A DNA stretch of 64,000 nucleotides from Massilia varians (GTDB lineage Bacteria; Pseudomonadota; Gammaproteobacteria; Burkholderiales; Burkholderiaceae_D), in contig NZ_AP026966.1 in assembly GCF_027923905.1 (NCBI RefSeq), positions 5,395,001-5,459,000 on the forward strand. Reading direction: 5' to 3'. The notes below the pieces were generated by a model. That model saw only the letters and a program-made list of their open reading frames with translations. It was not told where the DNA came from and searched no databases. The position numbers and the translations under genes are program-made. This document shows positions 1 through 64,000 of this stretch, piece after piece (position 1 is the first letter of the stretch; every line of letters starts with the position of its first letter).

Positions 1-589
1 GCGTGTGGCCGTCCCACAGCACGCTGGCCTCGGGCGTGGCGATCATCCAGCTGATTTTGCCCATGCGGGCCACGAAGTGTTCGGCCACCTGCGGCAGCAC
101 GTCGTGGCGCGGCTCGAACCAGGCGACGAAGCGCGGGTCGCCTGCTTCAGGCGGACGCTCGCGGAATCGGATGTAGGCATGCATGTCGTGCTCCTCGCGG
201 CGCACCGCCTTGACCATGCCGTGCAGGCGGCTGCCGTCCGGATCGGCGGGCGACTGCACGTCGTGCTCGCCACGCGTCCAGCGCCACAGCACGCGGTACA
301 GGAAAGCCCAGCGGTCCGGGGCGCGGAAGCACGCGGCGCGTCGCAGCATCTCCAGCAGCGATCGCGGCACGCGCGCGGCCGGCGGTCCTGGCGATTGCGC
401 TTCCTGCAATCGGGAGCCGCCATTATCGGCCGGCGCGGTCGCGGCCGGCGCACCCCAGAACAGGTCGCCGCCGTCCAACGTGCCCCAGTTGGCCGCCTCG
501 GGCGGCACGCCGGCCTTGAGCAGCGCGCGCGCCGCCTCGCGCCACTCGGCGAAATCGTGCACCGCCCCGGGCGTGGCGGCGGTGTTCAT
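1..589 (-). CDS. UdgX/DUF4130-type putative DNA repair protein, 3' end cut by window edge
   Basis: The first 196 codons are visible and the gene runs off the left edge. Residues about 75-194 match the DUF4130 (TIGR03915) type of domain, with the motifs VKAVRREEHDMHAYIRF (residues 126-142), FVAWFEPRHDVLPQVAEHF and KISWMIATPEASVLWDG. In proteobacteria this domain is commonly fused to a C-terminal UdgX uracil-DNA glycosylase domain; that part would lie outside the window, so the fusion is an inference. The ATG overlaps the stop of the upstream radical SAM gene by 4 bp (ATGA), which indicates translational coupling. The two genes are a known conserved pair of putative DNA repair proteins, and here they share a LexA-controlled promoter. 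Confidence 0.85.
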   Translation of the reverse strand, partial: MNTAATPGAVHDFAEWREAARALLKAGVPPEAANWGTLDGGDLFWGAPAATAPADNGGSRLQEAQSPGPPAARVPRSLLEMLRRAACFRAPDRWAFLYRVLWRWTRGEHDVQSPADPDGSRLHGMVKAVRREEHDMHAYIRFRERPPEAGDPRFVAWFEPRHDVLPQVAEHFVARMGKISWMIATPEASVLWDGHT

Positions 590-1815
590 GCCGCCTGCAG
601 TTCCGGCCACAGGTTCATCTGCTCGGGCGCGTCGGCCAGGTGGCGCCGGAGGATATGGGAACTGGCCGCGCCCTGCGCCGGCTTGTAGTCGGCCGTGACG
701 ATGAAGGGCGCCAGCTTCTTCATGCTGCAGCGCAGGCGCGACAGGTCTTCCCAGCGGATGCGGCGGATGCGGCGCAGTTCGACGATGCGCTTGGCGTTGC
801 GGATGCCGATGCCCGGCACGCGCGCGATCATGGTCTCGTCGGCGCGGTTCAGGTCGAGCGGGAAGTGCTCGCGGTTGGCGAGCGCCCAGCCCAGCTTGGG
901 ATCGACGTCGAGCGCCAGGTTGCCGGATTGGGGCATCAGTTCGCCCGCGGTGAAGCCGTAGCCGCGCAGCAGGAAATCGGCCTGGTATAGGCGGTGCTCG
1001 CGCAGCAGCGGCGGCGGCGCCAGCGGCACGCTCTTCGGGCTTTGCGGGATCGGGCTGAAGGCCGAGTAGTACACCCGCTTGAGCTTGTAGCTGCCGTAGA
1101 GGGTTTCGGCGGTGTTCAGGATGGTGTGGTCGTCGCTGGCGTCGGCGCCGACGATCATTTGCGTGCTCTGCCCGGCCGGCGCGAAGTTCGGCGCCTTCGG
1201 TTCTTCACGCTTTTCGTCGAGCTTGCGGCGGATCGAGCCCATCGCCAGCTTGATGGTGTGAACGTTTTTCTCGGGCGCCAGGCGGGTCACGCTGTCGTGG
1301 GTCGGCAGCTCGATATTCACCGACAGGCGATCGGCCCAGCGGCCCGCCTCTTCGATCAGCAGCGGGTCGGCGTCGGGAATGGTCTTGAGGTGGATGTAGC
1401 CGCGGAACTTGTGCACCTGACGCAGCTGGCGCGCCACGGCCACCAGCTGTTCCATCGTGTAGTCGGCCGACTGGATGATGCCCGAGCTCAGGAACAGGCC
1501 GTCGATGTAGTTGCGGACGTAGAAATCATGGGTGAGCTTGACCACCTCGTCCACCGAGAAGCGCGCGCGCGGCACGTTGGACGTGCGGCGGTTGATGCAG
1601 TACTGGCAGTCGTAGATGCAGAAGTTGGTAAGCAGGATCTTGAGCAGCGAGACACAGCGGCCGTCCGGCGTATAGCTGTGACAGATGCCCATGCCGGTGG
1701 TGGCGCCGAAGCCGTCCTTGTCCTCCGACGAACGCTTGGGCGCGCCACTGCTGGCGCAGGACGCATCGTATTTCGCGGCGTCGGCCAGGATTTCCAGTTT
1801 GTCGCTGAGTTCCAT
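586..1815 (-). CDS. Putative DNA modification/repair radical SAM protein
   Basis: A 409-residue protein of the TIGR03916 type. The radical SAM cluster motif CX3CX2C is at residues 66-73 (CIYDCQYC), so it should bind a 4Fe-4S cluster and S-adenosylmethionine. Near the C-terminus (about residues 329-350) there is a helix-hairpin-helix segment, RVPGIGIRNAKRIVELRR, typical of non-sequence-specific DNA binding. It is the first gene of a two-gene operon with the DUF4130/UdgX-type gene and has a perfect LexA box 14 bp before its ATG. The reaction of the family is not established; a role in damage repair is inferred from the partner, the HhH motif and the SOS box. Confidence 0.9.
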   Translation of the reverse strand: MELSDKLEILADAAKYDASCASSGAPKRSSEDKDGFGATTGMGICHSYTPDGRCVSLLKILLTNFCIYDCQYCINRRTSNVPRARFSVDEVVKLTHDFYVRNYIDGLFLSSGIIQSADYTMEQLVAVARQLRQVHKFRGYIHLKTIPDADPLLIEEAGRWADRLSVNIELPTHDSVTRLAPEKNVHTIKLAMGSIRRKLDEKREEPKAPNFAPAGQSTQMIVGADASDDHTILNTAETLYGSYKLKRVYYSAFSPIPQSPKSVPLAPPPLLREHRLYQADFLLRGYGFTAGELMPQSGNLALDVDPKLGWALANREHFPLDLNRADETMIARVPGIGIRNAKRIVELRRIRRIRWEDLSRLRCSMKKLAPFIVTADYKPAQGAASSHILRRHLADAPEQMNLWPELQAA

Positions 1816-1828
1816 CGCATGCCTTGAA

Positions 1829-1844
1829 CTGTATGGGCATACAG
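1829..1844 (-). promoter_or_regulatory. LexA box (SOS operator)
   Basis: CTGTATGGGCATACAG is a perfect palindrome in its arms and fits the LexA consensus CTGT-N8-ACAG. It ends 14 bp upstream of the ATG of the radical SAM gene, a position suited to repression. It predicts SOS induction of the two-gene repair operon. Confidence 0.85.
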
Positions 1845-1925
1845 TATACTATCGCGCGCGTATGCACAGGGCCGGTGGGCGCACCTGTACCGGCCCTCCG
1901 CCGGTTCAAAGGAGGGACAAGACGT

Positions 1926-2109
1926 AAAAAAACCCGGTCAACAGACTAATGCCGTTCAGTTAGCGTAAAAATGTAGGGTGGTCGGCTTCGCCGACCGCGC
2001 GTCCAAATCACCAATGCACTGTGGCAGAGCAAAATGGAGTTGAACGCGCGGCCGGGAAACCCGGCCACCCTACGCTTAACTGAACGGCATTACGGTCAAC
2101 AGACCGGGC
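1926..2109 (-). terminator. Rho-independent terminator of the M16 gene, split by a MITE
   Basis: Removing the 146-bp element and one copy of its 12-bp duplication restores, on the minus strand, the hairpin CCCGGTC-TGTT-GACCGGG followed by seven T (A-tract at 1926-1932). This is the natural terminator of the M16 peptidase gene ending at 2129. The insertion now separates one arm from the other and from the T-tract. Confidence 0.8.
1947..2092. mobile_element. 146-bp IS4-type MITE containing a REPIN, copy 1
   Basis: The ends are inverted repeats starting TAATGCCGTTCAGTTA, reading in from both sides. The flanks are a perfect 12-bp direct repeat CGGTCAACAGAC (1935-1946 and 2093-2104). The end sequence and the 12-bp duplication resemble the IS4 subgroup of IS4-family elements (ends close to TAATGCCGATCAGTTAAG, 11-13 bp duplications, from family knowledge). 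The element codes for nothing. Positions 1973-2073 inside it form a REPIN of the GTAGGGTGG family. A second copy lies at 53731-53876 with three base differences. This element fills most of the gene-free stretch 1816-2128. Confidence 0.85.
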
Positions 2110-2128
2110 TTTCCATTACAACATCAGA

Positions 2129-4945
2129 TCAACGAATCGGCTTGCCGTCCGCATCGACCACGGTCACCTCGCCCCAGCCGAGCGAGCGCACGCCGGCCTC
2201 GATCTTGCGCAGGTCGCCGATCACCATCCACACCGCTTCGTCCGGCTTGATGAACTTGCTCGAGGCCGCGGCCAGCTGCTCCGGCTTGAGCGCGCGCACG
2301 TTCGACGCGTAGCTGGTCCAGTAATCGTCGGCCAGGCTCAGGTTGACGGCGTCCAGCCCTGCCGCTTCGAGCGCGGCGAGGGTGGAGAAGCGGCCCGGCA
2401 GGCGCGAGGTCATGTTGCGCATGATGCTCTCGTATTCAAGGCCCACCAGCGGACGCTCGCCGGCCACGCCGCGCAGTTCCTTCTGGACCTCACGCATGGC
2501 TTCGACCGTCTTGTCGGTCTGCACCGGCGCGATGATGTAGAACGGACGCTGGCCGCGCACGTCCGGCAGGCGCGCCTGGGTGCCGTAGCTCCAGTGCTTG
2601 TCCAGGCGCAGGTTGCGGTTCAGGCGCGAGGTGGCGATGCCGCCGAAGTTGGTCATCACCGGCTCCATCGCCAGGTCTTCCGGCTGGCCGTTGGGCTGCG
2701 ACACGTGGGTCGCGACGATGGTCGACTGCGGCGCGTCCGGCTTGTCGATCAGGATCAGGCGCTTGCCGCGGGTCGGCGGCACGGTGGCCATCTGCTTGGC
2801 CGGGGCGCTGCCCTGCTGCCACTTGCCGAAGCTCGCTTCCAGCGCCGGCAGCAGCTTGTCCATGGTGGTATCGCCGGCCACGACGATGGTGGCGCTGCCC
2901 GGCTTGAACCAGGTGCCGTGCCATGCCATCAGGTCGTCGCGGCTCAAGCCCTGGACGCTGCCTTCGAAGCCGGAAGCCGGCTTGCCGTAGGCATGCTCAG
3001 GGCCATACAGCACCGCCGGGATCAGGCGCAGGGCCAGGCTGTTCGGCTGGGCCTTTTCCTGGCCGATGGCGGCGATGCGGCGGCTCTTCGACAGCGCGAA
3101 CTGGTCTTGCGGGAAGCTCGGGCTCAGCGCCGCCTCGGCCATCAGCTTGAGGGATGGCGCCAGGTTGGCGCTGGTGGCCTGCAGGCGCACCAGCGACTGG
3201 TCCTGGTTGGTAGCGGTGCCCAGGCGCGCGCCCAGGTTTTCCAGCGCGTCCGACAGCGCGAAGGCGTCACGCGATGTCGTGCCCTTGTCCAGCAGGTCGA
3301 GCGCCAGCGAGGCGGCGCCGGCCTTGGCCGCGGTGTCCGAGGCCGCGCCGGCGTCGACCGCCAGCGAGGCGGCGCCGGCCTTGGCCGCGGTGTCCGAGGC
3401 CGCGCCGGCGTCGACCGCCAGCGAGACGTTGACGATCGGGGCGGTGTGACGTTCGAGCAGCACGACCTTCAGGCCGTTCTTCAGCTGGGCGCGCTGCAGT
3501 GCCGGGAACTTCACGTCCGGCGCCTCGCCCAATGCGGGCAGCTGCTTGCGGTCCAGGGTCGACTTGGTGGCCGCCAGCTTGGCCGAGGGCCGCACGGTCA
3601 TGGTGTAGTGGTTGGCGCGCAGCCAGCGGTTGGCAGCGGCCTTGACGTCCGCCGGGGTGCTGGTGGCGAACAGCTCGAGGCGGTCGAGGTAGGCGTCCGG
3701 CTTGCCGCCGTAGGTCTGGCTCTCGGCCAGCACGTCGTTGCGGCCGCCCATGCCGCCCACGCGCTCCAGGCCGCGCGCGAAATCGGCCAGGTCGCGGGTC
3801 TTCACGCGCTTGAGTTCCGCGTCAAGCGGGCCCTTGTCGAGCAGCTCGGCCACCACGCGCTCCATCTCGCGTTCGACTTCCGCCGGATCGACGCCCGGCT
3901 TGACGGTGACGGACAGGTTGAACGTGCCGCCCAGTTCCGCATCGTTCACGTAGGCCGAGACGCCGGTCGCCATGCCCTTCTCGTACACCAGGCGCTTGTC
4001 CAGGCGCGCGTTCTTCGAGCCGGCCAGCACGCCGGCCAGCAGGTTCAGGCGCTGGGTGTCGGCGTCCTTCCACGAGGAGGTGTGCCAGCTGCGGTAGATG
4101 CGCACCTGCGGCACGTGGTCTTCCATCTCGTCGCGGATGTTGCGGTCCAGCTGGGGGATCCATTTTTCAAGGCGCGGCAGCGGCGGACCGGGCGGGATCG
4201 CGCCGAAGTACTTGTTCACCAGCTCATAGGCGCGTTCCGGGGTGATGTCGCCGGCCAGCGAGATCACCGCGTTGTTCGGGCCGTAATAGGTGCGGTACCA
4301 CTCCTTGATGTCGTCCAGCGAGGCGGCCTGCAGGTCTTCCATGTAGCCGATGGTCGACCACGAATACGGGTGCGAGTACGGGTACATCTTGCTTGATATT
4401 TCCATGCGCACGCGGCCATACGGCTGGTTCTCGCCCTGGCGCTTCTCGTTCTGCACCACGCCGCGCTCGCGCTCCAGCATCGCCTGCGAGATGTAGTTGC
4501 CCAGGAAGCCCATGCGGTCCGATTCCAGGAACAGGGTGCGCTCCAGCGCCGACACCGGCACGTCTTCGAAGAAGTTGGTGCGGTCGACGTTGGTGGTGCC
4601 GTTGCGGTTGTTCGCGCCCAGGTCGTCCATCGCCTCGCGGAAGCCGTGCGGGTAGTTCTCGGAACCGTTGAAGAAGAAGTGCTCGAACAGGTGGGCGAAG
4701 CCGGTCTTGCCGCGCTTCTCGTTGCGCGAACCGACGTGGTACCACATGTTCACGCCGACCACCGGCACGCTGTGGTCGGCGTGGACCAGCAGGGTCAGGC
4801 CGTTGGGCAACACGAATTTTTTATGGTCGATGCTGTAGGCCTTGCGGTCGAAGACGGTTTGCTTCGTAGCGGGTGCGGCGGCGTGGGAAGGCAGGGCTGC
4901 TGCGGCTGCGATACCGAGCAGGATGGGCAGTGCGAGTTTTTTCAT
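2129..4945 (-). CDS. M16 family zinc metallopeptidase (pitrilysin-like), secreted
   Basis: A 938-residue protein with a signal peptide (about residues 1-23, ending in SHAAA) and two M16 halves. The inverted zinc motif HLFEH is at residues 85-89 and the distal zinc Glu is in VVQNEKRQ (E167), so the N-terminal half should be catalytic. The C-terminal half (from about residue 510) lacks the motif, as is usual for the inactive half that closes the chamber. Expected role: periplasmic degradation of peptides. The start is the ATG at 4945, followed directly by a Lys-Lys signal peptide; the frame stays open much further upstream, but only as antisense-like low-complexity sequence. Odd: a 57-bp tandem duplication at 3304-3417 adds 19 residues to the C-terminal half. 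Confidence 0.92.
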   Translation of the reverse strand: MKKLALPILLGIAAAAALPSHAAAPATKQTVFDRKAYSIDHKKFVLPNGLTLLVHADHSVPVVGVNMWYHVGSRNEKRGKTGFAHLFEHFFFNGSENYPHGFREAMDDLGANNRNGTTNVDRTNFFEDVPVSALERTLFLESDRMGFLGNYISQAMLERERGVVQNEKRQGENQPYGRVRMEISSKMYPYSHPYSWSTIGYMEDLQAASLDDIKEWYRTYYGPNNAVISLAGDITPERAYELVNKYFGAIPPGPPLPRLEKWIPQLDRNIRDEMEDHVPQVRIYRSWHTSSWKDADTQRLNLLAGVLAGSKNARLDKRLVYEKGMATGVSAYVNDAELGGTFNLSVTVKPGVDPAEVEREMERVVAELLDKGPLDAELKRVKTRDLADFARGLERVGGMGGRNDVLAESQTYGGKPDAYLDRLELFATSTPADVKAAANRWLRANHYTMTVRPSAKLAATKSTLDRKQLPALGEAPDVKFPALQRAQLKNGLKVVLLERHTAPIVNVSLAVDAGAASDTAAKAGAASLAVDAGAASDTAAKAGAASLALDLLDKGTTSRDAFALSDALENLGARLGTATNQDQSLVRLQATSANLAPSLKLMAEAALSPSFPQDQFALSKSRRIAAIGQEKAQPNSLALRLIPAVLYGPEHAYGKPASGFEGSVQGLSRDDLMAWHGTWFKPGSATIVVAGDTTMDKLLPALEASFGKWQQGSAPAKQMATVPPTRGKRLILIDKPDAPQSTIVATHVSQPNGQPEDLAMEPVMTNFGGIATSRLNRNLRLDKHWSYGTQARLPDVRGQRPFYIIAPVQTDKTVEAMREVQKELRGVAGERPLVGLEYESIMRNMTSRLPGRFSTLAALEAAGLDAVNLSLADDYWTSYASNVRALKPEQLAAASSKFIKPDEAVWMVIGDLRKIEAGVRSLGWGEVTVVDADGKPIR
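3304..3417. repeat. 57-bp perfect tandem duplication inside the M16 gene
   Basis: Positions 3304-3360 and 3361-3417 are identical, and the first bases of a third unit follow. The peptide unit LAVDAGAASDTAAKAGAAS is therefore present twice in a row. The length is a multiple of three and keeps the frame. Family members normally have this strand-turn-helix segment of the C-terminal M16 domain once. Confidence 0.9.
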
Positions 4946-4998
4946 GGCGTCTCGTGGACAGTTGTTGTATGTATGCGTCCCGTCGAATCGCGCGCCGG

Positions 4999-5032
4999 TT
5001 GGACGCGCGGTCGGCAGAGCCGACCACCCTAC
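4999..5032. repeat. Single REP unit (GTAGGGTGG family)
   Basis: On the minus strand it begins GTAGGGTGGTCGGC, forms a TCGGC-TCT-GCCGA hairpin and ends CGCGCGTCCAA. It is the half-size version of the paired elements at 15648-15759 and 44069-44196, and lies between the Sel1-repeat gene and the M16 gene. Confidence 0.75.
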
Positions 5033-5064
5033 AGGAATCGCCGGGCTTGCGCCAGTGGGGAAAC

Positions 5065-6609
5065 TCAGGAAGAAGCCTGCGCCTGCGCCAGCAACTGCGG
5101 CTCCATGCGCGCCGCGATCTTCTTCAGATAGCCTGACGCGGCGGCGACGCCGGCGCCGCCCGCGCGCTGCAGCCAGGCATAGGCCTCGACCAGGTCGCGC
5201 TGCACGCCCTGCCCCGCCGAGTACATCACGCCAAGGTTGAACTGGGCGCGCGCATGGCCCTGGCGCGCCGCGCACAGGTACCAGAAATGCGCCGCTTCGT
5301 AGTCGCGCTCGATGCCCTTGCCGCAGTCGTGGCGCAGGCCCAGCTCGAACTGCGCCAGCGCGTGGCCCTGGTCGGCGGCCTTGTGAAACCAGTCGGTCGC
5401 TTCGCTTGGATCGGCGTGTTCGGCGCGGTCCAGCAGCACGCCCACCATGTACTGGGCCGGCGCGTAATCCTGGGCCGCCGCGCGGCGGTACCACTCCAGC
5501 GCCTGCGCCTCGTCGCGCGCCACGCCGATCCCGCCTTCGTAGCGCAGGCCGAGGTCGAACTGGGCGCGCAGGTGGCCCTGCTCGGCCGCCTTGCGGTACC
5601 AGTGCGCCGCCTGGGCGGGGTCCTGCGGCACGCCGCTGCCGGCATCGAACAGCTGGCCGAGATGGTACTGGGCCGAGGGCATGCCCTGCTCGGCGGCCTG
5701 GCGGTACCAGTGCGCGGCCTGGGTCCAATCGCGTTCGACGCCCTGCCCGTGCTCGTAGCGCACGCCGAGGTTGTCCTGGGCGCCGGCATGGCCTTGTTCG
5801 GCCGCGCGGCGGTACCAGTGCAGCGCCAGCGCTTCGTCGCGCGGCACGCCGTGGCCGCTGTCGTAGATGAGGGCGAGGTTGAACTGGGAACTGGCGTGGC
5901 CCTGGTTCCCGGCGCGGCCGTACCACTGGATCGCCAGCTCGCTGTCCTGCTCGACGTCCTGCCCCTTGTCGTAGCGCAGTCCGAGGTTGAACTGAGCCGG
6001 CGCGTAGCCCTGTTCGGCGGCCTTGCGGAACAAGTCGACGGCTTGCATGCCGCTGCTGCGCAGAGCGAGGCTGAACTGCGAGCGCGCATAGCCCTGTTCC
6101 GCCGCGCGCCGGTACCACTCGGTGGCCGCGTCCTGGTCCTGGGGCACGCCCTTGCCGGTCTCGTACATCATGCCGAGGTTGTGCTGGGCGCCGGGTTCGC
6201 CCTGGCTTGCTGCCTGGCTGAACCAGTGCAGGGCCTGCTGCACGTCGCTCGGCACGCCCTGCCCTTTCGCATACAGCCAGCCCAGGTTGTACTGCGCCGG
6301 CGCATAGCCCTGCTCGGCGGCGCGGCGGTACCAGTAGGCGGCCTGGCCATAGTCCTGGCCGACGCCCTGCCCCTTCTGGTACATGACGCCGAGGTTGTAC
6401 TGGGCCAGCTCGAGGTCGGCGCTGGCCGCCATGCGATACCAGGCGACCGCCAGTTCGTAGTTCTGCGGCACGCCCTGGCCGCTGGCGTACATGAAGCCCA
6501 GGCTGTGCTGGGCGCTCGGCACGCCGCGCTCGGCCATGCCCTTCACGCGCAGGAATTCCGCGGTGTGGCGACCTTCGATGTCGCCAGGCTGGGCAGGTAT
6601 GTCGAGCAT
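5065..6609 (-). CDS. Sel1-repeat (SLR/TPR-like) protein
   Basis: A 514-residue protein made almost entirely of about 13 Sel1-like repeats of 36 residues. Each carries the AQxNLGxxYxxGxGVxxD...A.xWYRxAAEQG pattern. The fifth repeat is shortened (SQFSLALRSSGMQAVDLF). No signal peptide or membrane segment is visible, so it is probably a cytoplasmic scaffold. It starts 9 bp after the end of the REC-PAS-GGDEF-EAL gene and is the last gene of that operon, which suggests it is a protein-interaction partner in the same c-di-GMP pathway. The product is not one with a known specific function. Confidence 0.85.
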   Translation of the reverse strand: MLDIPAQPGDIEGRHTAEFLRVKGMAERGVPSAQHSLGFMYASGQGVPQNYELAVAWYRMAASADLELAQYNLGVMYQKGQGVGQDYGQAAYWYRRAAEQGYAPAQYNLGWLYAKGQGVPSDVQQALHWFSQAASQGEPGAQHNLGMMYETGKGVPQDQDAATEWYRRAAEQGYARSQFSLALRSSGMQAVDLFRKAAEQGYAPAQFNLGLRYDKGQDVEQDSELAIQWYGRAGNQGHASSQFNLALIYDSGHGVPRDEALALHWYRRAAEQGHAGAQDNLGVRYEHGQGVERDWTQAAHWYRQAAEQGMPSAQYHLGQLFDAGSGVPQDPAQAAHWYRKAAEQGHLRAQFDLGLRYEGGIGVARDEAQALEWYRRAAAQDYAPAQYMVGVLLDRAEHADPSEATDWFHKAADQGHALAQFELGLRHDCGKGIERDYEAAHFWYLCAARQGHARAQFNLGVMYSAGQGVQRDLVEAYAWLQRAGGAGVAAASGYLKKIAARMEPQLLAQAQASS

Positions 6610-6618
6610 GGCGTCCGC

Positions 6619-8841
6619 TTACGCCTGCACTGCCCGCAGGCCGAACAGCGTCGGCTGGGTGCGCAGCGCCTTGATGAATTCGCCCAGCGGGATCGGGCGG
6701 TAGTACAGGTAGCCCTGCATGGTCATGCAGCCGTTGGCGCGCAGGTAGCGCGCCTGTTCCTCGGTCTCCACGCCTTCGGCGATCAGGTTCAGTCCCAGGC
6801 CCCGTGCGATCGAGATGATCGCCAGGATCACCGGATAGTGGCCGCCCTCTTCGTGGATCTCCTTGACGAAGGACTGGTCGATCTTGACCGTGTGGATCGG
6901 GAAGCGGTGCAGGTAGGACAGCGACGAGTAGCCGGTGCCGAAATCGTCGATCGCCACCGACACGCCGAGCTGGCACAGTTTGTTCAGCTGCTCGATCGCG
7001 TACTGCGGGTTGCGGATGCAGATGTTCTCGGTGATCTCGACTTCGATCTGGCCGGGCTGGATGCCGTAGCGCACCAGCGCGTTGCGCATCTTTTCGAAGA
7101 AGTCGCCGCGGTCCAGGTATTGCGGCGACAGGTTGAGCGACAGGCGCACGTGGTCGGTGCCCGAGGCATTCCACTGCAGCATGTCGCGGCACAGCGCGCC
7201 GATCATCCAGTCCGAGATCGGCAGCATCAGGCCGTTCTCTTCCGCGAAGGGCAGGAACTCGCCGGCCGACAGGAGGCCCCGGGTCGGGTGGTTCCAGCGC
7301 ATCAGCGCCTCGGCGCCGACGATGCGGCCGGTGAGCGCGTCGATCTGCGGCTGGTAGTACATCTCCAGCTCGTCCTGCTCGAGCGCGCGGCGCAGCGCCT
7401 GCTCGAGGGCGATCTTCTGGTGCGAGATGTCCAGCATCGAGGTGTGGTAGAAGCTGTGCCCGTTCTTGCCCTGGGCCTTGATCTGGTACATGGCGATGTC
7501 GGCATGGCGCAGCAGCTCGTCGATCGATTCGCCGTCGGTCGGGTAGATCGCGATGCCGATCGAGGCCGAGATGTGCACTTCGTGGCCGTCCAGGTCGAAG
7601 GGCTCCTGCAGGGTCTCGAGGAACTTGTCGGCGACCATGCGCGCGTCGTCGCGGTCGCGCAGTTCCGGCAGCACGATGGTGAATTCGTCGCCGCCCTGGC
7701 GCGCCAGCGTGTCGCCCTTGCGCAGGCAGCCCTTCAGGCGGGTGGCGGCCTGCTGCAGCAGTTCGTCGCCCTTCACGTGGCCGAGCGTGTCGTTGACCAG
7801 CTTGAAGCGGTCCAGGTCGATGAACATCACCGCCAGCTCGGTCTTCTTGCGCTTGGCCTGGATCACGGCCAGTCCGAGGCGGTCCTTGAACAGGATGCGG
7901 TTCGGCAGGTCGGTCAGGATGTCGTGGTAGGCCTGGTAGGAGATGACCTCTTCCGCGCGCTTGCGGTCGGTGATGTCGCGCGCCACGCCGTAGGTGCCGA
8001 AGAACTCGAGCTTCTTCACTTCCTGGTCGGGCACGTGCATGCCGATCGCGTTGAGCGAAATCGTCATCAGGGTGGTGTTGAAGGTGCGGTCCAGGCCGTT
8101 GCCGCCGCTGTTGCGGCATTTCAGGCGCAGCTCGACGTTGCGCGAGGCGCGTTCGTCGACGCGGCGCTCGTTGAAGACGTAGCGCGCGCGCTCCAGGTCT
8201 TCCTCGTGCACCAGCACCGAGTAATGCTTGCCGAGCAGCTCGTCGCGCGAGTAACCCAGCAGCTGGTAGGCGCGGTCGTTCACGAAAGTGAAGCGGCCTT
8301 CGTGGTTCAGCGTGTAGATGATGTCCGGCGAGGAGTCCACCAGGTAGCGGTACATCTTCTCGGAGTTTTCCAGCTGGGTGGCCATGCGCTCGTTCTCGAG
8401 CGCCAGGCGGCGGCCCTTGAGGGCGTTGACCACCGTGGCCAGCAGTTCTTCCCTGGCATAGGGCTTGCGCAGGTAGTCGTAGGCGCCGCGCTTGAGCGCG
8501 CCGATCGCCGCATCGATGCCGACCTCGCCGCTCATCACGATCACGTCGGCGTCGATGCCCCGCTCGTTGATGAAGTCCATGATCTCGTGGCCGCCGATGT
8601 CCGGCAGGCGCAGGTCGAGCAGGACCAGGTCGAAGCGCAGGCGCGACAAATGGGCCAGGGCTTCGCTGCCCGAGGATGCGGTGGTGAGCTGGTAGCCGCG
8701 GCCCTTCAGCAGCTCGTACAGCGAGGACAGCAGGCGCGGCTCGTCGTCGACCAGCAGCAGGCGTGGCTGGCTGTCGGTCTCGAGCGTCGGGGAATACGGA
8801 GCCGGTTCGCCGGAAAACATGGCGTGATGCGCGTTGATCAT
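6619..8841 (-). CDS. Response regulator with PAS, GGDEF and EAL domains (c-di-GMP turnover)
   Basis: A 740-residue protein. The receiver domain (about 26-145) has the acidic pair D32-D33, the phosphoacceptor D76 in LVLLDLRLP and the KP motif. A PAS domain follows at about 155-290. The GGDEF domain (about 300-470) has an intact GGDEF signature in ARQGGDEFTIVLP. The EAL domain (about 480-735) has EALMRW, IDDFGTGYSS, KIDQSF and AEGVETEEQA, so both activities may be present. The ATG lies 4 bp after the stop of the HDOD histidine kinase gene, which suggests that kinase as partner. A second ATG at 8820 is possible. The role is phosphorylation-dependent control of c-di-GMP. Confidence 0.9.
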   Translation of the reverse strand: MINAHHAMFSGEPAPYSPTLETDSQPRLLLVDDEPRLLSSLYELLKGRGYQLTTASSGSEALAHLSRLRFDLVLLDLRLPDIGGHEIMDFINERGIDADVIVMSGEVGIDAAIGALKRGAYDYLRKPYAREELLATVVNALKGRRLALENERMATQLENSEKMYRYLVDSSPDIIYTLNHEGRFTFVNDRAYQLLGYSRDELLGKHYSVLVHEEDLERARYVFNERRVDERASRNVELRLKCRNSGGNGLDRTFNTTLMTISLNAIGMHVPDQEVKKLEFFGTYGVARDITDRKRAEEVISYQAYHDILTDLPNRILFKDRLGLAVIQAKRKKTELAVMFIDLDRFKLVNDTLGHVKGDELLQQAATRLKGCLRKGDTLARQGGDEFTIVLPELRDRDDARMVADKFLETLQEPFDLDGHEVHISASIGIAIYPTDGESIDELLRHADIAMYQIKAQGKNGHSFYHTSMLDISHQKIALEQALRRALEQDELEMYYQPQIDALTGRIVGAEALMRWNHPTRGLLSAGEFLPFAEENGLMLPISDWMIGALCRDMLQWNASGTDHVRLSLNLSPQYLDRGDFFEKMRNALVRYGIQPGQIEVEITENICIRNPQYAIEQLNKLCQLGVSVAIDDFGTGYSSLSYLHRFPIHTVKIDQSFVKEIHEEGGHYPVILAIISIARGLGLNLIAEGVETEEQARYLRANGCMTMQGYLYYRPIPLGEFIKALRTQPTLFGLRAVQA

Positions 8842-8845
8842 GATC

Positions 8846-11071
8846 TTATGCAGAGCCGATCGCGCGGGCCGGCAGCGCGACAGGGTTACCAAGGCTGGTG
8901 CTGGTGGCGCCGGACCACGCAGGCAGGAGGATTTCGAATGCGGTGCCGTTGCGCCCGCTGCGGCAGCCGATGTGGCCGCCCAGCTTCTTGACCAGGCTGT
9001 GCACGATCGACAGGCCCAGGCCGTGGTGGGCACCGTCCTTGGTGCTCTTCACCGGCGAGAACAGGTGGGCCAGCACCTCGCGCGACAGGCCGGGGCCATT
9101 GTCGCTGACGACCAGTTCCAGGTAGAGCTGGCGCTCGCGGTTCACGTGGCCGCGGTTGACGATTTCCACGCGCCCGCCGCCCGTGCCGAGGGCCTCGATG
9201 GCGTTCTTCACCAGGTTCACCAGGATCTGCTTGAGCACGTCGGCGTCGCCCTCGATGCGGGTCGCCTCCTCGTGCATGGTGACGACGATGTCGACCGTGG
9301 CCGGGACGAAGCCGGTGCTGAGGAACAGGCGCTGTACCTCGTCCACCACCTTGGCGACGTCGGTCGGGCGCGGGGCCGTGTCGGCCGGCTTGAGCTCGGC
9401 CAGGCTGCTGACCAGCTGGCCGACGCGGTCGATCTCTTCGTTCAGAATCGACATCTCGGTGCTGACCGGCTCCTGGCGCGCCAGCTTGCTGTCCAGGACA
9501 CTCAGGTAGTTCTTGATGATCGACAGCGGGTTGTTCACTTCGTGCACCACGCGGCGCGACGCCTCGCGGTATTCCTCGGCCACGTGCGCGAGCTGGCGCC
9601 GGGCGTGGCCGCGCTCGGACAGCATGTTCTCCAGCGCGGTGGCGGCCTGCGCCCCGAAGGACTGCATGAAGCGCTCGCGCCGCTGGCAATACGGGACCTG
9701 CCAGGCCGCGATGCCGCCGATCAGCACGCCCAGGCAGCGCGCGCCGGCAACCAGCGGCACGCACACCAGGCTGTCGGTGCCGAGCATGCGCAGCAGCTGT
9801 TCCTCGGCCAGGCCGAGGCTGGCGCCATCGCGCCCGATGAAGGCCGGACGGCGCTCCAGCGCGCTCTTGGCGATGGCGCCGCCTTTCGCGAGCGGCACGG
9901 CGAATTCGGCGATGCGCTGGCTGCCCTGGGTCGGGGCGCCGACCAGGGCGTGGCCGGTCGGATTCTCCAGCAGGACCACGGCATTGCCGAAGTCGAACAG
10001 GATGCGCGCCGAGCGCGTCATCGCTTCCAGCAGGCCCGATTCGCCCTGCTGGCGCGCGAAGCTCTGGCCCACTTCCGAGACCAGCACCATGTTGCGCACT
10101 TCTTCGGACAGGCGCTGCTGCACCGGGTCCAGCGCGGGCGGCGCATAGGCCGGCGGCGCCGGGATGTCGTCGGCGCCCGCCAGGTCGATGCCCAGGTGGG
10201 CGGCGGCCTTATCGACCTGGCGCGCGGCGCCCGCCAGCATCTGTCCGGCCTGCTCGTCGTCGATGCCGCACAGGGCGGCGGCCTCGCGCAACATGGCCTC
10301 GTCGTCCGCATGGCTGGACAGCACGTGGGCCAGGCGCACGATGCGGATCAAGGGGTGGGCCGACTCCAGACGCTCGCTCGGCTCGTGGTGGTACAGCACG
10401 GCGTCGGCCAGGAAGGAGTCGAGCTGCCAGCGTTCGATCAGCCAGGCGCCGGCTTCGGCGTGGGTGATCTGCAGGGTGCGCTGCTCGACGGCGCACAGGT
10501 CCTCGTCGTCGCGCGCGCCGAAGTTGTAGGCGTATTCCTTGGGGGCGGTGGCCAACAGGGCCAGGCGGCCGACGTTGTGCAGCAGGCCGGCCAGGTAGGC
10601 TTCTTCCAGGTGCGGATACTCGACGGCGTGCGCGATCTCCCGTGCGATGACGGCCGTGCTCAGGGCGTTCTTCCAGAAGGCGCGCAGGTCGGTGCTGCCG
10701 GAATGCGGGAAGTTGTTAAAGGTCTGGAACACCGAGTCGCTGATCACCAGCGTCTTGATCATGTCGGTGCCGAGGGCGACCAGGGACTGCTCGAGGTTGA
10801 CGTTGCGGTGGTGGCGCTGGTACGCCGAGCTGTTGGCCACGGCCAGCAGCTTGCCGGTCATGCCGGCATCCTTCGAGATCAGAGCGGCCAGTTCCGGCAT
10901 GCCGAGGTCGTCGGCCTGCAGGTGTTCGATGAGACGCACGAGGATCTGCGGCATTGCCGGCAGACGAGCAATCAAGAGACGATTGCGGATATCCTGATCC
11001 GAAGCTTGCATGGGTCTCAAACGCGGCCGCGTGTCGAAGGTTGTCCGAGGCAGCCCGGGTAGAGTTGCCAC
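8846..11071 (-). CDS. HDOD-GAF sensor histidine kinase, soluble
   Basis: A 741-residue protein. The N-terminal HDOD domain (about 25-235) contains LPAMPQILVRLIEHL, SSAYQ and LAGLLHNVGRLAL. A GAF-like region covers about 340-480. The dimerisation domain has the candidate phospho-His in RRVVHEVNNPLSIIKNYL, and the C-terminal ATPase domain has NLVKNAIEAL, DNGPGLS and HHGLGLSIVHSLVKKLGG. There are no membrane segments, so it senses in the cytoplasm. It is the first gene of the operon with the REC-PAS-GGDEF-EAL protein, its probable phosphotransfer target. The start shown is a GTG at 11071 preceded by AAGAAAGA; an ATG at 11011 just before the HDOD domain is an alternative. Confidence 0.88.
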   Translation of the reverse strand: MATLPGLPRTTFDTRPRLRPMQASDQDIRNRLLIARLPAMPQILVRLIEHLQADDLGMPELAALISKDAGMTGKLLAVANSSAYQRHHRNVNLEQSLVALGTDMIKTLVISDSVFQTFNNFPHSGSTDLRAFWKNALSTAVIAREIAHAVEYPHLEEAYLAGLLHNVGRLALLATAPKEYAYNFGARDDEDLCAVEQRTLQITHAEAGAWLIERWQLDSFLADAVLYHHEPSERLESAHPLIRIVRLAHVLSSHADDEAMLREAAALCGIDDEQAGQMLAGAARQVDKAAAHLGIDLAGADDIPAPPAYAPPALDPVQQRLSEEVRNMVLVSEVGQSFARQQGESGLLEAMTRSARILFDFGNAVVLLENPTGHALVGAPTQGSQRIAEFAVPLAKGGAIAKSALERRPAFIGRDGASLGLAEEQLLRMLGTDSLVCVPLVAGARCLGVLIGGIAAWQVPYCQRRERFMQSFGAQAATALENMLSERGHARRQLAHVAEEYREASRRVVHEVNNPLSIIKNYLSVLDSKLARQEPVSTEMSILNEEIDRVGQLVSSLAELKPADTAPRPTDVAKVVDEVQRLFLSTGFVPATVDIVVTMHEEATRIEGDADVLKQILVNLVKNAIEALGTGGGRVEIVNRGHVNRERQLYLELVVSDNGPGLSREVLAHLFSPVKSTKDGAHHGLGLSIVHSLVKKLGGHIGCRSGRNGTAFEILLPAWSGATSTSLGNPVALPARAIGSA

Positions 11072-11143
11072 AAAGTCTTTCTTTTCTATTTACCGGATAG
11101 AACGATCTTTAAACGTTTGTTCCGGGCATGAAAAACTTATCTT

Positions 11144-11172
11144 AGCATATAGACATTTCTGATCGGGAACAA
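11144..11172 (-). promoter_or_regulatory. Candidate sigma-70 promoter for the HDOD kinase operon
   Basis: On the minus strand TTGTTC (11167-11172) and TATGCT (11144-11149) are separated by 17 bp, in an AT-rich stretch about 75 bp before the GTG start. The match is moderate and rests on spacing and composition only. Confidence 0.4.
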
Positions 11173-11241
11173 TACTTTCTGTAAAAAGTGTTGTCGAGAT
11201 GTCGTACTAAAGCTAGAGGCGAAGAAACGCTATGTCGGCAG

Positions 11242-11293
11242 GAATGAAAGAATATTTCATATATGCATGCATACATGAAATATTCTTTCATTC
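11242..11293. repeat. Perfect 19-bp AT-rich inverted repeat
   Basis: The arm GAATGAAAGAATATTTCAT (11242-11260) is repeated exactly in inverse orientation at 11275-11293 around a 14-base centre that itself contains TGCATGCA. It lies between the MFS gene end and the HDOD kinase promoter, about 70 bp upstream of the candidate -35. No T-tract follows in either direction, so an ordinary rho-independent terminator is unlikely. An operator or a supercoil-sensitive cruciform fits better. Confidence 0.8.
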
Positions 11294-11341
11294 ATACAGC
11301 CAGGAGCGGCTACGTACAGCGATCGGGTTCGGTGAACCCGA

Positions 11342-12631
11342 TCACGGCATCGGATGCCCGTCGCGGATTTTCTGGCGCCGGTAGCGGCGTGCGGTGGCCC
11401 ACAGGCCGATCGACAGCAGCGTGAAGCCGGCCTGGCCGAGCGCCAGCGACAGCACCGAATGCGACAGCATCGGCGAGATCACCCCGGCCACGATGGCGCC
11501 GGCCAGGGTGGTGATGAAGGACTGGCAGGAGGCCACGGTGCCGCGGATGTGCGGGAACATGTCGAGCGCCATCAGGGTGGCGCCCGGCGCGATGATCGAG
11601 CTGCCGAAGGTGAAGAAGAACATGTGCGCCACGCTCCAGGGCAGCGAAGGCGGCAGGAAGCTGTGGTAGGTCACGTTGAAGGCGACCGCGCCCAGCATGA
11701 AGAAGAAGCCGATCCGGATCTGGCGCGCGAAGCCCAGCTTGCCCGCCATGCGGTTGGCCGCCAGCGCGCCCAGGAAGATCCCGCTCACGGTCGGCACGAA
11801 CAGCCAGGCGAACTGCGACGGCCCCAGGCCGAGGTGCTCGGGCAGCATCACCGGCGCCGACGCGATGTACAGGAACAGGCCGGCGAAGTTCAGGGCCACC
11901 ACGCCCGACTTCATGTGGAACAGGAAGGAGCTGAAGATCGCGCCGTAGCTCTGCGCCAGGAAGCGCGGATTGAACGGCTGACGCCTTTCCTTCGGCACGG
12001 TTTCCGGCAGGTGCTTCCAGCAGAACCAGCCCAGGACGACGGTGTAGGCGCACAGCGCCAGGAAGATCGCGCGCCAGTCGGCCAGGGTCACGATCCAGCC
12101 GCCCAGCACCGGCGCGATGGCCGGCGCGATCGAGAAGATCATGGTTACCATCGACAGCAGGCGCGCCGCCTCGGCATCCGAATACAGGTCGCGGATGATG
12201 GCGCGCCCCACCACCACGCCCGCCCCCGCCGACACGCCCTGCATGATGCGGAACACCCACAGGTAGTGCACCGAGCTGGCCGCCGCACAGCCGAAGGTGC
12301 CGATCGCGAACACCACCAGCGCGAACAGGACCACGTTGCGCCGACCGAAGGCATCGGACAGCGCACCGTGCCACAGCACCATGCCGGCGAAGGCCAGCAT
12401 GTAGGCGGTGAGCGTCTGCTGCACTTCCAGCGCCGAGGCGTTCAGTTCGGAACGGATCTGCGGGAAGGCCGGCAGGTAGGCGTCGATCGAGAACGGCCCC
12501 AGCATCGACATGGCCGCCAGCAGCGTGGCCAGGCCGCCGGCGCTGAGCATGGCGATCTTGTGGGGCGCGGGCAGCGGAACCGGGATGACCGGATCCTTGG
12601 GCAAGTCGTCGGGTTCGGTCGGCGGCAGCAT
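11342..12631 (-). CDS. MFS drug-resistance transporter, Bcr/CflA type
   Basis: A 429-residue inner-membrane protein with 12 predicted transmembrane segments. Its layout is that of the DHA1 drug:H+ antiporter family: SIDAYLPAFPQI near the first helix (Bcr/CflA-like) and the loop motif ALSDAFGRRNVVL after helix 2. Expected role: proton-driven export of drugs or metabolites; the substrate cannot be told from sequence. It starts 6 bp after the end of the THUMP methyltransferase gene, so the two are probably co-transcribed. Confidence 0.85.
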   Translation of the reverse strand: MLPPTEPDDLPKDPVIPVPLPAPHKIAMLSAGGLATLLAAMSMLGPFSIDAYLPAFPQIRSELNASALEVQQTLTAYMLAFAGMVLWHGALSDAFGRRNVVLFALVVFAIGTFGCAAASSVHYLWVFRIMQGVSAGAGVVVGRAIIRDLYSDAEAARLLSMVTMIFSIAPAIAPVLGGWIVTLADWRAIFLALCAYTVVLGWFCWKHLPETVPKERRQPFNPRFLAQSYGAIFSSFLFHMKSGVVALNFAGLFLYIASAPVMLPEHLGLGPSQFAWLFVPTVSGIFLGALAANRMAGKLGFARQIRIGFFFMLGAVAFNVTYHSFLPPSLPWSVAHMFFFTFGSSIIAPGATLMALDMFPHIRGTVASCQSFITTLAGAIVAGVISPMLSHSVLSLALGQAGFTLLSIGLWATARRYRRQKIRDGHPMP

Positions 12632-12637
12632 GGAGGC

Positions 12638-13843
12638 TTATTGCTCCTGTCTTGGTTTGGCTTCCTCGCGGCGGTTGAAACCGGCCACCATGTCGAAGCG
12701 GAACAGGCGGCATTCGAGCGCGCCGTTGAAGAACGGGGTCTTGCGCGATTCCTTCAGGCGCAGCAGCTTGGGCAGCCCCAGATCCGCCGTGAACAGGAAG
12801 GCGGTCCAGCCGGCGAAGCGCTGCTTCAAGGTGGTGCCGAGCGCGGAATAGAAGGACAGCGCCATCTCGTCCTGCGGCACCGTGGAATCGCCGCGCACGC
12901 CGATCCGCTCGCCGTACGGCGGGTTGGTCAAGAGGATGCCCGGCTGGCTGGTGGGCGGCGACACGTGCTGGGCCTCGATCTGCTTGAGCGGCACGTCGAA
13001 CAGGATGCCGGCGATCTTCAGGTTATGGCGCGTCATCGCGACCATGTCGCCCGAGATGTCGGAACCGAAGATGGTCGGCTCGGCAGGCAGGGGATTCGGC
13101 TTGATCTCGGCTTTCAGCGCGGCCCAGGCCTCGCGGTCGAAGTCGGCGAATTTCTCGAAGGCGAAGCGGCGCCTGCTGCCTGCCGGGATGCCCTGCACCA
13201 TCTGGGCCGCTTCGACCAGGATGGTGCCGGAGCCGCACATCGGGTCGAACAGCGGGATGCCCGGCTTCCAGCCGGCCACGCGCAGCATGCCGGCGGCCAG
13301 GTTCTCGCGCAGCGGCGCGTCGCCGGTCTCTTCGCGCCAGCCGCGCTTGAACAGCGCTTCGCCCGAGGTGTCGAGGTAGATGATGAAGTTGCGCTGGTCG
13401 AGGAAGCCGACGATGCGCATGTCCGGCTCGCGGGTATTCACCGAGGGACGCTTGTTAAACTGGTCGCGGAAGCGGTCGCAGACGGCGTCCTTGATCTTCA
13501 GCGTGGTGAACTCGAGGCTCTTGAGCGGGGACTTCACCGCGGTGACGTCGACGCGGATGGTGTGGTTGACGCCGAACCAGTCTTCCCAGGGCTGCTCGAG
13601 CACCAGGTCGTAGATGTCGTTCTCGTTGTTGTAGCTGCGCTGCCCCATGCGCATCAGGACGCGCGAGGCGATGCGCGAGTGCAGGTTGATGCGGTAGGCG
13701 TCCACCAGCGAACCGGAGCAGTGGACGCCGCCTGGCACCTGGTTGTGCACGCGCATCGTGGTGCTGTGCTGGGCGATTTCGCCCAGTTCTTCGGCAAGTG
13801 CCGCTTCCATGCCGCGCGGGCATGGGCAGAAATATGAGGCCAT
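12638..13843 (-). CDS. THUMP-domain class I SAM-dependent RNA methyltransferase (RlmL N-half type)
   Basis: A 401-residue protein. It begins with an N-terminal ferredoxin-like/THUMP region (PCPRGMEAALAEEL at residues 8-21, THUMP to about 155). A Rossmann methyltransferase follows, with the SAM-binding motif FDPMCGSGTILVEAA and the catalytic NPPY motif in LLTNPPYGERIG. This is the arrangement of the N-terminal half of E. coli RlmL, which makes m2G2445 in 23S rRNA. The RlmK half is absent, as in other betaproteobacterial homologues. The exact target nucleotide is inferred from the family. Confidence 0.85.
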   Translation of the reverse strand: MASYFCPCPRGMEAALAEELGEIAQHSTTMRVHNQVPGGVHCSGSLVDAYRINLHSRIASRVLMRMGQRSYNNENDIYDLVLEQPWEDWFGVNHTIRVDVTAVKSPLKSLEFTTLKIKDAVCDRFRDQFNKRPSVNTREPDMRIVGFLDQRNFIIYLDTSGEALFKRGWREETGDAPLRENLAAGMLRVAGWKPGIPLFDPMCGSGTILVEAAQMVQGIPAGSRRRFAFEKFADFDREAWAALKAEIKPNPLPAEPTIFGSDISGDMVAMTRHNLKIAGILFDVPLKQIEAQHVSPPTSQPGILLTNPPYGERIGVRGDSTVPQDEMALSFYSALGTTLKQRFAGWTAFLFTADLGLPKLLRLKESRKTPFFNGALECRLFRFDMVAGFNRREEAKPRQEQ

Positions 13844-13883
13844 GAGGGGTACCCTTTGTCCGTTGAAAAATCAGAAAGCAGTG

Positions 13884-13903
13884 GCGCCGGCCCATGCCGG
13901 CGC
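13884..13903 (-). terminator. Weak hairpin after hemJ
   Basis: GCGCCGGC and GCCGGCGC form an 8-bp stem around a 4-base loop, 27 bp downstream of the hemJ stop. A loose T-rich stretch follows on the minus strand. It could end the leuS-to-hemJ transcript. Confidence 0.4.
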
Positions 13904-13929
13904 GCCAGATGATACAGCTTCGGCAGGCG

Positions 13930-14343
13930 TCAGAACGGCTTGACGACCACCAGGATCACGATCGCCAGCAACAGCAGCACCGGCACTTCATTGAAATACC
14001 GGTACCACTTGTGGCTGCGCGCATTCGCTCCGCGCTCGAACTTTTTCAGCAGCGAGCCGCAGGCGTGATGGTAGCCGATCGCCAGGATCACGAGCGCCAG
14101 TTTCGCGTGCAGCCAGCCGCCCCGGATGCCGTAGCCCAGCCACAGCCAGATGCCCAGCGCCAGGGCCGGCACCATCAGGATGGTGGTGAAGCGGTACAGC
14201 CGGCGCCCCATGCCCAGCAGGCGGTCCAGTGCCGCCGGATTGGTTTCCTGGGCCAGGTTCACGAAGATGCGCGGCAGGTAGAACAGCCCCGCGAACCAGG
14301 AGGCGATGAAGACGATGTGCAGGGCCTTGATCCAGAGGTACAT
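13930..14343 (-). CDS. hemJ: Protoporphyrinogen IX oxidase, HemJ type
   Basis: A 137-residue membrane protein with four hydrophobic segments. It carries the HemJ signature residues: His in MYLWIKALHIVFIASWFAGL, LPRIFV, and YHHACGSLLKKF followed by the C-terminal RYFNEVPVLLLLAIVILVV. HemJ oxidises protoporphyrinogen IX to protoporphyrin IX, the step before iron insertion in haem synthesis. The ATG is 14 bp after the proA stop. The older annotation of this family as CopD-like refers to the same fold. Confidence 0.9.
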   Translation of the reverse strand: MYLWIKALHIVFIASWFAGLFYLPRIFVNLAQETNPAALDRLLGMGRRLYRFTTILMVPALALGIWLWLGYGIRGGWLHAKLALVILAIGYHHACGSLLKKFERGANARSHKWYRYFNEVPVLLLLAIVILVVVKPF

Positions 14344-14357
14344 GCGTTTCCTTGTGA

Positions 14358-15623
14358 TTAATTGCGCACTTCGCCGTGGCCGAATACGACGTACTTGAGC
14401 GAGGTGAGTCCTTCCAGCCCGACCGGGCCGCGCGCATGCAGCTTGTCGTTCGAGATGCCGATCTCCGCGCCCAGGCCGTATTCGAAGCCGTCCGCGAAAC
14501 GGGTCGAGGCGTTCACCATCACCGAGGCCGAGTCGACCTCGCGCAGGAAGCGCAGCGCGGCGCTGTAGTCTTCGGTGACGATCGATTCGGTGTGCTTCGA
14601 CGACCAGGTGTTGATGTGGTCGATCGCGCCATCCAGCCCTTCCACCACCCGGACCGCCAGGATCGGCGCCAGGTATTCGGTACTCCAGTCCTGCTCGGTC
14701 GCATGCTTCAGGTACGGGTAGCCGGCCAGGATCGCATGCGCTTCGGCATCCGCGCGCAGCTCGACCTCCTTCGTCTTGTACAGCTGCGCCAGCTGCGGCA
14801 GCACGGTCGGGGCGATCGCGCGCGCCACCAGCAGGGTTTCCATGGTGTTGCAGGTGCCGTAGCGGTGGCACTTGGCGTTGAAGGCGACCGGCAGCGCCTT
14901 GGCGATGTCGGCCTTGTCGTCGATGTAGACGTGGCAGATGCCGTCCAGGTGCTTGATCATCGGGACCGTGGCTTCCGCCATCAGGCGCGCGATCAGGCCC
15001 TTGCCGCCGCGCGGAACGATCACGTCCACGTACTGCGGCATCGTGATCAGGGCGCCGACGGCGGCGCGGTCGATGGTGTCGACCACCTGCACCGCGTCCA
15101 GCGGCAGGCCGGCGCCGGCCAGGCCTTCGCTCACCAGCTTGGCCAGCGCGCGGTTGCAGTGGATCGCTTCCGAGCCGCCGCGCAGGATCGCCGCGTTGCC
15201 GCTCTTGATGCACAGGCCGGCCGCGTCCACCGTCACGTTCGGGCGCGCTTCGTAGATGATGCCGATGACGCCCAGCGGCACGCGCATCTGGCCGACCTGG
15301 ATGCCGCTCGGGCGCGGCTTCATGTTGCTGATTTCGCCGACCGGATCGGGCAGCGCGACGATCTGGCGCAGGCCCTCGACCATGGTCTTGATGGCGCCGT
15401 CGGACAGCAGCAGGCGGTCGAGCAGCGCCGGCTCCAGGCCATTGGCGCGGGCAGCAAGCATGTCCTCCTGGTTCGCCGCGCGCAGCACGGCGGCGTCGCG
15501 CTCGATGGCGTCGGCGATCAGGAGCAGCGCGCGGTTGCGGGTGGCGCCGTCGGCGCGCGCCATGGCGCGCGAAGCGGCACGGGCCTTGCGGCCCATGGAG
15601 TGCATGTGTTCGGTGATGTCCAT
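14358..15623 (-). CDS. proA: Glutamate-5-semialdehyde dehydrogenase (gamma-glutamyl phosphate reductase)
   Basis: A 421-residue protein, the usual length for ProA. It reduces gamma-glutamyl phosphate to glutamate-5-semialdehyde with NADPH in proline synthesis. Visible signatures are [37 protein letters not shown], the catalytic cysteine region [16 protein letters not shown] and the C-terminal [20 protein letters not shown]. It is separated from holA by a REPIN (15648-15759), which may affect read-through or mRNA stability in this operon. Confidence 0.96.
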
Positions 15624-15647
15624 CGTGTAGCCCGTGTTGCGGTTTTC

Positions 15648-15759
15648 GTAGGGTGGGCAGGTCCCCTGCCCACGCGTTCAAATCACATTCGAGAAATAAC
15701 AGCAGCCGAGTAATTCACGCGCCGGTTGAACGCGTGGGCGGGGGACCCGCCCACCCTAC
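15648..15759. repeat. REPIN (paired REP units) between holA and proA
   Basis: It starts GTAGGGTGGGCAGG and ends with the inverse GGGTGG-type end (CCACCCTAC). Each half forms a GGGC-rich hairpin and ends ACGCGTTCAA or its inverse, around a non-conserved spacer. The last four bases are inside holA: the TAG stop of holA is the TAG of the terminal GTAGGG. Confidence 0.85.
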
Positions 15760-16769
15760 CGCGCTACCCGCAGCGCCAGCTGCAGCATGGCATCCCACGC
15801 GTCCCCGGCAAACGCCTTCGCGCGCAGGCCCTTGACCATCCGGTCCACCTGCGCCGCCTCCTGCAGCGCCGCTTCCAGCGTGGCAATCGACACGCGCCGC
15901 AGCGCCGGTTCCATCATGCGCTCGCGCGGGCCCCAGATGCGGTATTCCTTCAGCAGCGCGCCCAGCGGACGGCCCTGCGCCATCCCGGATTTCAATTTTA
16001 GCAGCGTGCGGATTTCTTCACTGACGGCCCATAAAACCAGCGGCAGGGCCTCGCCCTCGCCCTTCAGGCCGTCGAGCATGCGCGCCAGGCGCGCCGGGTC
16101 GCCGGCCAGCATGGCTTCGGACAGCTTGAATACGTCGTAGCGCGCCACGTTGAGCACGGCGTCATGCACCTGCTCGAAGCTCAGCTTGCCCGGCTCGTAC
16201 AGCAGGCCGAGCTTCTGGATCTCCTGGTGCGCCGCCAGCAGGTTGCCTTCGACGCGGTCGGCGATGAAGTCCAGGCTCTGGCGCTCGGCGCCCTGCCCCT
16301 GTGCGGAGAGCCGCATGCCGATCCAGTTCGGCAGCTGGGCGCGTTCCACGTTCGGGATCTCGATGTAGACCGCCGCCGCCTGCAGCGCCGCCACCCACGA
16401 GGCCTTGGCGGTCTGCCAGTCCAGCTTCGGCAAGGTGATGAGGGTCAGGTTGTCGGGACCGAGATCCTTGACGTAGGCCTGCAGGGCGGCGCTGCCGTCC
16501 TTGCCCGGCTTGCCGCTCGGGATGCGCAACTCGATCAGTTTCTTGTCGCCGAACAGCGACATGGCCTGGTTCGCGGCCAGCAGTTCGCCCCACTTGAAGT
16601 TGCGCTCGACCGTGAGCACGTCGCGCTCGGTATACCCCCGGGCGCGGGCGGTCGCGCGAAGGCGGTCGGCCGCTTCCAGCGCGAGCAGGTGCTCGTCGCT
16701 GGTGATCACGTACAAGGGCGCCAGGCCCTTGGCCAGGTGGCCCTCGAGGGCCTCAGGCCGCAGTTGCAT
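15756..16769 (-). CDS. holA: DNA polymerase III delta subunit
   Basis: A 337-residue clamp-loader subunit that opens the beta clamp. It matches HolA over its length: MQLRPEALEGHLAKGLAPLYVITSDEHLL at the start and ELRIPSGKPG, the delta-specific GNLLAAHQEIQKLGLL and NVARYDVFKLSEAMLAGD further on (positions from about residue 90). The gene order leuS-lptE-holA is the conserved proteobacterial one. It starts 23 bp after lptE. Its stop codon is supplied by an adjoining REPIN, so the extreme C-terminus (LALRVAR) may differ from relatives. Confidence 0.95.
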   Translation of the reverse strand: MQLRPEALEGHLAKGLAPLYVITSDEHLLALEAADRLRATARARGYTERDVLTVERNFKWGELLAANQAMSLFGDKKLIELRIPSGKPGKDGSAALQAYVKDLGPDNLTLITLPKLDWQTAKASWVAALQAAAVYIEIPNVERAQLPNWIGMRLSAQGQGAERQSLDFIADRVEGNLLAAHQEIQKLGLLYEPGKLSFEQVHDAVLNVARYDVFKLSEAMLAGDPARLARMLDGLKGEGEALPLVLWAVSEEIRTLLKLKSGMAQGRPLGALLKEYRIWGPRERMMEPALRRVSIATLEAALQEAAQVDRMVKGLRAKAFAGDAWDAMLQLALRVAR

Positions 16770-16792
16770 AAATCAGGCTCAATGCGTCAAGT

Positions 16793-17299
16793 TCAAACCG
16801 GTTTGATTGCGGCCAGGCGGCGCAGGATCTGCTGCACCAGGTCGGCCTGCATGTCGCGGTACAGCAGCGCTTCTTCCGATTCCTTGGCCAGCACCTGCGA
16901 TTCGTCGAAGGCGATGTTGCGGCGCAGGGTGATCTCGGTCGGGCCCAGCAGTTCCTTGTTGTTGGCATCGCGTACGCGGAACACCAGGGTGTAGCTCAGC
17001 GAGTACTCGCGCACCCGGCCCAGGCTGTTGAGCGACAGGATGGACTTGCCGCGCGACTCGGACAGCACGTCGAACAGGGCCTGCGCCCTGGAGGCGTCGG
17101 TCTCGACGCGCACCGAGTCGCCCGCGCGCAGGTTGCGCTTGAGCTCCGTGCCCAGCGGCGAGGTCTCGGGGAAGGCCAGGTAGATGCTCTGGAAGGGCAT
17201 GTTGTACTGGCCGGTCGAGCCGCGCAGCTGGAAGCCGCAACCGGCGACGGTTGTGGCCACCAGGAGCGCTGCCAGCGTGCGTACCACGATGGTTTTCAT
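16793..17299 (-). CDS. lptE: LPS-assembly lipoprotein LptE
   Basis: A 168-residue outer-membrane lipoprotein with signal peptide and lipobox ATTVAGCGFQLRG (lipidated Cys at residue 21). The motif GFQLRGS just after the Cys is typical of LptE/RlpB, the plug partner of LptD in LPS export. The ATG at 17299 is 4 bp after the leuS stop. Its partner lptD lies at 32238-34517 in this window. Confidence 0.93.
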   Translation of the reverse strand: MKTIVVRTLAALLVATTVAGCGFQLRGSTGQYNMPFQSIYLAFPETSPLGTELKRNLRAGDSVRVETDASRAQALFDVLSESRGKSILSLNSLGRVREYSLSYTLVFRVRDANNKELLGPTEITLRRNIAFDESQVLAKESEEALLYRDMQADLVQQILRRLAAIKPV

Positions 17300-17303
17300 C
17301 GAT

Positions 17304-20415
<3,112 letters not shown>

Positions 20416-20417
20416 GC

Positions 20418-21230
20418 TCACCCCTTCAGGCCCAGCACGTCGTCCATGCCGAACAGGCCGTTCGGCTTGCCCGCCAGGAAGCGTGCGGCGCGCACGGCGC
20501 CATGGGCATAGGTGACGCGGCTGCTCGACTTGTGGCTGATCTCGATGCGTTCGCCGGTGCCGAGGAACATCACGGTGTGGTCGCCCACCACGTCGCCGCC
20601 GCGCACGGTGGCAAAGCCGATGGTCGACGGGTCGCGCTCGCCGGTCACGCCTTCGCGGCCGTAGACGGCGCATTCCTTCAGGTCGCGTCCCAGCGCGTCG
20701 GCGATGACTTCGCCCATCTTGAGGGCGGTGCCGCTCGGCGCATCGACCTTGTGGCGGTGGTGCGCCTCGACGATCTCGATGTCGTAGCCTTCGCTGAAGC
20801 TTTTCGCCGCCATTTCCAGGAGCTTGAGGGTGACGTTCACGCCCACGCTCATGTTCGGGGCGAACACGATGCCGACCTTGTCGGAGGCACGCCGGATCGC
20901 CGCCTTGCCCTCATCGTCGAAGCCGGTGGTGCCGATCACCAGCTGCACGTCGTTGGCCGCGCAGTATTCCAGGTGGCGCAGCGTGCCTTCCGGACGGGTG
21001 AAGTCGATCAGCACGTCGGCGTTCTTCAGCGCGGCGGCCAGGTCGGACTGGATGATCACGCCGGTCAGCTGGCCGGCGAAGGCGCCGGCGTCCATGCCGA
21101 TCGAGGGCGAACCCGCGACGTCGAGCGCGCCCGCCAGTTCGGCGTCCGGCGCGGCCTGGATGGCTTCGACCAGCATGCGGCCCATGCGGCCGCTGGCGCC
21201 GGCGACGGCGATTTTCAACGGGGCACTCAT
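20418..21230 (-). CDS. dapB: 4-hydroxy-tetrahydrodipicolinate reductase
   Basis: A 270-residue enzyme of the lysine/diaminopimelate pathway. The nucleotide-binding motif is [15 protein letters not shown] at residues 9-23. The catalytic segment [20 protein letters not shown] contains the His-His and Lys residues of the active site. Its ATG overlaps the bamE stop by 4 bp. Confidence 0.97.
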
Positions 21231-21838
21231 GGCTGCACCGTCGGCGCGCCGCCGACCTTGGGCGCTTCCATCGGGCGCGATTCGGCCTTGGCCTTGGTGC
21301 TCACCTTGGAAGGGCCGGCGATGCGGTCGATGTATTCGCGCTCGGTCGGCAGGTTGCCGCCTTCGAAGCGCTCGACCTTGTCGTCCTTGAAGAAGACGGT
21401 GACGCGGCTGGTGGTCAGCTCGCCGTTGCCGCGCGCGAGGTAGAACGGGTAGTCCCAGCGGTCCTGGTGGAAGACGTCGTTCAGCAGCGGGGTACCGAGG
21501 AGGAAACGCACCTGGTCGCGGGTCTGGCCGACCTTGAGCTGGTCCAGCATCTCCTGCGAGACGAAGTTACCTTGCTGGATGTCGGGGCGGTAGGGCGAGA
21601 ACACCCACATGAACTTCTGCAGCTTGGTGGCCTGGACGGTCTGGGCGCCGGCATTCGCGGCGGCAGCCGACTTCTGTGCGTCCGCGGCGACTGCCGCCGG
21701 GTCCGTGCTCACCGGCGGCGCGGGACGCGTCTGGTTGCGCCAGGCGGCGCAGCCGGACAGCATCAGCGTGCATGCGAGGCCGGCCACGACGACTGCCCGG
21801 CTTGAGAATCGGTGGAGAACGGCTGGTTTGACGCGCAT
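21227..21838 (-). CDS. bamE: Outer membrane protein assembly factor BamE (SmpA/OmlA lipoprotein)
   Basis: A 203-residue lipoprotein with lipobox LMLSGCAAW (lipidated Cys about residue 31). The BamE core is [36 protein letters not shown] and [16 protein letters not shown]. It is part of the Bam complex that folds outer-membrane beta-barrels. A Pro/Ala-rich linker follows the lipid anchor and a 40-residue extension trails the domain. It is divergent from fur, with 92 bp between the two starts, and heads the bamE-dapB-barstar operon. Confidence 0.93.
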
Positions 21839-21930
21839 AGGTAACCTCAAAACGTTTGAGCGGGAGCTCCAAAACGCTATATCATAAAGCACTATGCCAA
21901 ACTACGAGCAACAAACGTGAGTGAACTGCG

Positions 21931-22359
21931 ATGAGTAACAACCCGAGCGACCTGAAGGCCAGCGGCCTGAAGGCAACCCTGCCGCGCCTGAAAATCCTGG
22001 AAATCTTCCAGAACAGCGCCGTTCGGCACCTGACGGCGGAAGATGTCTACAAAATCCTCCTCGCCGACAACATGGATGTGGGCCTGGCCACCGTCTACCG
22101 CGTGCTGACCCAGTTCGAACAGGCCGGCCTGCTGAACCGCAACCACTTCGAGACCGGCAAGGCCATCTACGAGCTGAATGCCGGTTCGCACCACGACCAC
22201 CTCGTCTGCCTCGACTGCGGCCACGTGGAGGAATTCTACGACGACGAAATCGAGGCGCGCCAGCACAAGATCGCGGTCGAACGCGGCTTCAAGATCGCCG
22301 AGCACTCGCTGGCGATCTATGGCAATTGCGTGAAGCCGGCCTGCCCGCACCGCCACTGA
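21931..22359 (+). CDS. fur: Ferric uptake regulator Fur
   Basis: A 142-residue iron-responsive repressor. The winged helix has the DNA-recognition segment [17 protein letters not shown]. The metal sites show as [16 protein letters not shown] (residues about 89-104), with CxxC, and a C-terminal [10 protein letters not shown] with a second Cys pair. It is divergent from bamE, a conserved betaproteobacterial arrangement. It probably acts on the sites at 52628-52648 and 52736-52754 in this window. I see no clear Fur box in its own promoter region. Confidence 0.97.
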
Positions 22360-22360
22360 T

Positions 22361-23566
22361 TCACAGAGACTTGAGGTATTCGGCCAGGTCCGAGATCTCC
22401 GCGGCGCTCAGGCCCAGACCCTTGCGCTCGTTATAGCGTGCCACCACCTCCGCCGTGGTGGCGGCGCTGCCGTTGTGGAAGTATGGCGGGTGCTGCCACA
22501 AGCCCCGCAAGGGCGTGGTCCGATACTGCTTCGTCGCCGTGCGCGAGGCATAGCTGGGCGCTCCGCCCGGCTCCTGCTCGCTGACCACGTCCGATACCGG
22601 ATGCAGCCGCAGGTTCGCATCCGTGAATTTTTCCCCGCCATGGCAGCTGATGCACTGCCCCTTCCCCTTGAACAGCAGCGCGCCGCGCGCGGCCGCGGCC
22701 GCGTCGACACTGCCGGGCGGCGCCGGCGGCGCTTCCAGCGACAGCTGGTAGGCGCGCAGGGCCGGCAGCTTGGGGCCGACCAGGTCGACGTCGCCGTTGC
22801 GCACGTGAACGCCGATGCGCGGGTCGGAAAAACTGCCCAGTCCACCCATCTGGGTGACGGCCACGTAGCGGTTCCAGTAGGTGACATCGTCGCCGTCGCC
22901 GGTATAGGTGATCCGGTGGATGCCCCGCAGGCCGTAGGCCGGCGGGATGAGCACCGGGCCATTGATGCCGTCCAGGCTGAAGCGGGGGTCGTACCGGCCC
23001 TTGCCCCAGGAGTTATACACCGCCTTCTGCGCCGTGCTCAGCGCCGGCGACAGCGCGATGATCGCCCCCGGGTTCAGGTCGCGGTTGGCCCAGCCGTCGA
23101 GGCGCCTGCCGATGCCGGCGGCGAAGGAGTTGTCGACCGTGGAGTGGCACAGCGCGCAGGTCACCCCGACCCGCCTGAGGACGTCCTTCCCGTGCACGGT
23201 CTCGACCTTGCCGATCACGCCGACCACCGCGTTCAGCTTCAGCAGCGTGACCGTGGTGTGCGGGCTGTTCAGGTCCACGCTGCCATTCTTGATGCCTTCG
23301 CGTACGGCGGGCGGCAAAGCATCCGCGTCGACCTTCAGGCCGACCGCCAGCGCCGTGGCCGGCGACACCTGGGTCGCGATGACCTCATGCATGCGCAAGG
23401 TGTCGGTCCAGCGCGCCTCGTCGCCGAAGGTGTCGAAACGGAAGATCTTGCGCCCTTCGGCCACCAGGTCCGGGTCGGGCTGGTCGGGGCGGTCGTCGTC
23501 GCTGCCGCAACCGGCAAGGAAAACCATGCCGAGCAGCGCCGGCACAGCCAGATACTTGGTCAACAT
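22361..23566 (-). CDS. Di-haem cytochrome c peroxidase/MauG-like lipoprotein
   Basis: A 401-residue protein with a lipoprotein signal (GMVFLAGCGSDD, Cys at residue 20). It has two haem c motifs: CALCH (about residue 138) and CISCH in GKGQCISCHGGEKF (about residue 305). The C-terminal half also has the PxxxHNGS motif (WQHPPYFHNGSAATTAEVVARYN) found in the MauG/CcpA group. It probably transfers electrons or reduces peroxide in the periplasm; the substrate is unknown. It is convergent with fur, with one base between the stops. Confidence 0.8.
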   Translation of the reverse strand: MLTKYLAVPALLGMVFLAGCGSDDDRPDQPDPDLVAEGRKIFRFDTFGDEARWTDTLRMHEVIATQVSPATALAVGLKVDADALPPAVREGIKNGSVDLNSPHTTVTLLKLNAVVGVIGKVETVHGKDVLRRVGVTCALCHSTVDNSFAAGIGRRLDGWANRDLNPGAIIALSPALSTAQKAVYNSWGKGRYDPRFSLDGINGPVLIPPAYGLRGIHRITYTGDGDDVTYWNRYVAVTQMGGLGSFSDPRIGVHVRNGDVDLVGPKLPALRAYQLSLEAPPAPPGSVDAAAAARGALLFKGKGQCISCHGGEKFTDANLRLHPVSDVVSEQEPGGAPSYASRTATKQYRTTPLRGLWQHPPYFHNGSAATTAEVVARYNERKGLGLSAAEISDLAEYLKSL

Positions 23567-23714
23567 GGGAACCCTCCTTCGTCACAGGACCGCCTGGGTT
23601 CACCGTAGACCGCGCCGGCGCGGAGGGATTCGGCCAGCGCAAGCGCGGGCGCCGGGCGCGACCTGGCGCAAAGGGGATGTTTCCTGCAGGAGATTCAGGA
23701 GCCAGGCGCGGGCG

Positions 23715-24731
23715 CTAGGACTGGCTCAGGGCGTTCGACAGCAGCTTGGCCGTGATGTCGACGATCGGGATCACGCGCTCGTAGGCCATGCGGGTCGGGC
23801 CGATCACTCCCAGGGTGCCGACGATGCGTCCGTTGACCTCGTACGGGGCCGTCACCACGCTCATTTCGTCCATCGGCACCAGCTTCGATTCGCCGCCGAT
23901 GAAGATCTGCACCCCGCCGGCCTTGCTCGACACCTCGAGCAGCTGCATCAGGCCGGTCTTCTGCTCGAACATCTCGAACATCTGGCGCAGGGACGACATG
24001 TTGGACGACAGGTCGGATACCGACAGCAGGTTGCGCTCGCCCGCGATCACCATGTCGTCGCCCTCGGCCATCGCCTCGCTGCCCGCCTCCACCGCGACCT
24101 GCATCAGCTTGCCCATGTCGTCGCGCAGCTGGCGCAGTTCGCCGCCCAGGCGCGCGCGCACCTGATCGAAAGTGAGGCCCGCGTAGTTCTGGTTCAGGTA
24201 ATTGGCCGACTGCGTCAGCTGCCCCGGCGTGTAGTCGACGTCGGTGTGCAGGAGCCGGTTCTGGACGTCGCCGCGCGGATCGACGATGACCAGCAGGATG
24301 CGCTTTTCGGACAGGCGCAGGAATTCGATCTGCTGGAACACCGACTCGCGCCGCGGGCTTTGCACCACGCCGGCGAACTGCGACAGCGAGGACAGCATCT
24401 GGGCCGCGTTGGCGATGATCTTCTGGGGCTGCTGGCTCGGCAGGCGCATGTGCTGGGCGCCGACCGCCTGCTCGTCGATGTGCTGCACGGTGAGCAGGGT
24501 GTCGACGAACAGCCGGTAGCCGCGCGGCGTGGGGATGCGGCCGGCGGAGGTGTGCGGACTGGCGACGTAGCCCATTTCCTCGAGGTCGGCCATGATGTTG
24601 CGGATCGTGGCCGGCGACAGGTCGAGGCCGGAAATCTTCGACAGCGCACGCGAACCGACAGGCTGGCCGTCGGCGATGTAGCGCTCGACGAGGGCTTTGA
24701 GCAGGGTCTGAGCGCGGGGTTCGAGTTGCAT
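23715..24731 (-). CDS. hrcA: Heat-inducible transcription repressor HrcA
   Basis: A 338-residue repressor of chaperone genes. The N-terminal winged helix has [16 protein letters not shown] and [19 protein letters not shown], then [20 protein letters not shown]. The C-terminal GAF-like part ends with [23 protein letters not shown]. HrcA binds CIRCE operators; none is visible near this gene, so its targets (groESL, dnaK) lie elsewhere. The stop is followed by 148 bp without a gene before the cytochrome gene. Confidence 0.96.
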
Positions 24732-24770
24732 GCTCTGTATTATGCACGCGATGGCGGGCGGGGCGCCAGT

Positions 24771-25481
24771 TCAGGCGTGTTCGCGCTTGAGCCAGTCGAG
24801 CAGGCCATCCAGGCTGCTCACCTCGAGGTCGGGCCGGACCTGCTCCGGCATGTCGTTGACCTTGCCGATCCGGTTCATCCAGACGGCGCGCAGTCCGGCA
24901 CGCTGGGCGCCGTCGACGTCGAGCAGCAGGTCGTCGCCCACGTACAGCGCCTCCTGCGGCGCCACGCCCAGCAGGCGGCAAGCCTCCAGGAAGATGCGCG
25001 GGTCCGGCTTGGCGACGCCGAAGCTGGGGGCGGCGACCGAGGCGTCGAAATGGCGCGCCAGCCCGATCGTCTGCAAATCGGCATTGCCATTGGTGACCGA
25101 GCCGATCAGCACCCTGCCCTTCAGGCGCAGCAGGCCGGGCAGCACGTCGTCGTAGGGAATCACGGCATTGCGGGCGGCGAAGAATTCGGTCATCGCCAGC
25201 TCCACCTTGCCCGCATCCTCGCCGGCCTGCTCGAAGGCGGCGATCAGGCCGGCCCGGCGCAGGGCGCCCAGGTCGAGCTGGAATTCGGGCTGGCGCGCCA
25301 GCAGCTCGAGCCGGGCCTGGCGCAGGGTCTCGATGGTGAACTGCTGCGCCACCCGCGGCGCATGCTCGCGCAGCCAGGCGAACAGGATCTGCTCGGCCTC
25401 CAGGATTACCGGGGCGATCGGCCACAGGGTGTCGTCGAGATCGAACAATACGGCTTTGGGCCAGGCGCGGCGCTGCTTCAT
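24771..25481 (-). CDS. HAD-superfamily hydrolase
   Basis: A 236-residue phosphatase-type protein. Motif I is FDLDDTLWP (nucleophile Asp at about residue 15), motif II LIGSVTNGN, motif III a Lys in GVAKPDPRIF and motif IV VGDDLLLDVDGAQRAG. A helical cap domain at about 20-90 makes it a subfamily I enzyme. The substrate is not predictable. The start chosen is the ATG at 25481, directly before the catalytic strand; an in-frame start at 25544 would add a segment without homology. It lies 39 bp from hrcA in the same direction. Confidence 0.85.
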   Translation of the reverse strand: MKQRRAWPKAVLFDLDDTLWPIAPVILEAEQILFAWLREHAPRVAQQFTIETLRQARLELLARQPEFQLDLGALRRAGLIAAFEQAGEDAGKVELAMTEFFAARNAVIPYDDVLPGLLRLKGRVLIGSVTNGNADLQTIGLARHFDASVAAPSFGVAKPDPRIFLEACRLLGVAPQEALYVGDDLLLDVDGAQRAGLRAVWMNRIGKVNDMPEQVRPDLEVSSLDGLLDWLKREHA

Positions 25482-25635
25482 GGTTTGCTTGCTTGGGAGA
25501 TGGGTACCTGGCCCAAGGATAGCGAGCACGCCCGTAGAAAGCAATCGGGCACCGTCCCGCGCTACCCACGGTTACAGCGTGATACAAAGGCAAACCGTCC
25601 AGTTGCTTGTTAAATGGACTAAAATGTTGGGCTAA

Positions 25636-25641
25636 TATAAT
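25636..25641 (+). promoter_or_regulatory. Candidate -10 box of the lipoprotein pair
   Basis: A consensus TATAAT lies 85 bp before the first lipoprotein ATG in an AT-rich stretch. No good -35 box stands at the usual distance; TTGTTA is too far upstream (23 bp). The rest of the 25482-25725 gap shows nothing else. Confidence 0.35.
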
Positions 25642-25725
25642 GTGGTCGTCCGTCGTCCACCCGCGTGTCCACAGCTCACTTGCACACGCTTTGCACGTTC
25701 ACCAGTCAGATTTTTTGGAGAAATT

Positions 25726-26313
25726 ATGAAGAGTTCGTACCTGCGTGCCGGTGCTGCGCTGGCATGCGCGCTGGCGCTGTCCGCCTGCGGCGGCGGCGGC
25801 GGCGACCGCGTTATCAGCGGTTCGTTTTCCGGCGTGACCAGGGCTGGCCTGGTCCTGCAGAACAATGGCGGCTCCGACCTGGCCATCAATCCGACCAACA
25901 ACGGTGTCGGCAGTTTCTATTTCCCTGATATGGTGGAAACCGATTCCGAGTACAACGTCACGGTCAAGAGTTTCCCGACCAATGCCGAGACCTGCAAGGT
26001 CACCAACGGAAAAGGCAAGGTCGCGATCGATGTCAACACCATCTATGTCGAGTGCACCATCCGCCAGCATGCGCTGACGGGAACGGTCAGTGGCCTGACC
26101 GGCAACCTGGTGCTGGTCAATGGCGCCGACCGCGTTACGATCGCGCCCGGCGCCACCTCTTTCACGATGGCCAAGGTCAACGAGGACGCGCCCTACGGCA
26201 TCGCGGTCCTGACCCAGCCCGAGAACCAGACCTGCACGGTGGCCAATGGCACCGGCACCGTCGGCCAGGCCGACATCACCAACGTGACCGTGACCTGCGG
26301 CCCGCGCACTTGA
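25726..26313 (+). CDS. Repeat lipoprotein A (two beta-sandwich-like repeats)
   Basis: A 195-residue predicted lipoprotein: Lys/Arg start, hydrophobic stretch, then LALSACGGGGGD with the lipidated Cys at residue 24. After a Gly linker there are two repeats of about 80 residues of the form (V)SGLxGNLVLxNG...Y.I.VLTQPxNQTCTVxNGTGTVxxADxTNVTVTC. Each repeat ends in a conserved Cys pair that could form a disulfide. This repeat occurs in surface proteins of other proteobacteria. A strong RBS (TGGAGAAA) precedes the ATG. The function is unknown; cell-surface display is inferred. A paralogue follows 29 bp downstream. Confidence 0.8.
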   Translation: MKSSYLRAGAALACALALSACGGGGGDRVISGSFSGVTRAGLVLQNNGGSDLAINPTNNGVGSFYFPDMVETDSEYNVTVKSFPTNAETCKVTNGKGKVAIDVNTIYVECTIRQHALTGTVSGLTGNLVLVNGADRVTIAPGATSFTMAKVNEDAPYGIAVLTQPENQTCTVANGTGTVGQADITNVTVTCGPRT

Positions 26314-26342
26314 TCAACACTGTCTATCCTGGAGCAAGCTTC

Positions 26343-26999
26343 ATGAAGTTTACCCTGATCCGTCCGGCAAGCATGCTGGTAATGGCAGCGGCCCTGGCAT
26401 CCTGCGGTGGCGGTGGCGACGACGATAATTTCACGGTGGGCGGTAGTGTCTCCGGCGTCGTTTACCCGGGCATGATGCTGACCAATAACGGCACCGACAC
26501 CATCAACATCGCGCCGCCGGCCAAGGCCGGCGACGATGTCAAGTTCAGTTTCTCGAAAAAGCTCGAGTACGGCGACACGTATGACGTGCGCATCACGTCC
26601 AATCCGCAGCACCAGAACTGCCGTGTCTTCCAGTACGCGCCGAACAGCCCGACCGGCACGGCCGGCCAGCTGGCCGTCATTAACGCCCGTTTCGAGTGCT
26701 TCATTGCGACGCACGAGATTGGCGGAGAAGTCTCGGGCCTGACCAAGGACAATACCGGCCTCGTGCTGACCAATGGCAGCAACACCGGCAGCACCCTGAT
26801 CGTACCGGGCGACACCAATACCGACGGCGCCGCCTTCAAGTACACGATGGGCGCGCCAGTGGAGTACAACCAGTCCTACGGCGTCACCATCGTGACCCAG
26901 CCGAAAGACGCCGTCTGCACGGTCCAGAACCCGACCGGCGTCATGGGCGATGCCGATGTTACCAACATCAACATCACCTGCGTTCGCTCGGCGCCATAA
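26343..26999 (+). CDS. Repeat lipoprotein B, paralogue of the preceding gene
   Basis: A 218-residue predicted lipoprotein with lipobox ALASCGGGGDD (Cys at residue 21). Two repeats follow the same plan as in the upstream gene: GGSVSGVVYPGMMLTNNG...CRVF and GEVSGLTKDNTGLVLTNG...TQPKDAVCTVQNP...ADVTNINITC. The two proteins are clearly related but diverged, so the pair comes from an old tandem duplication. It probably shares the upstream promoter and ends at the terminator 27113-27140. I do not recognise a specific function. Confidence 0.78.
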   Translation: MKFTLIRPASMLVMAAALASCGGGGDDDNFTVGGSVSGVVYPGMMLTNNGTDTINIAPPAKAGDDVKFSFSKKLEYGDTYDVRITSNPQHQNCRVFQYAPNSPTGTAGQLAVINARFECFIATHEIGGEVSGLTKDNTGLVLTNGSNTGSTLIVPGDTNTDGAAFKYTMGAPVEYNQSYGVTIVTQPKDAVCTVQNPTGVMGDADVTNINITCVRSAP

Positions 27000-27112
27000 G
27001 ATATTCAAAAAACTTATGTCGAATATGCGAAACTAATATTGGACTTATATGCTGTGACGCAGCATACTAGCTCCTGTCTCCTCCAACTCTCCTCAGAAAA
27101 GAATTGGATTTC

Positions 27113-27140
27113 AAGCCCGCTACCCAGCGGGCTTTTTTTT
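27113..27140 (+). terminator. Rho-independent terminator of the lipoprotein pair, joined to an IS
   Basis: AAGCCCGC and GCGGGCTT form an 8-bp stem around TACCCA, followed by T8. The T8 is duplicated at the far end of the IS (28474-28481), so the IS went into the T-tract itself. The hairpin and eight T remain in place on the lipoprotein side. Confidence 0.9.
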
Positions 27141-28473
27141 GGTTCTTCGCGGGGAATGGGGGAAGACGGGGTTGACGATCTAATCGGGAGGTGGTGGCGG
27201 TGGCCTGATGTTGGTAGATTGATAGTCGCCAAACAAATCAGTCTATCAAACCACCGCCATGCTCAATGCTATGTCGTCTGTCCCGTTTTGGGAAGGCCAT
27301 ATTGTCGACACCGTCCAAGAACAAGAAGACGGATCACTGTTAATCGTTCTCGATACCTGCCCGGCAAGGGATGCTGTGTGCGGAGCGTGCCACCAGCCTT
27401 GCGCCCTGGTGCATGAGCGCCGAAGGCGTAAGGTGCGCGATCGCGACGTTCTGGACAAGCGCGTCTGGCTCGATGTGCCGGTACGGCGGCTGGACTGCCA
27501 TCACTGCAATGCACGAGTGGCCGAGCACATTGTTTGGCTCGACCGCCGGGCGCGCATCACGCACCGCGTGCGTCTGTGGGTCGAGGCGCTGGCGCAGTTG
27601 CTGCCCATAGCCCATATAGCCCGGTTGACCGGGCTGCACTGGCATACCATCAAAGAGATTGATCATCGGCGACTAAAGCAGCTGCACGGCGACTTCTCGG
27701 CGGTGGGCGTACGCCGCTTGGTCATGGACGAATTTGCCCTGCACAAGGGCCATCGCTACGCTACCGTGGCCATGGATGCCGAGCGTATGCGCGTCTTGTG
27801 GGTTGGGGAAGGCAACAGCCGGGAAGCGATCCGGCCATTCTTTGAGCTGCTGGGCGAGCAAGGCTGCCAGCGAATCGAGGCGGTGGCCATGGATATGAAC
27901 ACGGCCATGGACCTTGAAGTGCGTCAGCAATGTCCAAACGCGGAGGTGGTCTACGATTTGTTTCATGTCGTGGCCCGCTTCGGCCGCGAAGTCGTCGACC
28001 GGGTGCGCGTCGATCAAGCCAATACGTTACGGGCCGAACCAAAAGCGCGCCAGGTCATCAAGCGTAGCCGCTGGCTGTTACTACGCAACCGCGACAACCT
28101 CAAGGCCGAACAGGCCGTCAAGCTCGAAGAACTGCTCGCCGCCAATCAGCCGCTGGCAACGGTCTACCTGCTCAAGACCGAATTGAAAGAGATCTGGTAT
28201 GCGCCATCGGTCCGGGAAGGTGCTCGTCGATGGAAGGCTTGGCTCAAACTCGCCTTGGAAAGCCATATCACACCGCTGATCCAGTTTGCCAAACGGCTGG
28301 CCAAGTACCGGCGCGGCATTCTGGCTTCGGCCATCTATCCGATGAACTCATCGATCCTGGAAGGCGTCAACAACCGCATCAAAGTCATCAAGCGCATGGC
28401 CTACGGATTTCGGGATGCATCCTACTTCTTCCTGAAAATCAAGGATGCGTTTCCCGGCAAAACGCGATGAACC
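27141..28473 (+). mobile_element. ISL3-family insertion sequence, complete
   Basis: 1333 bp. The outer ends are inverted repeats GGTTCTTCGCG and GGTTCATCGCG (10 of 11 match; further matches are scattered inward). The target duplication is T8 (27133-27140 and 28474-28481), the 8-bp length usual for ISL3. It carries one intact transposase whose stop codon lies 3 bp from the right end. With ends, duplication and transposase all intact it is probably a recent and mobile copy. Confidence 0.88.
27259..28470 (+). CDS. ISL3-family transposase
   Basis: A 403-residue DDE transposase. The N-terminal zinc finger has the Cys residues of CPARDAVCGACH and LDCHHC (about residues 33-85). An HTH segment (LPIAHIARLTGLHWHTIKEI) follows. 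The catalytic residues are likely D in RRLVMDEFALHKGH, D in EAVAMDMNTAMD and E in SSILEGVNNRIKVIKRMAYG. The length is normal for the family and the frame is intact. Confidence 0.92.
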   Translation: MLNAMSSVPFWEGHIVDTVQEQEDGSLLIVLDTCPARDAVCGACHQPCALVHERRRRKVRDRDVLDKRVWLDVPVRRLDCHHCNARVAEHIVWLDRRARITHRVRLWVEALAQLLPIAHIARLTGLHWHTIKEIDHRRLKQLHGDFSAVGVRRLVMDEFALHKGHRYATVAMDAERMRVLWVGEGNSREAIRPFFELLGEQGCQRIEAVAMDMNTAMDLEVRQQCPNAEVVYDLFHVVARFGREVVDRVRVDQANTLRAEPKARQVIKRSRWLLLRNRDNLKAEQAVKLEELLAANQPLATVYLLKTELKEIWYAPSVREGARRWKAWLKLALESHITPLIQFAKRLAKYRRGILASAIYPMNSSILEGVNNRIKVIKRMAYGFRDASYFFLKIKDAFPGKTR

Positions 28474-28520
28474 TTTTTTTTCGCCCGCCCTCCGGCACGG
28501 CCGGAACCGGCGGTCGGGAA

Positions 28521-28694
28521 TCAGGCCGGACGCTTGGCCGTGACCTTCACCACGGCGACCTGCGAGGCGCCGACCGAGACCTGGGCGTTGTAGGCCTCGG
28601 CCGCGCGGCTGGTGGCGGCCTGCGCATAGCTGCTGACGCCGGCGAGGACCAGGGTGGCGAGGAAGATGGCTTCCATGTGCTTGAGGACGTTCAT
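28521..28694 (-). CDS. Small exported protein of unknown function, 57 residues
   Basis: The sequence starts MNVLKHMEAIFLATLVLAGV and continues SSYAQAATSRAAEAYNAQ, so it has a convincing signal peptide with cleavage after AQA (about residue 26). The mature part is only about 31 residues (ending VAVVKVTAKRPA). A good RBS (AAGGGAG) stands 8 bp before the ATG. The mature peptide has no Cys. It lies between the IS right end and rsmA. I do not know the function. Confidence 0.65.
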   Translation of the reverse strand: MNVLKHMEAIFLATLVLAGVSSYAQAATSRAAEAYNAQVSVGASQVAVVKVTAKRPA

Positions 28695-28886
28695 GATATG
28701 CTCCCTTCGGTGAGTTGGTGGGCCGCTTCGTGTGTCGCGCGGCTTGTCGATGGGAGTACTTTAGCCAAGGCCTCCCGCGGCTTCCACCGGGGTGCGACGG
28801 ACTGCAGGAATTGGCGGATGAAGGGACGAAATGCGGGATGCGCTGCTCTTGTGCAGCGCAATGTAGAGCAGGATTCGGTGGCGTTT

Positions 28887-28913
28887 CGCAGGACGGCGAG
28901 GAGCCGTCCTGCG
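28887..28913 (-). terminator. Strong hairpin downstream of rsmA
   Basis: CGCAGGACGGC and GCCGTCCTGCG form a perfect 11-bp stem around GAGGA, 8 bp after the rsmA stop. No T-tract follows, so it may stabilise the 3' end instead of terminating by itself. Confidence 0.6.
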
Positions 28914-28921
28914 CAGGGAGA

Positions 28922-29692
28922 TCAAAGCAGATTGGCCAGCGCCACGTACTGTTCCAGGCCCACCGCCTCCGGCCGCGCGCCCGGATCGATGCCGGCCTCG
29001 ACCAGCTGCGCCTCGGTGAACATCCCCGCCACGCAGTTGCGGATCACCTTGCGGCGCTGCGAGAAGGCCTTGGCCACGACTTTTTCCAGCGTGCCGCCAT
29101 CCACCTCGAGTTTCTGGCGCTTGGGGATCATGCGCACGATTGCCGAATCCACCTGGGGCGGCGGGTCGAAGGCGGTCGGCGGGACGATGAACAGCAGGTC
29201 CATGTCGTAGCGCCATTGCAACATCACCGACAGGCGGCTGTAGGCCTTGGTGCCCGGCTCGGCCACCATGCGCTCGACCACTTCCTTCTGCAGCATGAAA
29301 TGCTGGTCCTCGACCAGCGGCGCGAATTCGGCCAGGTGGAACAGCAGCGGGCTCGAGATGTTGTACGGCAAGTTGCCGACGATGCGCAGCTTCTGGCCTT
29401 CCGGCACCGGGATCGCGCCGAAATCGAACTTCAGCGCATCGCCCGAGTGCACGGTGAGCTTCTCGCGCGGGTAGGCCTTTTCCAGGCGCGCCACCAGGTC
29501 GCGGTCCAGCTCGACGACGTGCATGTGGTCGAGCGACTTGAGCAGCAGCGCCGTCATGGCGGCCAGGCCCGGGCCGATCTCGACCATCGCCTGGCCGCGC
29601 TGCGGGCCGATGGCGTCGATGATGTTGTCCAGGACGAGTTTGTCGGTCAGGAAGTTCTGGCCGAAGCGCTTGCGTGCTACGTGTTTGCTCAT
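28922..29692 (-). CDS. rsmA: 16S rRNA dimethyladenosine transferase
   Basis: A 256-residue enzyme (KsgA) that dimethylates A1518 and A1519 of 16S rRNA. Signatures are [10 protein letters not shown] near the N-terminus, the SAM site [11 protein letters not shown] and the catalytic [14 protein letters not shown]. It is the last gene of the lptD-surA-pdxA-rsmA operon, 22 bp after pdxA. Confidence 0.97.
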
Positions 29693-29714
29693 GGTGTTCT
29701 AGTGATGGTTCGTT

Positions 29715-30770
29715 TTAGCGGCGGTTCGAGGCCGCCATCTGCATGGCGGCGCGGATCGCCTCGATCATGCTGCCGCAGTCGGCCAGGCCCAGGCCCTGCG
29801 CCGCCAGGTCGAGCGCGGTGCCGTGGTCGACCGAGGTGCGCACGATCGGCAGGCCGAGCGTGACGTTGATGCCGCGCCCGAAGGTGGCGTGCTTGAGCAC
29901 CGGCAGGCCCTGGTCGTGGTACATCGCCAGCACGCAGTCGGCCCCCGAGAGGTACTTCGGCTGGAACAGGGTGTCGGCCGGATACGGCCCGCGCACGTCG
30001 ATGCCGCGCGCCCGGCTTTGCTCCAGCACCGGCGTGATGACCTCGATCTCCTCGCGGCCCAGGTAGCCGTTCTCGCCCGCATGCGGGTTCAGGCCGGTGA
30101 CCAGGATGCGCGGTGCGGCGATGCCGAACTTGTTCTTCAGGTCGGCGTCGATGATGTCGATGGTCTGCGCCAGGTTCTCCGGCGTCAGCGCCGCCGGGAC
30201 GTCCTTCAGCGGCAAATGGGTGGTGGCCAGCGCCACCCGCAGGTAGGGCTGCTCGCTTCCCCCTGCCGCGCCGGGCTGCCCGGCAAGCATCATCACGACC
30301 TTCGGCGTATTGGTTTTTTCGGCCAGGTATTCGGTATGGCCGGAAAAGGCCACGCCGGCGTCGTTGATGGTGCTTTTCTGGAGCGGCGCGGTGACGATGC
30401 CGTCGAACCAGCCCGTCAGGGCGCCTTCGATCGCGAGGTCCAGGGTGGCCAGCACGGCGCGCCCGTTGTCCGGATCGAGCTTGCCGGGGACGACGTGGGC
30501 GGCGAGCGGCACGTCGATCACGGCCAGGCGGTCCGTGCCGAAGTGCGGCAGGCCGCCGTTGCGCAGGGCCTGGATCGACAGGGCCGACAGGCGGATGGCG
30601 GGATCGATCAGGCTGGCGGTGAGCGCCAGGAAGGCGGCGTCGCCGACCAGCACGCAGTTGGCGGATTCGCGCAGCGCCCAGGCCGCGCGGATCGAGATCT
30701 CGGGACCGATGCCGGCCGGCTCGCCGACCGTGACCGCGAGGGTAGGCCGGCGTCCATTCGGCATGGCCAT
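29715..30770 (-). CDS. pdxA: 4-hydroxythreonine-4-phosphate dehydrogenase
   Basis: A 351-residue NAD-dependent enzyme of pyridoxal phosphate synthesis. Conserved segments include [12 protein letters not shown] near residue 14, the metal-site region [43 protein letters not shown] and [16 protein letters not shown]. It starts 3 bp after the surA stop. Confidence 0.96.
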
Positions 30771-30773
30771 GGC

Positions 30774-32171
30774 TTAGTGCTCCTCGCGGAACTCGACGTA
30801 GGCGCGGTCGCGCACCTGGCGCATCCAGTCTTCCAGCGCTTCCTGCATCTTGCGTTCGCGCAGCACCTGGCGTGCGTTATTGCGTTCGCGCTGCTTGCTC
30901 TGGTCTTCCGACTTGCGCTCGGTGACGCGCAGGATGTGGAAGCCGAACGGCGATTCGATGACGTCCGAGACCTCGCCCGGCTTCAGGGTGGACAGGGCCT
31001 GGTCGAATTCCGGACCGGCGTCGCCCGGCTCCAGCCAGCCCAGGTCGCCGCCCTTGGCCGCGCTGCCCGGCTCCTGGCTGTTCTGGCGCGCCAGGTCTTC
31101 GAAGGTGGCGGTCTTGTTGTCGATCTTTTCCTTCATTTCGAGCAGCTTCTTCTTGACCTCGGCCGCGTTCATGGTCGGCGTCGGCTTCATGAGGATGTGG
31201 CTGACGCGGGTCTGCTGGACCACGGCGTCCTCGCCCGCGGCCTCGTCGGCCAGGCTGCGCTGGTCCGCCATCCTGAGGATGTGGAAACCGACGTTGGTCT
31301 TGATGATCGGGGTCACCTGGCCCGGCTTGAGCTTGCGCAGCTGGGTCGCGAAGATTTCCGGCAGGCGGTCCGGATCGCGCCAGCCGATCTCGCCGCCCTT
31401 CAGGGCGTCGGGGGCGTCGGAATAGGTCGCGGCCATCTTGGCGAAGTCGGCGCCGGTGCGCAGCTGGCGCGCCACTTCCTCGGCGCGGGCGCGGCGTGCG
31501 GCGATCTGCTCGGGCGAGGCGTTCTCGGGCACCGCCACCAGGATCTGCGCCAGGTTCATCTCGACGCGGTCGGCCGCGGCGGCCTTGGAGGCGGCCAGGT
31601 AGGTGTCGATCTCGGCTTCCGAGACCTGGATCTTGGAGTCGACCTCGTGCTCGCGCAACTGCTGCATCATGATCTCGTTGCGGATGTCTTCACGGAACTG
31701 CCCGAAAGGCAGGCCCTCTTTCTCCATCTGGTTGCGCATCTCCTGCACCGACATCTTCTGGTTCTCGGCGATGCGGGCGATGGTGGCGTCGAGCCTGCGG
31801 TCGTCGACGCGCACGCCCATTTCCTTGGCCAGCTGGAGCTGGGCGCGCTCGACGATCATCGCCTCGACCACCTGGCGTTCCAGGGTGGACTGGTCCGGCA
31901 GCTGCACGTTGCGCGCCTTCAGGTTCTGCGCGGTCTGGGCCACGCGGTTGCGCACCTCGTTTTTCGTGATCACTTCGTCATTGACCACGACGTGGATCGA
32001 GTCGAGCACCTTGGCGCTGGCCGACGCCGGCGGCAGGAAGCCGCTGCCCGGCTTGGCGGCCGGCGCCGTGTCTTGGGCCAGGACCTGGCCCGCGGTCAGC
32101 GCGCACAGCAGGGCTGCGGCGAGCTTAATAGTGTGCAAACGGGTGGTACGCGTCATCTGGAAAGCACTCAT
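30774..32171 (-). CDS. surA: Periplasmic chaperone and peptidyl-prolyl isomerase SurA
   Basis: A 465-residue protein with a signal peptide (LLCALTAGQVLAQ). The N-terminal chaperone region starts LDSIHVVVNDEVITKNEVRN, and two parvulin domains follow (about 200-305 and 320-425), each with the GGDLGW- or GGEIGW-type motif and a GFHILRV- or GFHILRM-type motif. It brings outer-membrane proteins, including LptD, to the Bam complex. It follows lptD after 66 bp in the conserved operon. Confidence 0.95.
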   Translation of the reverse strand: MSAFQMTRTTRLHTIKLAAALLCALTAGQVLAQDTAPAAKPGSGFLPPASASAKVLDSIHVVVNDEVITKNEVRNRVAQTAQNLKARNVQLPDQSTLERQVVEAMIVERAQLQLAKEMGVRVDDRRLDATIARIAENQKMSVQEMRNQMEKEGLPFGQFREDIRNEIMMQQLREHEVDSKIQVSEAEIDTYLAASKAAAADRVEMNLAQILVAVPENASPEQIAARRARAEEVARQLRTGADFAKMAATYSDAPDALKGGEIGWRDPDRLPEIFATQLRKLKPGQVTPIIKTNVGFHILRMADQRSLADEAAGEDAVVQQTRVSHILMKPTPTMNAAEVKKKLLEMKEKIDNKTATFEDLARQNSQEPGSAAKGGDLGWLEPGDAGPEFDQALSTLKPGEVSDVIESPFGFHILRVTERKSEDQSKQRERNNARQVLRERKMQEALEDWMRQVRDRAYVEFREEH

Positions 32172-32237
32172 TCAGGGTGAAGAATCATATAGCCAGCCGT
32201 GGAGTGTACTCCACAGCGTTTAAGACGTCCTTAAAAA

Positions 32238-34517
32238 TCAGGGCCGCCCCACATTGCTCGTCAGCTGCTGGTAGCCCGGCACCGCCTTGTTGAAGGCGTC
32301 GAGCGGGCTGCCCGAACCGAGGCGCGACAGTCCGTTGAGCTCGAGCTGGAAGAAGATCGGCGTCGAGGTATTTTGGGCCGCGGTCACGAAGCGCTGTGCG
32401 CCGAAACGGAACACCCAGCAATCGGCCTTGTACTCCAGGCCGATCAGGCTCTCGAGCAGCTTGCCCTTGCCCGGCTCCAGGCTGCCCACGGAGTAGGAGC
32501 GCAGCGCATAGCTCACCCGGCCGACGCCGTACCAGCGCGAGGACAGCGGCCACTGCCCCGACAGGTCGACGTTGCGGAAGCTGCCGCGCTGGTAGCGGTA
32601 TTCGGCGTTCAGGACCTTCATCGGGGCCGGCCGCCACTGCGTGCTCAGGTTCGAACTGTACAGGTTGCTGCCGGTGGCGTCGTATTGTACGCCGCTGTCG
32701 AAGCTCCAGGTCTCGGAAATGCGGCCCGATGCCGCCAGCAGCACGTCCGAGCGGCTCTGGTGCACCGGCTCGCCCGGCAGGCGCACGCGCGGTTCGTCGA
32801 AATAGATGCGCTGGCCGAAGGCCAGGCGCAGCCGCTCGGCGCCGTCGGTCTGGATGTAGCGCGACACCACGGCGGCGGTCAGCTGGTTGGCGTCCGAGAC
32901 GCGATCCAGCCCAACGTAGCGGTTCTCGCTGAACAGCTGCGCGTAGTTGAAGCCGGCGCGGCCGGTGTCGAAGTTCGGGAACAGGCTCTGGTCCTTGTAC
33001 GGCGTGCGCACATAGAACATGCGCGGCTCCAGGGTCTGGGTGACGCCGTTGCCGAACAGCGAGGCCTCGCGCTCGAACACCAGGCCGCTGTCGAGCGAGA
33101 AGGTGTTCAGGCTGCGCGACAGCTTGGTCGGGCCGGTGTAGCCGTTGGCGCGGTCCAGGTCGTACTTGGTGTGGTGGCTGATGACTTTCGGCGTGACGAA
33201 CCAGCCCGGACGCACGATCGGATAGCTGACCTGGGCCACGGCCACGGCACGGTTGCCGCGCAGGAGCTTCGGGTGCCAGAAGCTCACCGCCTCGGCATCC
33301 ACCGCCCAGTCGAAGCCCTTCACGTCGTAGCGGCCGGCGTGGAAGTTAATCTGCGGCAGGCGGTCGTAGGGGCGCGGCACCTCCAGCCTCGGGTCATCGA
33401 CCGCGGCCGGGTCCTGCAGCACCTGGTAGTTCTGGGCGCGCGCGGAGAGGTTCCAGAACTGGCCGACGAAGTCGGTGCGCACCTCGCGCAGCAGCTGGCG
33501 CTCGGCGCTGGCGGCCACAGTGCGCGAGAAATCGCTTGGGTATTCGTCGTCCGAGGCCCCATGCAGGTTCCAGCCGTAGGACCAGCCCGGGCCCAGCGCC
33601 TGGGTATGCACCGAATCGACGCGCCAGCGGTTTTCACCGGTCACGCGGTCCTTGCGCAGGCCCTCGACGTGGGTCTCGCCGTTGTAGGCGCCCAGGTCGG
33701 TGACGCCCAGGTAGCGCCCGGTGGCGCCGAGCTGCAGGCCGCGGTCGAACATCATGCGCGGGTAGAACGTCAGGTCGCGGTTGGGCGCGATGTTGAAGTA
33801 ATACGGCACCATGACCTCGGCCTTGCCCTTGGAGCCGAAGCCCACGGTGGGCGCCAGCCAGCCGGAGCGGCGCGCCCCCGACAGCGAGAACGACAGGGCC
33901 GGGGTGCCGATGATCGGCACGTCCTTGAAATAGATGACGGTCTTGCCGGCCAGGCCGACGTCGCGGCCGCTGTCCAGGCGCAGGGTGCTCGACTTGAGGT
34001 ACCAGTCCGGGTCCGGCCCTTCGCAGGTGCTGTAGGTGCCGTCGCGCACCAGCGCCACGTCCTCGCCCAGGAAGTCGATGCGCGAGGCATTGCCCTGGGC
34101 GTTATTCAGCTGCAAGCGGTATTCGGGGCGCAGCACGTAGCCCTTGCCCGTCTCGAGGTTCAGCTGCAGCTCGTCGCCCTTGTAGCGGTCGCCGAAGCGC
34201 CACATATTGACGTTGCCGGTGGCCGTGACCTGGTCTTCGACGCGCAGGTAGCAGGCGCTGTCGGCGCTCAGGCGGGTCTGGCCGCGCGTCAGTTCGACGT
34301 TGCGCTCGAGGTTGATCTGGCGGTCGGGACGGCCGCTGATCTCCTCGGCGCGGATCGTGATCGGCAGGTCCTGCTCGTCGCGCGATGCGCTCGACTGTGG
34401 CGTGGGAGCGACGTCCTGCGCATGCAGCGGCAGCGCGACGCCGGCGGCCGCACTGGCCAGTACATACAATGCGAGCGCTTGTCGCGGAGGAAATGGGTGG
34501 GCCGAAAACCAGCTCAT
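32238..34517 (-). CDS. lptD: LPS-assembly protein LptD
   Basis: A 759-residue outer-membrane beta-barrel with a signal peptide ending LPLHAQ (about residue 33). The N-terminal jellyroll domain (about 55-200) contains AEEISGRPDRQINLERNVEL, and the OstA barrel region contains IMFDRGLQLGATGRYLG-like strands and ends with SLIGLEYKADCWVFRFGAQR. It carries the few Cys residues expected for disulfide maturation. It inserts LPS into the outer leaflet together with LptE (16793-17299). It heads the operon and is divergent from amgK. Confidence 0.94.
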   Translation of the reverse strand: MSWFSAHPFPPRQALALYVLASAAAGVALPLHAQDVAPTPQSSASRDEQDLPITIRAEEISGRPDRQINLERNVELTRGQTRLSADSACYLRVEDQVTATGNVNMWRFGDRYKGDELQLNLETGKGYVLRPEYRLQLNNAQGNASRIDFLGEDVALVRDGTYSTCEGPDPDWYLKSSTLRLDSGRDVGLAGKTVIYFKDVPIIGTPALSFSLSGARRSGWLAPTVGFGSKGKAEVMVPYYFNIAPNRDLTFYPRMMFDRGLQLGATGRYLGVTDLGAYNGETHVEGLRKDRVTGENRWRVDSVHTQALGPGWSYGWNLHGASDDEYPSDFSRTVAASAERQLLREVRTDFVGQFWNLSARAQNYQVLQDPAAVDDPRLEVPRPYDRLPQINFHAGRYDVKGFDWAVDAEAVSFWHPKLLRGNRAVAVAQVSYPIVRPGWFVTPKVISHHTKYDLDRANGYTGPTKLSRSLNTFSLDSGLVFEREASLFGNGVTQTLEPRMFYVRTPYKDQSLFPNFDTGRAGFNYAQLFSENRYVGLDRVSDANQLTAAVVSRYIQTDGAERLRLAFGQRIYFDEPRVRLPGEPVHQSRSDVLLAASGRISETWSFDSGVQYDATGSNLYSSNLSTQWRPAPMKVLNAEYRYQRGSFRNVDLSGQWPLSSRWYGVGRVSYALRSYSVGSLEPGKGKLLESLIGLEYKADCWVFRFGAQRFVTAAQNTSTPIFFQLELNGLSRLGSGSPLDAFNKAVPGYQQLTSNVGRP

Positions 34518-34613
34518 GGAGAATCTGCGTGCGCCATAAAGGGCGGTATTTTTGGAATGAATCCCTTATTATATGGGAATAACTTTGATCAACCCGATTC
34601 ACCAGGCCGCTTC

Positions 34614-35672
34614 ATGTCATCTTTGTATCAAAATTCTTCCACTTCCGCTGACAAGGACGCGCGCCTGCAGCAGCTGAACGAATGGCTGGCCTCGACCGGC
34701 CTGGTGGAAGTGGAAACCGGCCGCCCGGCATCCGCGGATGCCAGCTTCCGTCGTTATTTCCGCTACGACGTTGTCCCGGCCATGCGCGAGAAGCTGGGCC
34801 CGACCCTGGTGGCCATGGATGCCCCGCCCGAGCGCGAGAACGTGCCGGCCTTCATCCACGTGCAGGGCCTGCTGCTGGACGCCGGCGTCACCGCCCCGGC
34901 CATCGTCGCCAGAGCCGTCGAGAACGGCTACCTGCTGCTGTCCGACCTCGGCGTGACCACCTACCTGCAGCGCCTGGATTCGGACAATGCCGCCTTCATG
35001 TACTCGAGCGCCGTGGACGCCCTGCTCAAGTTCCAGCTCGCCAGCGAGCCGGGCAAGCTGCCGGAATTCGACCGCGCCTTCGTGCTGCGCGAGATGAATC
35101 TGTTCCCGGAGTGGTATATCGGGCGCCACCTGGGCGTCACCCTGGACGAAAAACAGCAAAAGCAGCTCGATGGCGTATTCGAGGCGATCACCGCCAACGT
35201 GCTGGCGCAGCAGCAGGTCTACATGCACCGCGACTTCCATTCGCGCAACCTGATGTGGCTCGAACAGGGCAATCCGGGCGTGCTTGATTTCCAGGACGCC
35301 GTCTACGGCCCGATCACCTACGACCTGGCTTCGCTGCTGCGCGACGCCTACATCCAGTGGGACGAGGAAATCGTGCTGGACTGGGTGGTGCGCTACTGGC
35401 AGAGCGCGAAGCAGGTCGGCCTGCCGGTCAACCCGGACATCGACGCCTTCTACCGCGACTTCGAATTCATGGCCCTGCAGCGCCACCTGAAGATCCTCGG
35501 CATCTTCTGCCGCCTGAACTACCGCGACAGCAAGCCGAACTACATGGGCGACCTGCCGACCGTGATGGATTACGTGCGCCGCACCGCCAACCGCTACACC
35601 GAACTGAAGCCGCTGCTGCGCCTGCTCGACTCGCTCGAGGACAAGGCGCCGCAGGTCGGCTACACCTTCTGA
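34614..35672 (+). CDS. amgK: N-acetylmuramate/N-acetylglucosamine kinase AmgK
   Basis: A 352-residue aminoglycoside-phosphotransferase-fold kinase. The catalytic loop is VYMHRDFHSRNLMW (about residues 202-215) and the metal-binding DFQDAVYGPITYDLASLL follows. In pseudomonads and many betaproteobacteria AmgK phosphorylates recovered MurNAc at C1 in a cell-wall recycling route that bypasses de novo UDP-MurNAc synthesis. The neighbour murU supports this function. The start chosen is the ATG at 34614; an in-frame ATG at 34558 is possible but would extend into the lptD promoter region. Confidence 0.9.
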   Translation: MSSLYQNSSTSADKDARLQQLNEWLASTGLVEVETGRPASADASFRRYFRYDVVPAMREKLGPTLVAMDAPPERENVPAFIHVQGLLLDAGVTAPAIVARAVENGYLLLSDLGVTTYLQRLDSDNAAFMYSSAVDALLKFQLASEPGKLPEFDRAFVLREMNLFPEWYIGRHLGVTLDEKQQKQLDGVFEAITANVLAQQQVYMHRDFHSRNLMWLEQGNPGVLDFQDAVYGPITYDLASLLRDAYIQWDEEIVLDWVVRYWQSAKQVGLPVNPDIDAFYRDFEFMALQRHLKILGIFCRLNYRDSKPNYMGDLPTVMDYVRRTANRYTELKPLLRLLDSLEDKAPQVGYTF

Positions 35673-35688
35673 GGACGATTCCTTTCTC

Positions 35689-36408
35689 ATGAAAGCCATG
35701 ATTTTCGCCGCCGGCCGCGGCGAGCGCATGCGCCCGCTCACGGACGCCTGCCCCAAGCCGCTGCTCAAGGTGCGTGGACGGCCGATGATCACCTATCACG
35801 TGCTGAACCTGGTGCGCGCCGGGATCAAGGACATCGTCATCAACCACTCACACCTCGGCCACATGATCGAGGAAGAGCTGGGCGACGGCAGCAAATACGG
35901 CGCCCGCATCGTGTATTCGCACGAGCCGACCCCGCTCGAGACCGCGGGCGGCATCGCCAATGCCCTGCACCTGCTGGGCGACGAGCCTTTTCTCGCGGTG
36001 TCGGGCGACATCTATGCGCCCTACTTCGACTTCTCGCAGGTGTTCGACGTCCTGAAGGACAAGGACATGCTGGGCATCCCCTACCCGGCGGACAAGCGCG
36101 ACATCGCCTGGCTGTGGCTGACGCCGAATCCCTGGCATAACCCGCAGGGCGACTTCGCCCTCGACATGTATACCTTGAGGAACGACGGGCCGGAGAAGTG
36201 GAACTTCGCCGGCATCGGCGTCTACCGCCCCGAGATGTTCGCGGGGATCCAGGCCGGGGACTTCGTCAAGTTCGGCCCCCTGATGCGCAAGTTCATCGAG
36301 CAGGGCCGCGTGGGCGGCGAGCTGTACCAGGGCCCCTGGGTCAACGTCGGCACCGCCCAGCAGCTGGAAGAACTGAACGCGCCGCTGGCGGCCAAGACGG
36401 GGTCATGA
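35689..36408 (+). CDS. murU: N-acetylmuramate alpha-1-phosphate uridylyltransferase MurU
   Basis: A 239-residue nucleotidyltransferase. The signature MKAMIFAAGRGERMRPLTD with KPLL is at the N-terminus, the metal site is AVSGDIYAPYF, and HEPTPLETAGGIANAL is also conserved. It converts MurNAc-1-phosphate to UDP-MurNAc. It is 16 bp after amgK and overlaps pepP by 4 bp. This route is known to lower sensitivity to fosfomycin in organisms that have it. Confidence 0.92.
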   Translation: MKAMIFAAGRGERMRPLTDACPKPLLKVRGRPMITYHVLNLVRAGIKDIVINHSHLGHMIEEELGDGSKYGARIVYSHEPTPLETAGGIANALHLLGDEPFLAVSGDIYAPYFDFSQVFDVLKDKDMLGIPYPADKRDIAWLWLTPNPWHNPQGDFALDMYTLRNDGPEKWNFAGIGVYRPEMFAGIQAGDFVKFGPLMRKFIEQGRVGGELYQGPWVNVGTAQQLEELNAPLAAKTGS

Positions 36409-37748
36409 CGGCCGCGGTTGCGCGCCACATCGAACGCCGTGCGCGCCTGGCGGCGCGCATGCAGCCGGGATCGGTCGCGGTGCTGGCCACCGCGCCGGAG
36501 GTGCTGCGCAACGGCGACAGCGACTATCCCTACCGGCACGACAGCTATTTCTATTACCTGAGCGGTTTCACCGAGCCGGACAGCGTGCTGGTGCTGGTTG
36601 CGCCCACCGGCGACACGCCCGCGCGCTCGATCCTGTTCTGCCGCGAGAAGAATCCGGAGCGCGAGATCTGGGACGGCTACCGCCATGGGCCGGAAGCGGC
36701 GCGCATCGCCTTCGGCTTCGACGAGGCGTTTCCGATCGCTGAGCTGGATGCGCAGATGGGCAAGCTGCTGGCCAACGTGCCGGCGCTGTACTACGCGCTC
36801 GGCCACAGCGCCGCGCTCGACGCCCAGGTCGCAAGCTGGCTCAAGGCCGTGCGTGCGCAGGGCCGCAGCGGCATCACGGCCCCCGGCAGCACCCACCACC
36901 TGCTCGGCATGCTCGACGAGATGCGCCTGCTGAAGGATGCGGACGAGCAGGCGCTGATGGCGCGCGCCGCCGCCATCAGTGCAGCCGCCCACGCCCGTGC
37001 GATGCGCTTTACCCGTCCCGGCGTGTTCGAATACGAGATCGAGGCCGAGCTGCTGCATGAATTTCGCCGTAACGGCGCCCAGTTCCCGGCGTACACCCCG
37101 ATCGTCGCTTCCGGCGCCAACGCCTGCGTCCTGCACTACAACCGGAACGACCGCCAGTGCCGCGAGGGCGAGCTGGTGCTGGTCGATGCGGGCTGCGAGC
37201 TAGATGGCTATGCCTCGGACATCACCCGCAGCTGGCCGGTGAGCGGACGCTTCAGCGAAGCGCAGAAAACCTTGTACGCGCTGGTGCTGCGCGCGCAGGA
37301 AGCCGCCCTTGCCGCAATCGCGCCGGGCCGGCCCTACAGCGGCATGCACGAGGCCGCGCTCAAGGTGCTGGCCCAGGGCATGCTGGACCTCGGCCTGCTC
37401 GAGCGCGCCAGATACGCCTCGCTTGATGATGCGATCGCCGACAAGGCGCATCTGCAGTTCTACATGCACGGTACCGGCCACTGGCTCGGCATGGACGTGC
37501 ACGACGTCGGCCCTTACCGCGACCTGAGCGCGGCCGACAAACCCTCGCGCCCCCTGCTGCCGGGCATGGCGCTGACGGTGGAGCCGGGCATCTACGTGCG
37601 TCCGGCGCAGGGCGTGCCGGAAGAGTACTGGAACATCGGGATCCGGATCGAGGACGACGTGATCGTCACGGACGACGGCTGCCGGGTGCTCTCGGGGGAT
37701 GCGCCGAAAGGCGTGGCCGAGATTGAGAACATGATGAAGGAGCGCTGA
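36405..37748 (+). CDS. pepP: Xaa-Pro aminopeptidase
   Basis: A 447-residue M24B metallopeptidase. The N-terminal creatinase-like domain has YRHDSYFYYLSGFTEPDSVL, and the catalytic pita-bread domain provides the metal ligands in VLVDAGCELDGYASDITRSWPV, HGTGHWLGMDVHDVG, LTVEPGIYV and GIRIEDDVIV. It removes N-terminal residues next to proline. The ATG overlaps the murU stop by 4 bp. Confidence 0.95.
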   Translation: MTAAVARHIERRARLAARMQPGSVAVLATAPEVLRNGDSDYPYRHDSYFYYLSGFTEPDSVLVLVAPTGDTPARSILFCREKNPEREIWDGYRHGPEAARIAFGFDEAFPIAELDAQMGKLLANVPALYYALGHSAALDAQVASWLKAVRAQGRSGITAPGSTHHLLGMLDEMRLLKDADEQALMARAAAISAAAHARAMRFTRPGVFEYEIEAELLHEFRRNGAQFPAYTPIVASGANACVLHYNRNDRQCREGELVLVDAGCELDGYASDITRSWPVSGRFSEAQKTLYALVLRAQEAALAAIAPGRPYSGMHEAALKVLAQGMLDLGLLERARYASLDDAIADKAHLQFYMHGTGHWLGMDVHDVGPYRDLSAADKPSRPLLPGMALTVEPGIYVRPAQGVPEEYWNIGIRIEDDVIVTDDGCRVLSGDAPKGVAEIENMMKER

Positions 37749-38896
37749 TGACGGACGAACGCATGGAAGTCGATGTGGCGATCTGCGGCGCCGGTCCGGT
37801 CGGGCTGGCGCTGGCCGCGCACCTGGCACGGCGTGGCGTCGAGGGCAGCCGCATCGCCCTCATCGACGGCAAGTCGCTGGGCCAGGCGATCACCGACCCG
37901 CGCTCGATCGCGCTGTCCTGGGGCAGCGTGCAGCTGCTCGAAGAAGTGCGCGCCTGGCCGCTGCCGGCCACGCCGATCCACGAGATCCATGTCTCGCGCC
38001 GCGGCCAGCTAGGCCGCAGCCTGATGGACCGCGCCGAGCACAAACTGCCGGCGCTCGGCTATGTGGCGCGCTACGGCGACGTGGTGGACGCGCTGGCGCG
38101 CGCCTGCGACAAGGCCGGCGTCGCCACCTTGCGCCCGGCCCGCGTCGCCTCCTTCGACGAAGAGGACGATGGCGTGGCGCTGCGCCTGGACGACGGCCGC
38201 GCCGTGTTCGCCCGGGTGGCGGTGCAGGCGGAGGGCGGCGTGTTCGGCCAGCAGGACGGCAAGGCGCAGCAGCGCGACTACGGCCAGACGGCCCTGATCG
38301 CGCGCGTGAGCGTGAGCCAACCGTTCGCCCACCGCGCCTTCGAACGCTTCACCGAAGAAGGTCCGCTGGCCCTGCTGCCGCAGGATGGCGGCGATGGCCA
38401 CCAGTACGCGCTGGTGTGGTGCATGCGCCCGGAGCGGGCGCTGGATGTCCAGCTGCTCGACGATGCCGCTTTTCTCACCCAGTTGGGCGAGGCCTTCGGC
38501 ACCCGCCTCGGCACATTCACCGCCGCCTCGCCGCGCGTGGCCTTCGCGCTCGGCCTGAACGCCGAAGCCCGCGCCACCGCGCGGACGGTCGCGATCGGCA
38601 ATGCCGCCCAGACCCTGCACCCGGTGGCCGGCCAGGGCCTGAACCTGGGCCTGCGCGACGCCGCCGTGCTGGCGCGCCAGCTGGCACGCGGCGCAACCCC
38701 TGGCGCGGTCGAAGGCTTCATGCGCGAACGCGCCCAGGACCGCCGCCTGACGATCTCCCTCACCGACACCATGGCCCGCGCCTTCACCGGCGCCGGCCCG
38801 CTGCAGCCCCTGCTGGGCCTGTCGCTGGCCGCGCTGGACCTGGTCAAGCCGGCGCGCCTGCTGCTGGCCGACCTGATGATGTTCGGCCGCCGCTAA
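37748..38896 (+). CDS. ubiH: UbiH/Coq6-type FAD-dependent hydroxylase (ubiquinone synthesis)
   Basis: A 382-residue flavoprotein. The FAD-binding GxGxxG is in CGAGPVGLALAAHLARRG (residues about 13-30), the family motif is DPRSIALSWGSVQLLEE and the second FAD motif is GNAAQTLHPVAGQGLNLGLRDA. The family hydroxylates the ubiquinone ring; which carbon is modified (UbiH, UbiF or UbiI role) cannot be told from sequence alone. The ATG shares one base with the pepP stop. Confidence 0.88.
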   Translation: MTDERMEVDVAICGAGPVGLALAAHLARRGVEGSRIALIDGKSLGQAITDPRSIALSWGSVQLLEEVRAWPLPATPIHEIHVSRRGQLGRSLMDRAEHKLPALGYVARYGDVVDALARACDKAGVATLRPARVASFDEEDDGVALRLDDGRAVFARVAVQAEGGVFGQQDGKAQQRDYGQTALIARVSVSQPFAHRAFERFTEEGPLALLPQDGGDGHQYALVWCMRPERALDVQLLDDAAFLTQLGEAFGTRLGTFTAASPRVAFALGLNAEARATARTVAIGNAAQTLHPVAGQGLNLGLRDAAVLARQLARGATPGAVEGFMRERAQDRRLTISLTDTMARAFTGAGPLQPLLGLSLAALDLVKPARLLLADLMMFGRR

Positions 38897-38899
38897 AGC

Positions 38900-39124
38900 C
38901 TAGCTGGCAGGGAGGCGCTCGACCGTGTTGCGCCTGGGCGTGGCGTCTTCATGGAACAGATCGGCCAGGTAGTCGGCCAGGCCCTCCTCGCTGACGTCGG
39001 CGGGAACGATGAAGTCGGCCGGCCGTCGCGTGCCGTCATTGCCGGGATAGAAGGCCTGCCATGCGCCCGGCTTGCCGCTAATGGCAATCAAGGTGCCGAA
39101 AACATTGAAACGGTGTGTGTGCAT
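38900..39124 (-). CDS. Small conserved protein, DUF7661-like
   Basis: A 74-residue protein starting with HRFNVFG and ending with PADFIVPADVSEEGLADYLADLFHED and ATPRRNTVERL, the pattern I associate with DUF7661 proteins. No signal peptide or membrane segment. No good RBS is visible before the ATG, and a MITE-like repeat (39133-39254) begins 8 bp upstream, so its promoter may come from that element. Function unknown. Confidence 0.65.
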   Translation of the reverse strand: MHTHRFNVFGTLIAISGKPGAWQAFYPGNDGTRRPADFIVPADVSEEGLADYLADLFHEDATPRRNTVERLPAS

Positions 39125-39132
39125 GGTGGAGG

Positions 39133-39254
39133 AATGAGGGTCAGCGTCGAATGATTCGCCAACAGCCCCGGATCAGTTGAGGAGGCGCCGTTTCTAATTC
39201 AAGCGCGACAGATCGCGGGATCCACTGGAAAATAATTCAACGCTGACCCTCATT
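39133..39254. mobile_element. 122-bp MITE-like palindromic element
   Basis: The ends AATGAGGGTCAGCGT and ACGCTGACCCTCATT are inverted repeats that extend to 24 bp with two mismatches (39133-39156 and 39231-39254). No coding capacity. No target duplication is evident. It fills the gap between the DUF7661-like gene and pntB. Similar GGGTCAGCGTTGAAT-type ends occur beside REP-associated transposases in other proteobacteria (from memory, not checked). Confidence 0.7.
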
Positions 39255-39271
39255 TGGTTGCAAGTAGTTGA

Positions 39272-40729
39272 TTATTCGACGGCTTTCACCATCGATTCGA
39301 TCACCTTCTTGGCGTCGCCGAACACCATCATCGTGTTCGGCTGGTAGAACAGGTCGTTGTCCAGGCCGGCATAGCCGGAGGCCATGGAGCGTTTGTTGAC
39401 GATGATGCTCTTGGCTTTGTAGGCCTCCAGGATCGGCATGCCGGCGATCGGCGACTTCGGGTCCTTGGCGGCAGGGTTCACCACGTCGTTCGCACCCAGC
39501 ACCAGCACCACGTCGGTCTGGCCGAACTCGCCGTTGATGTCTTCCATCTCGACCACCTGGTCGTAGGGCACCTCGGCCTCGGCCAGCAGCACGTTCATGT
39601 GGCCCGGCATGCGGCCCGCCACCGGGTGGATCGCATAGCGCACCTGCACGCCATGTTCAAGCAGCTTGTCGGCCAGTTCCTTCACCGAGTGCTGGGCGCG
39701 CGCCACCGCCAGGCCGTAGCCGGGGACGATGATCACCGATTCCGCGTTCTGCAGGATGAAGGCGGCGTCGTCGGCCGAGCCGGACTTCACCGGGCGCTGC
39801 TCCTTCGCCGCGCCATCGTCCACCGCCGCCTCGCCGCCGAAGCCGCCCAGGATCACGTTGAAGAAGGAGCGGTTCATCGCCTTGCACATGATGTAGGAGA
39901 GGATCGCGCCGCTCGAGCCCACCAGCGAACCGGCGATGATCAGCATCGAGTTGTTCAGCGAGAAGCCGATGCCCGCCGCCGCCCAGCCCGAGTAGGAATT
40001 CAGCATCGACACCACCACCGGCATGTCGGCGCCGCCGATCGGGATGATGATCAGCACGCCCAGAACAAAGGAGAGCGCGGCCATGACGATGAAGGGCGTC
40101 CACGCCGGCGCCACGTTGTCGTCGAAGCAGAACACCAGTCCCAGCGCGATGATCGCGATCGCCAGCGCCAGGTTGAGGATGTGCTGTCCGGCGAAGCGCA
40201 CCGGCGCGCCCTGGAACAGGCGGAACTTGTACTTGCCCGACAGCTTGCCGAAGGCGATCACCGAACCCGAGAAGGTCACCGCACCGACGAAGGTGCCGAT
40301 GAACAGTTCCAGTCGGTTCCCGAAAGGCAGCGCACCGCCACGCTCGGCAATATTAAACGCCCAGGGCTCGGACACGGCGGCGATCGCGATGCACACCGCG
40401 GCCAGGCCGATCAGCGAGTGCATCGCCGCCACCAGCTCCGGCATCTTGGTCATCTCGACCTTCCTGGCCGCCACCGCGCCGATCGCGCCGCCCACCACTA
40501 CCCCTAGCAGCACCAGGGTGAAGCCCATGCCGCCGCCCGTGGCCACTTGCGCCTGCAGCTTGAACATCAGGGCGATGGTGGTCAGGACGGCGATTGCCAT
40601 GCCGGCCATGCCGAAGGTATTCCCGATGCGCGCCGTGGACGGCGAGGACAGGCCCTTGAGCGCCTGGATGAAGCAGACCGAGGCCACCAGGTAGAACAGG
40701 GTCACGAGGTTCATGCTGATGAAGTTCAT
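39272..40729 (-). CDS. pntB: NAD(P) transhydrogenase subunit beta
   Basis: A 485-residue protein. The N-terminal part has about nine membrane segments (from [18 protein letters not shown]). The C-terminal NADP-binding domain contains [56 protein letters not shown] and [18 protein letters not shown]. It couples proton flow to hydride transfer from NADH to NADP. The ATG overlaps the stop of the preceding subunit by 4 bp. Confidence 0.96.
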
Positions 40730-41067
40730 GCCCGCTCCTCCGCCGTGGTCTTCGCAGCCGCCGGATCGCCGGACCGTTTCGGCTCCTTCTTCTTGAACAT
40801 CTCGAGCATGCGGCGCGTGACCATGAAGCCGCCGAACACGTTGACGGCGGCCAGCGCCACGGCAACGGTGCCGGCCACCTGCCCGGCCAGCCCTTCGGTG
40901 AGGCCGGCGGCCAGCATGGCGCCGACGATGATGATGGCCGAGATCGCGTTGGTCACCGCCATCAGGGGCGTGTGCAACGCGGGCGTGACGTTCCAGACCA
41001 CGTGGTAGCCGACGTAGATGGCCAGCACGAAGATGATCAGGTTGATGATGGTGTGGCTGATTTCCAT
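40726..41067 (-). CDS. pntA2: NAD(P) transhydrogenase subunit alpha, membrane part
   Basis: A 113-residue protein with three or four membrane segments ([53 protein letters not shown]) and a charged C-terminal tail. It corresponds to the membrane-bound end of E. coli PntA, here encoded separately as in Rhodospirillum rubrum. It starts 23 bp after the NAD-binding alpha gene. Confidence 0.93.
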
Positions 41068-41090
41068 GCTCCGCTCCTCGGGTCCGGTTC

Positions 41091-42203
41091 TTAGCTACGC
41101 AATACCGCGCCGTCCGCGCACACCAGCGTGGCGCGCACGATCTCATCCTCGCGATCGATCACGAACCGGTCTTCCTTGTCGATGACGAGCTTGAGGAAGT
41201 CCAGCACGTTGCGGGCATACAGGGCGGAAGCGTCGGCCGCCACCAGCGAGGCCAGGTTCGGTTCGCCGATGATGTAGACGCCATGCTTGACCACCGTGCG
41301 GCCCAGCTCCGTGAGCGGGCAGTTGCCGCCCTGCTCGACCGCCATGTCGACGATCACCGAGCCCGGCTTCATGGCCTGCACGGTCTCTTCGCCGATCAGG
41401 ACCGGCGCCTTGCGGCCCGGGATCAGGGCGGTTGTGATGATGATGTCGGCCAGCTTGGCGCGCTCGTGCACCAGCGCCGCCTGGCGCTGCATCCAGCTGG
41501 CCGGCATCGGACGCGCATAGCCGCCGCTGCCTTGCGCGATCTCGCGCTCCTCTTCGGTCTCGTAGGGCACGTCGATGAACTTGGCGCCGAGCGACTCGAC
41601 CTGTTCCTTTACTGGCGGGCGCACGTCCGAGGCTTCGATCACGGCGCCCAGGCGCTTGGCGGTGGCGATCGCCTGCAGGCCGGCCACGCCCACGCCCATG
41701 ATCAGCACGCGCGCGGCCTTGACCGTGCCGGCCGCCGTCATCAGCATCGGCATGAAGCGCTGGTAGGTGTTCGCGGCCAGCATCACGGCCTTGTAGCCGG
41801 CGATGTTGGCCTGCGAGGAAAGCACGTCCATCGACTGGGCGCGCGTGATGCGCGGCGCGGCCTCGAGGGCAAACGCGGTCAGGCCGGCGCCGGCCAGCGC
41901 CGCCAGGTTCTCGGTATCGAAGGGATTGAGCATGCCGACCAGGACGCTGCCCGGACGCATGCGGGCACGCTCGGCGCCGTCGGGGCTGCGCACCTTGAGC
42001 ACCATGTCGGCGCCGAAGGCGGCGGCGCCATCGACGATGTGCGCGCCGGCCGCTTCATAGGCGGCATCGGGGTAGGAGGCGCGGACCCCGGCGCCGCTCT
42101 CGACCAGCACCTGGTGTTTCGCGGCCAGCTTCTTGACGGTTTCGGGAGTTGCAGCAACGCGGGTCTCGCCCGGCCTGGTCTCGGCCGGTATGCCAATTCT
42201 CAT
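41091..42203 (-). CDS. pntA1: NAD(P) transhydrogenase subunit alpha, NAD-binding part
   Basis: A 370-residue protein related to alanine dehydrogenase. It starts [20 protein letters not shown] and has the [20 protein letters not shown] segment, the Rossmann motif [20 protein letters not shown] and the mobile-loop segment [10 protein letters not shown]. It is the soluble NADH-binding arm and the first gene of pntA1-pntA2-pntB. The 246-bp gap upstream (42204-42449) is AT-rich and shared with the divergent NUDIX gene; I see no clear regulator site in it. Confidence 0.95.
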
Positions 42204-42449
42204 GAATCCCTCCGTTCAGTGGACACATCGGTCCACAATCTATCATGTAATTACGCGAATTGCTCAAAAACAAACACTAAAAGTAATATTTGATTGTCAC
42301 GAAAACCCATCACTGTAACCAGCGCCGTCCATTTGTTGTTTGCAATGAATCAAGGCCATTTAACGACAGGCAAGCGCACCGTAGCGGAGGGGGATGAGCA
42401 GAGATGCCACCTGTCAAGGTAAAATGTCGGCTCATTTTCAAGGACGCGC

Positions 42450-42932
42450 ATGACCGATATCTTCAAACCATCCGTGACCGTCGCCGCGATCATCGAGCGC
42501 GATGGACGCTTCCTGCTGATCGAGGAAGAGACGAGCGAAGGCGTGAAGCTGAACCAGCCGGCGGGCCACCTCGACCCTTACGAATCGCTCGAGCAGGCGG
42601 TGGTGCGCGAAGCGCTGGAGGAAACCGCGCATGAATTCATCCCGACCGCGCTGGTGGGCATGTACATGTCGCGCTACCATTCGAAGTCGCGCGGCGCCGA
42701 GGTCACTTACCTGCGCTTCACCTTCTGTGGCCATGCCGGCCGTGAACTGGACCAGCCGCTCGACGAAGGCATCCTGCGCACCATGTGGATGACGCGCGAC
42801 GAGATCGCCGCCACCGCCGAGCGCCACCGCAGCCCGATCGTGCTGCAGTGCGTGGACGACTACCTGGCCGGCCACCGCACCCCGCTGCACCTGCTGTACA
42901 CCCACCCCTCGGTCTTCGAGGGTGGTATCTAA
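42450..42932 (+). CDS. NUDIX hydrolase (NudJ-like)
   Basis: A 160-residue pyrophosphatase. The NUDIX box spans residues about 38-60: GHLDPYESLEQAVVREALEE then TAHEF, with the REALEE core. It resembles E. coli NudJ (phosphatase NudJ, ymfB), which also lies upstream of mnmA. It probably hydrolyses nucleoside di- or triphosphates or thiamine pyrophosphates; the substrate is uncertain. mnmA follows after 27 bp. Confidence 0.9.
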   Translation: MTDIFKPSVTVAAIIERDGRFLLIEEETSEGVKLNQPAGHLDPYESLEQAVVREALEETAHEFIPTALVGMYMSRYHSKSRGAEVTYLRFTFCGHAGRELDQPLDEGILRTMWMTRDEIAATAERHRSPIVLQCVDDYLAGHRTPLHLLYTHPSVFEGGI

Positions 42933-42959
42933 AAGAATACGGACGCGAAGTTAACTAAG

Positions 42960-44063
42960 ATGAGCAAGAAAAAAGTCGTGATCGGGATGTCCGGCGGTGT
43001 CGATTCCTCGGTCGCGGCGTGGATGCTGAAGGAACAGGGCTACGAAGTCATCGGCCTGTTCATGAAGAACTGGGAAGACGACGACGATTCGGAATACTGC
43101 TCGACGCGCCAGGACTGGATCGACGCGGCCAGCGTGGCCGACGTGGTCGGCGTGGACATCGAGGCCGTCAATTTCGCCGCCGAATACAAGGACCGCGTGT
43201 TCGCGGAATTCCTGCGCGAGTACCAGGCCGGCCGCACCCCGAATCCGGACGTGCTGTGCAACGCCGAGATCAAGTTCAAGGCCTTCCTCGACCATGCGAT
43301 GAAGCTGGGCGCCGACCTGATCGCGACCGGCCACTACGCGCGCGTGCGCGAGAACGACGGCCGCTTCGAGCTCCTGAAAGCGTTCGACCACACCAAGGAC
43401 CAGAGTTACTTCCTGCACCGCCTGAACCAGGCCCAGCTGTCGAAGTCGCTGTTCCCGCTGGGCGAGATCCCCAAGACCGAGGTGCGCAAGATCGCCGAAC
43501 GGCTGGGCCTGCCGAACGCGCAGAAGAAGGACTCGACCGGCATCTGCTTCATCGGCGAGCGCCCTTTCCGCGAGTTCCTGAACCGCTACCTGTCGCACAA
43601 GCCGGGCCCGATGAAGCTCGACACCGGCGAGACCGTGGGCGAGCACATCGGCCTGTCCTTCTACACCCTGGGCCAGCGCAAGGGCATCGGCATCGGCGGC
43701 CTGAAGTCGCGCAAGAACGCGGACGGCACCAGCGAACCGTGGTTCGTGGCGCGCAAGGACGTGGCCAGCAACACGCTGTACATCGTGCAGGGGCATGACC
43801 ATCCGTGGCTGCTGTCGCCGCGCCTGGAGGCCGGCCAGGCCAGCTGGACCGCGGGCGAGGCGCCCGTGAGTGGAACCGCCCTGTCGGCCAAGACCCGCTA
43901 CCGCCAGGCCGACGTGGCCTGCACCGTGCATGCCGACGGCATGGCGCGTTTCGCGCTCGATTTCGAGGAGCCGCAATGGGCGGTGACGCCGGGGCAGTCG
44001 GCCGTGCTGTATGACGGCGACGTGTGCCTGGGTGGCGGGATCATCGATTCGAACGCTGCGTGA
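42960..44063 (+). CDS. mnmA: tRNA-specific 2-thiouridylase
   Basis: A 367-residue enzyme that puts sulfur on U34 of tRNA Lys, Glu and Gln. The PP-loop is [15 protein letters not shown] (residues 9-23). The catalytic Cys pair is in [19 protein letters not shown] (C101) and [17 protein letters not shown] (C197 region). The conserved PDVLCN and ATGHYARV motifs are present. A REPIN starts 5 bp after its stop. Confidence 0.97.
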
Positions 44064-44068
44064 TTCTC

Positions 44069-44196
44069 GTAGGGTGGTCGGCTCTGCCGACCGCGCGTTC
44101 AACTCCGCTATGCTCTGTAGCAACGCATCTGTGATTTGAACGCGCGGACGGCAGTGATTCAGGCCAGTGGCCTGAATCACAAACCGTCCACCCTAC
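44069..44196. repeat. REPIN between mnmA and the EAL gene, with a nested palindrome
   Basis: It begins GTAGGGTGGTCGGC and ends CCGTCCACCCTAC, with inner ends CGCGCGTTCAA and TTTGAACGCGCGG. The right half carries an extra perfect palindrome at 44154-44180 (12-bp arms GTGATTCAGGCC) placed in what is normally the short loop of the REP hairpin. The last bases belong to the EAL gene, whose TAG stop is the TAG of GTAGGG. Confidence 0.85.
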
Positions 44197-45953
44197 CTTG
44201 CAGCCAGCCAATCGGCCAGCGCCGCCGGCGCCATCGGCCTTCCATAGTAATACCCCTGCGCCTCGTCGCAGCCCGCCGCGCGCAGCAGTTGCGCCACTTC
44301 CTCCGTCTCCACGCCCTCCGCTACCACCCGGTGGCCGAGGTCGTGCGACAGCTTGATCATGGTCGTCACCAGCGCCAGGGTGCGCTCGTCCTTTTCCATG
44401 CCGCGCACGAAAGACTGGTCAATCTTGACCACGTCGGCGGGCATGTCCTGCAGGTAGGACAGGCTGCTGTAGCCGGTGCCGAAATCGTCGATGGCGATCT
44501 TCACGCCGCCCGCGGCCAGGCGCGCCATCGTGTCATGCGCGATCTTCGGCTTGCGCATCAGCGCGCTTTCCGTCATTTCCAGCGCCAGGCAGGCGGCCGG
44601 CAGGCCGTGCCGTGCCAGCCCCTCCAGTACGCGGTCGCTGAAGTCCGGCTCCTCGAGGTTCACGGCGGAGACGTTGACGGCGACCTGCAGCGCCACGCCT
44701 TGCGCGCGCCAGGCCGTCAGCTGGCGCAAGGCCGCCTCCAGCACCCATTCGGTGGTGGCGCGCGCCAGCGCGGTGGTTTCCACGATCGGCATGAATTCGC
44801 CCGGCGGGATCGGGCCGGCATCGGGATGGTTCCAGCGCAGCAGGGCTTCCACGCCGACGCAGGCGCCGTCGCGCAGGGAGACCTTGGGCTGGAACACGAG
44901 GTGCAGCTCGCGCGGCTGCGCCAGCGCGCGGCCGAGCTCGCTGATCAGCCAGAAGCGGTGGCGGTAGGCGGCATCCTGCTCGGGAGAATAGACGCGCAGG
45001 CCGGATTCGGCGTCGCGCGCATCGTGGGCGGCGCTGTGCAGGTTGCGCAGCACGTCGAGCGGCGCGTCCTGGCCCACGGCGAAGCGCACCAGGCCGACCG
45101 TGGCCGTGGTCAGGAAACCGCACTGCCCCATCGGCTTGCGCTCGCCCAGCCAGGCCATCAGGCTGCTGCTGAAGCGCACCAGGGACAGGCCGGGCGGCGC
45201 CAGGAAGGCGAACTGGGTCGGCGCGACGTGGTAGACCTTGCCGCCGCCGGCCACCCTGCGCAGGGCCGGCACGGCATCGCGCACGATGTCGTCGAGCCAG
45301 GTGCCGCCCATCACCCGCATGGCGTCGCTCAGCTCTTCCGGCGTGGCCAGGCTGACCAGGGCCGCCAGCTGGGGCGACCCCTCGGCGCTGACCAGGCCCA
45401 AGTCGCGTACGTCGCTGACGAACTGGTTCCGGTTGGGCAGGCCGCTGACCGGATCGATCCGCCCCAGCGCGTGCTGCAGCTCGATCTGCGCCATGACCAT
45501 GGCCGCCAGGTCGGCCAGCGTGCTGCGGTCCGCATCGCTCACGCTGCGCGGCTCGGTGCCGAGCACGCACATCGCGCCCAAGCAGTATCCGGCTTTTGTC
45601 ACCAGCGGCGCGCCCAGGTAGAAGCGGATGCCGCTGTCGGCGAGGAGGCTGTCGCGGAAGCACTCGCTTTGCAACAGGTCCGGCACTTCCAGCATCCGGC
45701 CGCTGTCCGCCACCGCGGCGCAGGGCGCCTTGATGCGCGGGATCGCATCGTGCGCGACGCCCACCTTCGACTTGAACCACTGGCGGTCGCTGTCGGTCAG
45801 CGACACCGCGGCGATCGGCAGCTGGAACAGCTGCGCGGCCATGCGCGTGATGCGATCGAAAGCTTCGCTGGGGGCGGTGTCGAGCAGCTCGAGCTGGCGC
45901 AGTGCTTCCAGCCGGCTGGCTTCCTCGATCGACGGGTCATACGGTGAATTCAT
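44193..45953 (-). CDS. GAF-(degenerate GGDEF)-EAL protein, probable c-di-GMP phosphodiesterase
   Basis: A 586-residue protein without membrane segments. An N-terminal GAF domain (about 25-160; DRQWFKSKVGV, YLGAPLVTKAGYCLGAMCVLG) is followed by a GGDEF-like domain. That domain keeps the entry motif (DPVSGLPNRNQFVSD) but has no GGDEF signature (YHVAPTQFAFLAPPG at that place). The C-terminal EAL domain has EALLRWNHP, NVSAVN, EMTESALM, IDDFGTGYSSLSYL, KIDQSFVRG, AEGVETEE and AQGYYYGRP, so it should hydrolyse c-di-GMP. The start is an ATG preceded by AGG; an in-frame GTG at 45974 is possible. It is divergent from a gene with a related GAF domain. Confidence 0.88.
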   Translation of the reverse strand: MNSPYDPSIEEASRLEALRQLELLDTAPSEAFDRITRMAAQLFQLPIAAVSLTDSDRQWFKSKVGVAHDAIPRIKAPCAAVADSGRMLEVPDLLQSECFRDSLLADSGIRFYLGAPLVTKAGYCLGAMCVLGTEPRSVSDADRSTLADLAAMVMAQIELQHALGRIDPVSGLPNRNQFVSDVRDLGLVSAEGSPQLAALVSLATPEELSDAMRVMGGTWLDDIVRDAVPALRRVAGGGKVYHVAPTQFAFLAPPGLSLVRFSSSLMAWLGERKPMGQCGFLTTATVGLVRFAVGQDAPLDVLRNLHSAAHDARDAESGLRVYSPEQDAAYRHRFWLISELGRALAQPRELHLVFQPKVSLRDGACVGVEALLRWNHPDAGPIPPGEFMPIVETTALARATTEWVLEAALRQLTAWRAQGVALQVAVNVSAVNLEEPDFSDRVLEGLARHGLPAACLALEMTESALMRKPKIAHDTMARLAAGGVKIAIDDFGTGYSSLSYLQDMPADVVKIDQSFVRGMEKDERTLALVTTMIKLSHDLGHRVVAEGVETEEVAQLLRAAGCDEAQGYYYGRPMAPAALADWLAAR

Positions 45954-46137
45954 GGGCGGCCTGTGCAGTCGCACACCCAGGAAAGGCGCACGTATTTATC
46001 GGAACTGACGATTATAACCGTATTCTTGCGTTATATAATGCCTACAGTCAATATATATTCCAATCGTGCGCGCATTTTCGTCAAATATTGTCGCGTTTCA
46101 GTTAGAATATGTGCATTGACTACAAATCACCGGAAAC

Positions 46138-46827
46138 ATGAGCGAGGACGATCCAATCCTGACGACGCGGGAAGCGGCGCACATGCTGGGCGTTGCCGTC
46201 AGTACCGCCCAGCTCTGGATGGAAAGCGGCGCGCTGCCGGCATGGAAGACGCCCGGCGGCCATCGGCGCGTGCGCCTGAGCGCGGTGCGTCAGCTGCAGG
46301 CGCGCCAGGGCGGCAACGGCACGGCGCCGGGTGAGCCGGCGGGCGCAGGCACCGTGCTCCTGCCTGCGCCCGCGGCGGCCGCGCCGCTGTCCAGCCATGC
46401 CCTGCTCGGCACCCCGCCCGAGGACGTCTTCGACCGCCTGGCGCGGCTGGCCGCGCAGGTGACGGACTGTCCGATCGCGCTGGTGACGGTGCTGGCCGGG
46501 GAGCGCCAGTGGTTCAAGGCCCGCGTTGGCCTCGACCTGCGGGAGACGCCGCGCGAATGGGCATTCTGCAAGCATGCGCTGGCCAGCGGCGAGCCATTCG
46601 TGGTGGGCGACGCCGCGCTTGACGCGCGCTTCGCCGCCAATCCGCTGGTGACGCGCGCCCCGCACGTGCGCTTCTATGCCGGCGTGCCGCTGGAGGATGC
46701 GCAGGGCCGCCGCTTCGGCACCCTGTGCGTGCTGGACCGCGAGCCGCGCCGCCTGCGCGAGCGCGAGATGCGCGCGCTGCGCGAGCTGGCGGCGATCGCG
46801 TCCGACGAAATCAAGCGGCGCGGCTGA
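46138..46827 (+). CDS. HTH (excisionase/MerR-type) protein with GAF domain
   Basis: A 229-residue protein. The N-terminal winged HTH (residues about 8-55) reads TTREAAHMLGVAVSTAQLWM and WKTPGGHRRVRLSAV, the helix-turn-helix type of excisionase and MerR-like DNA-binding domains. After an Ala/Pro-rich linker a GAF domain (about 85-225) contains GERQWFKARVGL, FCKHALASGEPFVVGDA, FYAGVPLED and GTLCVLDREPRRL. A related GAF domain is in the divergent EAL protein. An AT-rich region (46010-46137) separates the two genes and includes TATAAT at 46034-46039. It is probably a ligand-responsive transcription regulator; its targets are unknown. Confidence 0.8.
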   Translation: MSEDDPILTTREAAHMLGVAVSTAQLWMESGALPAWKTPGGHRRVRLSAVRQLQARQGGNGTAPGEPAGAGTVLLPAPAAAAPLSSHALLGTPPEDVFDRLARLAAQVTDCPIALVTVLAGERQWFKARVGLDLRETPREWAFCKHALASGEPFVVGDAALDARFAANPLVTRAPHVRFYAGVPLEDAQGRRFGTLCVLDREPRRLREREMRALRELAAIASDEIKRRG

Positions 46828-46831
46828 GCTT

Positions 46832-47227
46832 CTACTGCTCCTTGGCAGCGGCCTGCTGCTTGCGCACCACCGCGATCACGGTATTGCGGATGGTCTTGAG
46901 CACGGCGTCGGCCTTGAAGGGCTTGACGATGAAGCCGTGCACGCCGCGCCCGAGGGCGTCCTGGATGGCGGCGGCATCCAAGGTGCCCGACACCATGAAG
47001 ATCATCGCCTTGGGCAGTTGGGCGCGCAGTTCCTCGACGATGCGGCTGCCGTCCTCGACCTGTTCGCGCGCGATGCAGACGATCTGCGGGCGATGCTTCA
47101 TCGCCAGGCCGTAGCCGAGCGTGCCGGTGTGGGTCTGCGCGACGACGTCGTAGCCGCCATCCGTCAGTACGGTATTGAGCAGGCCGCGCGCGATGGCGCT
47201 GCCGTCCACGATCAGTGCCTTCAGCAT
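46832..47227 (-). CDS. CheY-like receiver protein lacking the phosphorylation site
   Basis: A 131-residue stand-alone receiver domain. The first strand has VDGSAIARG where active receivers have VDD. The phosphoacceptor position is Ala in PQIVCIAREQVEDG (normally Asp). The switch Thr/Ser (MVSG) and the Lys of FIVKPF are kept. It should therefore fold like a receiver but not be phosphorylated in the normal way. It starts 12 bp after the nuclease gene and ends 4 bp from the convergent GAF-HTH gene. Function unknown. Confidence 0.82.
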   Translation of the reverse strand: MLKALIVDGSAIARGLLNTVLTDGGYDVVAQTHTGTLGYGLAMKHRPQIVCIAREQVEDGSRIVEELRAQLPKAMIFMVSGTLDAAAIQDALGRGVHGFIVKPFKADAVLKTIRNTVIAVVRKQQAAAKEQ

Positions 47228-47239
47228 CGGCGCTTTCCT

Positions 47240-48025
47240 TCAATCGGATTCATAGGCCAGCATGTTCCAGGTGACGCCCAGCCGCACATCGAGCTTGAGC
47301 GACACCAGGCAGCGCGACATCTCGAGTATCTCGCGCTCGGCGCGCAGCCTTTCGCCCAGCGGCGTCTTGAGGATACCGGCGCCCGCCATCACGGCGTCCA
47401 GGCTGCCGTAGGCATTGAGCAGGCGCGCCGCGGTCTTCATGCCGATCTTCGACACGCCCGGCACGCCGTCGGTCGGGTCGCCCATCAGCGCCAGCAGGTC
47501 GTGCAGCAGTTCCGGCGCCACGCCGAAGCGCTGGCGTACCCAGGCGTCGTCATGCCATTCGTTCTTGAAATGGTCCCACACCAGCGCGCCATGGGCGATC
47601 AGGATGTGCAGGTCCTTGTCGGTGGTGGCCACGATGGCCTCGCCCCGCCCTTCCTGCAGCCAGCGCATGACGCCGGTGGCGATCACGTCGTCGGCCTCGA
47701 CCTGGGGCACGGCCAGCACGTGCAGGCCGGCCTGGCGCAGGCGCTCGTGGAATTGCGGCAGGGCTTCGCGCAACGGCGCCGGCATGGCGGTGCGTCCTTC
47801 GCGGTAGCGCGGATAGAGCGCATGGCGCCAATTGGGGCCGCCGTAGTCGAAGGCCGCCAGCACGTGGGTGGGCGCGTGCGCTTCCAGCACGTTGCGGAAG
47901 GACGAGAACGCGTGGCGCAGCGCGATGCTGGCCTTCAGGTCGGAGTCCGGTTCGGGGCTGGCTTCGTACACGCGGCGCACGATGTTCAGGCCGTCGATGG
48001 CGAGCAGCTTTCCCTGTTTGCTCAT
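47240..48025 (-). CDS. 5'-3' exonuclease/flap endonuclease homologue (Xni/ExoIX-like)
   Basis: A 261-residue protein that corresponds to the 5' nuclease domain of DNA polymerase I without the polymerase. Acidic metal ligands appear in LLAIDGLNIVRR, AFDYGGPNWRH, VEADDVIATG, ATTDKDLHIL and LMGDPTDGVPGV, followed by the helix-3-turn-helix GVSKIGMKTAARLLNAYG. It probably processes flaps and ends in replication or repair. The level of activity is uncertain, since E. coli Xni is a weak nuclease. Confidence 0.85.
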   Translation of the reverse strand: MSKQGKLLAIDGLNIVRRVYEASPEPDSDLKASIALRHAFSSFRNVLEAHAPTHVLAAFDYGGPNWRHALYPRYREGRTAMPAPLREALPQFHERLRQAGLHVLAVPQVEADDVIATGVMRWLQEGRGEAIVATTDKDLHILIAHGALVWDHFKNEWHDDAWVRQRFGVAPELLHDLLALMGDPTDGVPGVSKIGMKTAARLLNAYGSLDAVMAGAGILKTPLGERLRAEREILEMSRCLVSLKLDVRLGVTWNMLAYESD

Positions 48026-48081
48026 GGTGGTGCGTCTATCGGATTGGTCACTAGCGCCGCCATGATAAACCGGGCGGCCTG

Positions 48082-48762
48082 TCAGGCATAGTCGTACTTG
48101 CCGCCGCGCTCCAGCGCGCGCGCGTAGGCCGGTCGCGCATGGATCCGCGCCAGGAAAGCGGACAGCTTCGGATACTGGCTGCCGAGCCCTCCGCGCGAGG
48201 CGGCCGCCTCCAGCGCAAAGCTCATCTGGATGTCGGCGGCGCTGAACTCCTCGCCGGCGAACCAGGTCGACTTGCCCAGCTCGCTCTCCAGGAAGTCGAG
48301 CTGGCCGCGGATGTTCGGCATGATGAAGCTGTCCTTGACCTTGCGCGCGATCGAGCGCGCGATCGGTTTCGCAAAGAAGGGCATCGGACTGTTCTCGACC
48401 TTGTCGAACACCAGCTTCATCAGCAGCGGCGGCATGGCCGAGCCTTCGGCGAAGTGCAGGTAGTAGGTATAGCGCAGGCGTTCCGGCGTGCCGGGCGCCG
48501 GCACCAGGCGCCCGTTGCCGTAGCGGCCGGTGAGGTATTCCACGATCGCGCCCGATTCGGCGACCACAATGGTGTCACCCGGGCCGTCATCGGTGATCAC
48601 CGGCGACTTGCCGAGCGGGTGCACCGCCTTCAGCTCCGGCGGCGCCAGCATGGTCTTCGGGTCGCGCTGGTACTTCTTGATCTCGTAGTCGAGCCCGAGC
48701 TCTTCGAGCAGCCAGAGGATGCGCTGCGAGCGCGAATTGTTCAGGTAGTGGACGACGATCAT
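48082..48762 (-). CDS. Glutathione S-transferase family protein
   Basis: A 226-residue protein. The N-terminal thioredoxin-like domain (1-85) has LNNSRSQRILWLLEELGLDYEI and the glutathione-binding HPLGKSPVITDDG and VAESGAIVEYLTGRYG. The all-helical C-terminal domain has AADIQMSFALEAAASRGGLG with the N-capping motif. It probably conjugates or reduces small electrophiles; the substrate is unknown. Confidence 0.88.
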   Translation of the reverse strand: MIVVHYLNNSRSQRILWLLEELGLDYEIKKYQRDPKTMLAPPELKAVHPLGKSPVITDDGPGDTIVVAESGAIVEYLTGRYGNGRLVPAPGTPERLRYTYYLHFAEGSAMPPLLMKLVFDKVENSPMPFFAKPIARSIARKVKDSFIMPNIRGQLDFLESELGKSTWFAGEEFSAADIQMSFALEAAASRGGLGSQYPKLSAFLARIHARPAYARALERGGKYDYA

Positions 48763-48847
48763 GGCTATTTCCGCAGAGTTCGACAGGTTGCCAGCTTAGC
48801 ATGTCGTGCGCCTGCCGACGGATGAGGCGGTATATGGTAGGCGCCTT

Positions 48848-49738
48848 ATGAGCGGATCGGTCTACATCGGCATTTCCGGCTGGCGCTACGTGCCGTGGCG
48901 CGGCGTGTTCTATCCCAAGGGGCTGGTCCAGCACCGCGAGCTCGCGTACGCGGCCGGGCAGCTGCCCAGCATCGAGATCAATGGCTCGTTCTATTCGCTA
49001 CAGCGCCCCGAAAGCTATGCCGCCTGGCATGCCGCGACCCCGCCGGGCTTCGTGTTCGCGGTCAAGGGCAACCGTTTTCTCACCCACATGCTCAAGCTGA
49101 AGGACATCGAGGGTCCGCTCGCCAACGTGCTGGCCTCGGGCGTGTTCGAGCTGCGCGAGAAGCTGGGGCCCTTCCTGTGGCAGTTCCCGCCCATCGTGAA
49201 ATTCGATCCGCAGCGCTTCGAGCACTTCCTGTCGCTGCTGCCGCAGGATACCGACAGCGCCCGCGAACTGGCGCTGCAGTACCAGCCGCGCATGGAAGGC
49301 CGGGTCGCGCTCGCATCCGGCCCCAACCGCCCGATGCGCCATGCGGTCGAGATCCGGCACGAGAGCTTCCTGATTCCTTCCTTCATCGCCATGCTGCGCC
49401 GCTACAAGGTGGCGCTGGTGGTGGCCGATACCGCCGGCAGGTGGCCGCTGTGCGAGGACGTCACCGCGGACTTCGTCTACATCCGCCTGCATGGCGACAA
49501 GGAGCTGTACGCGAGCGGCTACCAGGACGAGGCCATCGCGGCCTGGGCGGCGCGCATCGATGCCTGGCGCCGGGGGCGGCAGCCGGAAGGGGCGCGGCTG
49601 GTGTCGGACGAGGCGCCGCCGCAGGCCGGGGCGCGCGACGTCTACTGCTACTTCGACAACGACATCAAGGTGCATGCGCCTTTTGACGCACGGCGCCTGA
49701 TCACTGCGGTAGACGCCATGGCGCCACAATCGAGCTAG
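48848..49738 (+). CDS. DUF72 domain protein (TIM-barrel, YecE-like)
   Basis: A 296-residue protein with the DUF72 features: YIGISGWRYVPWRGVFYPKG at the start, EINGSFYSLQRPESYAAW, GFVFAVKGNRFLTH, LGPFLWQFPP, HAVEIRHESFL, RLHGDKELY and a C-terminal YFDNDIKVHAP. The family has a TIM-barrel fold and an unknown reaction. The ATG follows the divergent GST gene by 85 bp. Confidence 0.9.
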   Translation: MSGSVYIGISGWRYVPWRGVFYPKGLVQHRELAYAAGQLPSIEINGSFYSLQRPESYAAWHAATPPGFVFAVKGNRFLTHMLKLKDIEGPLANVLASGVFELREKLGPFLWQFPPIVKFDPQRFEHFLSLLPQDTDSARELALQYQPRMEGRVALASGPNRPMRHAVEIRHESFLIPSFIAMLRRYKVALVVADTAGRWPLCEDVTADFVYIRLHGDKELYASGYQDEAIAAWAARIDAWRRGRQPEGARLVSDEAPPQAGARDVYCYFDNDIKVHAPFDARRLITAVDAMAPQSS

Positions 49739-49779
49739 AATGGTGTCCCACCCACGCAGTGTTTGACCAGGAGGCTATT

Positions 49780-50154
49780 ATGAAATTGCTTCGAGTCAGT
49801 ACCGCTGTCATTTCCCTGCTGTTTTCCGCCACCACCCTCGCCGCCGACAGCACTCCGCTGAAGCACGCACACGGCATGCTCGTCGATCACGCCGGCATGA
49901 CCGTCTACACCTATGACAAGGACACCCCGAACAGTGGCAAGAGCGCTTGCGTCGCCACCTGCGCCAAGAACTGGCCGCCCGTGATGGCCCAGGGCACGCC
50001 GCCCGCCCCCTATTCGGTCGTCACGCGCGAAGACGGCAGCAAGCAGCTGGCCCACAAGAGCAAGCCGCTGTACACCTTCGTGAAAGACAAGAAAGCGGGA
50101 GACAAGACCGGCGACGGCGTCGGCGGCGCCTGGCACATCGTCGGGGAAGAATAA
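49780..50154 (+). CDS. Secreted COG4315-type repeat protein
   Basis: A 124-residue protein with a signal peptide (SLLFSATTLAADS). Two copies of the COG4315 motif follow: GMLVDHAGMTVYTYDKDTP near residue 32 and LAHKSKPLYTFVKDKKAGD near residue 87. Between them is SACVATCAKNWPPV with a possible disulfide. An ideal RBS (CAGGAGG) stands before the ATG. The function of the family is unknown; export to the periplasm is clear. Confidence 0.85.
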   Translation: MKLLRVSTAVISLLFSATTLAADSTPLKHAHGMLVDHAGMTVYTYDKDTPNSGKSACVATCAKNWPPVMAQGTPPAPYSVVTREDGSKQLAHKSKPLYTFVKDKKAGDKTGDGVGGAWHIVGEE

Positions 50155-50162
50155 GCAGCGCG

Positions 50163-50426
50163 TCAGCGCCGCTCGTGGATCTTGATGACCTTGCCGTTGC
50201 CCTTGCCGGGCGGCGGCGCGGGCTCGGCCGGCCCGCAGGTACCGCAGCTGTTGCAGCCGCTGCCGCAGCTGGCCGAGGTATCCAGCCACTTGACCAGCCT
50301 CGATTGCCGGCCGCCCCTGGAGAGACGGTGCACGATCGCGCGCCGCCAGCTGTCCGGCAGGTACTTCGCGCCGGCGTACAGCACGGCCAGCGCGACGATG
50401 ATCCCGGTGACCAGCTCCTGCCACAT
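50163..50426 (-). CDS. Small membrane protein with Cys-rich tail in the feo operon (DUF6587-like)
   Basis: An 87-residue protein. One membrane segment (TGIIVALAVLYAGAKYL, residues 7-23) is followed by a basic stretch and a cytoplasmic tail with four Cys (SCGSGCNSCGTCG, residues about 53-65). It starts 3 bp after feoB. In many bacteria a small third protein (FeoC or a Cys-rich protein) accompanies FeoAB. A role in iron handling or in an Fe-S-dependent switch is inferred from position and the Cys cluster. Confidence 0.72.
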   Translation of the reverse strand: MWQELVTGIIVALAVLYAGAKYLPDSWRRAIVHRLSRGGRQSRLVKWLDTSASCGSGCNSCGTCGPAEPAPPPGKGNGKVIKIHERR

Positions 50427-50429
50427 GTC

Positions 50430-52310
50430 CTAGCCTCCCGTGAGGAACAAGGTGGTGCGGTAGACGATGAAGGCGGCCACGTAGGCCAGGCCGAACATGT
50501 AGCCGGCCATGATCCAGGCGTAGCGGCGGCTGCCGGTCTCGCGCGCCACCGTGGCCAGCGTCGGTAGGCAGTGCGGCGCGTAGACGTACCAGGTCAGGAG
50601 CGCCAGGCCGGTTGCCAGCGACCACGACTGCGCGATCACCGGCGCCAGGGCATTGGCGGCTTCGTCGCCGCCCGACAGGGCGTACACGGTGCCCAGCGCG
50701 CCGACCGCCACTTCGCGTGCGGCCATGCCCGGCACCAGGGCGATCGCGATCTCCCAGCCGAAGCCGATCGGCGCCAGGATGACTTCCAGCGCGCGGCCGA
50801 TCATGCCGGCCACGCTGTAGTAGATCGGCGGGTGGGTCGCGCCTTCCGGTGCGCCCGGGAAGCTCGACAGCAGCCACAGCAGGATCATCATGGTAAGGAT
50901 CAGGGTGCCGACCCGCTTCAGGAAGATCTTGGCACGCTCCCACAGGCCGGAGACCAGCGCACCGGGCTGAGGCCAGTGGTAGGTCGGCAGTTCCATCATG
51001 AGCACGTGCTGCTTGTAGTCGCTGCGGCGCTTCATGAACCAGGCCACCGCCATGGCGCTCAGGATACCCGCCATGTAGAGGGCGAACAGCACCAGGCCCT
51101 GCAGGTTCATGATGCCGCCCACTTCGCGGTCCGGAATGAAGGCGGCGATCAGGAGCGCATACACCGGCAGGCGCGCCGAGCAGGTCATGAGCGGCGCGAT
51201 CATGATCGTCACCAGGCGGTCGCGCGGGTTCTGGATGGTGCGCGCGGCCATGATGCCCGGGATCGCGCAGGCGAACGAGGACAGCAGCGGCAGGAAGGCG
51301 CGGCCCGACAGGCCGACGCTGCCCATGATGCGGTCGAGCAGGAAGGCGGCGCGCGGCAGGTAGCCCACGTCTTCCAGCACCAGGATGAAGAAGAACAGGA
51401 TCAGGATCTGCGGCAGGAACACCAGCACGCTGCCGACGCCGGCGATGATGCCGTCCACGATCAGGCTGTGCAGCACGCCCTCGCCCAGCAGCACGCCGAC
51501 CTGCTCGCCAAGGGCGGCCACGCCCGCCTCGATCAGTTCCATCGGCGTCTCGGCCCAGCTGAACACGGCCTGGAAGATCAGGAACATCAGGGCGGCCAGG
51601 ATCACCGGGCCGAGCACCGGATGCAGCACCACGTTGTCGATCTTTTCCGTCAGGTTGCCGCGGTCGCCGTCGGTCACGACGGCCAGCTCGAGGATGCGGC
51701 GCACTTCGCGCTGGGTTTCCTCGACCGGCACGGCGTCGATCGCGGAAAGCGGATTCGGCTTGACGGTGGTATCGAAGACCATGCGGTCGAGCTGGGCCAG
51801 CAGGGCGTCTTCGCCGTGGGCATGGATGGCGACGGTTTCCACCACCGGCATGGCGAGCGCGGCGGAGAGCTTGGCGGTATCGATGCTGATGCCGCGCTTC
51901 TTGGCGACGTCGACCATGTTCAACACGAGCACCATGGGAAGCCCGAGACGCTTGAGCTCGAGCACCATGCGCAGGTTCAGGCGCAGATTGGTGGCGTTGA
52001 CCACGCACAACACCGCATCCGGCGCCGCTTCGCCTGCGCGCAGGCCGGCGACCACGTCGCGCGTGATGGCTTCGTCCGGCGTGTAGGCGCTCAGGCTGTA
52101 GGCGCCCGGCAGGTCGAGCACGCGGAACGCGCGGCCCGCCGGCGAGGTGAAGCTGCCTTCCTTGCGTTCGATGGTCACGCCGGCGTAGTTCGCGACCTTC
52201 TGGCGCGAACCGGTCAGGCGGTTGAAGAGCGCGGTCTTGCCGCAGTTGGGATTGCCGAGCAGTGCGACCAGGGGCGTGCGCGACGCCACCTGTTGTTCCA
52301 TGACACCCAT
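50430..52310 (-). CDS. feoB: Ferrous iron transporter FeoB
   Basis: A 626-residue inner-membrane protein. The N-terminal GTPase has G1 GNPNCGKTALFNRLTG (residues 19-34), G3 LDLPGAYSL and G4 LNMVD. Two Gate-type membrane regions follow, with the conserved Cys in SFACAIPGIMAARTI and TCSARLPVYALL. It is shorter than the 773-residue E. coli protein, mainly between domains and at the C-terminus, but no conserved part seems missing. It imports Fe(II). It starts 4 bp after feoA. Confidence 0.95.
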   Translation of the reverse strand: MGVMEQQVASRTPLVALLGNPNCGKTALFNRLTGSRQKVANYAGVTIERKEGSFTSPAGRAFRVLDLPGAYSLSAYTPDEAITRDVVAGLRAGEAAPDAVLCVVNATNLRLNLRMVLELKRLGLPMVLVLNMVDVAKKRGISIDTAKLSAALAMPVVETVAIHAHGEDALLAQLDRMVFDTTVKPNPLSAIDAVPVEETQREVRRILELAVVTDGDRGNLTEKIDNVVLHPVLGPVILAALMFLIFQAVFSWAETPMELIEAGVAALGEQVGVLLGEGVLHSLIVDGIIAGVGSVLVFLPQILILFFFILVLEDVGYLPRAAFLLDRIMGSVGLSGRAFLPLLSSFACAIPGIMAARTIQNPRDRLVTIMIAPLMTCSARLPVYALLIAAFIPDREVGGIMNLQGLVLFALYMAGILSAMAVAWFMKRRSDYKQHVLMMELPTYHWPQPGALVSGLWERAKIFLKRVGTLILTMMILLWLLSSFPGAPEGATHPPIYYSVAGMIGRALEVILAPIGFGWEIAIALVPGMAAREVAVGALGTVYALSGGDEAANALAPVIAQSWSLATGLALLTWYVYAPHCLPTLATVARETGSRRYAWIMAGYMFGLAYVAAFIVYRTTLFLTGG

Positions 52311-52314
52311 CCGC

Positions 52315-52572
52315 TTATTCCGGCTTGATCGACACGAGGGCCGCTTCGAAGCGGCGCAGCGCGAAGGTCGATTCGCCGACCTTGACGGCCAGCGGGCCGC
52401 CCAGCACGCGCTTGAGCACGCGGATACGTTCGCCCGGCACGAAGCCGAGCTCCATCAGGCGGCGCTGAACGTCGAAACCGCCCTGTTGCGCCGGCGGCGC
52501 CAGGTGGATCACGGTAGCGCTCTGGCCGGCAGGAAGGGCGTCGAGCGTGGTGAGGGAGGGAGCAAGAGTCAT
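52315..52572 (-). CDS. feoA: Ferrous iron transport protein FeoA
   Basis: An 85-residue SH3-like protein with VQRRLMELGFVPGERIRVLK and GPLAVKVGESTFALRRFEA. It supports FeoB activity. It is the first gene of feoA-feoB-small protein and has a Fur-box-like site about 55 bp upstream. Confidence 0.93.
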   Translation of the reverse strand: MTLAPSLTTLDALPAGQSATVIHLAPPAQQGGFDVQRRLMELGFVPGERIRVLKRVLGGPLAVKVGESTFALRRFEAALVSIKPE

Positions 52573-52627
52573 GGTCGCGTCCAGTAAGTGTAGCGCTGAT
52601 GAGACAGATAGCTAGCATCATAAACCT

Positions 52628-52648
52628 AAATGCGAATTATTTCTATTT
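52628..52648 (-). promoter_or_regulatory. Fur-box-like site upstream of feoA
   Basis: On the minus strand AAATAGAAATAATTCGCATT agrees in several positions with the 7-1-7 Fur consensus (GATAAT-like repeats around ATTCGCATT). It is a weaker match than the site at 52736-52754. Confidence 0.55.
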
Positions 52649-52735
52649 GCGGTTTGATCACAGTCTAAAAGAAAGACCACGTCAACACAAAATTCCTGTT
52701 GCAAACGACGCCGAGTTTACGGAGAATAGAACACG

Positions 52736-52754
52736 AATGAGATTGATTCTCATT
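52736..52754 (+). promoter_or_regulatory. Fur box upstream of bfd
   Basis: AATGAGATTGATTCTCATT has perfectly complementary 7-base arms (AATGAGA and TCTCATT) and closely resembles the classical Fur box. It lies 52 bp before the bfd ATG and within the bfd/feoA divergent promoter region. Confidence 0.8.
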
Positions 52755-52805
52755 TAAATGACAAGTGAATAATGTGGCTCGACCGAGTCTCAAGGAACCG
52801 AAACG

Positions 52806-53015
52806 ATGATCGTCTGTGTCTGCAACAACATCTCCGACCGCGAAATCCGCCAGGCCGTCGACCTGGGGATCAGCTCGGTCGCCGAACTGCACAAGGAACT
52901 GGGCGTCGGCACCATGTGCGGCAAGTGCGTGAGCTATGCACGCGAAGTCCTGCACGAACATCTCGAGAGCAAAACCACGATCACCGAAGTGCGCCGCGTC
53001 CCGCAGGCGGCCTGA
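52806..53015 (+). CDS. bfd: Bacterioferritin-associated ferredoxin
   Basis: A 69-residue [2Fe-2S] protein. The cluster ligands are the Cys residues of CVCNNIS (residues 4 and 6) and MCGKCVSYA (residues 38 and 41). Bfd reduces the iron core of bacterioferritin so that iron can be released. Under low iron it should be de-repressed by loss of Fur from the site at 52736-52754. It is divergent from feoA and precedes bfr. Confidence 0.95.
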   Translation: MIVCVCNNISDREIRQAVDLGISSVAELHKELGVGTMCGKCVSYAREVLHEHLESKTTITEVRRVPQAA

Positions 53016-53038
53016 ACAGCACCAACGTCTCTCTCCCT

Positions 53039-53063
53039 GCCCCGCCTGCGCGGGGCTTTTTTT
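53039..53063 (+). terminator. Rho-independent terminator of bfd
   Basis: GCCCCGCCTGCGCGGGGC forms a 7-bp stem around a CTGC loop and is followed by T7. The same hairpin core occurs after bfr, where it has been hit by a mobile element; here it is intact. Confidence 0.93.
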
Positions 53064-53237
53064 CGCCCGCGCCGGGTGATTGAGAAGCGTTCGCACGGCG
53101 GAACGAGAACGCTTGTCATTCCCGCCGTTTTTTTCGATTTTCACTGCATTTTCCCGGGCTTTTTCAGCGTTTTCGGCCCAAAAGCGGGCGGCTTGTTTGT
53201 TATCATGGAGCCTATTCAACATCATCAAGGGCATCAC

Positions 53238-53708
53238 ATGAAAGGCGACCAGAACGTTCTTCGTCTGCTGAACGCGCAGCTGACCAACGAACTCACCGCG
53301 ATCAACCAGTACTTCCTGCATGCGCGCATGTACCGCCACTGGGGCTTCGGCAAGCTGGCGAAGAAGGAGTACGACGAATCGATCGGCGAGATGAAGCACG
53401 CCGACAAGCTGATCGACCGCATCCTGATGCTCGACGGCCTGCCGAACCTGCAGGCGCTGCACAAGCTGCTCATCGGTGAATCGACCCAGGAAATGCTGGA
53501 ATGCGACCTCAAGCTCGAGCGCGCGGCCCAGGTGACGGTCAAGGAAGGCATCGCGGCGGCGGAAGCGGCGGCCGACTACGTGACCCGCGACCTGTTCCTG
53601 ATGATCCTCGAAGATACCGAGGAACACATCGAGTGGCTGGAAACGCAGCTGGACCTGATCGTCAAGGTCGGCATCCAGAACTACCTGCAGAGCCAGATCA
53701 GCGAATAA
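53238..53708 (+). CDS. bfr: Bacterioferritin
   Basis: A 156-residue iron-storage subunit of the 24-mer type. The ferroxidase ligands are conserved (E18 in LTNELTAINQYFLHARM; E51 and H54 in GEMKHADK; a Glu in CDLKLERAA; E and H in ILEDTEEHIEWLE). The haem ligand is M52. The start is the ATG at 53238, preceded by AAGGG. It follows bfd and its terminator, so it probably has its own promoter in 53064-53237. Confidence 0.96.
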   Translation: MKGDQNVLRLLNAQLTNELTAINQYFLHARMYRHWGFGKLAKKEYDESIGEMKHADKLIDRILMLDGLPNLQALHKLLIGESTQEMLECDLKLERAAQVTVKEGIAAAEAAADYVTRDLFLMILEDTEEHIEWLETQLDLIVKVGIQNYLQSQISE

Positions 53709-53717
53709 AAAACAAAC

Positions 53718-53892
53718 CCCGCCTGCGCGGTAATACCGTTCAGTTAGCGTAAAAATGTAGGGTGGTCGGCTTCGCCGACCGCGCGTCCAAGTCACCAATG
53801 CACTGTGGCAGAGCAAAATGGAGTTGAACGCGTGGCCGGGAAACCCGGCCACCCTACGCTTAACTGAACGGCATTACCGCCTGCGCGGGGTT
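53718..53892 (+). terminator. Rho-independent terminator of bfr, split by a MITE
   Basis: Without the 146-bp element and one 12-bp duplication the sequence is CCCCGC-CTGC-GCGGGG followed by TTTT. This is the same hairpin as the intact bfd terminator at 53039. The insertion is in the loop region. Confidence 0.85.
53731..53876. mobile_element. 146-bp IS4-type MITE containing a REPIN, copy 2
   Basis: The element starts TAATACCGTTCAG and ends CTGAACGGCATTA. It is flanked by a perfect 12-bp duplication CCGCCTGCGCGG (53719-53730 and 53877-53888). The inner 101 bp (53757-53857) are a REPIN. It has the same length as the copy at 1947-2092 and differs from it at three positions, so both are recent. 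Confidence 0.87.
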
Positions 53893-53916
53893 TTGTTTGT
53901 CAGGCCGGGCCGCGGT

Positions 53917-54845
53917 TCAGCGCCACTTCCTCATCCACCTGTCGTAGAAGCCCAGGTCGCGCGGCACCGCCCCCGGAATCGCGCAGATCGCCCCGGCGAA
54001 CTCGTTGGCCCGCGCCAGGGAAACGTCGAGCGGCCAGCCGCGCATCTTCCCCAGCAGGAAAATCGCCGAGAAGGCATCCCCCGCCCCCACCGTGTCGATG
54101 ACAAAAGGCGGCGCCGGGTTATCGCGGTGCATCAGCACCTGCCCGTCGGCGCCGAAGTACACCGAGCCGCGGTGTCCCAGCGTGACGATCAGTGCGTCGA
54201 GCGAGAACATCTGCAGCAGCGCCTGGCACGAGGCGTGCACCTCGTCGGCCGCCAGCGCCGGATCGTCCGGCTTGATCTGGAAATACCAGCCGAACATCGC
54301 CTGCAGCTCTTCCTCGTTGATCTTGGCGATGTTCGCCTCTTGCAGCGAGCGCGTGACGATGCGCTCTTCCACCTGGCCCTCGCGCAGGTTCAGGTCGAGG
54401 TAGCGCAGCGCCGGCGTGGCGCGCAGCAGCGCCATCAGGGTGGCGCGCGAGCGCTCGTGGCGCTGGGCCAGGGTGCCGAAATAGAAGATGCCCGGCTGCG
54501 CGTGTTCCAGCGCCGCCTCGGCCTGGCCGCGGTCGATGAAATCGTAGGCCTGGTTCGGCAGGATGGTGAAGCGGTGGCCGCCACGGGCGCCGCGCTCGAC
54601 CAGGACGCGGCCGGTTTCCTCGATGGCGTCGCACTGCAGGCCGGCCTCGCTCATCGCGAAGCGCTCGAACTCGGCGCGCACCGCCTGGCCGGGCTTGTCC
54701 TGGCCAATGCGGGTAAGCATCAGCTGCGGCGCCATGAAGGCGGCCAGGTGGCGCGCCACATTGAAGGGCGCGCCGCCGACCACCTGCTCGGTGGTGAAGT
54801 CGTCGACCAGCGCTTCGCCGAAGACGACGGTGGTGGCCGGCGCGT

Positions 54846-54849
<4 letters not shown>
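53917..54849 (-). CDS. PfkB-family carbohydrate kinase
   Basis: A 310-residue ribokinase-fold protein. The substrate-side motif is VVGGAPFNVARHLAAF near residue 23, and the C-terminal anion-hole/catalytic motif DTVGAGDAFSAIFLLGKM has the base Asp in GAGD. The sugar is not predictable; fructokinase-like members are the nearest in style. The start is a GTG that overlaps the GST stop (GTGA), so the two genes are coupled. Confidence 0.85.
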
Positions 54850-57009
<2,160 letters not shown>

Positions 57010-57016
57010 TCCACGC

Positions 57017-57041
57017 GGACGGGCGGCCGCGCCGCCCGTCC
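57017..57041. terminator. Hairpin between purB and the TonB receptor gene
   Basis: GGACGGGCGGC and GCCGCCCGTCC form a perfect 11-bp stem around CGC between two convergent genes. There is no T-tract on either side. Confidence 0.6.
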
Positions 57042-57066
57042 CATGCCGCGCATGTTCATGCGCGGT

Positions 57067-59037
57067 TCAATACTCCCACATCAGCTTCACCCCGAGCCGG
57101 CGCTCGATCTCGGCCCGGTACAAGATCGTCCCGTATTCCCCGTGCCCGCCGCTGAGGTTCTCGCCGGTCAGCGCCAGTTCCAGCCCCGGCCGGATGCGCC
57201 AGCCGAAGCGCGCGTCGAGCGCCGTGTAGGACGGCACGTCCGGGAAGGACTTGCCCGCCACCTTGCGCAGCGTGAACTCGACGTCGCGCCGGTCGTCGAT
57301 GCCATAGATCGAGCGCAGCTGGAAGGTATGCGCCGGGTCGCGCTTGGCCACCAGGGTGGCGCTCTGGTCGCGGCTGCCCGGCTTCAGGCGCAGCTTCTGG
57401 TGCATGGCGGTCCAGCCGGCCGACAGGCGCCAGCGCTCGGCCGCCTGCCAGCTGCCCCAGGCCTCGACGCCGCTCGAGCGCCCTTCCATCAGGCTGTCGA
57501 AGGTGATGAAGCCGGCCGGGTTGGTCTCGGTGGTGCGCAGGTAGTCGTAATCGTGGTGGAACAGGGTCACCGAATAGGCGAGCGCCGGCACCGGGTTGCC
57601 GCGGTAGCCCAGTTCGAACACCCGGGCCACCTCGCCGCGCACCTGCGCCCCGCCGCGCAGCAGATAGGGCGGGCGGCCCGGCAGGAAGGCGTCGACATCG
57701 AGACGCGAAGGCGCGCGCACGGTACGCGAGGCCGCCGCCCATAGCGCATGCTGGGGCGACAGGCGCCACGACAGGCGCGCGCTCGGCAGCCATTCGGTCC
57801 CGGTGTATTCGTTGTACTCGAGGCGGCTGCCCAGGGTCAGGTACCAGTCCTGGCCCAGCGTGACCTCGTCCTGCGCGAACAGGCTGGCCCATTGCTGGGT
57901 CGTGCGCGCCGGCAGGAAGGCGACGGTGGCCGTGTTGTCGACGCGGTCGCGGCTGTGGCGGACATTCGCGCCCCAGACGACACGGTGGCGGCCGGCGGCG
58001 GCCAGGGTGTGCTGGAACTGCAGGTCGGTAGTATACAGACGTTCGCCGAACAGCGGCTCGGTGCGGCGCAGCGTGTGGTCGAAATACGCCTGCGCCATCA
58101 GGCTGGCGCCGTCGTCGAGCAGCCGCTCCCAGCGCACGCTCAGGTTGACGCCGTCCGAACGCACCCGCCCCAGGGTGGCGGGCACGCCGGGCGCGGCGAT
58201 CTCGCCCGGCGCCGGCTGGTCGAAGCGTCCGCGGTAGGCATTGCCGATCAGGCTGAAGCGATCCGGACCGCGCTCCCAGTCGGCGCGCACGCCCACCAGG
58301 CTGCGACGGTAGGCGTCGTCGACCGGGGCGCCGCTGGCCAGTTCGCTGTCCTCGCGCCGGGTGGTCTTGCCGAACACGCGCCAGGCCACGCCATTGTCGA
58401 GCGTGCCGCCGTGGCGGTAGGAGACGGTGGCGCCGTCGGTCGCGGCCTGCAGCGCCGCCAGGCTGCCCTGGGTGTCGCCTGCGGAGCGGGTGGTGATGTT
58501 GATGACGCCGTTGACCGCGTTCAGGCCCCACAGCACCCCGCCCGGCCCGCTGACCACTTCGATGCGCTCGACGTCTTCGAGCAGAACTTCCTGGGCATCC
58601 CAGAACACGCCGGAAAACAGCGGCGTATACACCGAACGGCCGTCGATCAGCACCAGGAGCTTGTTCGAATAGCTGTTGCCGCTCTGGTTCATGCCGCGCG
58701 CACTGATCGAATAGCTGTAGCCGTTGATGCGCGCCACATGCAGGTTCGGGGCCAGGCGCAGCACTTCCGGCAGGGTGGCGGCGCCGGAGCGGCGGATGTC
58801 CTCGGCGGTAATGACAAACACGGCGGCGGCGGCATCCTGCAGGCGCTCGGGACGCTTGGACACCGACATCACCGGGATGTTGGCCAGCTCTTCGATCGAC
58901 AGGTCGACCAGGTTGTCGGCGCGGCGGACAGGCTCTTCTTCCGCATGCGCACCGAGCGCGACCGCCAGGCCGAGGCAGACCGCGGCCACGCGTTTGAGCG
59001 GTCCCGGGGTGCAGGTCAGCGGTGAAAGGGCATTCAT
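57067..59037 (-). CDS. TonB-dependent outer-membrane receptor
   Basis: A 656-residue protein with a signal peptide (to about residue 33, ALGAHAEE). A plug domain covers about 45-190 with VSKRPERLQDAAAAVFVITAEDI, VLRLAPNLHVARINGYSYSI and ERIEVVSGPGGVLWGLNAVN. A 22-strand-type barrel follows, ending with LGVKLMWEY (terminal aromatic, typical of outer-membrane proteins). The ligand is unknown. No Fur box is visible in the 205-bp upstream gap, so iron control is not indicated. A good RBS (GGGAG) supports the ATG at 59037. Confidence 0.9.
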   Translation of the reverse strand: MNALSPLTCTPGPLKRVAAVCLGLAVALGAHAEEEPVRRADNLVDLSIEELANIPVMSVSKRPERLQDAAAAVFVITAEDIRRSGAATLPEVLRLAPNLHVARINGYSYSISARGMNQSGNSYSNKLLVLIDGRSVYTPLFSGVFWDAQEVLLEDVERIEVVSGPGGVLWGLNAVNGVINITTRSAGDTQGSLAALQAATDGATVSYRHGGTLDNGVAWRVFGKTTRREDSELASGAPVDDAYRRSLVGVRADWERGPDRFSLIGNAYRGRFDQPAPGEIAAPGVPATLGRVRSDGVNLSVRWERLLDDGASLMAQAYFDHTLRRTEPLFGERLYTTDLQFQHTLAAAGRHRVVWGANVRHSRDRVDNTATVAFLPARTTQQWASLFAQDEVTLGQDWYLTLGSRLEYNEYTGTEWLPSARLSWRLSPQHALWAAASRTVRAPSRLDVDAFLPGRPPYLLRGGAQVRGEVARVFELGYRGNPVPALAYSVTLFHHDYDYLRTTETNPAGFITFDSLMEGRSSGVEAWGSWQAAERWRLSAGWTAMHQKLRLKPGSRDQSATLVAKRDPAHTFQLRSIYGIDDRRDVEFTLRKVAGKSFPDVPSYTALDARFGWRIRPGLELALTGENLSGGHGEYGTILYRAEIERRLGVKLMWEY

Positions 59038-59242
59038 ATTTTGCTCCCTGGCATTCAAACCGATTGCCAGTTATCTCTGATAAACAATGCGTCGGTCGAA
59101 TTTTACATTCCGGACACTCCGGCTGTGCAGCTCTTGCAAACCGTGCTAGTGTACTTGGCGGAAAAATGCCCCTTTCAGCAGCATGCGATAAAGACTGGTA
59201 TAGTTAGTTCTAACACGTACGACTTTCCGAAATGTAATCTTC

Positions 59243-59788
59243 ATGCACCGCTATACCCTTCCGGCCATCGTCCTGCACTGGCTGCTTGCCCTCCTGATCA
59301 TCGGGACCTTCACGCTCGGGCTGGTCATGACCGACATCCCGGGCATCACCCCGACCAAGCTGAAGTATTTCAACTGGCACAAATGGGCCGGCGTGACGGT
59401 GCTGCTGCTGGCCGCCCTGCGCCTGCTGTGGCGCCTGTTCCGCCATCCGCCGGCCTACGCCGACGCCATGCCGGCCTGGCAGCGCGGCGTTTCCCACGGC
59501 CTGCACTGGCTGCTGTACGTCCTGATGTTCGCGGTGCCCCTGTCCGGCTATTTCTACAGCCTGGCCACCGGCTATCCAATCGTCTGGTTCGGCGTGCTGG
59601 AACTGCCGGTGCTGATGGGGCCGGATCCGGCCCTGAAAGTCATCCTGAAGGATGTCCACTACTGGCTCAACATGCTGCTGGCGCTGCTCGTCGGCCTGCA
59701 CGTGGCGGCCGCGTTCAAGCATCTGCTGGTCGACCGCGACGGCGTGATGGCGCGCATGCTGCCTTTTTCTATACGTAAGGAGTCTTGA
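59243..59788 (+). CDS. Cytochrome b561-type membrane protein
   Basis: A 181-residue protein with four membrane segments. Haem-ligand His residues are in AIVLHWLLALLIIG, NWHKWAGVTVLLLAALRL, HGLHWLLYVLMF and DVHYWLNMLLALLVGLHVAAAFKH. It probably moves electrons from ubiquinol across the inner membrane. It shares one base with the following yceI gene, a common partnership. Confidence 0.93.
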   Translation: MHRYTLPAIVLHWLLALLIIGTFTLGLVMTDIPGITPTKLKYFNWHKWAGVTVLLLAALRLLWRLFRHPPAYADAMPAWQRGVSHGLHWLLYVLMFAVPLSGYFYSLATGYPIVWFGVLELPVLMGPDPALKVILKDVHYWLNMLLALLVGLHVAAAFKHLLVDRDGVMARMLPFSIRKES

Positions 59789-60339
59789 TGAAACCCATGA
59801 AAAGCCTGCTGCTGGCCTCGGTGCTGGCCAGCGCCGTCGCCATCGCCGCGCCCCTGAAAACCGATCCTGCGAAAAGCAGCGTGACGGCCACCTTCAAACA
59901 GATGGGCGTGCCGGTCGAGGCGAAGTTCAAGCAGTTCAGCGCGCAGATCGACTACGACGCCGCCAAGCCGGCCGCGTCGAAAGCCAGCGTCGATATCCAG
60001 ACCGCCAGCCTCGACCTGGGCGACCCGGACTACAACAAGGAAGTCGCCAAGAAGGAATGGTTCAACACGGCCCAGTTCCCGAAGGCGAGCTTCGTGTCGA
60101 CCGCGATCGCGCCGGCCGGCGCGGGCAAGCTGAACGTGAGCGGCAAGCTCACCATCAAGGGCCGCAGCGCCAACGTCAGCTTCCCGCTGAGCGTCAGGGC
60201 GGAAGGCGGCAAACAGGTATTCGAAGGGCAGCTGCCGATCAAGCGGCTGGCCTTCAACATCGGCGAAGGCGAGTGGAAGGACACGAGCATGGTCGCCGAT
60301 GAAGTTGTCATCAAGTTCCGCGTCACAGCGGGCCAGTAA
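59788..60339 (+). CDS. YceI family protein 1
   Basis: A 183-residue secreted lipocalin-like protein with a signal peptide (LLLASVLASAVAIAAP). The YceI core reads KTDPAKSSVTATFKQMGVPV, QTASLDLGDPDYNKEVAKKE, WFNTAQFPKASFVS and LTIKGRSANVSFPL. YceI proteins bind isoprenoid quinone-like lipids in the periplasm. It lies between cytochrome b561 and a second yceI gene. Confidence 0.93.
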   Translation: MKPMKSLLLASVLASAVAIAAPLKTDPAKSSVTATFKQMGVPVEAKFKQFSAQIDYDAAKPAASKASVDIQTASLDLGDPDYNKEVAKKEWFNTAQFPKASFVSTAIAPAGAGKLNVSGKLTIKGRSANVSFPLSVRAEGGKQVFEGQLPIKRLAFNIGEGEWKDTSMVADEVVIKFRVTAGQ

Positions 60340-60378
60340 TCACCCCATCAACACCTCACCAACCGCAAGGAATCGTTC

Positions 60379-60954
60379 ATGAAAATCAAGCACCTGATCG
60401 CGGCCCTGGCCGCCTCGAGCACCCTCGGCGCCGGCATCGCCTTCGCGGCCGACACCTACAAGATCGAACCGAACCACACCTATCCGAGCTTCGAAGCCGA
60501 CCACATGGGCATCTCGGTCTGGCGCGGCAAGTTCAACAAGACCGACGGCACCGTGACCCTGGACCGCGCAAAGAAAACCGGCACCCTCGACATCACCGTG
60601 TACATCGACAGCATCGACTTCGGCCACGACAAGATGAACGAGCACGCCAAGAAGCCGGACATCTTCGACGCCGCCCAATTCCCGACCGCGACCTTCAAGT
60701 CGAAGTCGATCAAGTTCACCGGCGACGTCCCGACCTCGGCCGAAGGCGAGCTGACCCTGCACGGCGTGACCAAGCCGCTGACCCTGACCATCAACAAGTT
60801 CAAGTGCATCGATCACCCGATGCTCAAGCGCGAAGTGTGCGGCGCCGACGTGACCGGCAGCTTCCAGCGCAGCGACTTCGGCATCAACTTCGGCCTGCCA
60901 AAGTTCTCGCCGGAAGTGAAGCTGGCGATCCAGGTGGAAGCGGTCAAGCAGTAA
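60379..60954 (+). CDS. YceI family protein 2
   Basis: A 191-residue secreted protein with a signal peptide ([16 protein letters not shown]). The core is [58 protein letters not shown] and [19 protein letters not shown]. It is a diverged paralogue of the previous gene, so one electron carrier is flanked by two different lipid binders. It ends before the terminator at 60971. Confidence 0.93.
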
Positions 60955-60970
60955 TCGCCTTACCCAAAGG

Positions 60971-61006
60971 AAAAAGCCTCGGTGCCGAAGGGCACCGAGG
61001 CTTTTT
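60971..61006. terminator. Bidirectional rho-independent terminator
   Basis: AAAAAGCCTCGGTGCC pairs with GGCACCGAGGCTTTTT around GAAG. The A-tract on one side and T-tract on the other let it end both the yceI operon and the convergent glycine-zipper gene. Confidence 0.95.
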
Positions 61007-61030
61007 GTATGCCGATTGCGCCGTCAGCGA

Positions 61031-62539
61031 TCAGCGGCCGTCGCGGTCGGCGTCACCCGGGATGGCGCGCTCGACCTTGTGCCATGCGGCGCGCGAAGCG
61101 TGCTTGGCCTGCTCCCAGCTCAGGCGCGAGTTGCCCTTGGTGCGTTCCCATTCGGTCGACAGCTCGTTCTCGTGCATGTCGTAGCCGCCCGGGTAGCGGC
61201 CTGCCGAGTTGTAGCCCAGCGCATAGGCCGGTGCGTAGTCGTCGTAGGTGTAGCCCGGGGTGTAGTACGGCTGGGTCTGGTAAGCATTGCGCCAGTGGGC
61301 GTCTTCCGCCTGCGGGTTGACCATCTTGGCCACGCCCTTGCCGGCCATGCCGCCGACGGCCGCGCCGATGCCGGCGCCGGCCACCGCGCCCACCGGGCCG
61401 CCGACCGCACCGCCCAGCACCGCACCGCCAACCGCAGCGCCGCCCGCAGCGCCGACGCCGGTGCCCAGGTGATGGTCATGCAGTTCGTCGCCCGCTTTCG
61501 GGTTGACGACTTCGCCGGTGCCCTTGCCTGCCGCGCCGCCGGCCAGGCCGCCGATCACGGCGCCCGCTGCGGCGCCGACCGGGCCGGCCACCGACCCTGC
61601 CACCGCACCGGCCGCAGCGCCGCCGGCGCCGCCGACACCCTGCGCCAGGTTATGGTCGTGCAGTTCGTCGCCCGCTTTCGGGTTCACCACTTCGCCCGCG
61701 CCCTTGCCGGCTGCGCCGCCGGCCAGGCCGCCGACCACCGCACCGGCAGCCATGCCGATCGGGCCGCCGGCCGCGCCGGCCATCGCGCCCACGGCCGCGC
61801 CGCTGCTGGCGCCGACGCCCTTGGCCAGGTAGTGTTCGGACAGGTCGTCGCCCGCTTTCGGGTTGACGACTTCGCCCACGCCCTTGCCGGCGATGCCGCC
61901 GGTGACCGCGCCGATGGCGGCGCCCGCCACGGTGCCGACCGGGCCGGCCGCCGAACCGATGGCGGCGCCTGCCGCCGCGCCACCCAGGGCGCCGACGCCG
62001 GTGCCGATGATGTGGGTGCCGCCGCTGTCGGTCCAGGATTGCTGGATGTGGCGCGCGTCTTCGTCCGAGCGGGCGTTCACGCCCATCACGATGCCGCCGC
62101 GCTTGATGCCTTCTTCGTAGTGGACGGCACGGTCTTCAGGGATGCCCGCGCCGATCAGCGCGCCGATCAGGCCACCGGTGATGCCGCCGGCGCCGGCGCC
62201 GGCCAGGGCCGCTGCCAGCGGGCCGGCGACGACCACGCCCAGGCCCGGCAGCACCAGGGTGGTGCCGACGGCGGCGATGCCGGCCAGGACGGCGCCGATG
62301 GTGCCGCCAATGCCGGCGCCGATGCCGGCGCCTTCGGCAGCCTTGCTGCCCAGTTCAGTATCGGTGTCGCCGAAGTGGGTCTTGCGCGCTTCGTCCGACA
62401 TCATCAGGTTGACGTCGTCTTTGGTGTAACCGCGGGTCGAGATCGAGGAATAAGCACGTTCTGCGCTGGCACGGTCGGGGAACAGGCCAGTGACCATGCG
62501 GGAATTCTGGTTGGTGTTATTCGAATCGTAGTTGCTCAT
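61031..62539 (-). CDS. Glycine-zipper repeat protein with general-stress-protein N-terminus
   Basis: A 502-residue protein. Residues 15-60 resemble the general-stress 17M/YflT-like domain (VTGLFPDRASAERAYSSI, GYTKDDVNLMM). Residues 66-132 form Gly-rich hydrophobic helices. Residues 181-360 are three exact-length 60-residue repeats, and 361-414 a degenerate fourth. Each has two glycine-zipper helices (GAAxGAxxGxxxGPxG type) and a linker GEVVNPKAGD. The tail (415-502) is hydrophilic with Tyr/Trp. No signal peptide. It is probably membrane-associated and stress-induced; the function is unknown. Confidence 0.82.
   Translation of the reverse strand: MSNYDSNNTNQNSRMVTGLFPDRASAERAYSSISTRGYTKDDVNLMMSDEARKTHFGDTDTELGSKAAEGAGIGAGIGGTIGAVLAGIAAVGTTLVLPGLGVVVAGPLAAALAGAGAGGITGGLIGALIGAGIPEDRAVHYEEGIKRGGIVMGVNARSDEDARHIQQSWTDSGGTHIIGTGVGALGGAAAGAAIGSAAGPVGTVAGAAIGAVTGGIAGKGVGEVVNPKAGDDLSEHYLAKGVGASSGAAVGAMAGAAGGPIGMAAGAVVGGLAGGAAGKGAGEVVNPKAGDELHDHNLAQGVGGAGGAAAGAVAGSVAGPVGAAAGAVIGGLAGGAAGKGTGEVVNPKAGDELHDHHLGTGVGAAGGAAVGGAVLGGAVGGPVGAVAGAGIGAAVGGMAGKGVAKMVNPQAEDAHWRNAYQTQPYYTPGYTYDDYAPAYALGYNSAGRYPGGYDMHENELSTEWERTKGNSRLSWEQAKHASRAAWHKVERAIPGDADRDGR
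61298..61999. repeat. Four tandem 180-bp coding repeats
   Basis: The linker coding for VVNPKAGD recurs exactly every 180 bp (ends near 61500, 61680 and 61860), and a degenerate copy (MVNPQAED) lies at the matching place near 61320. The two middle units are most similar, which points to expansion by recombination. Confidence 0.88.
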
Positions 62540-62623
62540 GGCGAATCCTTTCAGAAGGTTCAGGTGCTGGGTCCTGCAAACAAATCGATCTTGCAAGTGT
62601 TGAAACCTTATTCCCGGGACAAG

Positions 62624-62665
62624 AGCGCTTCTGTTCGCTGACGCACCCTAGCGCTTCTTTTCGCT
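62624..62665. promoter_or_regulatory. Two 16-bp direct repeats in a divergent promoter region
   Basis: AGCGCTTCTGTTCGCT (62624-62639) and AGCGCTTCTTTTCGCT (62650-62665) differ at one base and are 26 bp apart, about two and a half helical turns. They lie in the 281-bp gap between the glycine-zipper gene and the GlsB-type gene and could bind a common regulator. No strong sigma-70 promoter is visible here. Confidence 0.45.
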
Positions 62666-62820
62666 CAACAGTTCGCGTCGCCAGAACAGGCATGCAGATT
62701 CGCCGTCTAACGTTCGTTGCCGCACCGACCTGAAGGGGACTGGTCTCTAGACTTTTCTCCATGGCCACGGCAATTCAAGGGCCTGGGGGTATGTTTTCTT
62801 ACACTTGAAGGAGGTACACC

Positions 62821-63090
62821 ATGTTATTCATCATTTGGATCGTTGTCGGTGGCATTCTGGGCTGGCTGGCCAGCATGGTCATGAAAACCGACGCAGAACA
62901 AGGCATGATTCTCAACGTCGTGGTTGGTATCGTCGGCGCCTTCCTGGGCGGCTGGCTGCTGTCGCCGCTGTTCGGCACCGGCACCATCAACTCCGATGAC
63001 TTCAGCGTCTCGTCGCTGCTGGTTTCGTTCCTGGGTGCTGTCATCCTGCTGGCGATCGTGAACCTGCTGCGTCGCGGCCGTGTTCGCTAA
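62821..63090 (+). CDS. GlsB/YeaQ/YmgE family stress-response membrane protein
   Basis: An 89-residue protein with three membrane segments: IIWIVVGGILGWLASMVM, GMILNVVVGIVGAFLGGWLL and SSLLVSFLGAVILLAIVNLL. The motif GxILGWLAS...GxxGAFLGGWL is typical of the transglycosylase-associated (YeaQ/YmgE) family. An excellent RBS (GAAGGAGG) precedes the ATG. Role in envelope stress is inferred from the family. Confidence 0.92.
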   Translation: MLFIIWIVVGGILGWLASMVMKTDAEQGMILNVVVGIVGAFLGGWLLSPLFGTGTINSDDFSVSSLLVSFLGAVILLAIVNLLRRGRVR

Positions 63091-63113
63091 TCAGCGATCG
63101 GGTAGCCCTACCT

Positions 63114-63146
63114 AAAAAAACCAACGCTTCATGCGTTGGTTTTTTT
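63114..63146 (+). terminator. Rho-independent terminator after the GlsB-type gene
   Basis: CCAACGC and GCGTTGG pair around TTCAT, flanked by A7 and T7, giving a 14-bp stem in all. It can act in both directions. Confidence 0.95.
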
Positions 63147-63174
63147 ACGCCCACCGTTCCACCGGTCTTTCCAT

Positions 63175-64000
63175 ATGACCCTACTATCACCCAAACGATT
63201 CTGGACCATCCTCGTCACGGCCGCGCTCACGCTGGTCGGCGGCATACTCGCGCTCAATTTCATGCCGAGCGAAACGCAGATCGAGACCCGCCTGACCCGC
63301 CAGTACGACACCAACGACCCGCAGTTCCGCCGCTCGCTCGGGGTCCTGCTCGGCCCACCCATCCTCGAAGGGAATAAAGTCGAGGTCCTGCTCAATGGCG
63401 ACCAGATCTTCCCGGCCATGCTGGACGCGATCCGCGCGGCCGAAAAAACCATCACCTTCGAAACCTATATCTACTGGTCGGGCTCGATCGGCAAGGAATT
63501 CACCGATGCCCTGATCGAGCGCGCCCGCGCCGGCGTGAAAGTCCACGTGATGCTGGATTTCATGGGCAGCCTGAAGCTCGACCTGGCGCAGATCGACGCC
63601 ATGAAACAGGCGGGCGTACAGGTACAGCGCTACCACAAGCCGGTGTGGTGGAAGCTGGCGCGCCTGAACAACCGTACCCACCGGAAACTGTTGGTCATCG
63701 ACGGCAAGGTCGGCTTCACCGGCGGGGTCGGGATCGCCGACCAGTGGCGCGGCAATGCCCAGGATAAGGACCACTGGCGCGACACCCATTTCCGCATTGA
63801 AGGACCGGTGGTCGGCCAGGTGCAGGCCGTGTTCAACGACAACTGGACCAAGGCCACCGGCACCGTGCTCGACGGCCCCGATTACTTCCCGGCCCTGCCG
63901 CAGGCCGGCGACATGCCGGCCCAGATGTTTTCCAGTTCGCCGACCGGCGGCGCCGAGTCGATGCACCTGATGTACCTGATGGCGATCACCTCGGCGCGCA
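63175..64000 (+). CDS. Phospholipase D/cardiolipin synthase family protein, 3' end cut by window edge
   Basis: The first 275 residues are visible. An N-terminal membrane anchor (WTILVTAALTLVGGILALNF) is followed by the first phospholipase D domain with TFETYIYWSGSIGKEF, GVKVHVMLDFMGSLKLD and the HKD motif HRKLLVIDGKVGFTGG (about residues 177-192). The second HKD domain would lie beyond the edge. Cardiolipin synthase activity is the usual role of this architecture. The ATG is 28 bp after the preceding terminator. Confidence 0.9.
   Translation, partial: MTLLSPKRFWTILVTAALTLVGGILALNFMPSETQIETRLTRQYDTNDPQFRRSLGVLLGPPILEGNKVEVLLNGDQIFPAMLDAIRAAEKTITFETYIYWSGSIGKEFTDALIERARAGVKVHVMLDFMGSLKLDLAQIDAMKQAGVQVQRYHKPVWWKLARLNNRTHRKLLVIDGKVGFTGGVGIADQWRGNAQDKDHWRDTHFRIEGPVVGQVQAVFNDNWTKATGTVLDGPDYFPALPQAGDMPAQMFSSSPTGGAESMHLMYLMAITSAR

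Follow-up and report, generated by a model that had tools for sequence, protein, structure and literature searches.

A probable MITE of an IS4-subgroup insertion sequence, built around a complete REPIN, in a Massilia/Telluria-type genome

Introduction

REPINs are generally regarded as dependent on RAYT proteins, and the CGTC class of these repeats has no known mover in the account that PMC3733652 gives of it. The window, by which we mean the whole 64,000-nucleotide stretch of DNA that was analysed, contains two 146-bp units in which a complete 101-bp GTAG-REPIN is enclosed by inverted TAATRCCGTTCAGTTA ends and flanked by 12-bp target duplications. The locus raises the question of what moves a REPIN placed in this way: a RAYT protein, the transposase of an insertion sequence (IS) with the same ends, or both, as a first-pass annotation of the window had proposed.

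Results

The composite units and their parent insertion sequence

With up to three mismatches allowed, TAATGCCGTTCAGTTA occurs four times in the window against 0.08 expected, and these occurrences are the four ends of the two units, while there are nine copies of GTAGGGTGG, for which 0.23 would be expected (Table 1). The first-pass annotation had described IS4-like ends on a complete REPIN whose family also stands alone elsewhere in the window, and this description holds for both units and for two free REPINs. The outer parts that it put at about 25 bp per side do exist but are unequal, with 26 bp to the left of the 101-bp core and 19 bp to the right. The 12-bp duplication is present as described, with CGGTCAACAGAC flanking copy 1 and CCGCCTGCGCGG flanking copy 2.

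Table 1. Composite units and comparison repeats in the window
Feature	Position	Strand	Basis or remark
Composite element copy 1, 146 bp, IS4-type TIR - GTAG-REPIN - IS4-type TIR	1947..2092	+	
Copy 1 left TIR, TAATGCCGTTCAGTTA	1947..1962	+	end-motif search
Copy 1 right TIR	2077..2092	-	end-motif search
Copy 1 REPIN core, 101 bp, with a pair of inverted GTAG-tagged REPs	1973..2073	+	
Copy 1 left target duplication CGGTCAACAGAC, inside terminator-like hairpin	1935..1946	.	
Copy 1 right target duplication CGGTCAACAGAC	2093..2104	.	
Composite element copy 2, 146 bp, one of four identical copies in the genome	53731..53876	+	
Copy 2 left TIR, TAATACCGTTCAGTTA	53731..53746	+	end-motif search
Copy 2 right TIR	53861..53876	-	end-motif search
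Copy 2 REPIN core, 101 bp	53757..53857	+	
Copy 2 left target duplication CCGCCTGCGCGG, inside bidirectional terminator-like hairpin	53719..53730	.	uninserted counterpart in G073
Copy 2 right target duplication CCGCCTGCGCGG	53877..53888	.	
Stand-alone GTAG-REPIN without IS4-type ends (comparison)	15648..15759	+	GTAGGGTGG search
Stand-alone GTAG-REPIN without IS4-type ends (comparison), 27-bp palindrome in one REP apex	44069..44196	+	
Single GTAGGGTGG REP without IS4-type ends	~4999-5033		

The genome as a whole contains ten composite units, nine of 146 bp and one of 141 bp, none of which has a transposase gene; four are identical, and the mean pairwise identity of the ten is 0.967. Their target duplications are 12 bp long in eight of ten cases, with one of 11 bp and one of 13 bp, and one duplication has a mismatch. 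The full IS4-family element that the first-pass annotation could only postulate is also present, in two intact and identical 1420-bp copies, both with 12-bp target duplications and with the same 16-bp ends as the ten units, so the clade does possess an IS4-type transposase with these ends. This transposase (442 aa, intact) is assigned to the IS4 family by both Pfam and NCBIfam. Its residues D133, D210 and E315, the two D residues being chosen by motif rather than by alignment, and YTQRWRIETSYRELK at 308 agree with the D(60-110)D(100-150)E spacing and YREK motif of the IS4 subgroup, just as the TAATGCCGTTCAGTTA ends, the 1420-bp length and the 12-bp duplication agree with the subgroup's -AATR--------WTW ends, lengths of 1400-1650 bp and direct repeats of 10-13 bp. 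The IS thus matches the subgroup in every one of these respects, and we found nothing against its membership in what PMC2266710 sets out.

The unit and the IS have about 16-18 bp in common at each end, and the inner flanks of the unit are not IS sequence. A simple internal deletion of the 1420-bp IS was rejected as an explanation for the unit because only about 18 bp are common to the two at each end. The terminal inverted repeats common to unit and IS, the duplication length of the parent and the existence of several similar, scattered copies that lack a transposase gene are what is expected of a MITE.

REPINs and RAYT genes outside the composites

The composite core consists of two inverted GTAG-tagged REPs and has many genome copies, which places it in the GTAG-REPIN class. 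There are 275 GTAG REP matches genome-wide, and GTAGGGTGG adjoins IS4-type ends 24 times, so the ends do not regularly accompany this REPIN family; this count, together with the same ends on a full IS, led us to reject ordinary REPIN flanks as the identity of the outer ends. A search for RAYT genes, as the first-pass annotation had advised, found five Y1_Tnp genes, and three of the five loci have the GTAGGGTGG flanks of cognate RAYTs. Identity to the query core is 94-100% for the ten composite cores, and among the 40 of 222 genome candidates that were scored there is no free REPIN near it, the next full-length match being at 81%. The composites also bear target duplications; movement by a RAYT would be expected to leave none. 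Judged by these sequences, the composite cores appear to spread with the IS ends, and none was seen outside such ends among the candidates scored.

Insertion sites and predicted folding

The target rule of E. coli IS4 is AAA-N20-TTT. Strong insertion specificity is described for some members of the IS4 family in PMC2266710, in an account that does not speak of terminators. Sixty-two sites entered the site test, from which elements with poor duplications and the two outer nested ones were excluded. A hairpin with an A/T tract was found at the insertion in 31 of 61 sites (this number excludes L045, which has no hairpin), as against 199 of 63,880 window positions and none of 22 free-REPIN sites. 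Of the second-type composites (those with the ends of a second IS4-type element, see below) in other genomes, 2 of 18 pass the terminator test. At the place matching copy 2, genome G073 has the hairpin with no insertion. A terminator pattern scan around copy 2 itself returned no site, the scan (loops of 3-8) being blind to hairpins with an inserted element. By their sequence contexts, both the IS and the MITE are inserted at palindromes, often terminator hairpins. The new preference for terminator loops claimed in the first-pass annotation is better worded in these terms and is the IS's own habit. Folding of the inserted sites suggests that the hairpin base and the A/T tract survive insertion.

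Further pairings and composites in related genomes

A second pairing is seen in three 167-bp REPIN elements, which carry both unequal ends of a second IS4-type element, known from G066, and have 10-bp duplications, as do the five examined copies of that element. We rejected the reading of the 167-bp family as a variant with random end changes, since each of the unequal ends is matched by one end of this second IS. Four other genomes have a CGTC-class REPIN in the ends of the first IS (within the ends in G005, G034 and G072, with one end in G036), and duplications are present in three. Palindromes with the CGTC tag are numerous in these genomes, with 213 matches in G005, 145 in G034, 71 in G072 and 74 in G036, and none of their seven Y1_Tnp loci has CGTC flanks, as is characteristic of the CGTC class of REPs.

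A census of the genus gave 75 rows, in which nested pairs of G008 are counted more than once and from which unpartnered ends were left out. Good duplications (at most two mismatches) are present in 54 rows, or 53 once L100 (378 bp) is dropped as a spurious pairing. Each of these 53 short elements, all with both paired ends and duplications, contains a REPIN or its remains (44 full GTAG, five CGTC and four partly decayed GTAG), and together they represent a few families rather than 53 independent events. The 21 rows without good duplications comprise ten with a GTAG-REPIN, four with GTAG remains and seven without a REPIN, these last being four 113-bp pairs within IS sequence, an IS remnant (L225), a spurious pairing (L297) and one unclear case (L228). 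Four matches at contig edges in G008 and G075 yielded no paired element. Unpartnered ends occur both with a REPIN alongside (e.g., L242, L300 and L301) and without one (e.g., L210, L211, L241 and L280). No cognate transposase was found at E <= 1e-30 in nine of 13 composite-bearing genomes, most of them drafts. Duplications among the relatives range from 10 to 13 bp, and as a result duplication length alone is weak evidence. Nor is the combination unique, for the genus has at least three pairings between the two IS end types and the two REPIN classes.

Discussion

Because the 146-bp unit shares its ends and its duplication length with an intact genomic IS, it is very probably a MITE of this resident IS4-subgroup element with a complete REPIN as its body. 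The IS transposase would act in trans on the terminal repeats of the unit and move it whole into a palindrome, duplicating about 12 bp, and the REPIN would be carried along as part of the body. Inverted repeats make up the target, the terminal repeats and the REPIN alike, so that the unit, once inserted, would fold as an extension of the target hairpin, with the base and the A/T tract staying in place, and on such folding the insertion should be mild. Apparently, then, REPINs can spread on borrowed transposon ends. One speculative origin is the entry of a REPIN into the loop of the terminator-like hairpin that the IS has at its left end, which would give two inverted ends at once; in the 146-bp unit, the right end is a full TIR.

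The outer parts might instead be extended REPIN-family flanks moved by RAYT, with a chance likeness to IS ends. REPINs are numerous here and, as PMC3116915 describes them, are moved as units, but with 24 end-adjacent GTAGGGTGG against 275 REP matches, target duplications, and identical ends on a full IS, this reading can practically be dismissed. Somewhat less remote, and still very improbable, is the two-route mobility of the first-pass annotation, in which RAYT as well as the IS transposase would still move the composite's REPIN. The core retains both GTAG-tagged REPs, and three REP-flanked Y1_Tnp genes are available in the genome, yet use of a second route is unsupported by the gap between the cores (94-100%) and the next full-length match (81%, among the 40 of 222 candidates that were scored), and the composites of G034, G036, G072 and G005 occur in genomes where no Y1_Tnp locus of the seven has CGTC flanks.

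A different matter is whether the REPIN is cargo or whether the mini-element cannot work without it, for example because its hairpin joins the ends or protects the unit. The presence of a REPIN or its remains in all 53 short duplicated elements, across two REPIN classes and two end types, is what an obligate part would give, but the few families involved make these 53 cases non-independent, four of the 53 are decayed, L045 is a 61-bp derivative that has a 10-bp duplication and has lost nearly all of its REPIN, L228 (168 bp, poor duplication) may be REPIN-free, and the parent IS needs no REPIN; we consider an obligate role unlikely. The broader reading, that the REPINs of the genus, those of the CGTC class included, have a general alternative carrier in IS4-subgroup transposases, and that the REPIN hairpin is required in the mini-element, would account for the lack of any REPIN-free element among the 53, and we regard it as rather improbable. 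The pairings could also descend from one old hybrid with later exchange of REPINs or ends, rather than from several captures. A GTAG composite of G000 and a CGTC composite of G034 have 21 bp in common on one side, of which five extend past the IS-like end, and in L200 of G080 second-type ends enclose a body with sequence in common with local first-type elements; against this, the stretches that separate end from REPIN are strongly divergent among the elements of G016, G080, G077 and G069. Later exchange is a real possibility, although we lean away from it.

Compared with known systems, the MITE with a REPIN body most resembles MITEAba12 of ISAba12 in being short and non-coding, in matching a resident IS in its ends and its duplication length, and in its inferred mobilisation in trans; MITEAba12, as far as PMC6382973 describes it, lacks both a REPIN body and a predicted terminator, and new insertions of it were seen, in contrast to the composite. 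GTAG REPINs and RAYTs, in the descriptions of PMC3116915 and PMC3733652, likewise have two inverted GTAG-tagged REPs and, as here, REP-flanked Y1_Tnp genes, but the composite differs in its IS4-type ends, its target duplications and the lack of any sign of RAYT movement. The CGTC-tagged cores resemble the CGTC REPs of PMC3733652, for which that account gives no linked transposase, whereas some of those found here are enclosed by IS4-type ends. The pneumococcal BOX and RUP and the Correia elements are also small interspersed repeats, some multi-part and some proposed to use IS transposases in trans, but none, in the treatment by PMC3049150, joins a REPIN with DDE-type IS ends. No published description of such a hybrid was found in the open-access library that was searched.

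For the repeats themselves, hybrids with DDE-type IS ends would offer GTAG and CGTC REPINs a possible route by which to be copied elsewhere, and with them the search for a mover of the CGTC repeats can be taken to the laboratory with a defined transposase. For the host, we suggest that such insertions may be tolerated because a palindrome that enters a terminator hairpin at its apex lengthens the stem while sparing the base and the A/T tract.

IS4-type ends and their parent element

Both 146-bp units carry TAATRCCGTTCAGTTA inverted at their two ends (four matches in the window versus 0.08 expected), enclose a 101-bp REPIN of two REP hairpins running GTAGGGTGG ... CCACCCTAC, and are each flanked by target duplications of 12 bp. 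Copy 1 lies between two minus-strand genes, where one for peptidase M16 ends and a radical-SAM-like one (match just under the Pfam cut-off) begins, and copy 2 lies between convergent genes, ferritin-like and PfkB-kinase. A 57-bp tandem duplication (98% identical) is found in the peptidase M16 gene region at 3296-3409, and at 11233-11302 there is an inverted repeat, AT-rich and without spacer, whose 35-bp arms are 86% complementary.

Positions of the two 146-bp units in the window
Unit	Position	Length
Copy 1	1947-2092	146 bp
Copy 2	53731-53876	146 bp

The host genome, whose source contig measures 5,575,375 bp, has 33 matches to the end motif at up to two mismatches. They mark ten composite units (nine of 146 bp, one of 141 bp), three elements of 167 bp and two of 1420 bp; the rest are two solitary ends and one end of a 61-bp derivative. 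Among the ten units, four have the same sequence, and pairwise identity averages 0.967 with a minimum of 0.911.

The first-pass annotation had attributed these ends to an IS4-type transposase, and an IS4-family element with the same ends is indeed present, as two mutually identical 1420-bp copies, each with an intact 442-aa protein containing Nterm_IS4 and DDE_Tnp_1 domains (NCBIfam IS4 match, 268.6 bits versus a cut-off of 115). PMC2266710 gives ends, length, duplication length, DDE spacing and a YREK motif as traits of the IS4 subgroup, and the 1420-bp element has all of them, with D133, D210 and E315 as its DDE residues and YREK present. Its transposase has 1771 relatives at E <= 1e-20 (7999 candidates scored); among the 120 matches listed, the named relatives are IS4-family transposases from Pseudoduganella, Duganella, Noviherbaspirillum, Janthinobacterium, Collimonas and Burkholderia. 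At its left end the IS itself has a terminator-like hairpin with a T run (TAATGCCGTTCAGTTAAGACTGAACGGCATTTTT; locus L040, 201-240), of which a solitary remnant stands at G000:C1:374263 (L032) in the host.

A second pairing of REPIN and IS ends

The three 167-bp elements of the host contain a different REPIN of the GTAG tag class between unequal ends, TAATGCCGGTCACTTA and TAATGCCAGTCAGTTA, with 10-bp duplications, one having a mismatch. These ends also bound 1415-bp elements of a related genome, G066. The transposase of these elements shares 39% identity with that of the 1420-bp IS, and the five copies examined have duplications of 10 bp. Duplication length is not strict, since relatives of this element in genome G003 have duplications of 11 and 12 bp. 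No second-type IS was detected in the host at E <= 1e-30, and its 167-bp elements therefore look like orphans without their IS. The 61-bp derivative (L045, 367-427; G000:C1:2537066-2537126) has second-type ends and a 10-bp duplication but retains hardly any of its REPIN.

Distribution of composites

The end pattern was searched in 62 genomes of the genus and was present in 27. Pairing a listed end match with a second end (at most three mismatches) within 55-450 bp gave 75 rows, 54 with good duplications; one of these was a spurious nested pairing, leaving 53 short elements. These comprise 44 with a full GTAG-REPIN, five with a CGTC-REPIN and four with a decayed GTAG-REPIN, so that 0/53 paired-end, duplicated short elements were REPIN-free. 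The 53 elements form a few families and are thus not 53 separate events. They occur in 13 genomes (G000, the host, and G001, G005, G008, G016, G034, G036, G069, G072, G073, G077, G080 and G081). At E <= 1e-30, four of these genomes (G000, G036, G077 and G080) have a match to the transposase, and none was found in the other nine.

Beyond these genomes, a Burkholderiaceae metagenome-assembled contig (L148) contains a composite of 138 bp flanked by an 11-bp duplication, and a 95-bp candidate in the enterobacterium Siccibacter colletis (NZ_JMSQ01000007.1; L152, 615-709) combines an TAATGCCAGTCAGTTA end and a GTAGGGTGG REP with a 13-bp duplication within a palindrome, its second end being imperfect.

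In G005, three elements with first-IS ends have a CGTC-tagged REP doublet replacing the GTAG doublet; their duplications are 12 bp long, with a single mismatch in two of the three. CGTC composites also occur in G034 and G072, and in G036 with a single end. CGTC REP matches number 213 in G005, 145 in G034, 71 in G072 and 74 in G036; at the Y1_Tnp (RAYT) loci of these four genomes, CGTC flanks were found at 0/7 (one locus under the family cut-off). In PMC3733652, CGTC REPs are reported to be without a dedicated transposase, and their movement by other transposases is posed as a question. CGTC-type repeats without IS4-type ends are also seen in the copy-2 spacer of G003, G001, G081, G007 and G072 (L313, L315, L318, L319 and L320). 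Some G036 CGTC REP hairpins (L309 near 1640; L321) are apparently broken close to the apex, where another repeated sequence (CACTGCTGTCCGGAATAATT) starts, possibly another mobile element targeting REPs.

Insertion targets

For 62 insertions whose duplications were good, the two flanks were joined, and the joined site was scored for a hairpin with the duplication at its centre, at least 5 pairs in its stem and an A or T run beside it.

Insertions at a hairpin with an adjacent A/T run
Class	Sites
146-bp class	7/10
167-bp class	2/3
First IS copies	4/4
Second IS copies	3/7
First-end composites, other genomes	9/14
Second-end composites, other genomes	2/18
CGTC composites	4/5
61-bp derivative	0/1

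The control figures were 199/63,880 window positions and 0/22 free-REPIN sites; for the hairpin alone, 37/61 insertion sites versus 4129/63,880 window positions. Both 1420-bp copies have their 12-bp duplication inside a terminator-like hairpin, as do most 146-bp units, and second-type composites in G008 are often within the palindrome of other REPINs. Terminator loops had been proposed as the target preference; many sites are terminator-like, for the first IS likewise, the common feature is a palindrome, and some insertions are at neither. Some REP hairpin apexes contain an extra palindrome of about 25-27 bp centred on CCANTGG or similar, e.g., GTGATTCAGGCCAGTGGCCTGAATCAC (window 44069-44196; L087, L088, L092, L100, L104, L110, L201 and L208); apex palindromes of other copies are insertion sites for composites in G008.

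Where copy 2 stands in the host, G073 has an uninserted hairpin, CCCCGCCTGTGCGGGG. The copy 2 element was found at none of the 17 loci in relatives for which both flanks could be located; another two loci were incomplete. Most of the 17 have a spacer too divergent for the copy-2 hairpin to be recognised.

With their flanks, copies 1 and 2 fold as RNA at -100.8 kcal/mol (z = -10.8) and -108.7 kcal/mol (z = -9.5), their empty target hairpins at -13.9 and -17.3. The outer stem of each folded copy is the original target hairpin, so insertion near the apex keeps the stem base and A/T tract while adding a long stem. We infer that termination persists after insertion.

Mobility and origin

GTAG REPs have 275 matches in the host genome, 24 GTAGGGTGG starts adjoin an IS4-type end, and three of the five Y1_Tnp genes are flanked by GTAGGGTGG. 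With 40 of 222 candidates scored, the copy 2 core is 94-100% identical to the ten composites, the next full-length match reaches 81%, and shorter partial matches reach up to 100% over 34 bp. For the 23 distinct free REPINs compared, pairwise identity is 72% on average and 84% at most. These values indicate that the composite core spreads together with the IS ends. The composite had been proposed to have two routes of mobility; among those scored core matches nothing suggests that a RAYT has moved the REPIN out of it, the nearest full-length non-composite match being the one at 81%.

Neither a hybrid of REPIN and IS ends nor a terminator or palindrome target habit of IS4-type elements was found among the titles and abstracts listed by searches of an open-access library. 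MITEs, REPINs and IS4 elements are each known; what appears to be undescribed is their joining, the fact that it recurs, and the CGTC case.

The sequence evidence comprises common ends, matching duplications, the same target type, near-identical copies and an uninserted counterpart in a relative. An IS4-subgroup transposase would bind the unit's ends in trans and insert it into a palindrome. That two end types and two REPIN classes occur means that REPINs were captured several times or that a single hybrid underwent exchange later on; a GTAG composite of G000 and a CGTC composite of G034 have 21 bp in common at one end, which hints at exchange.
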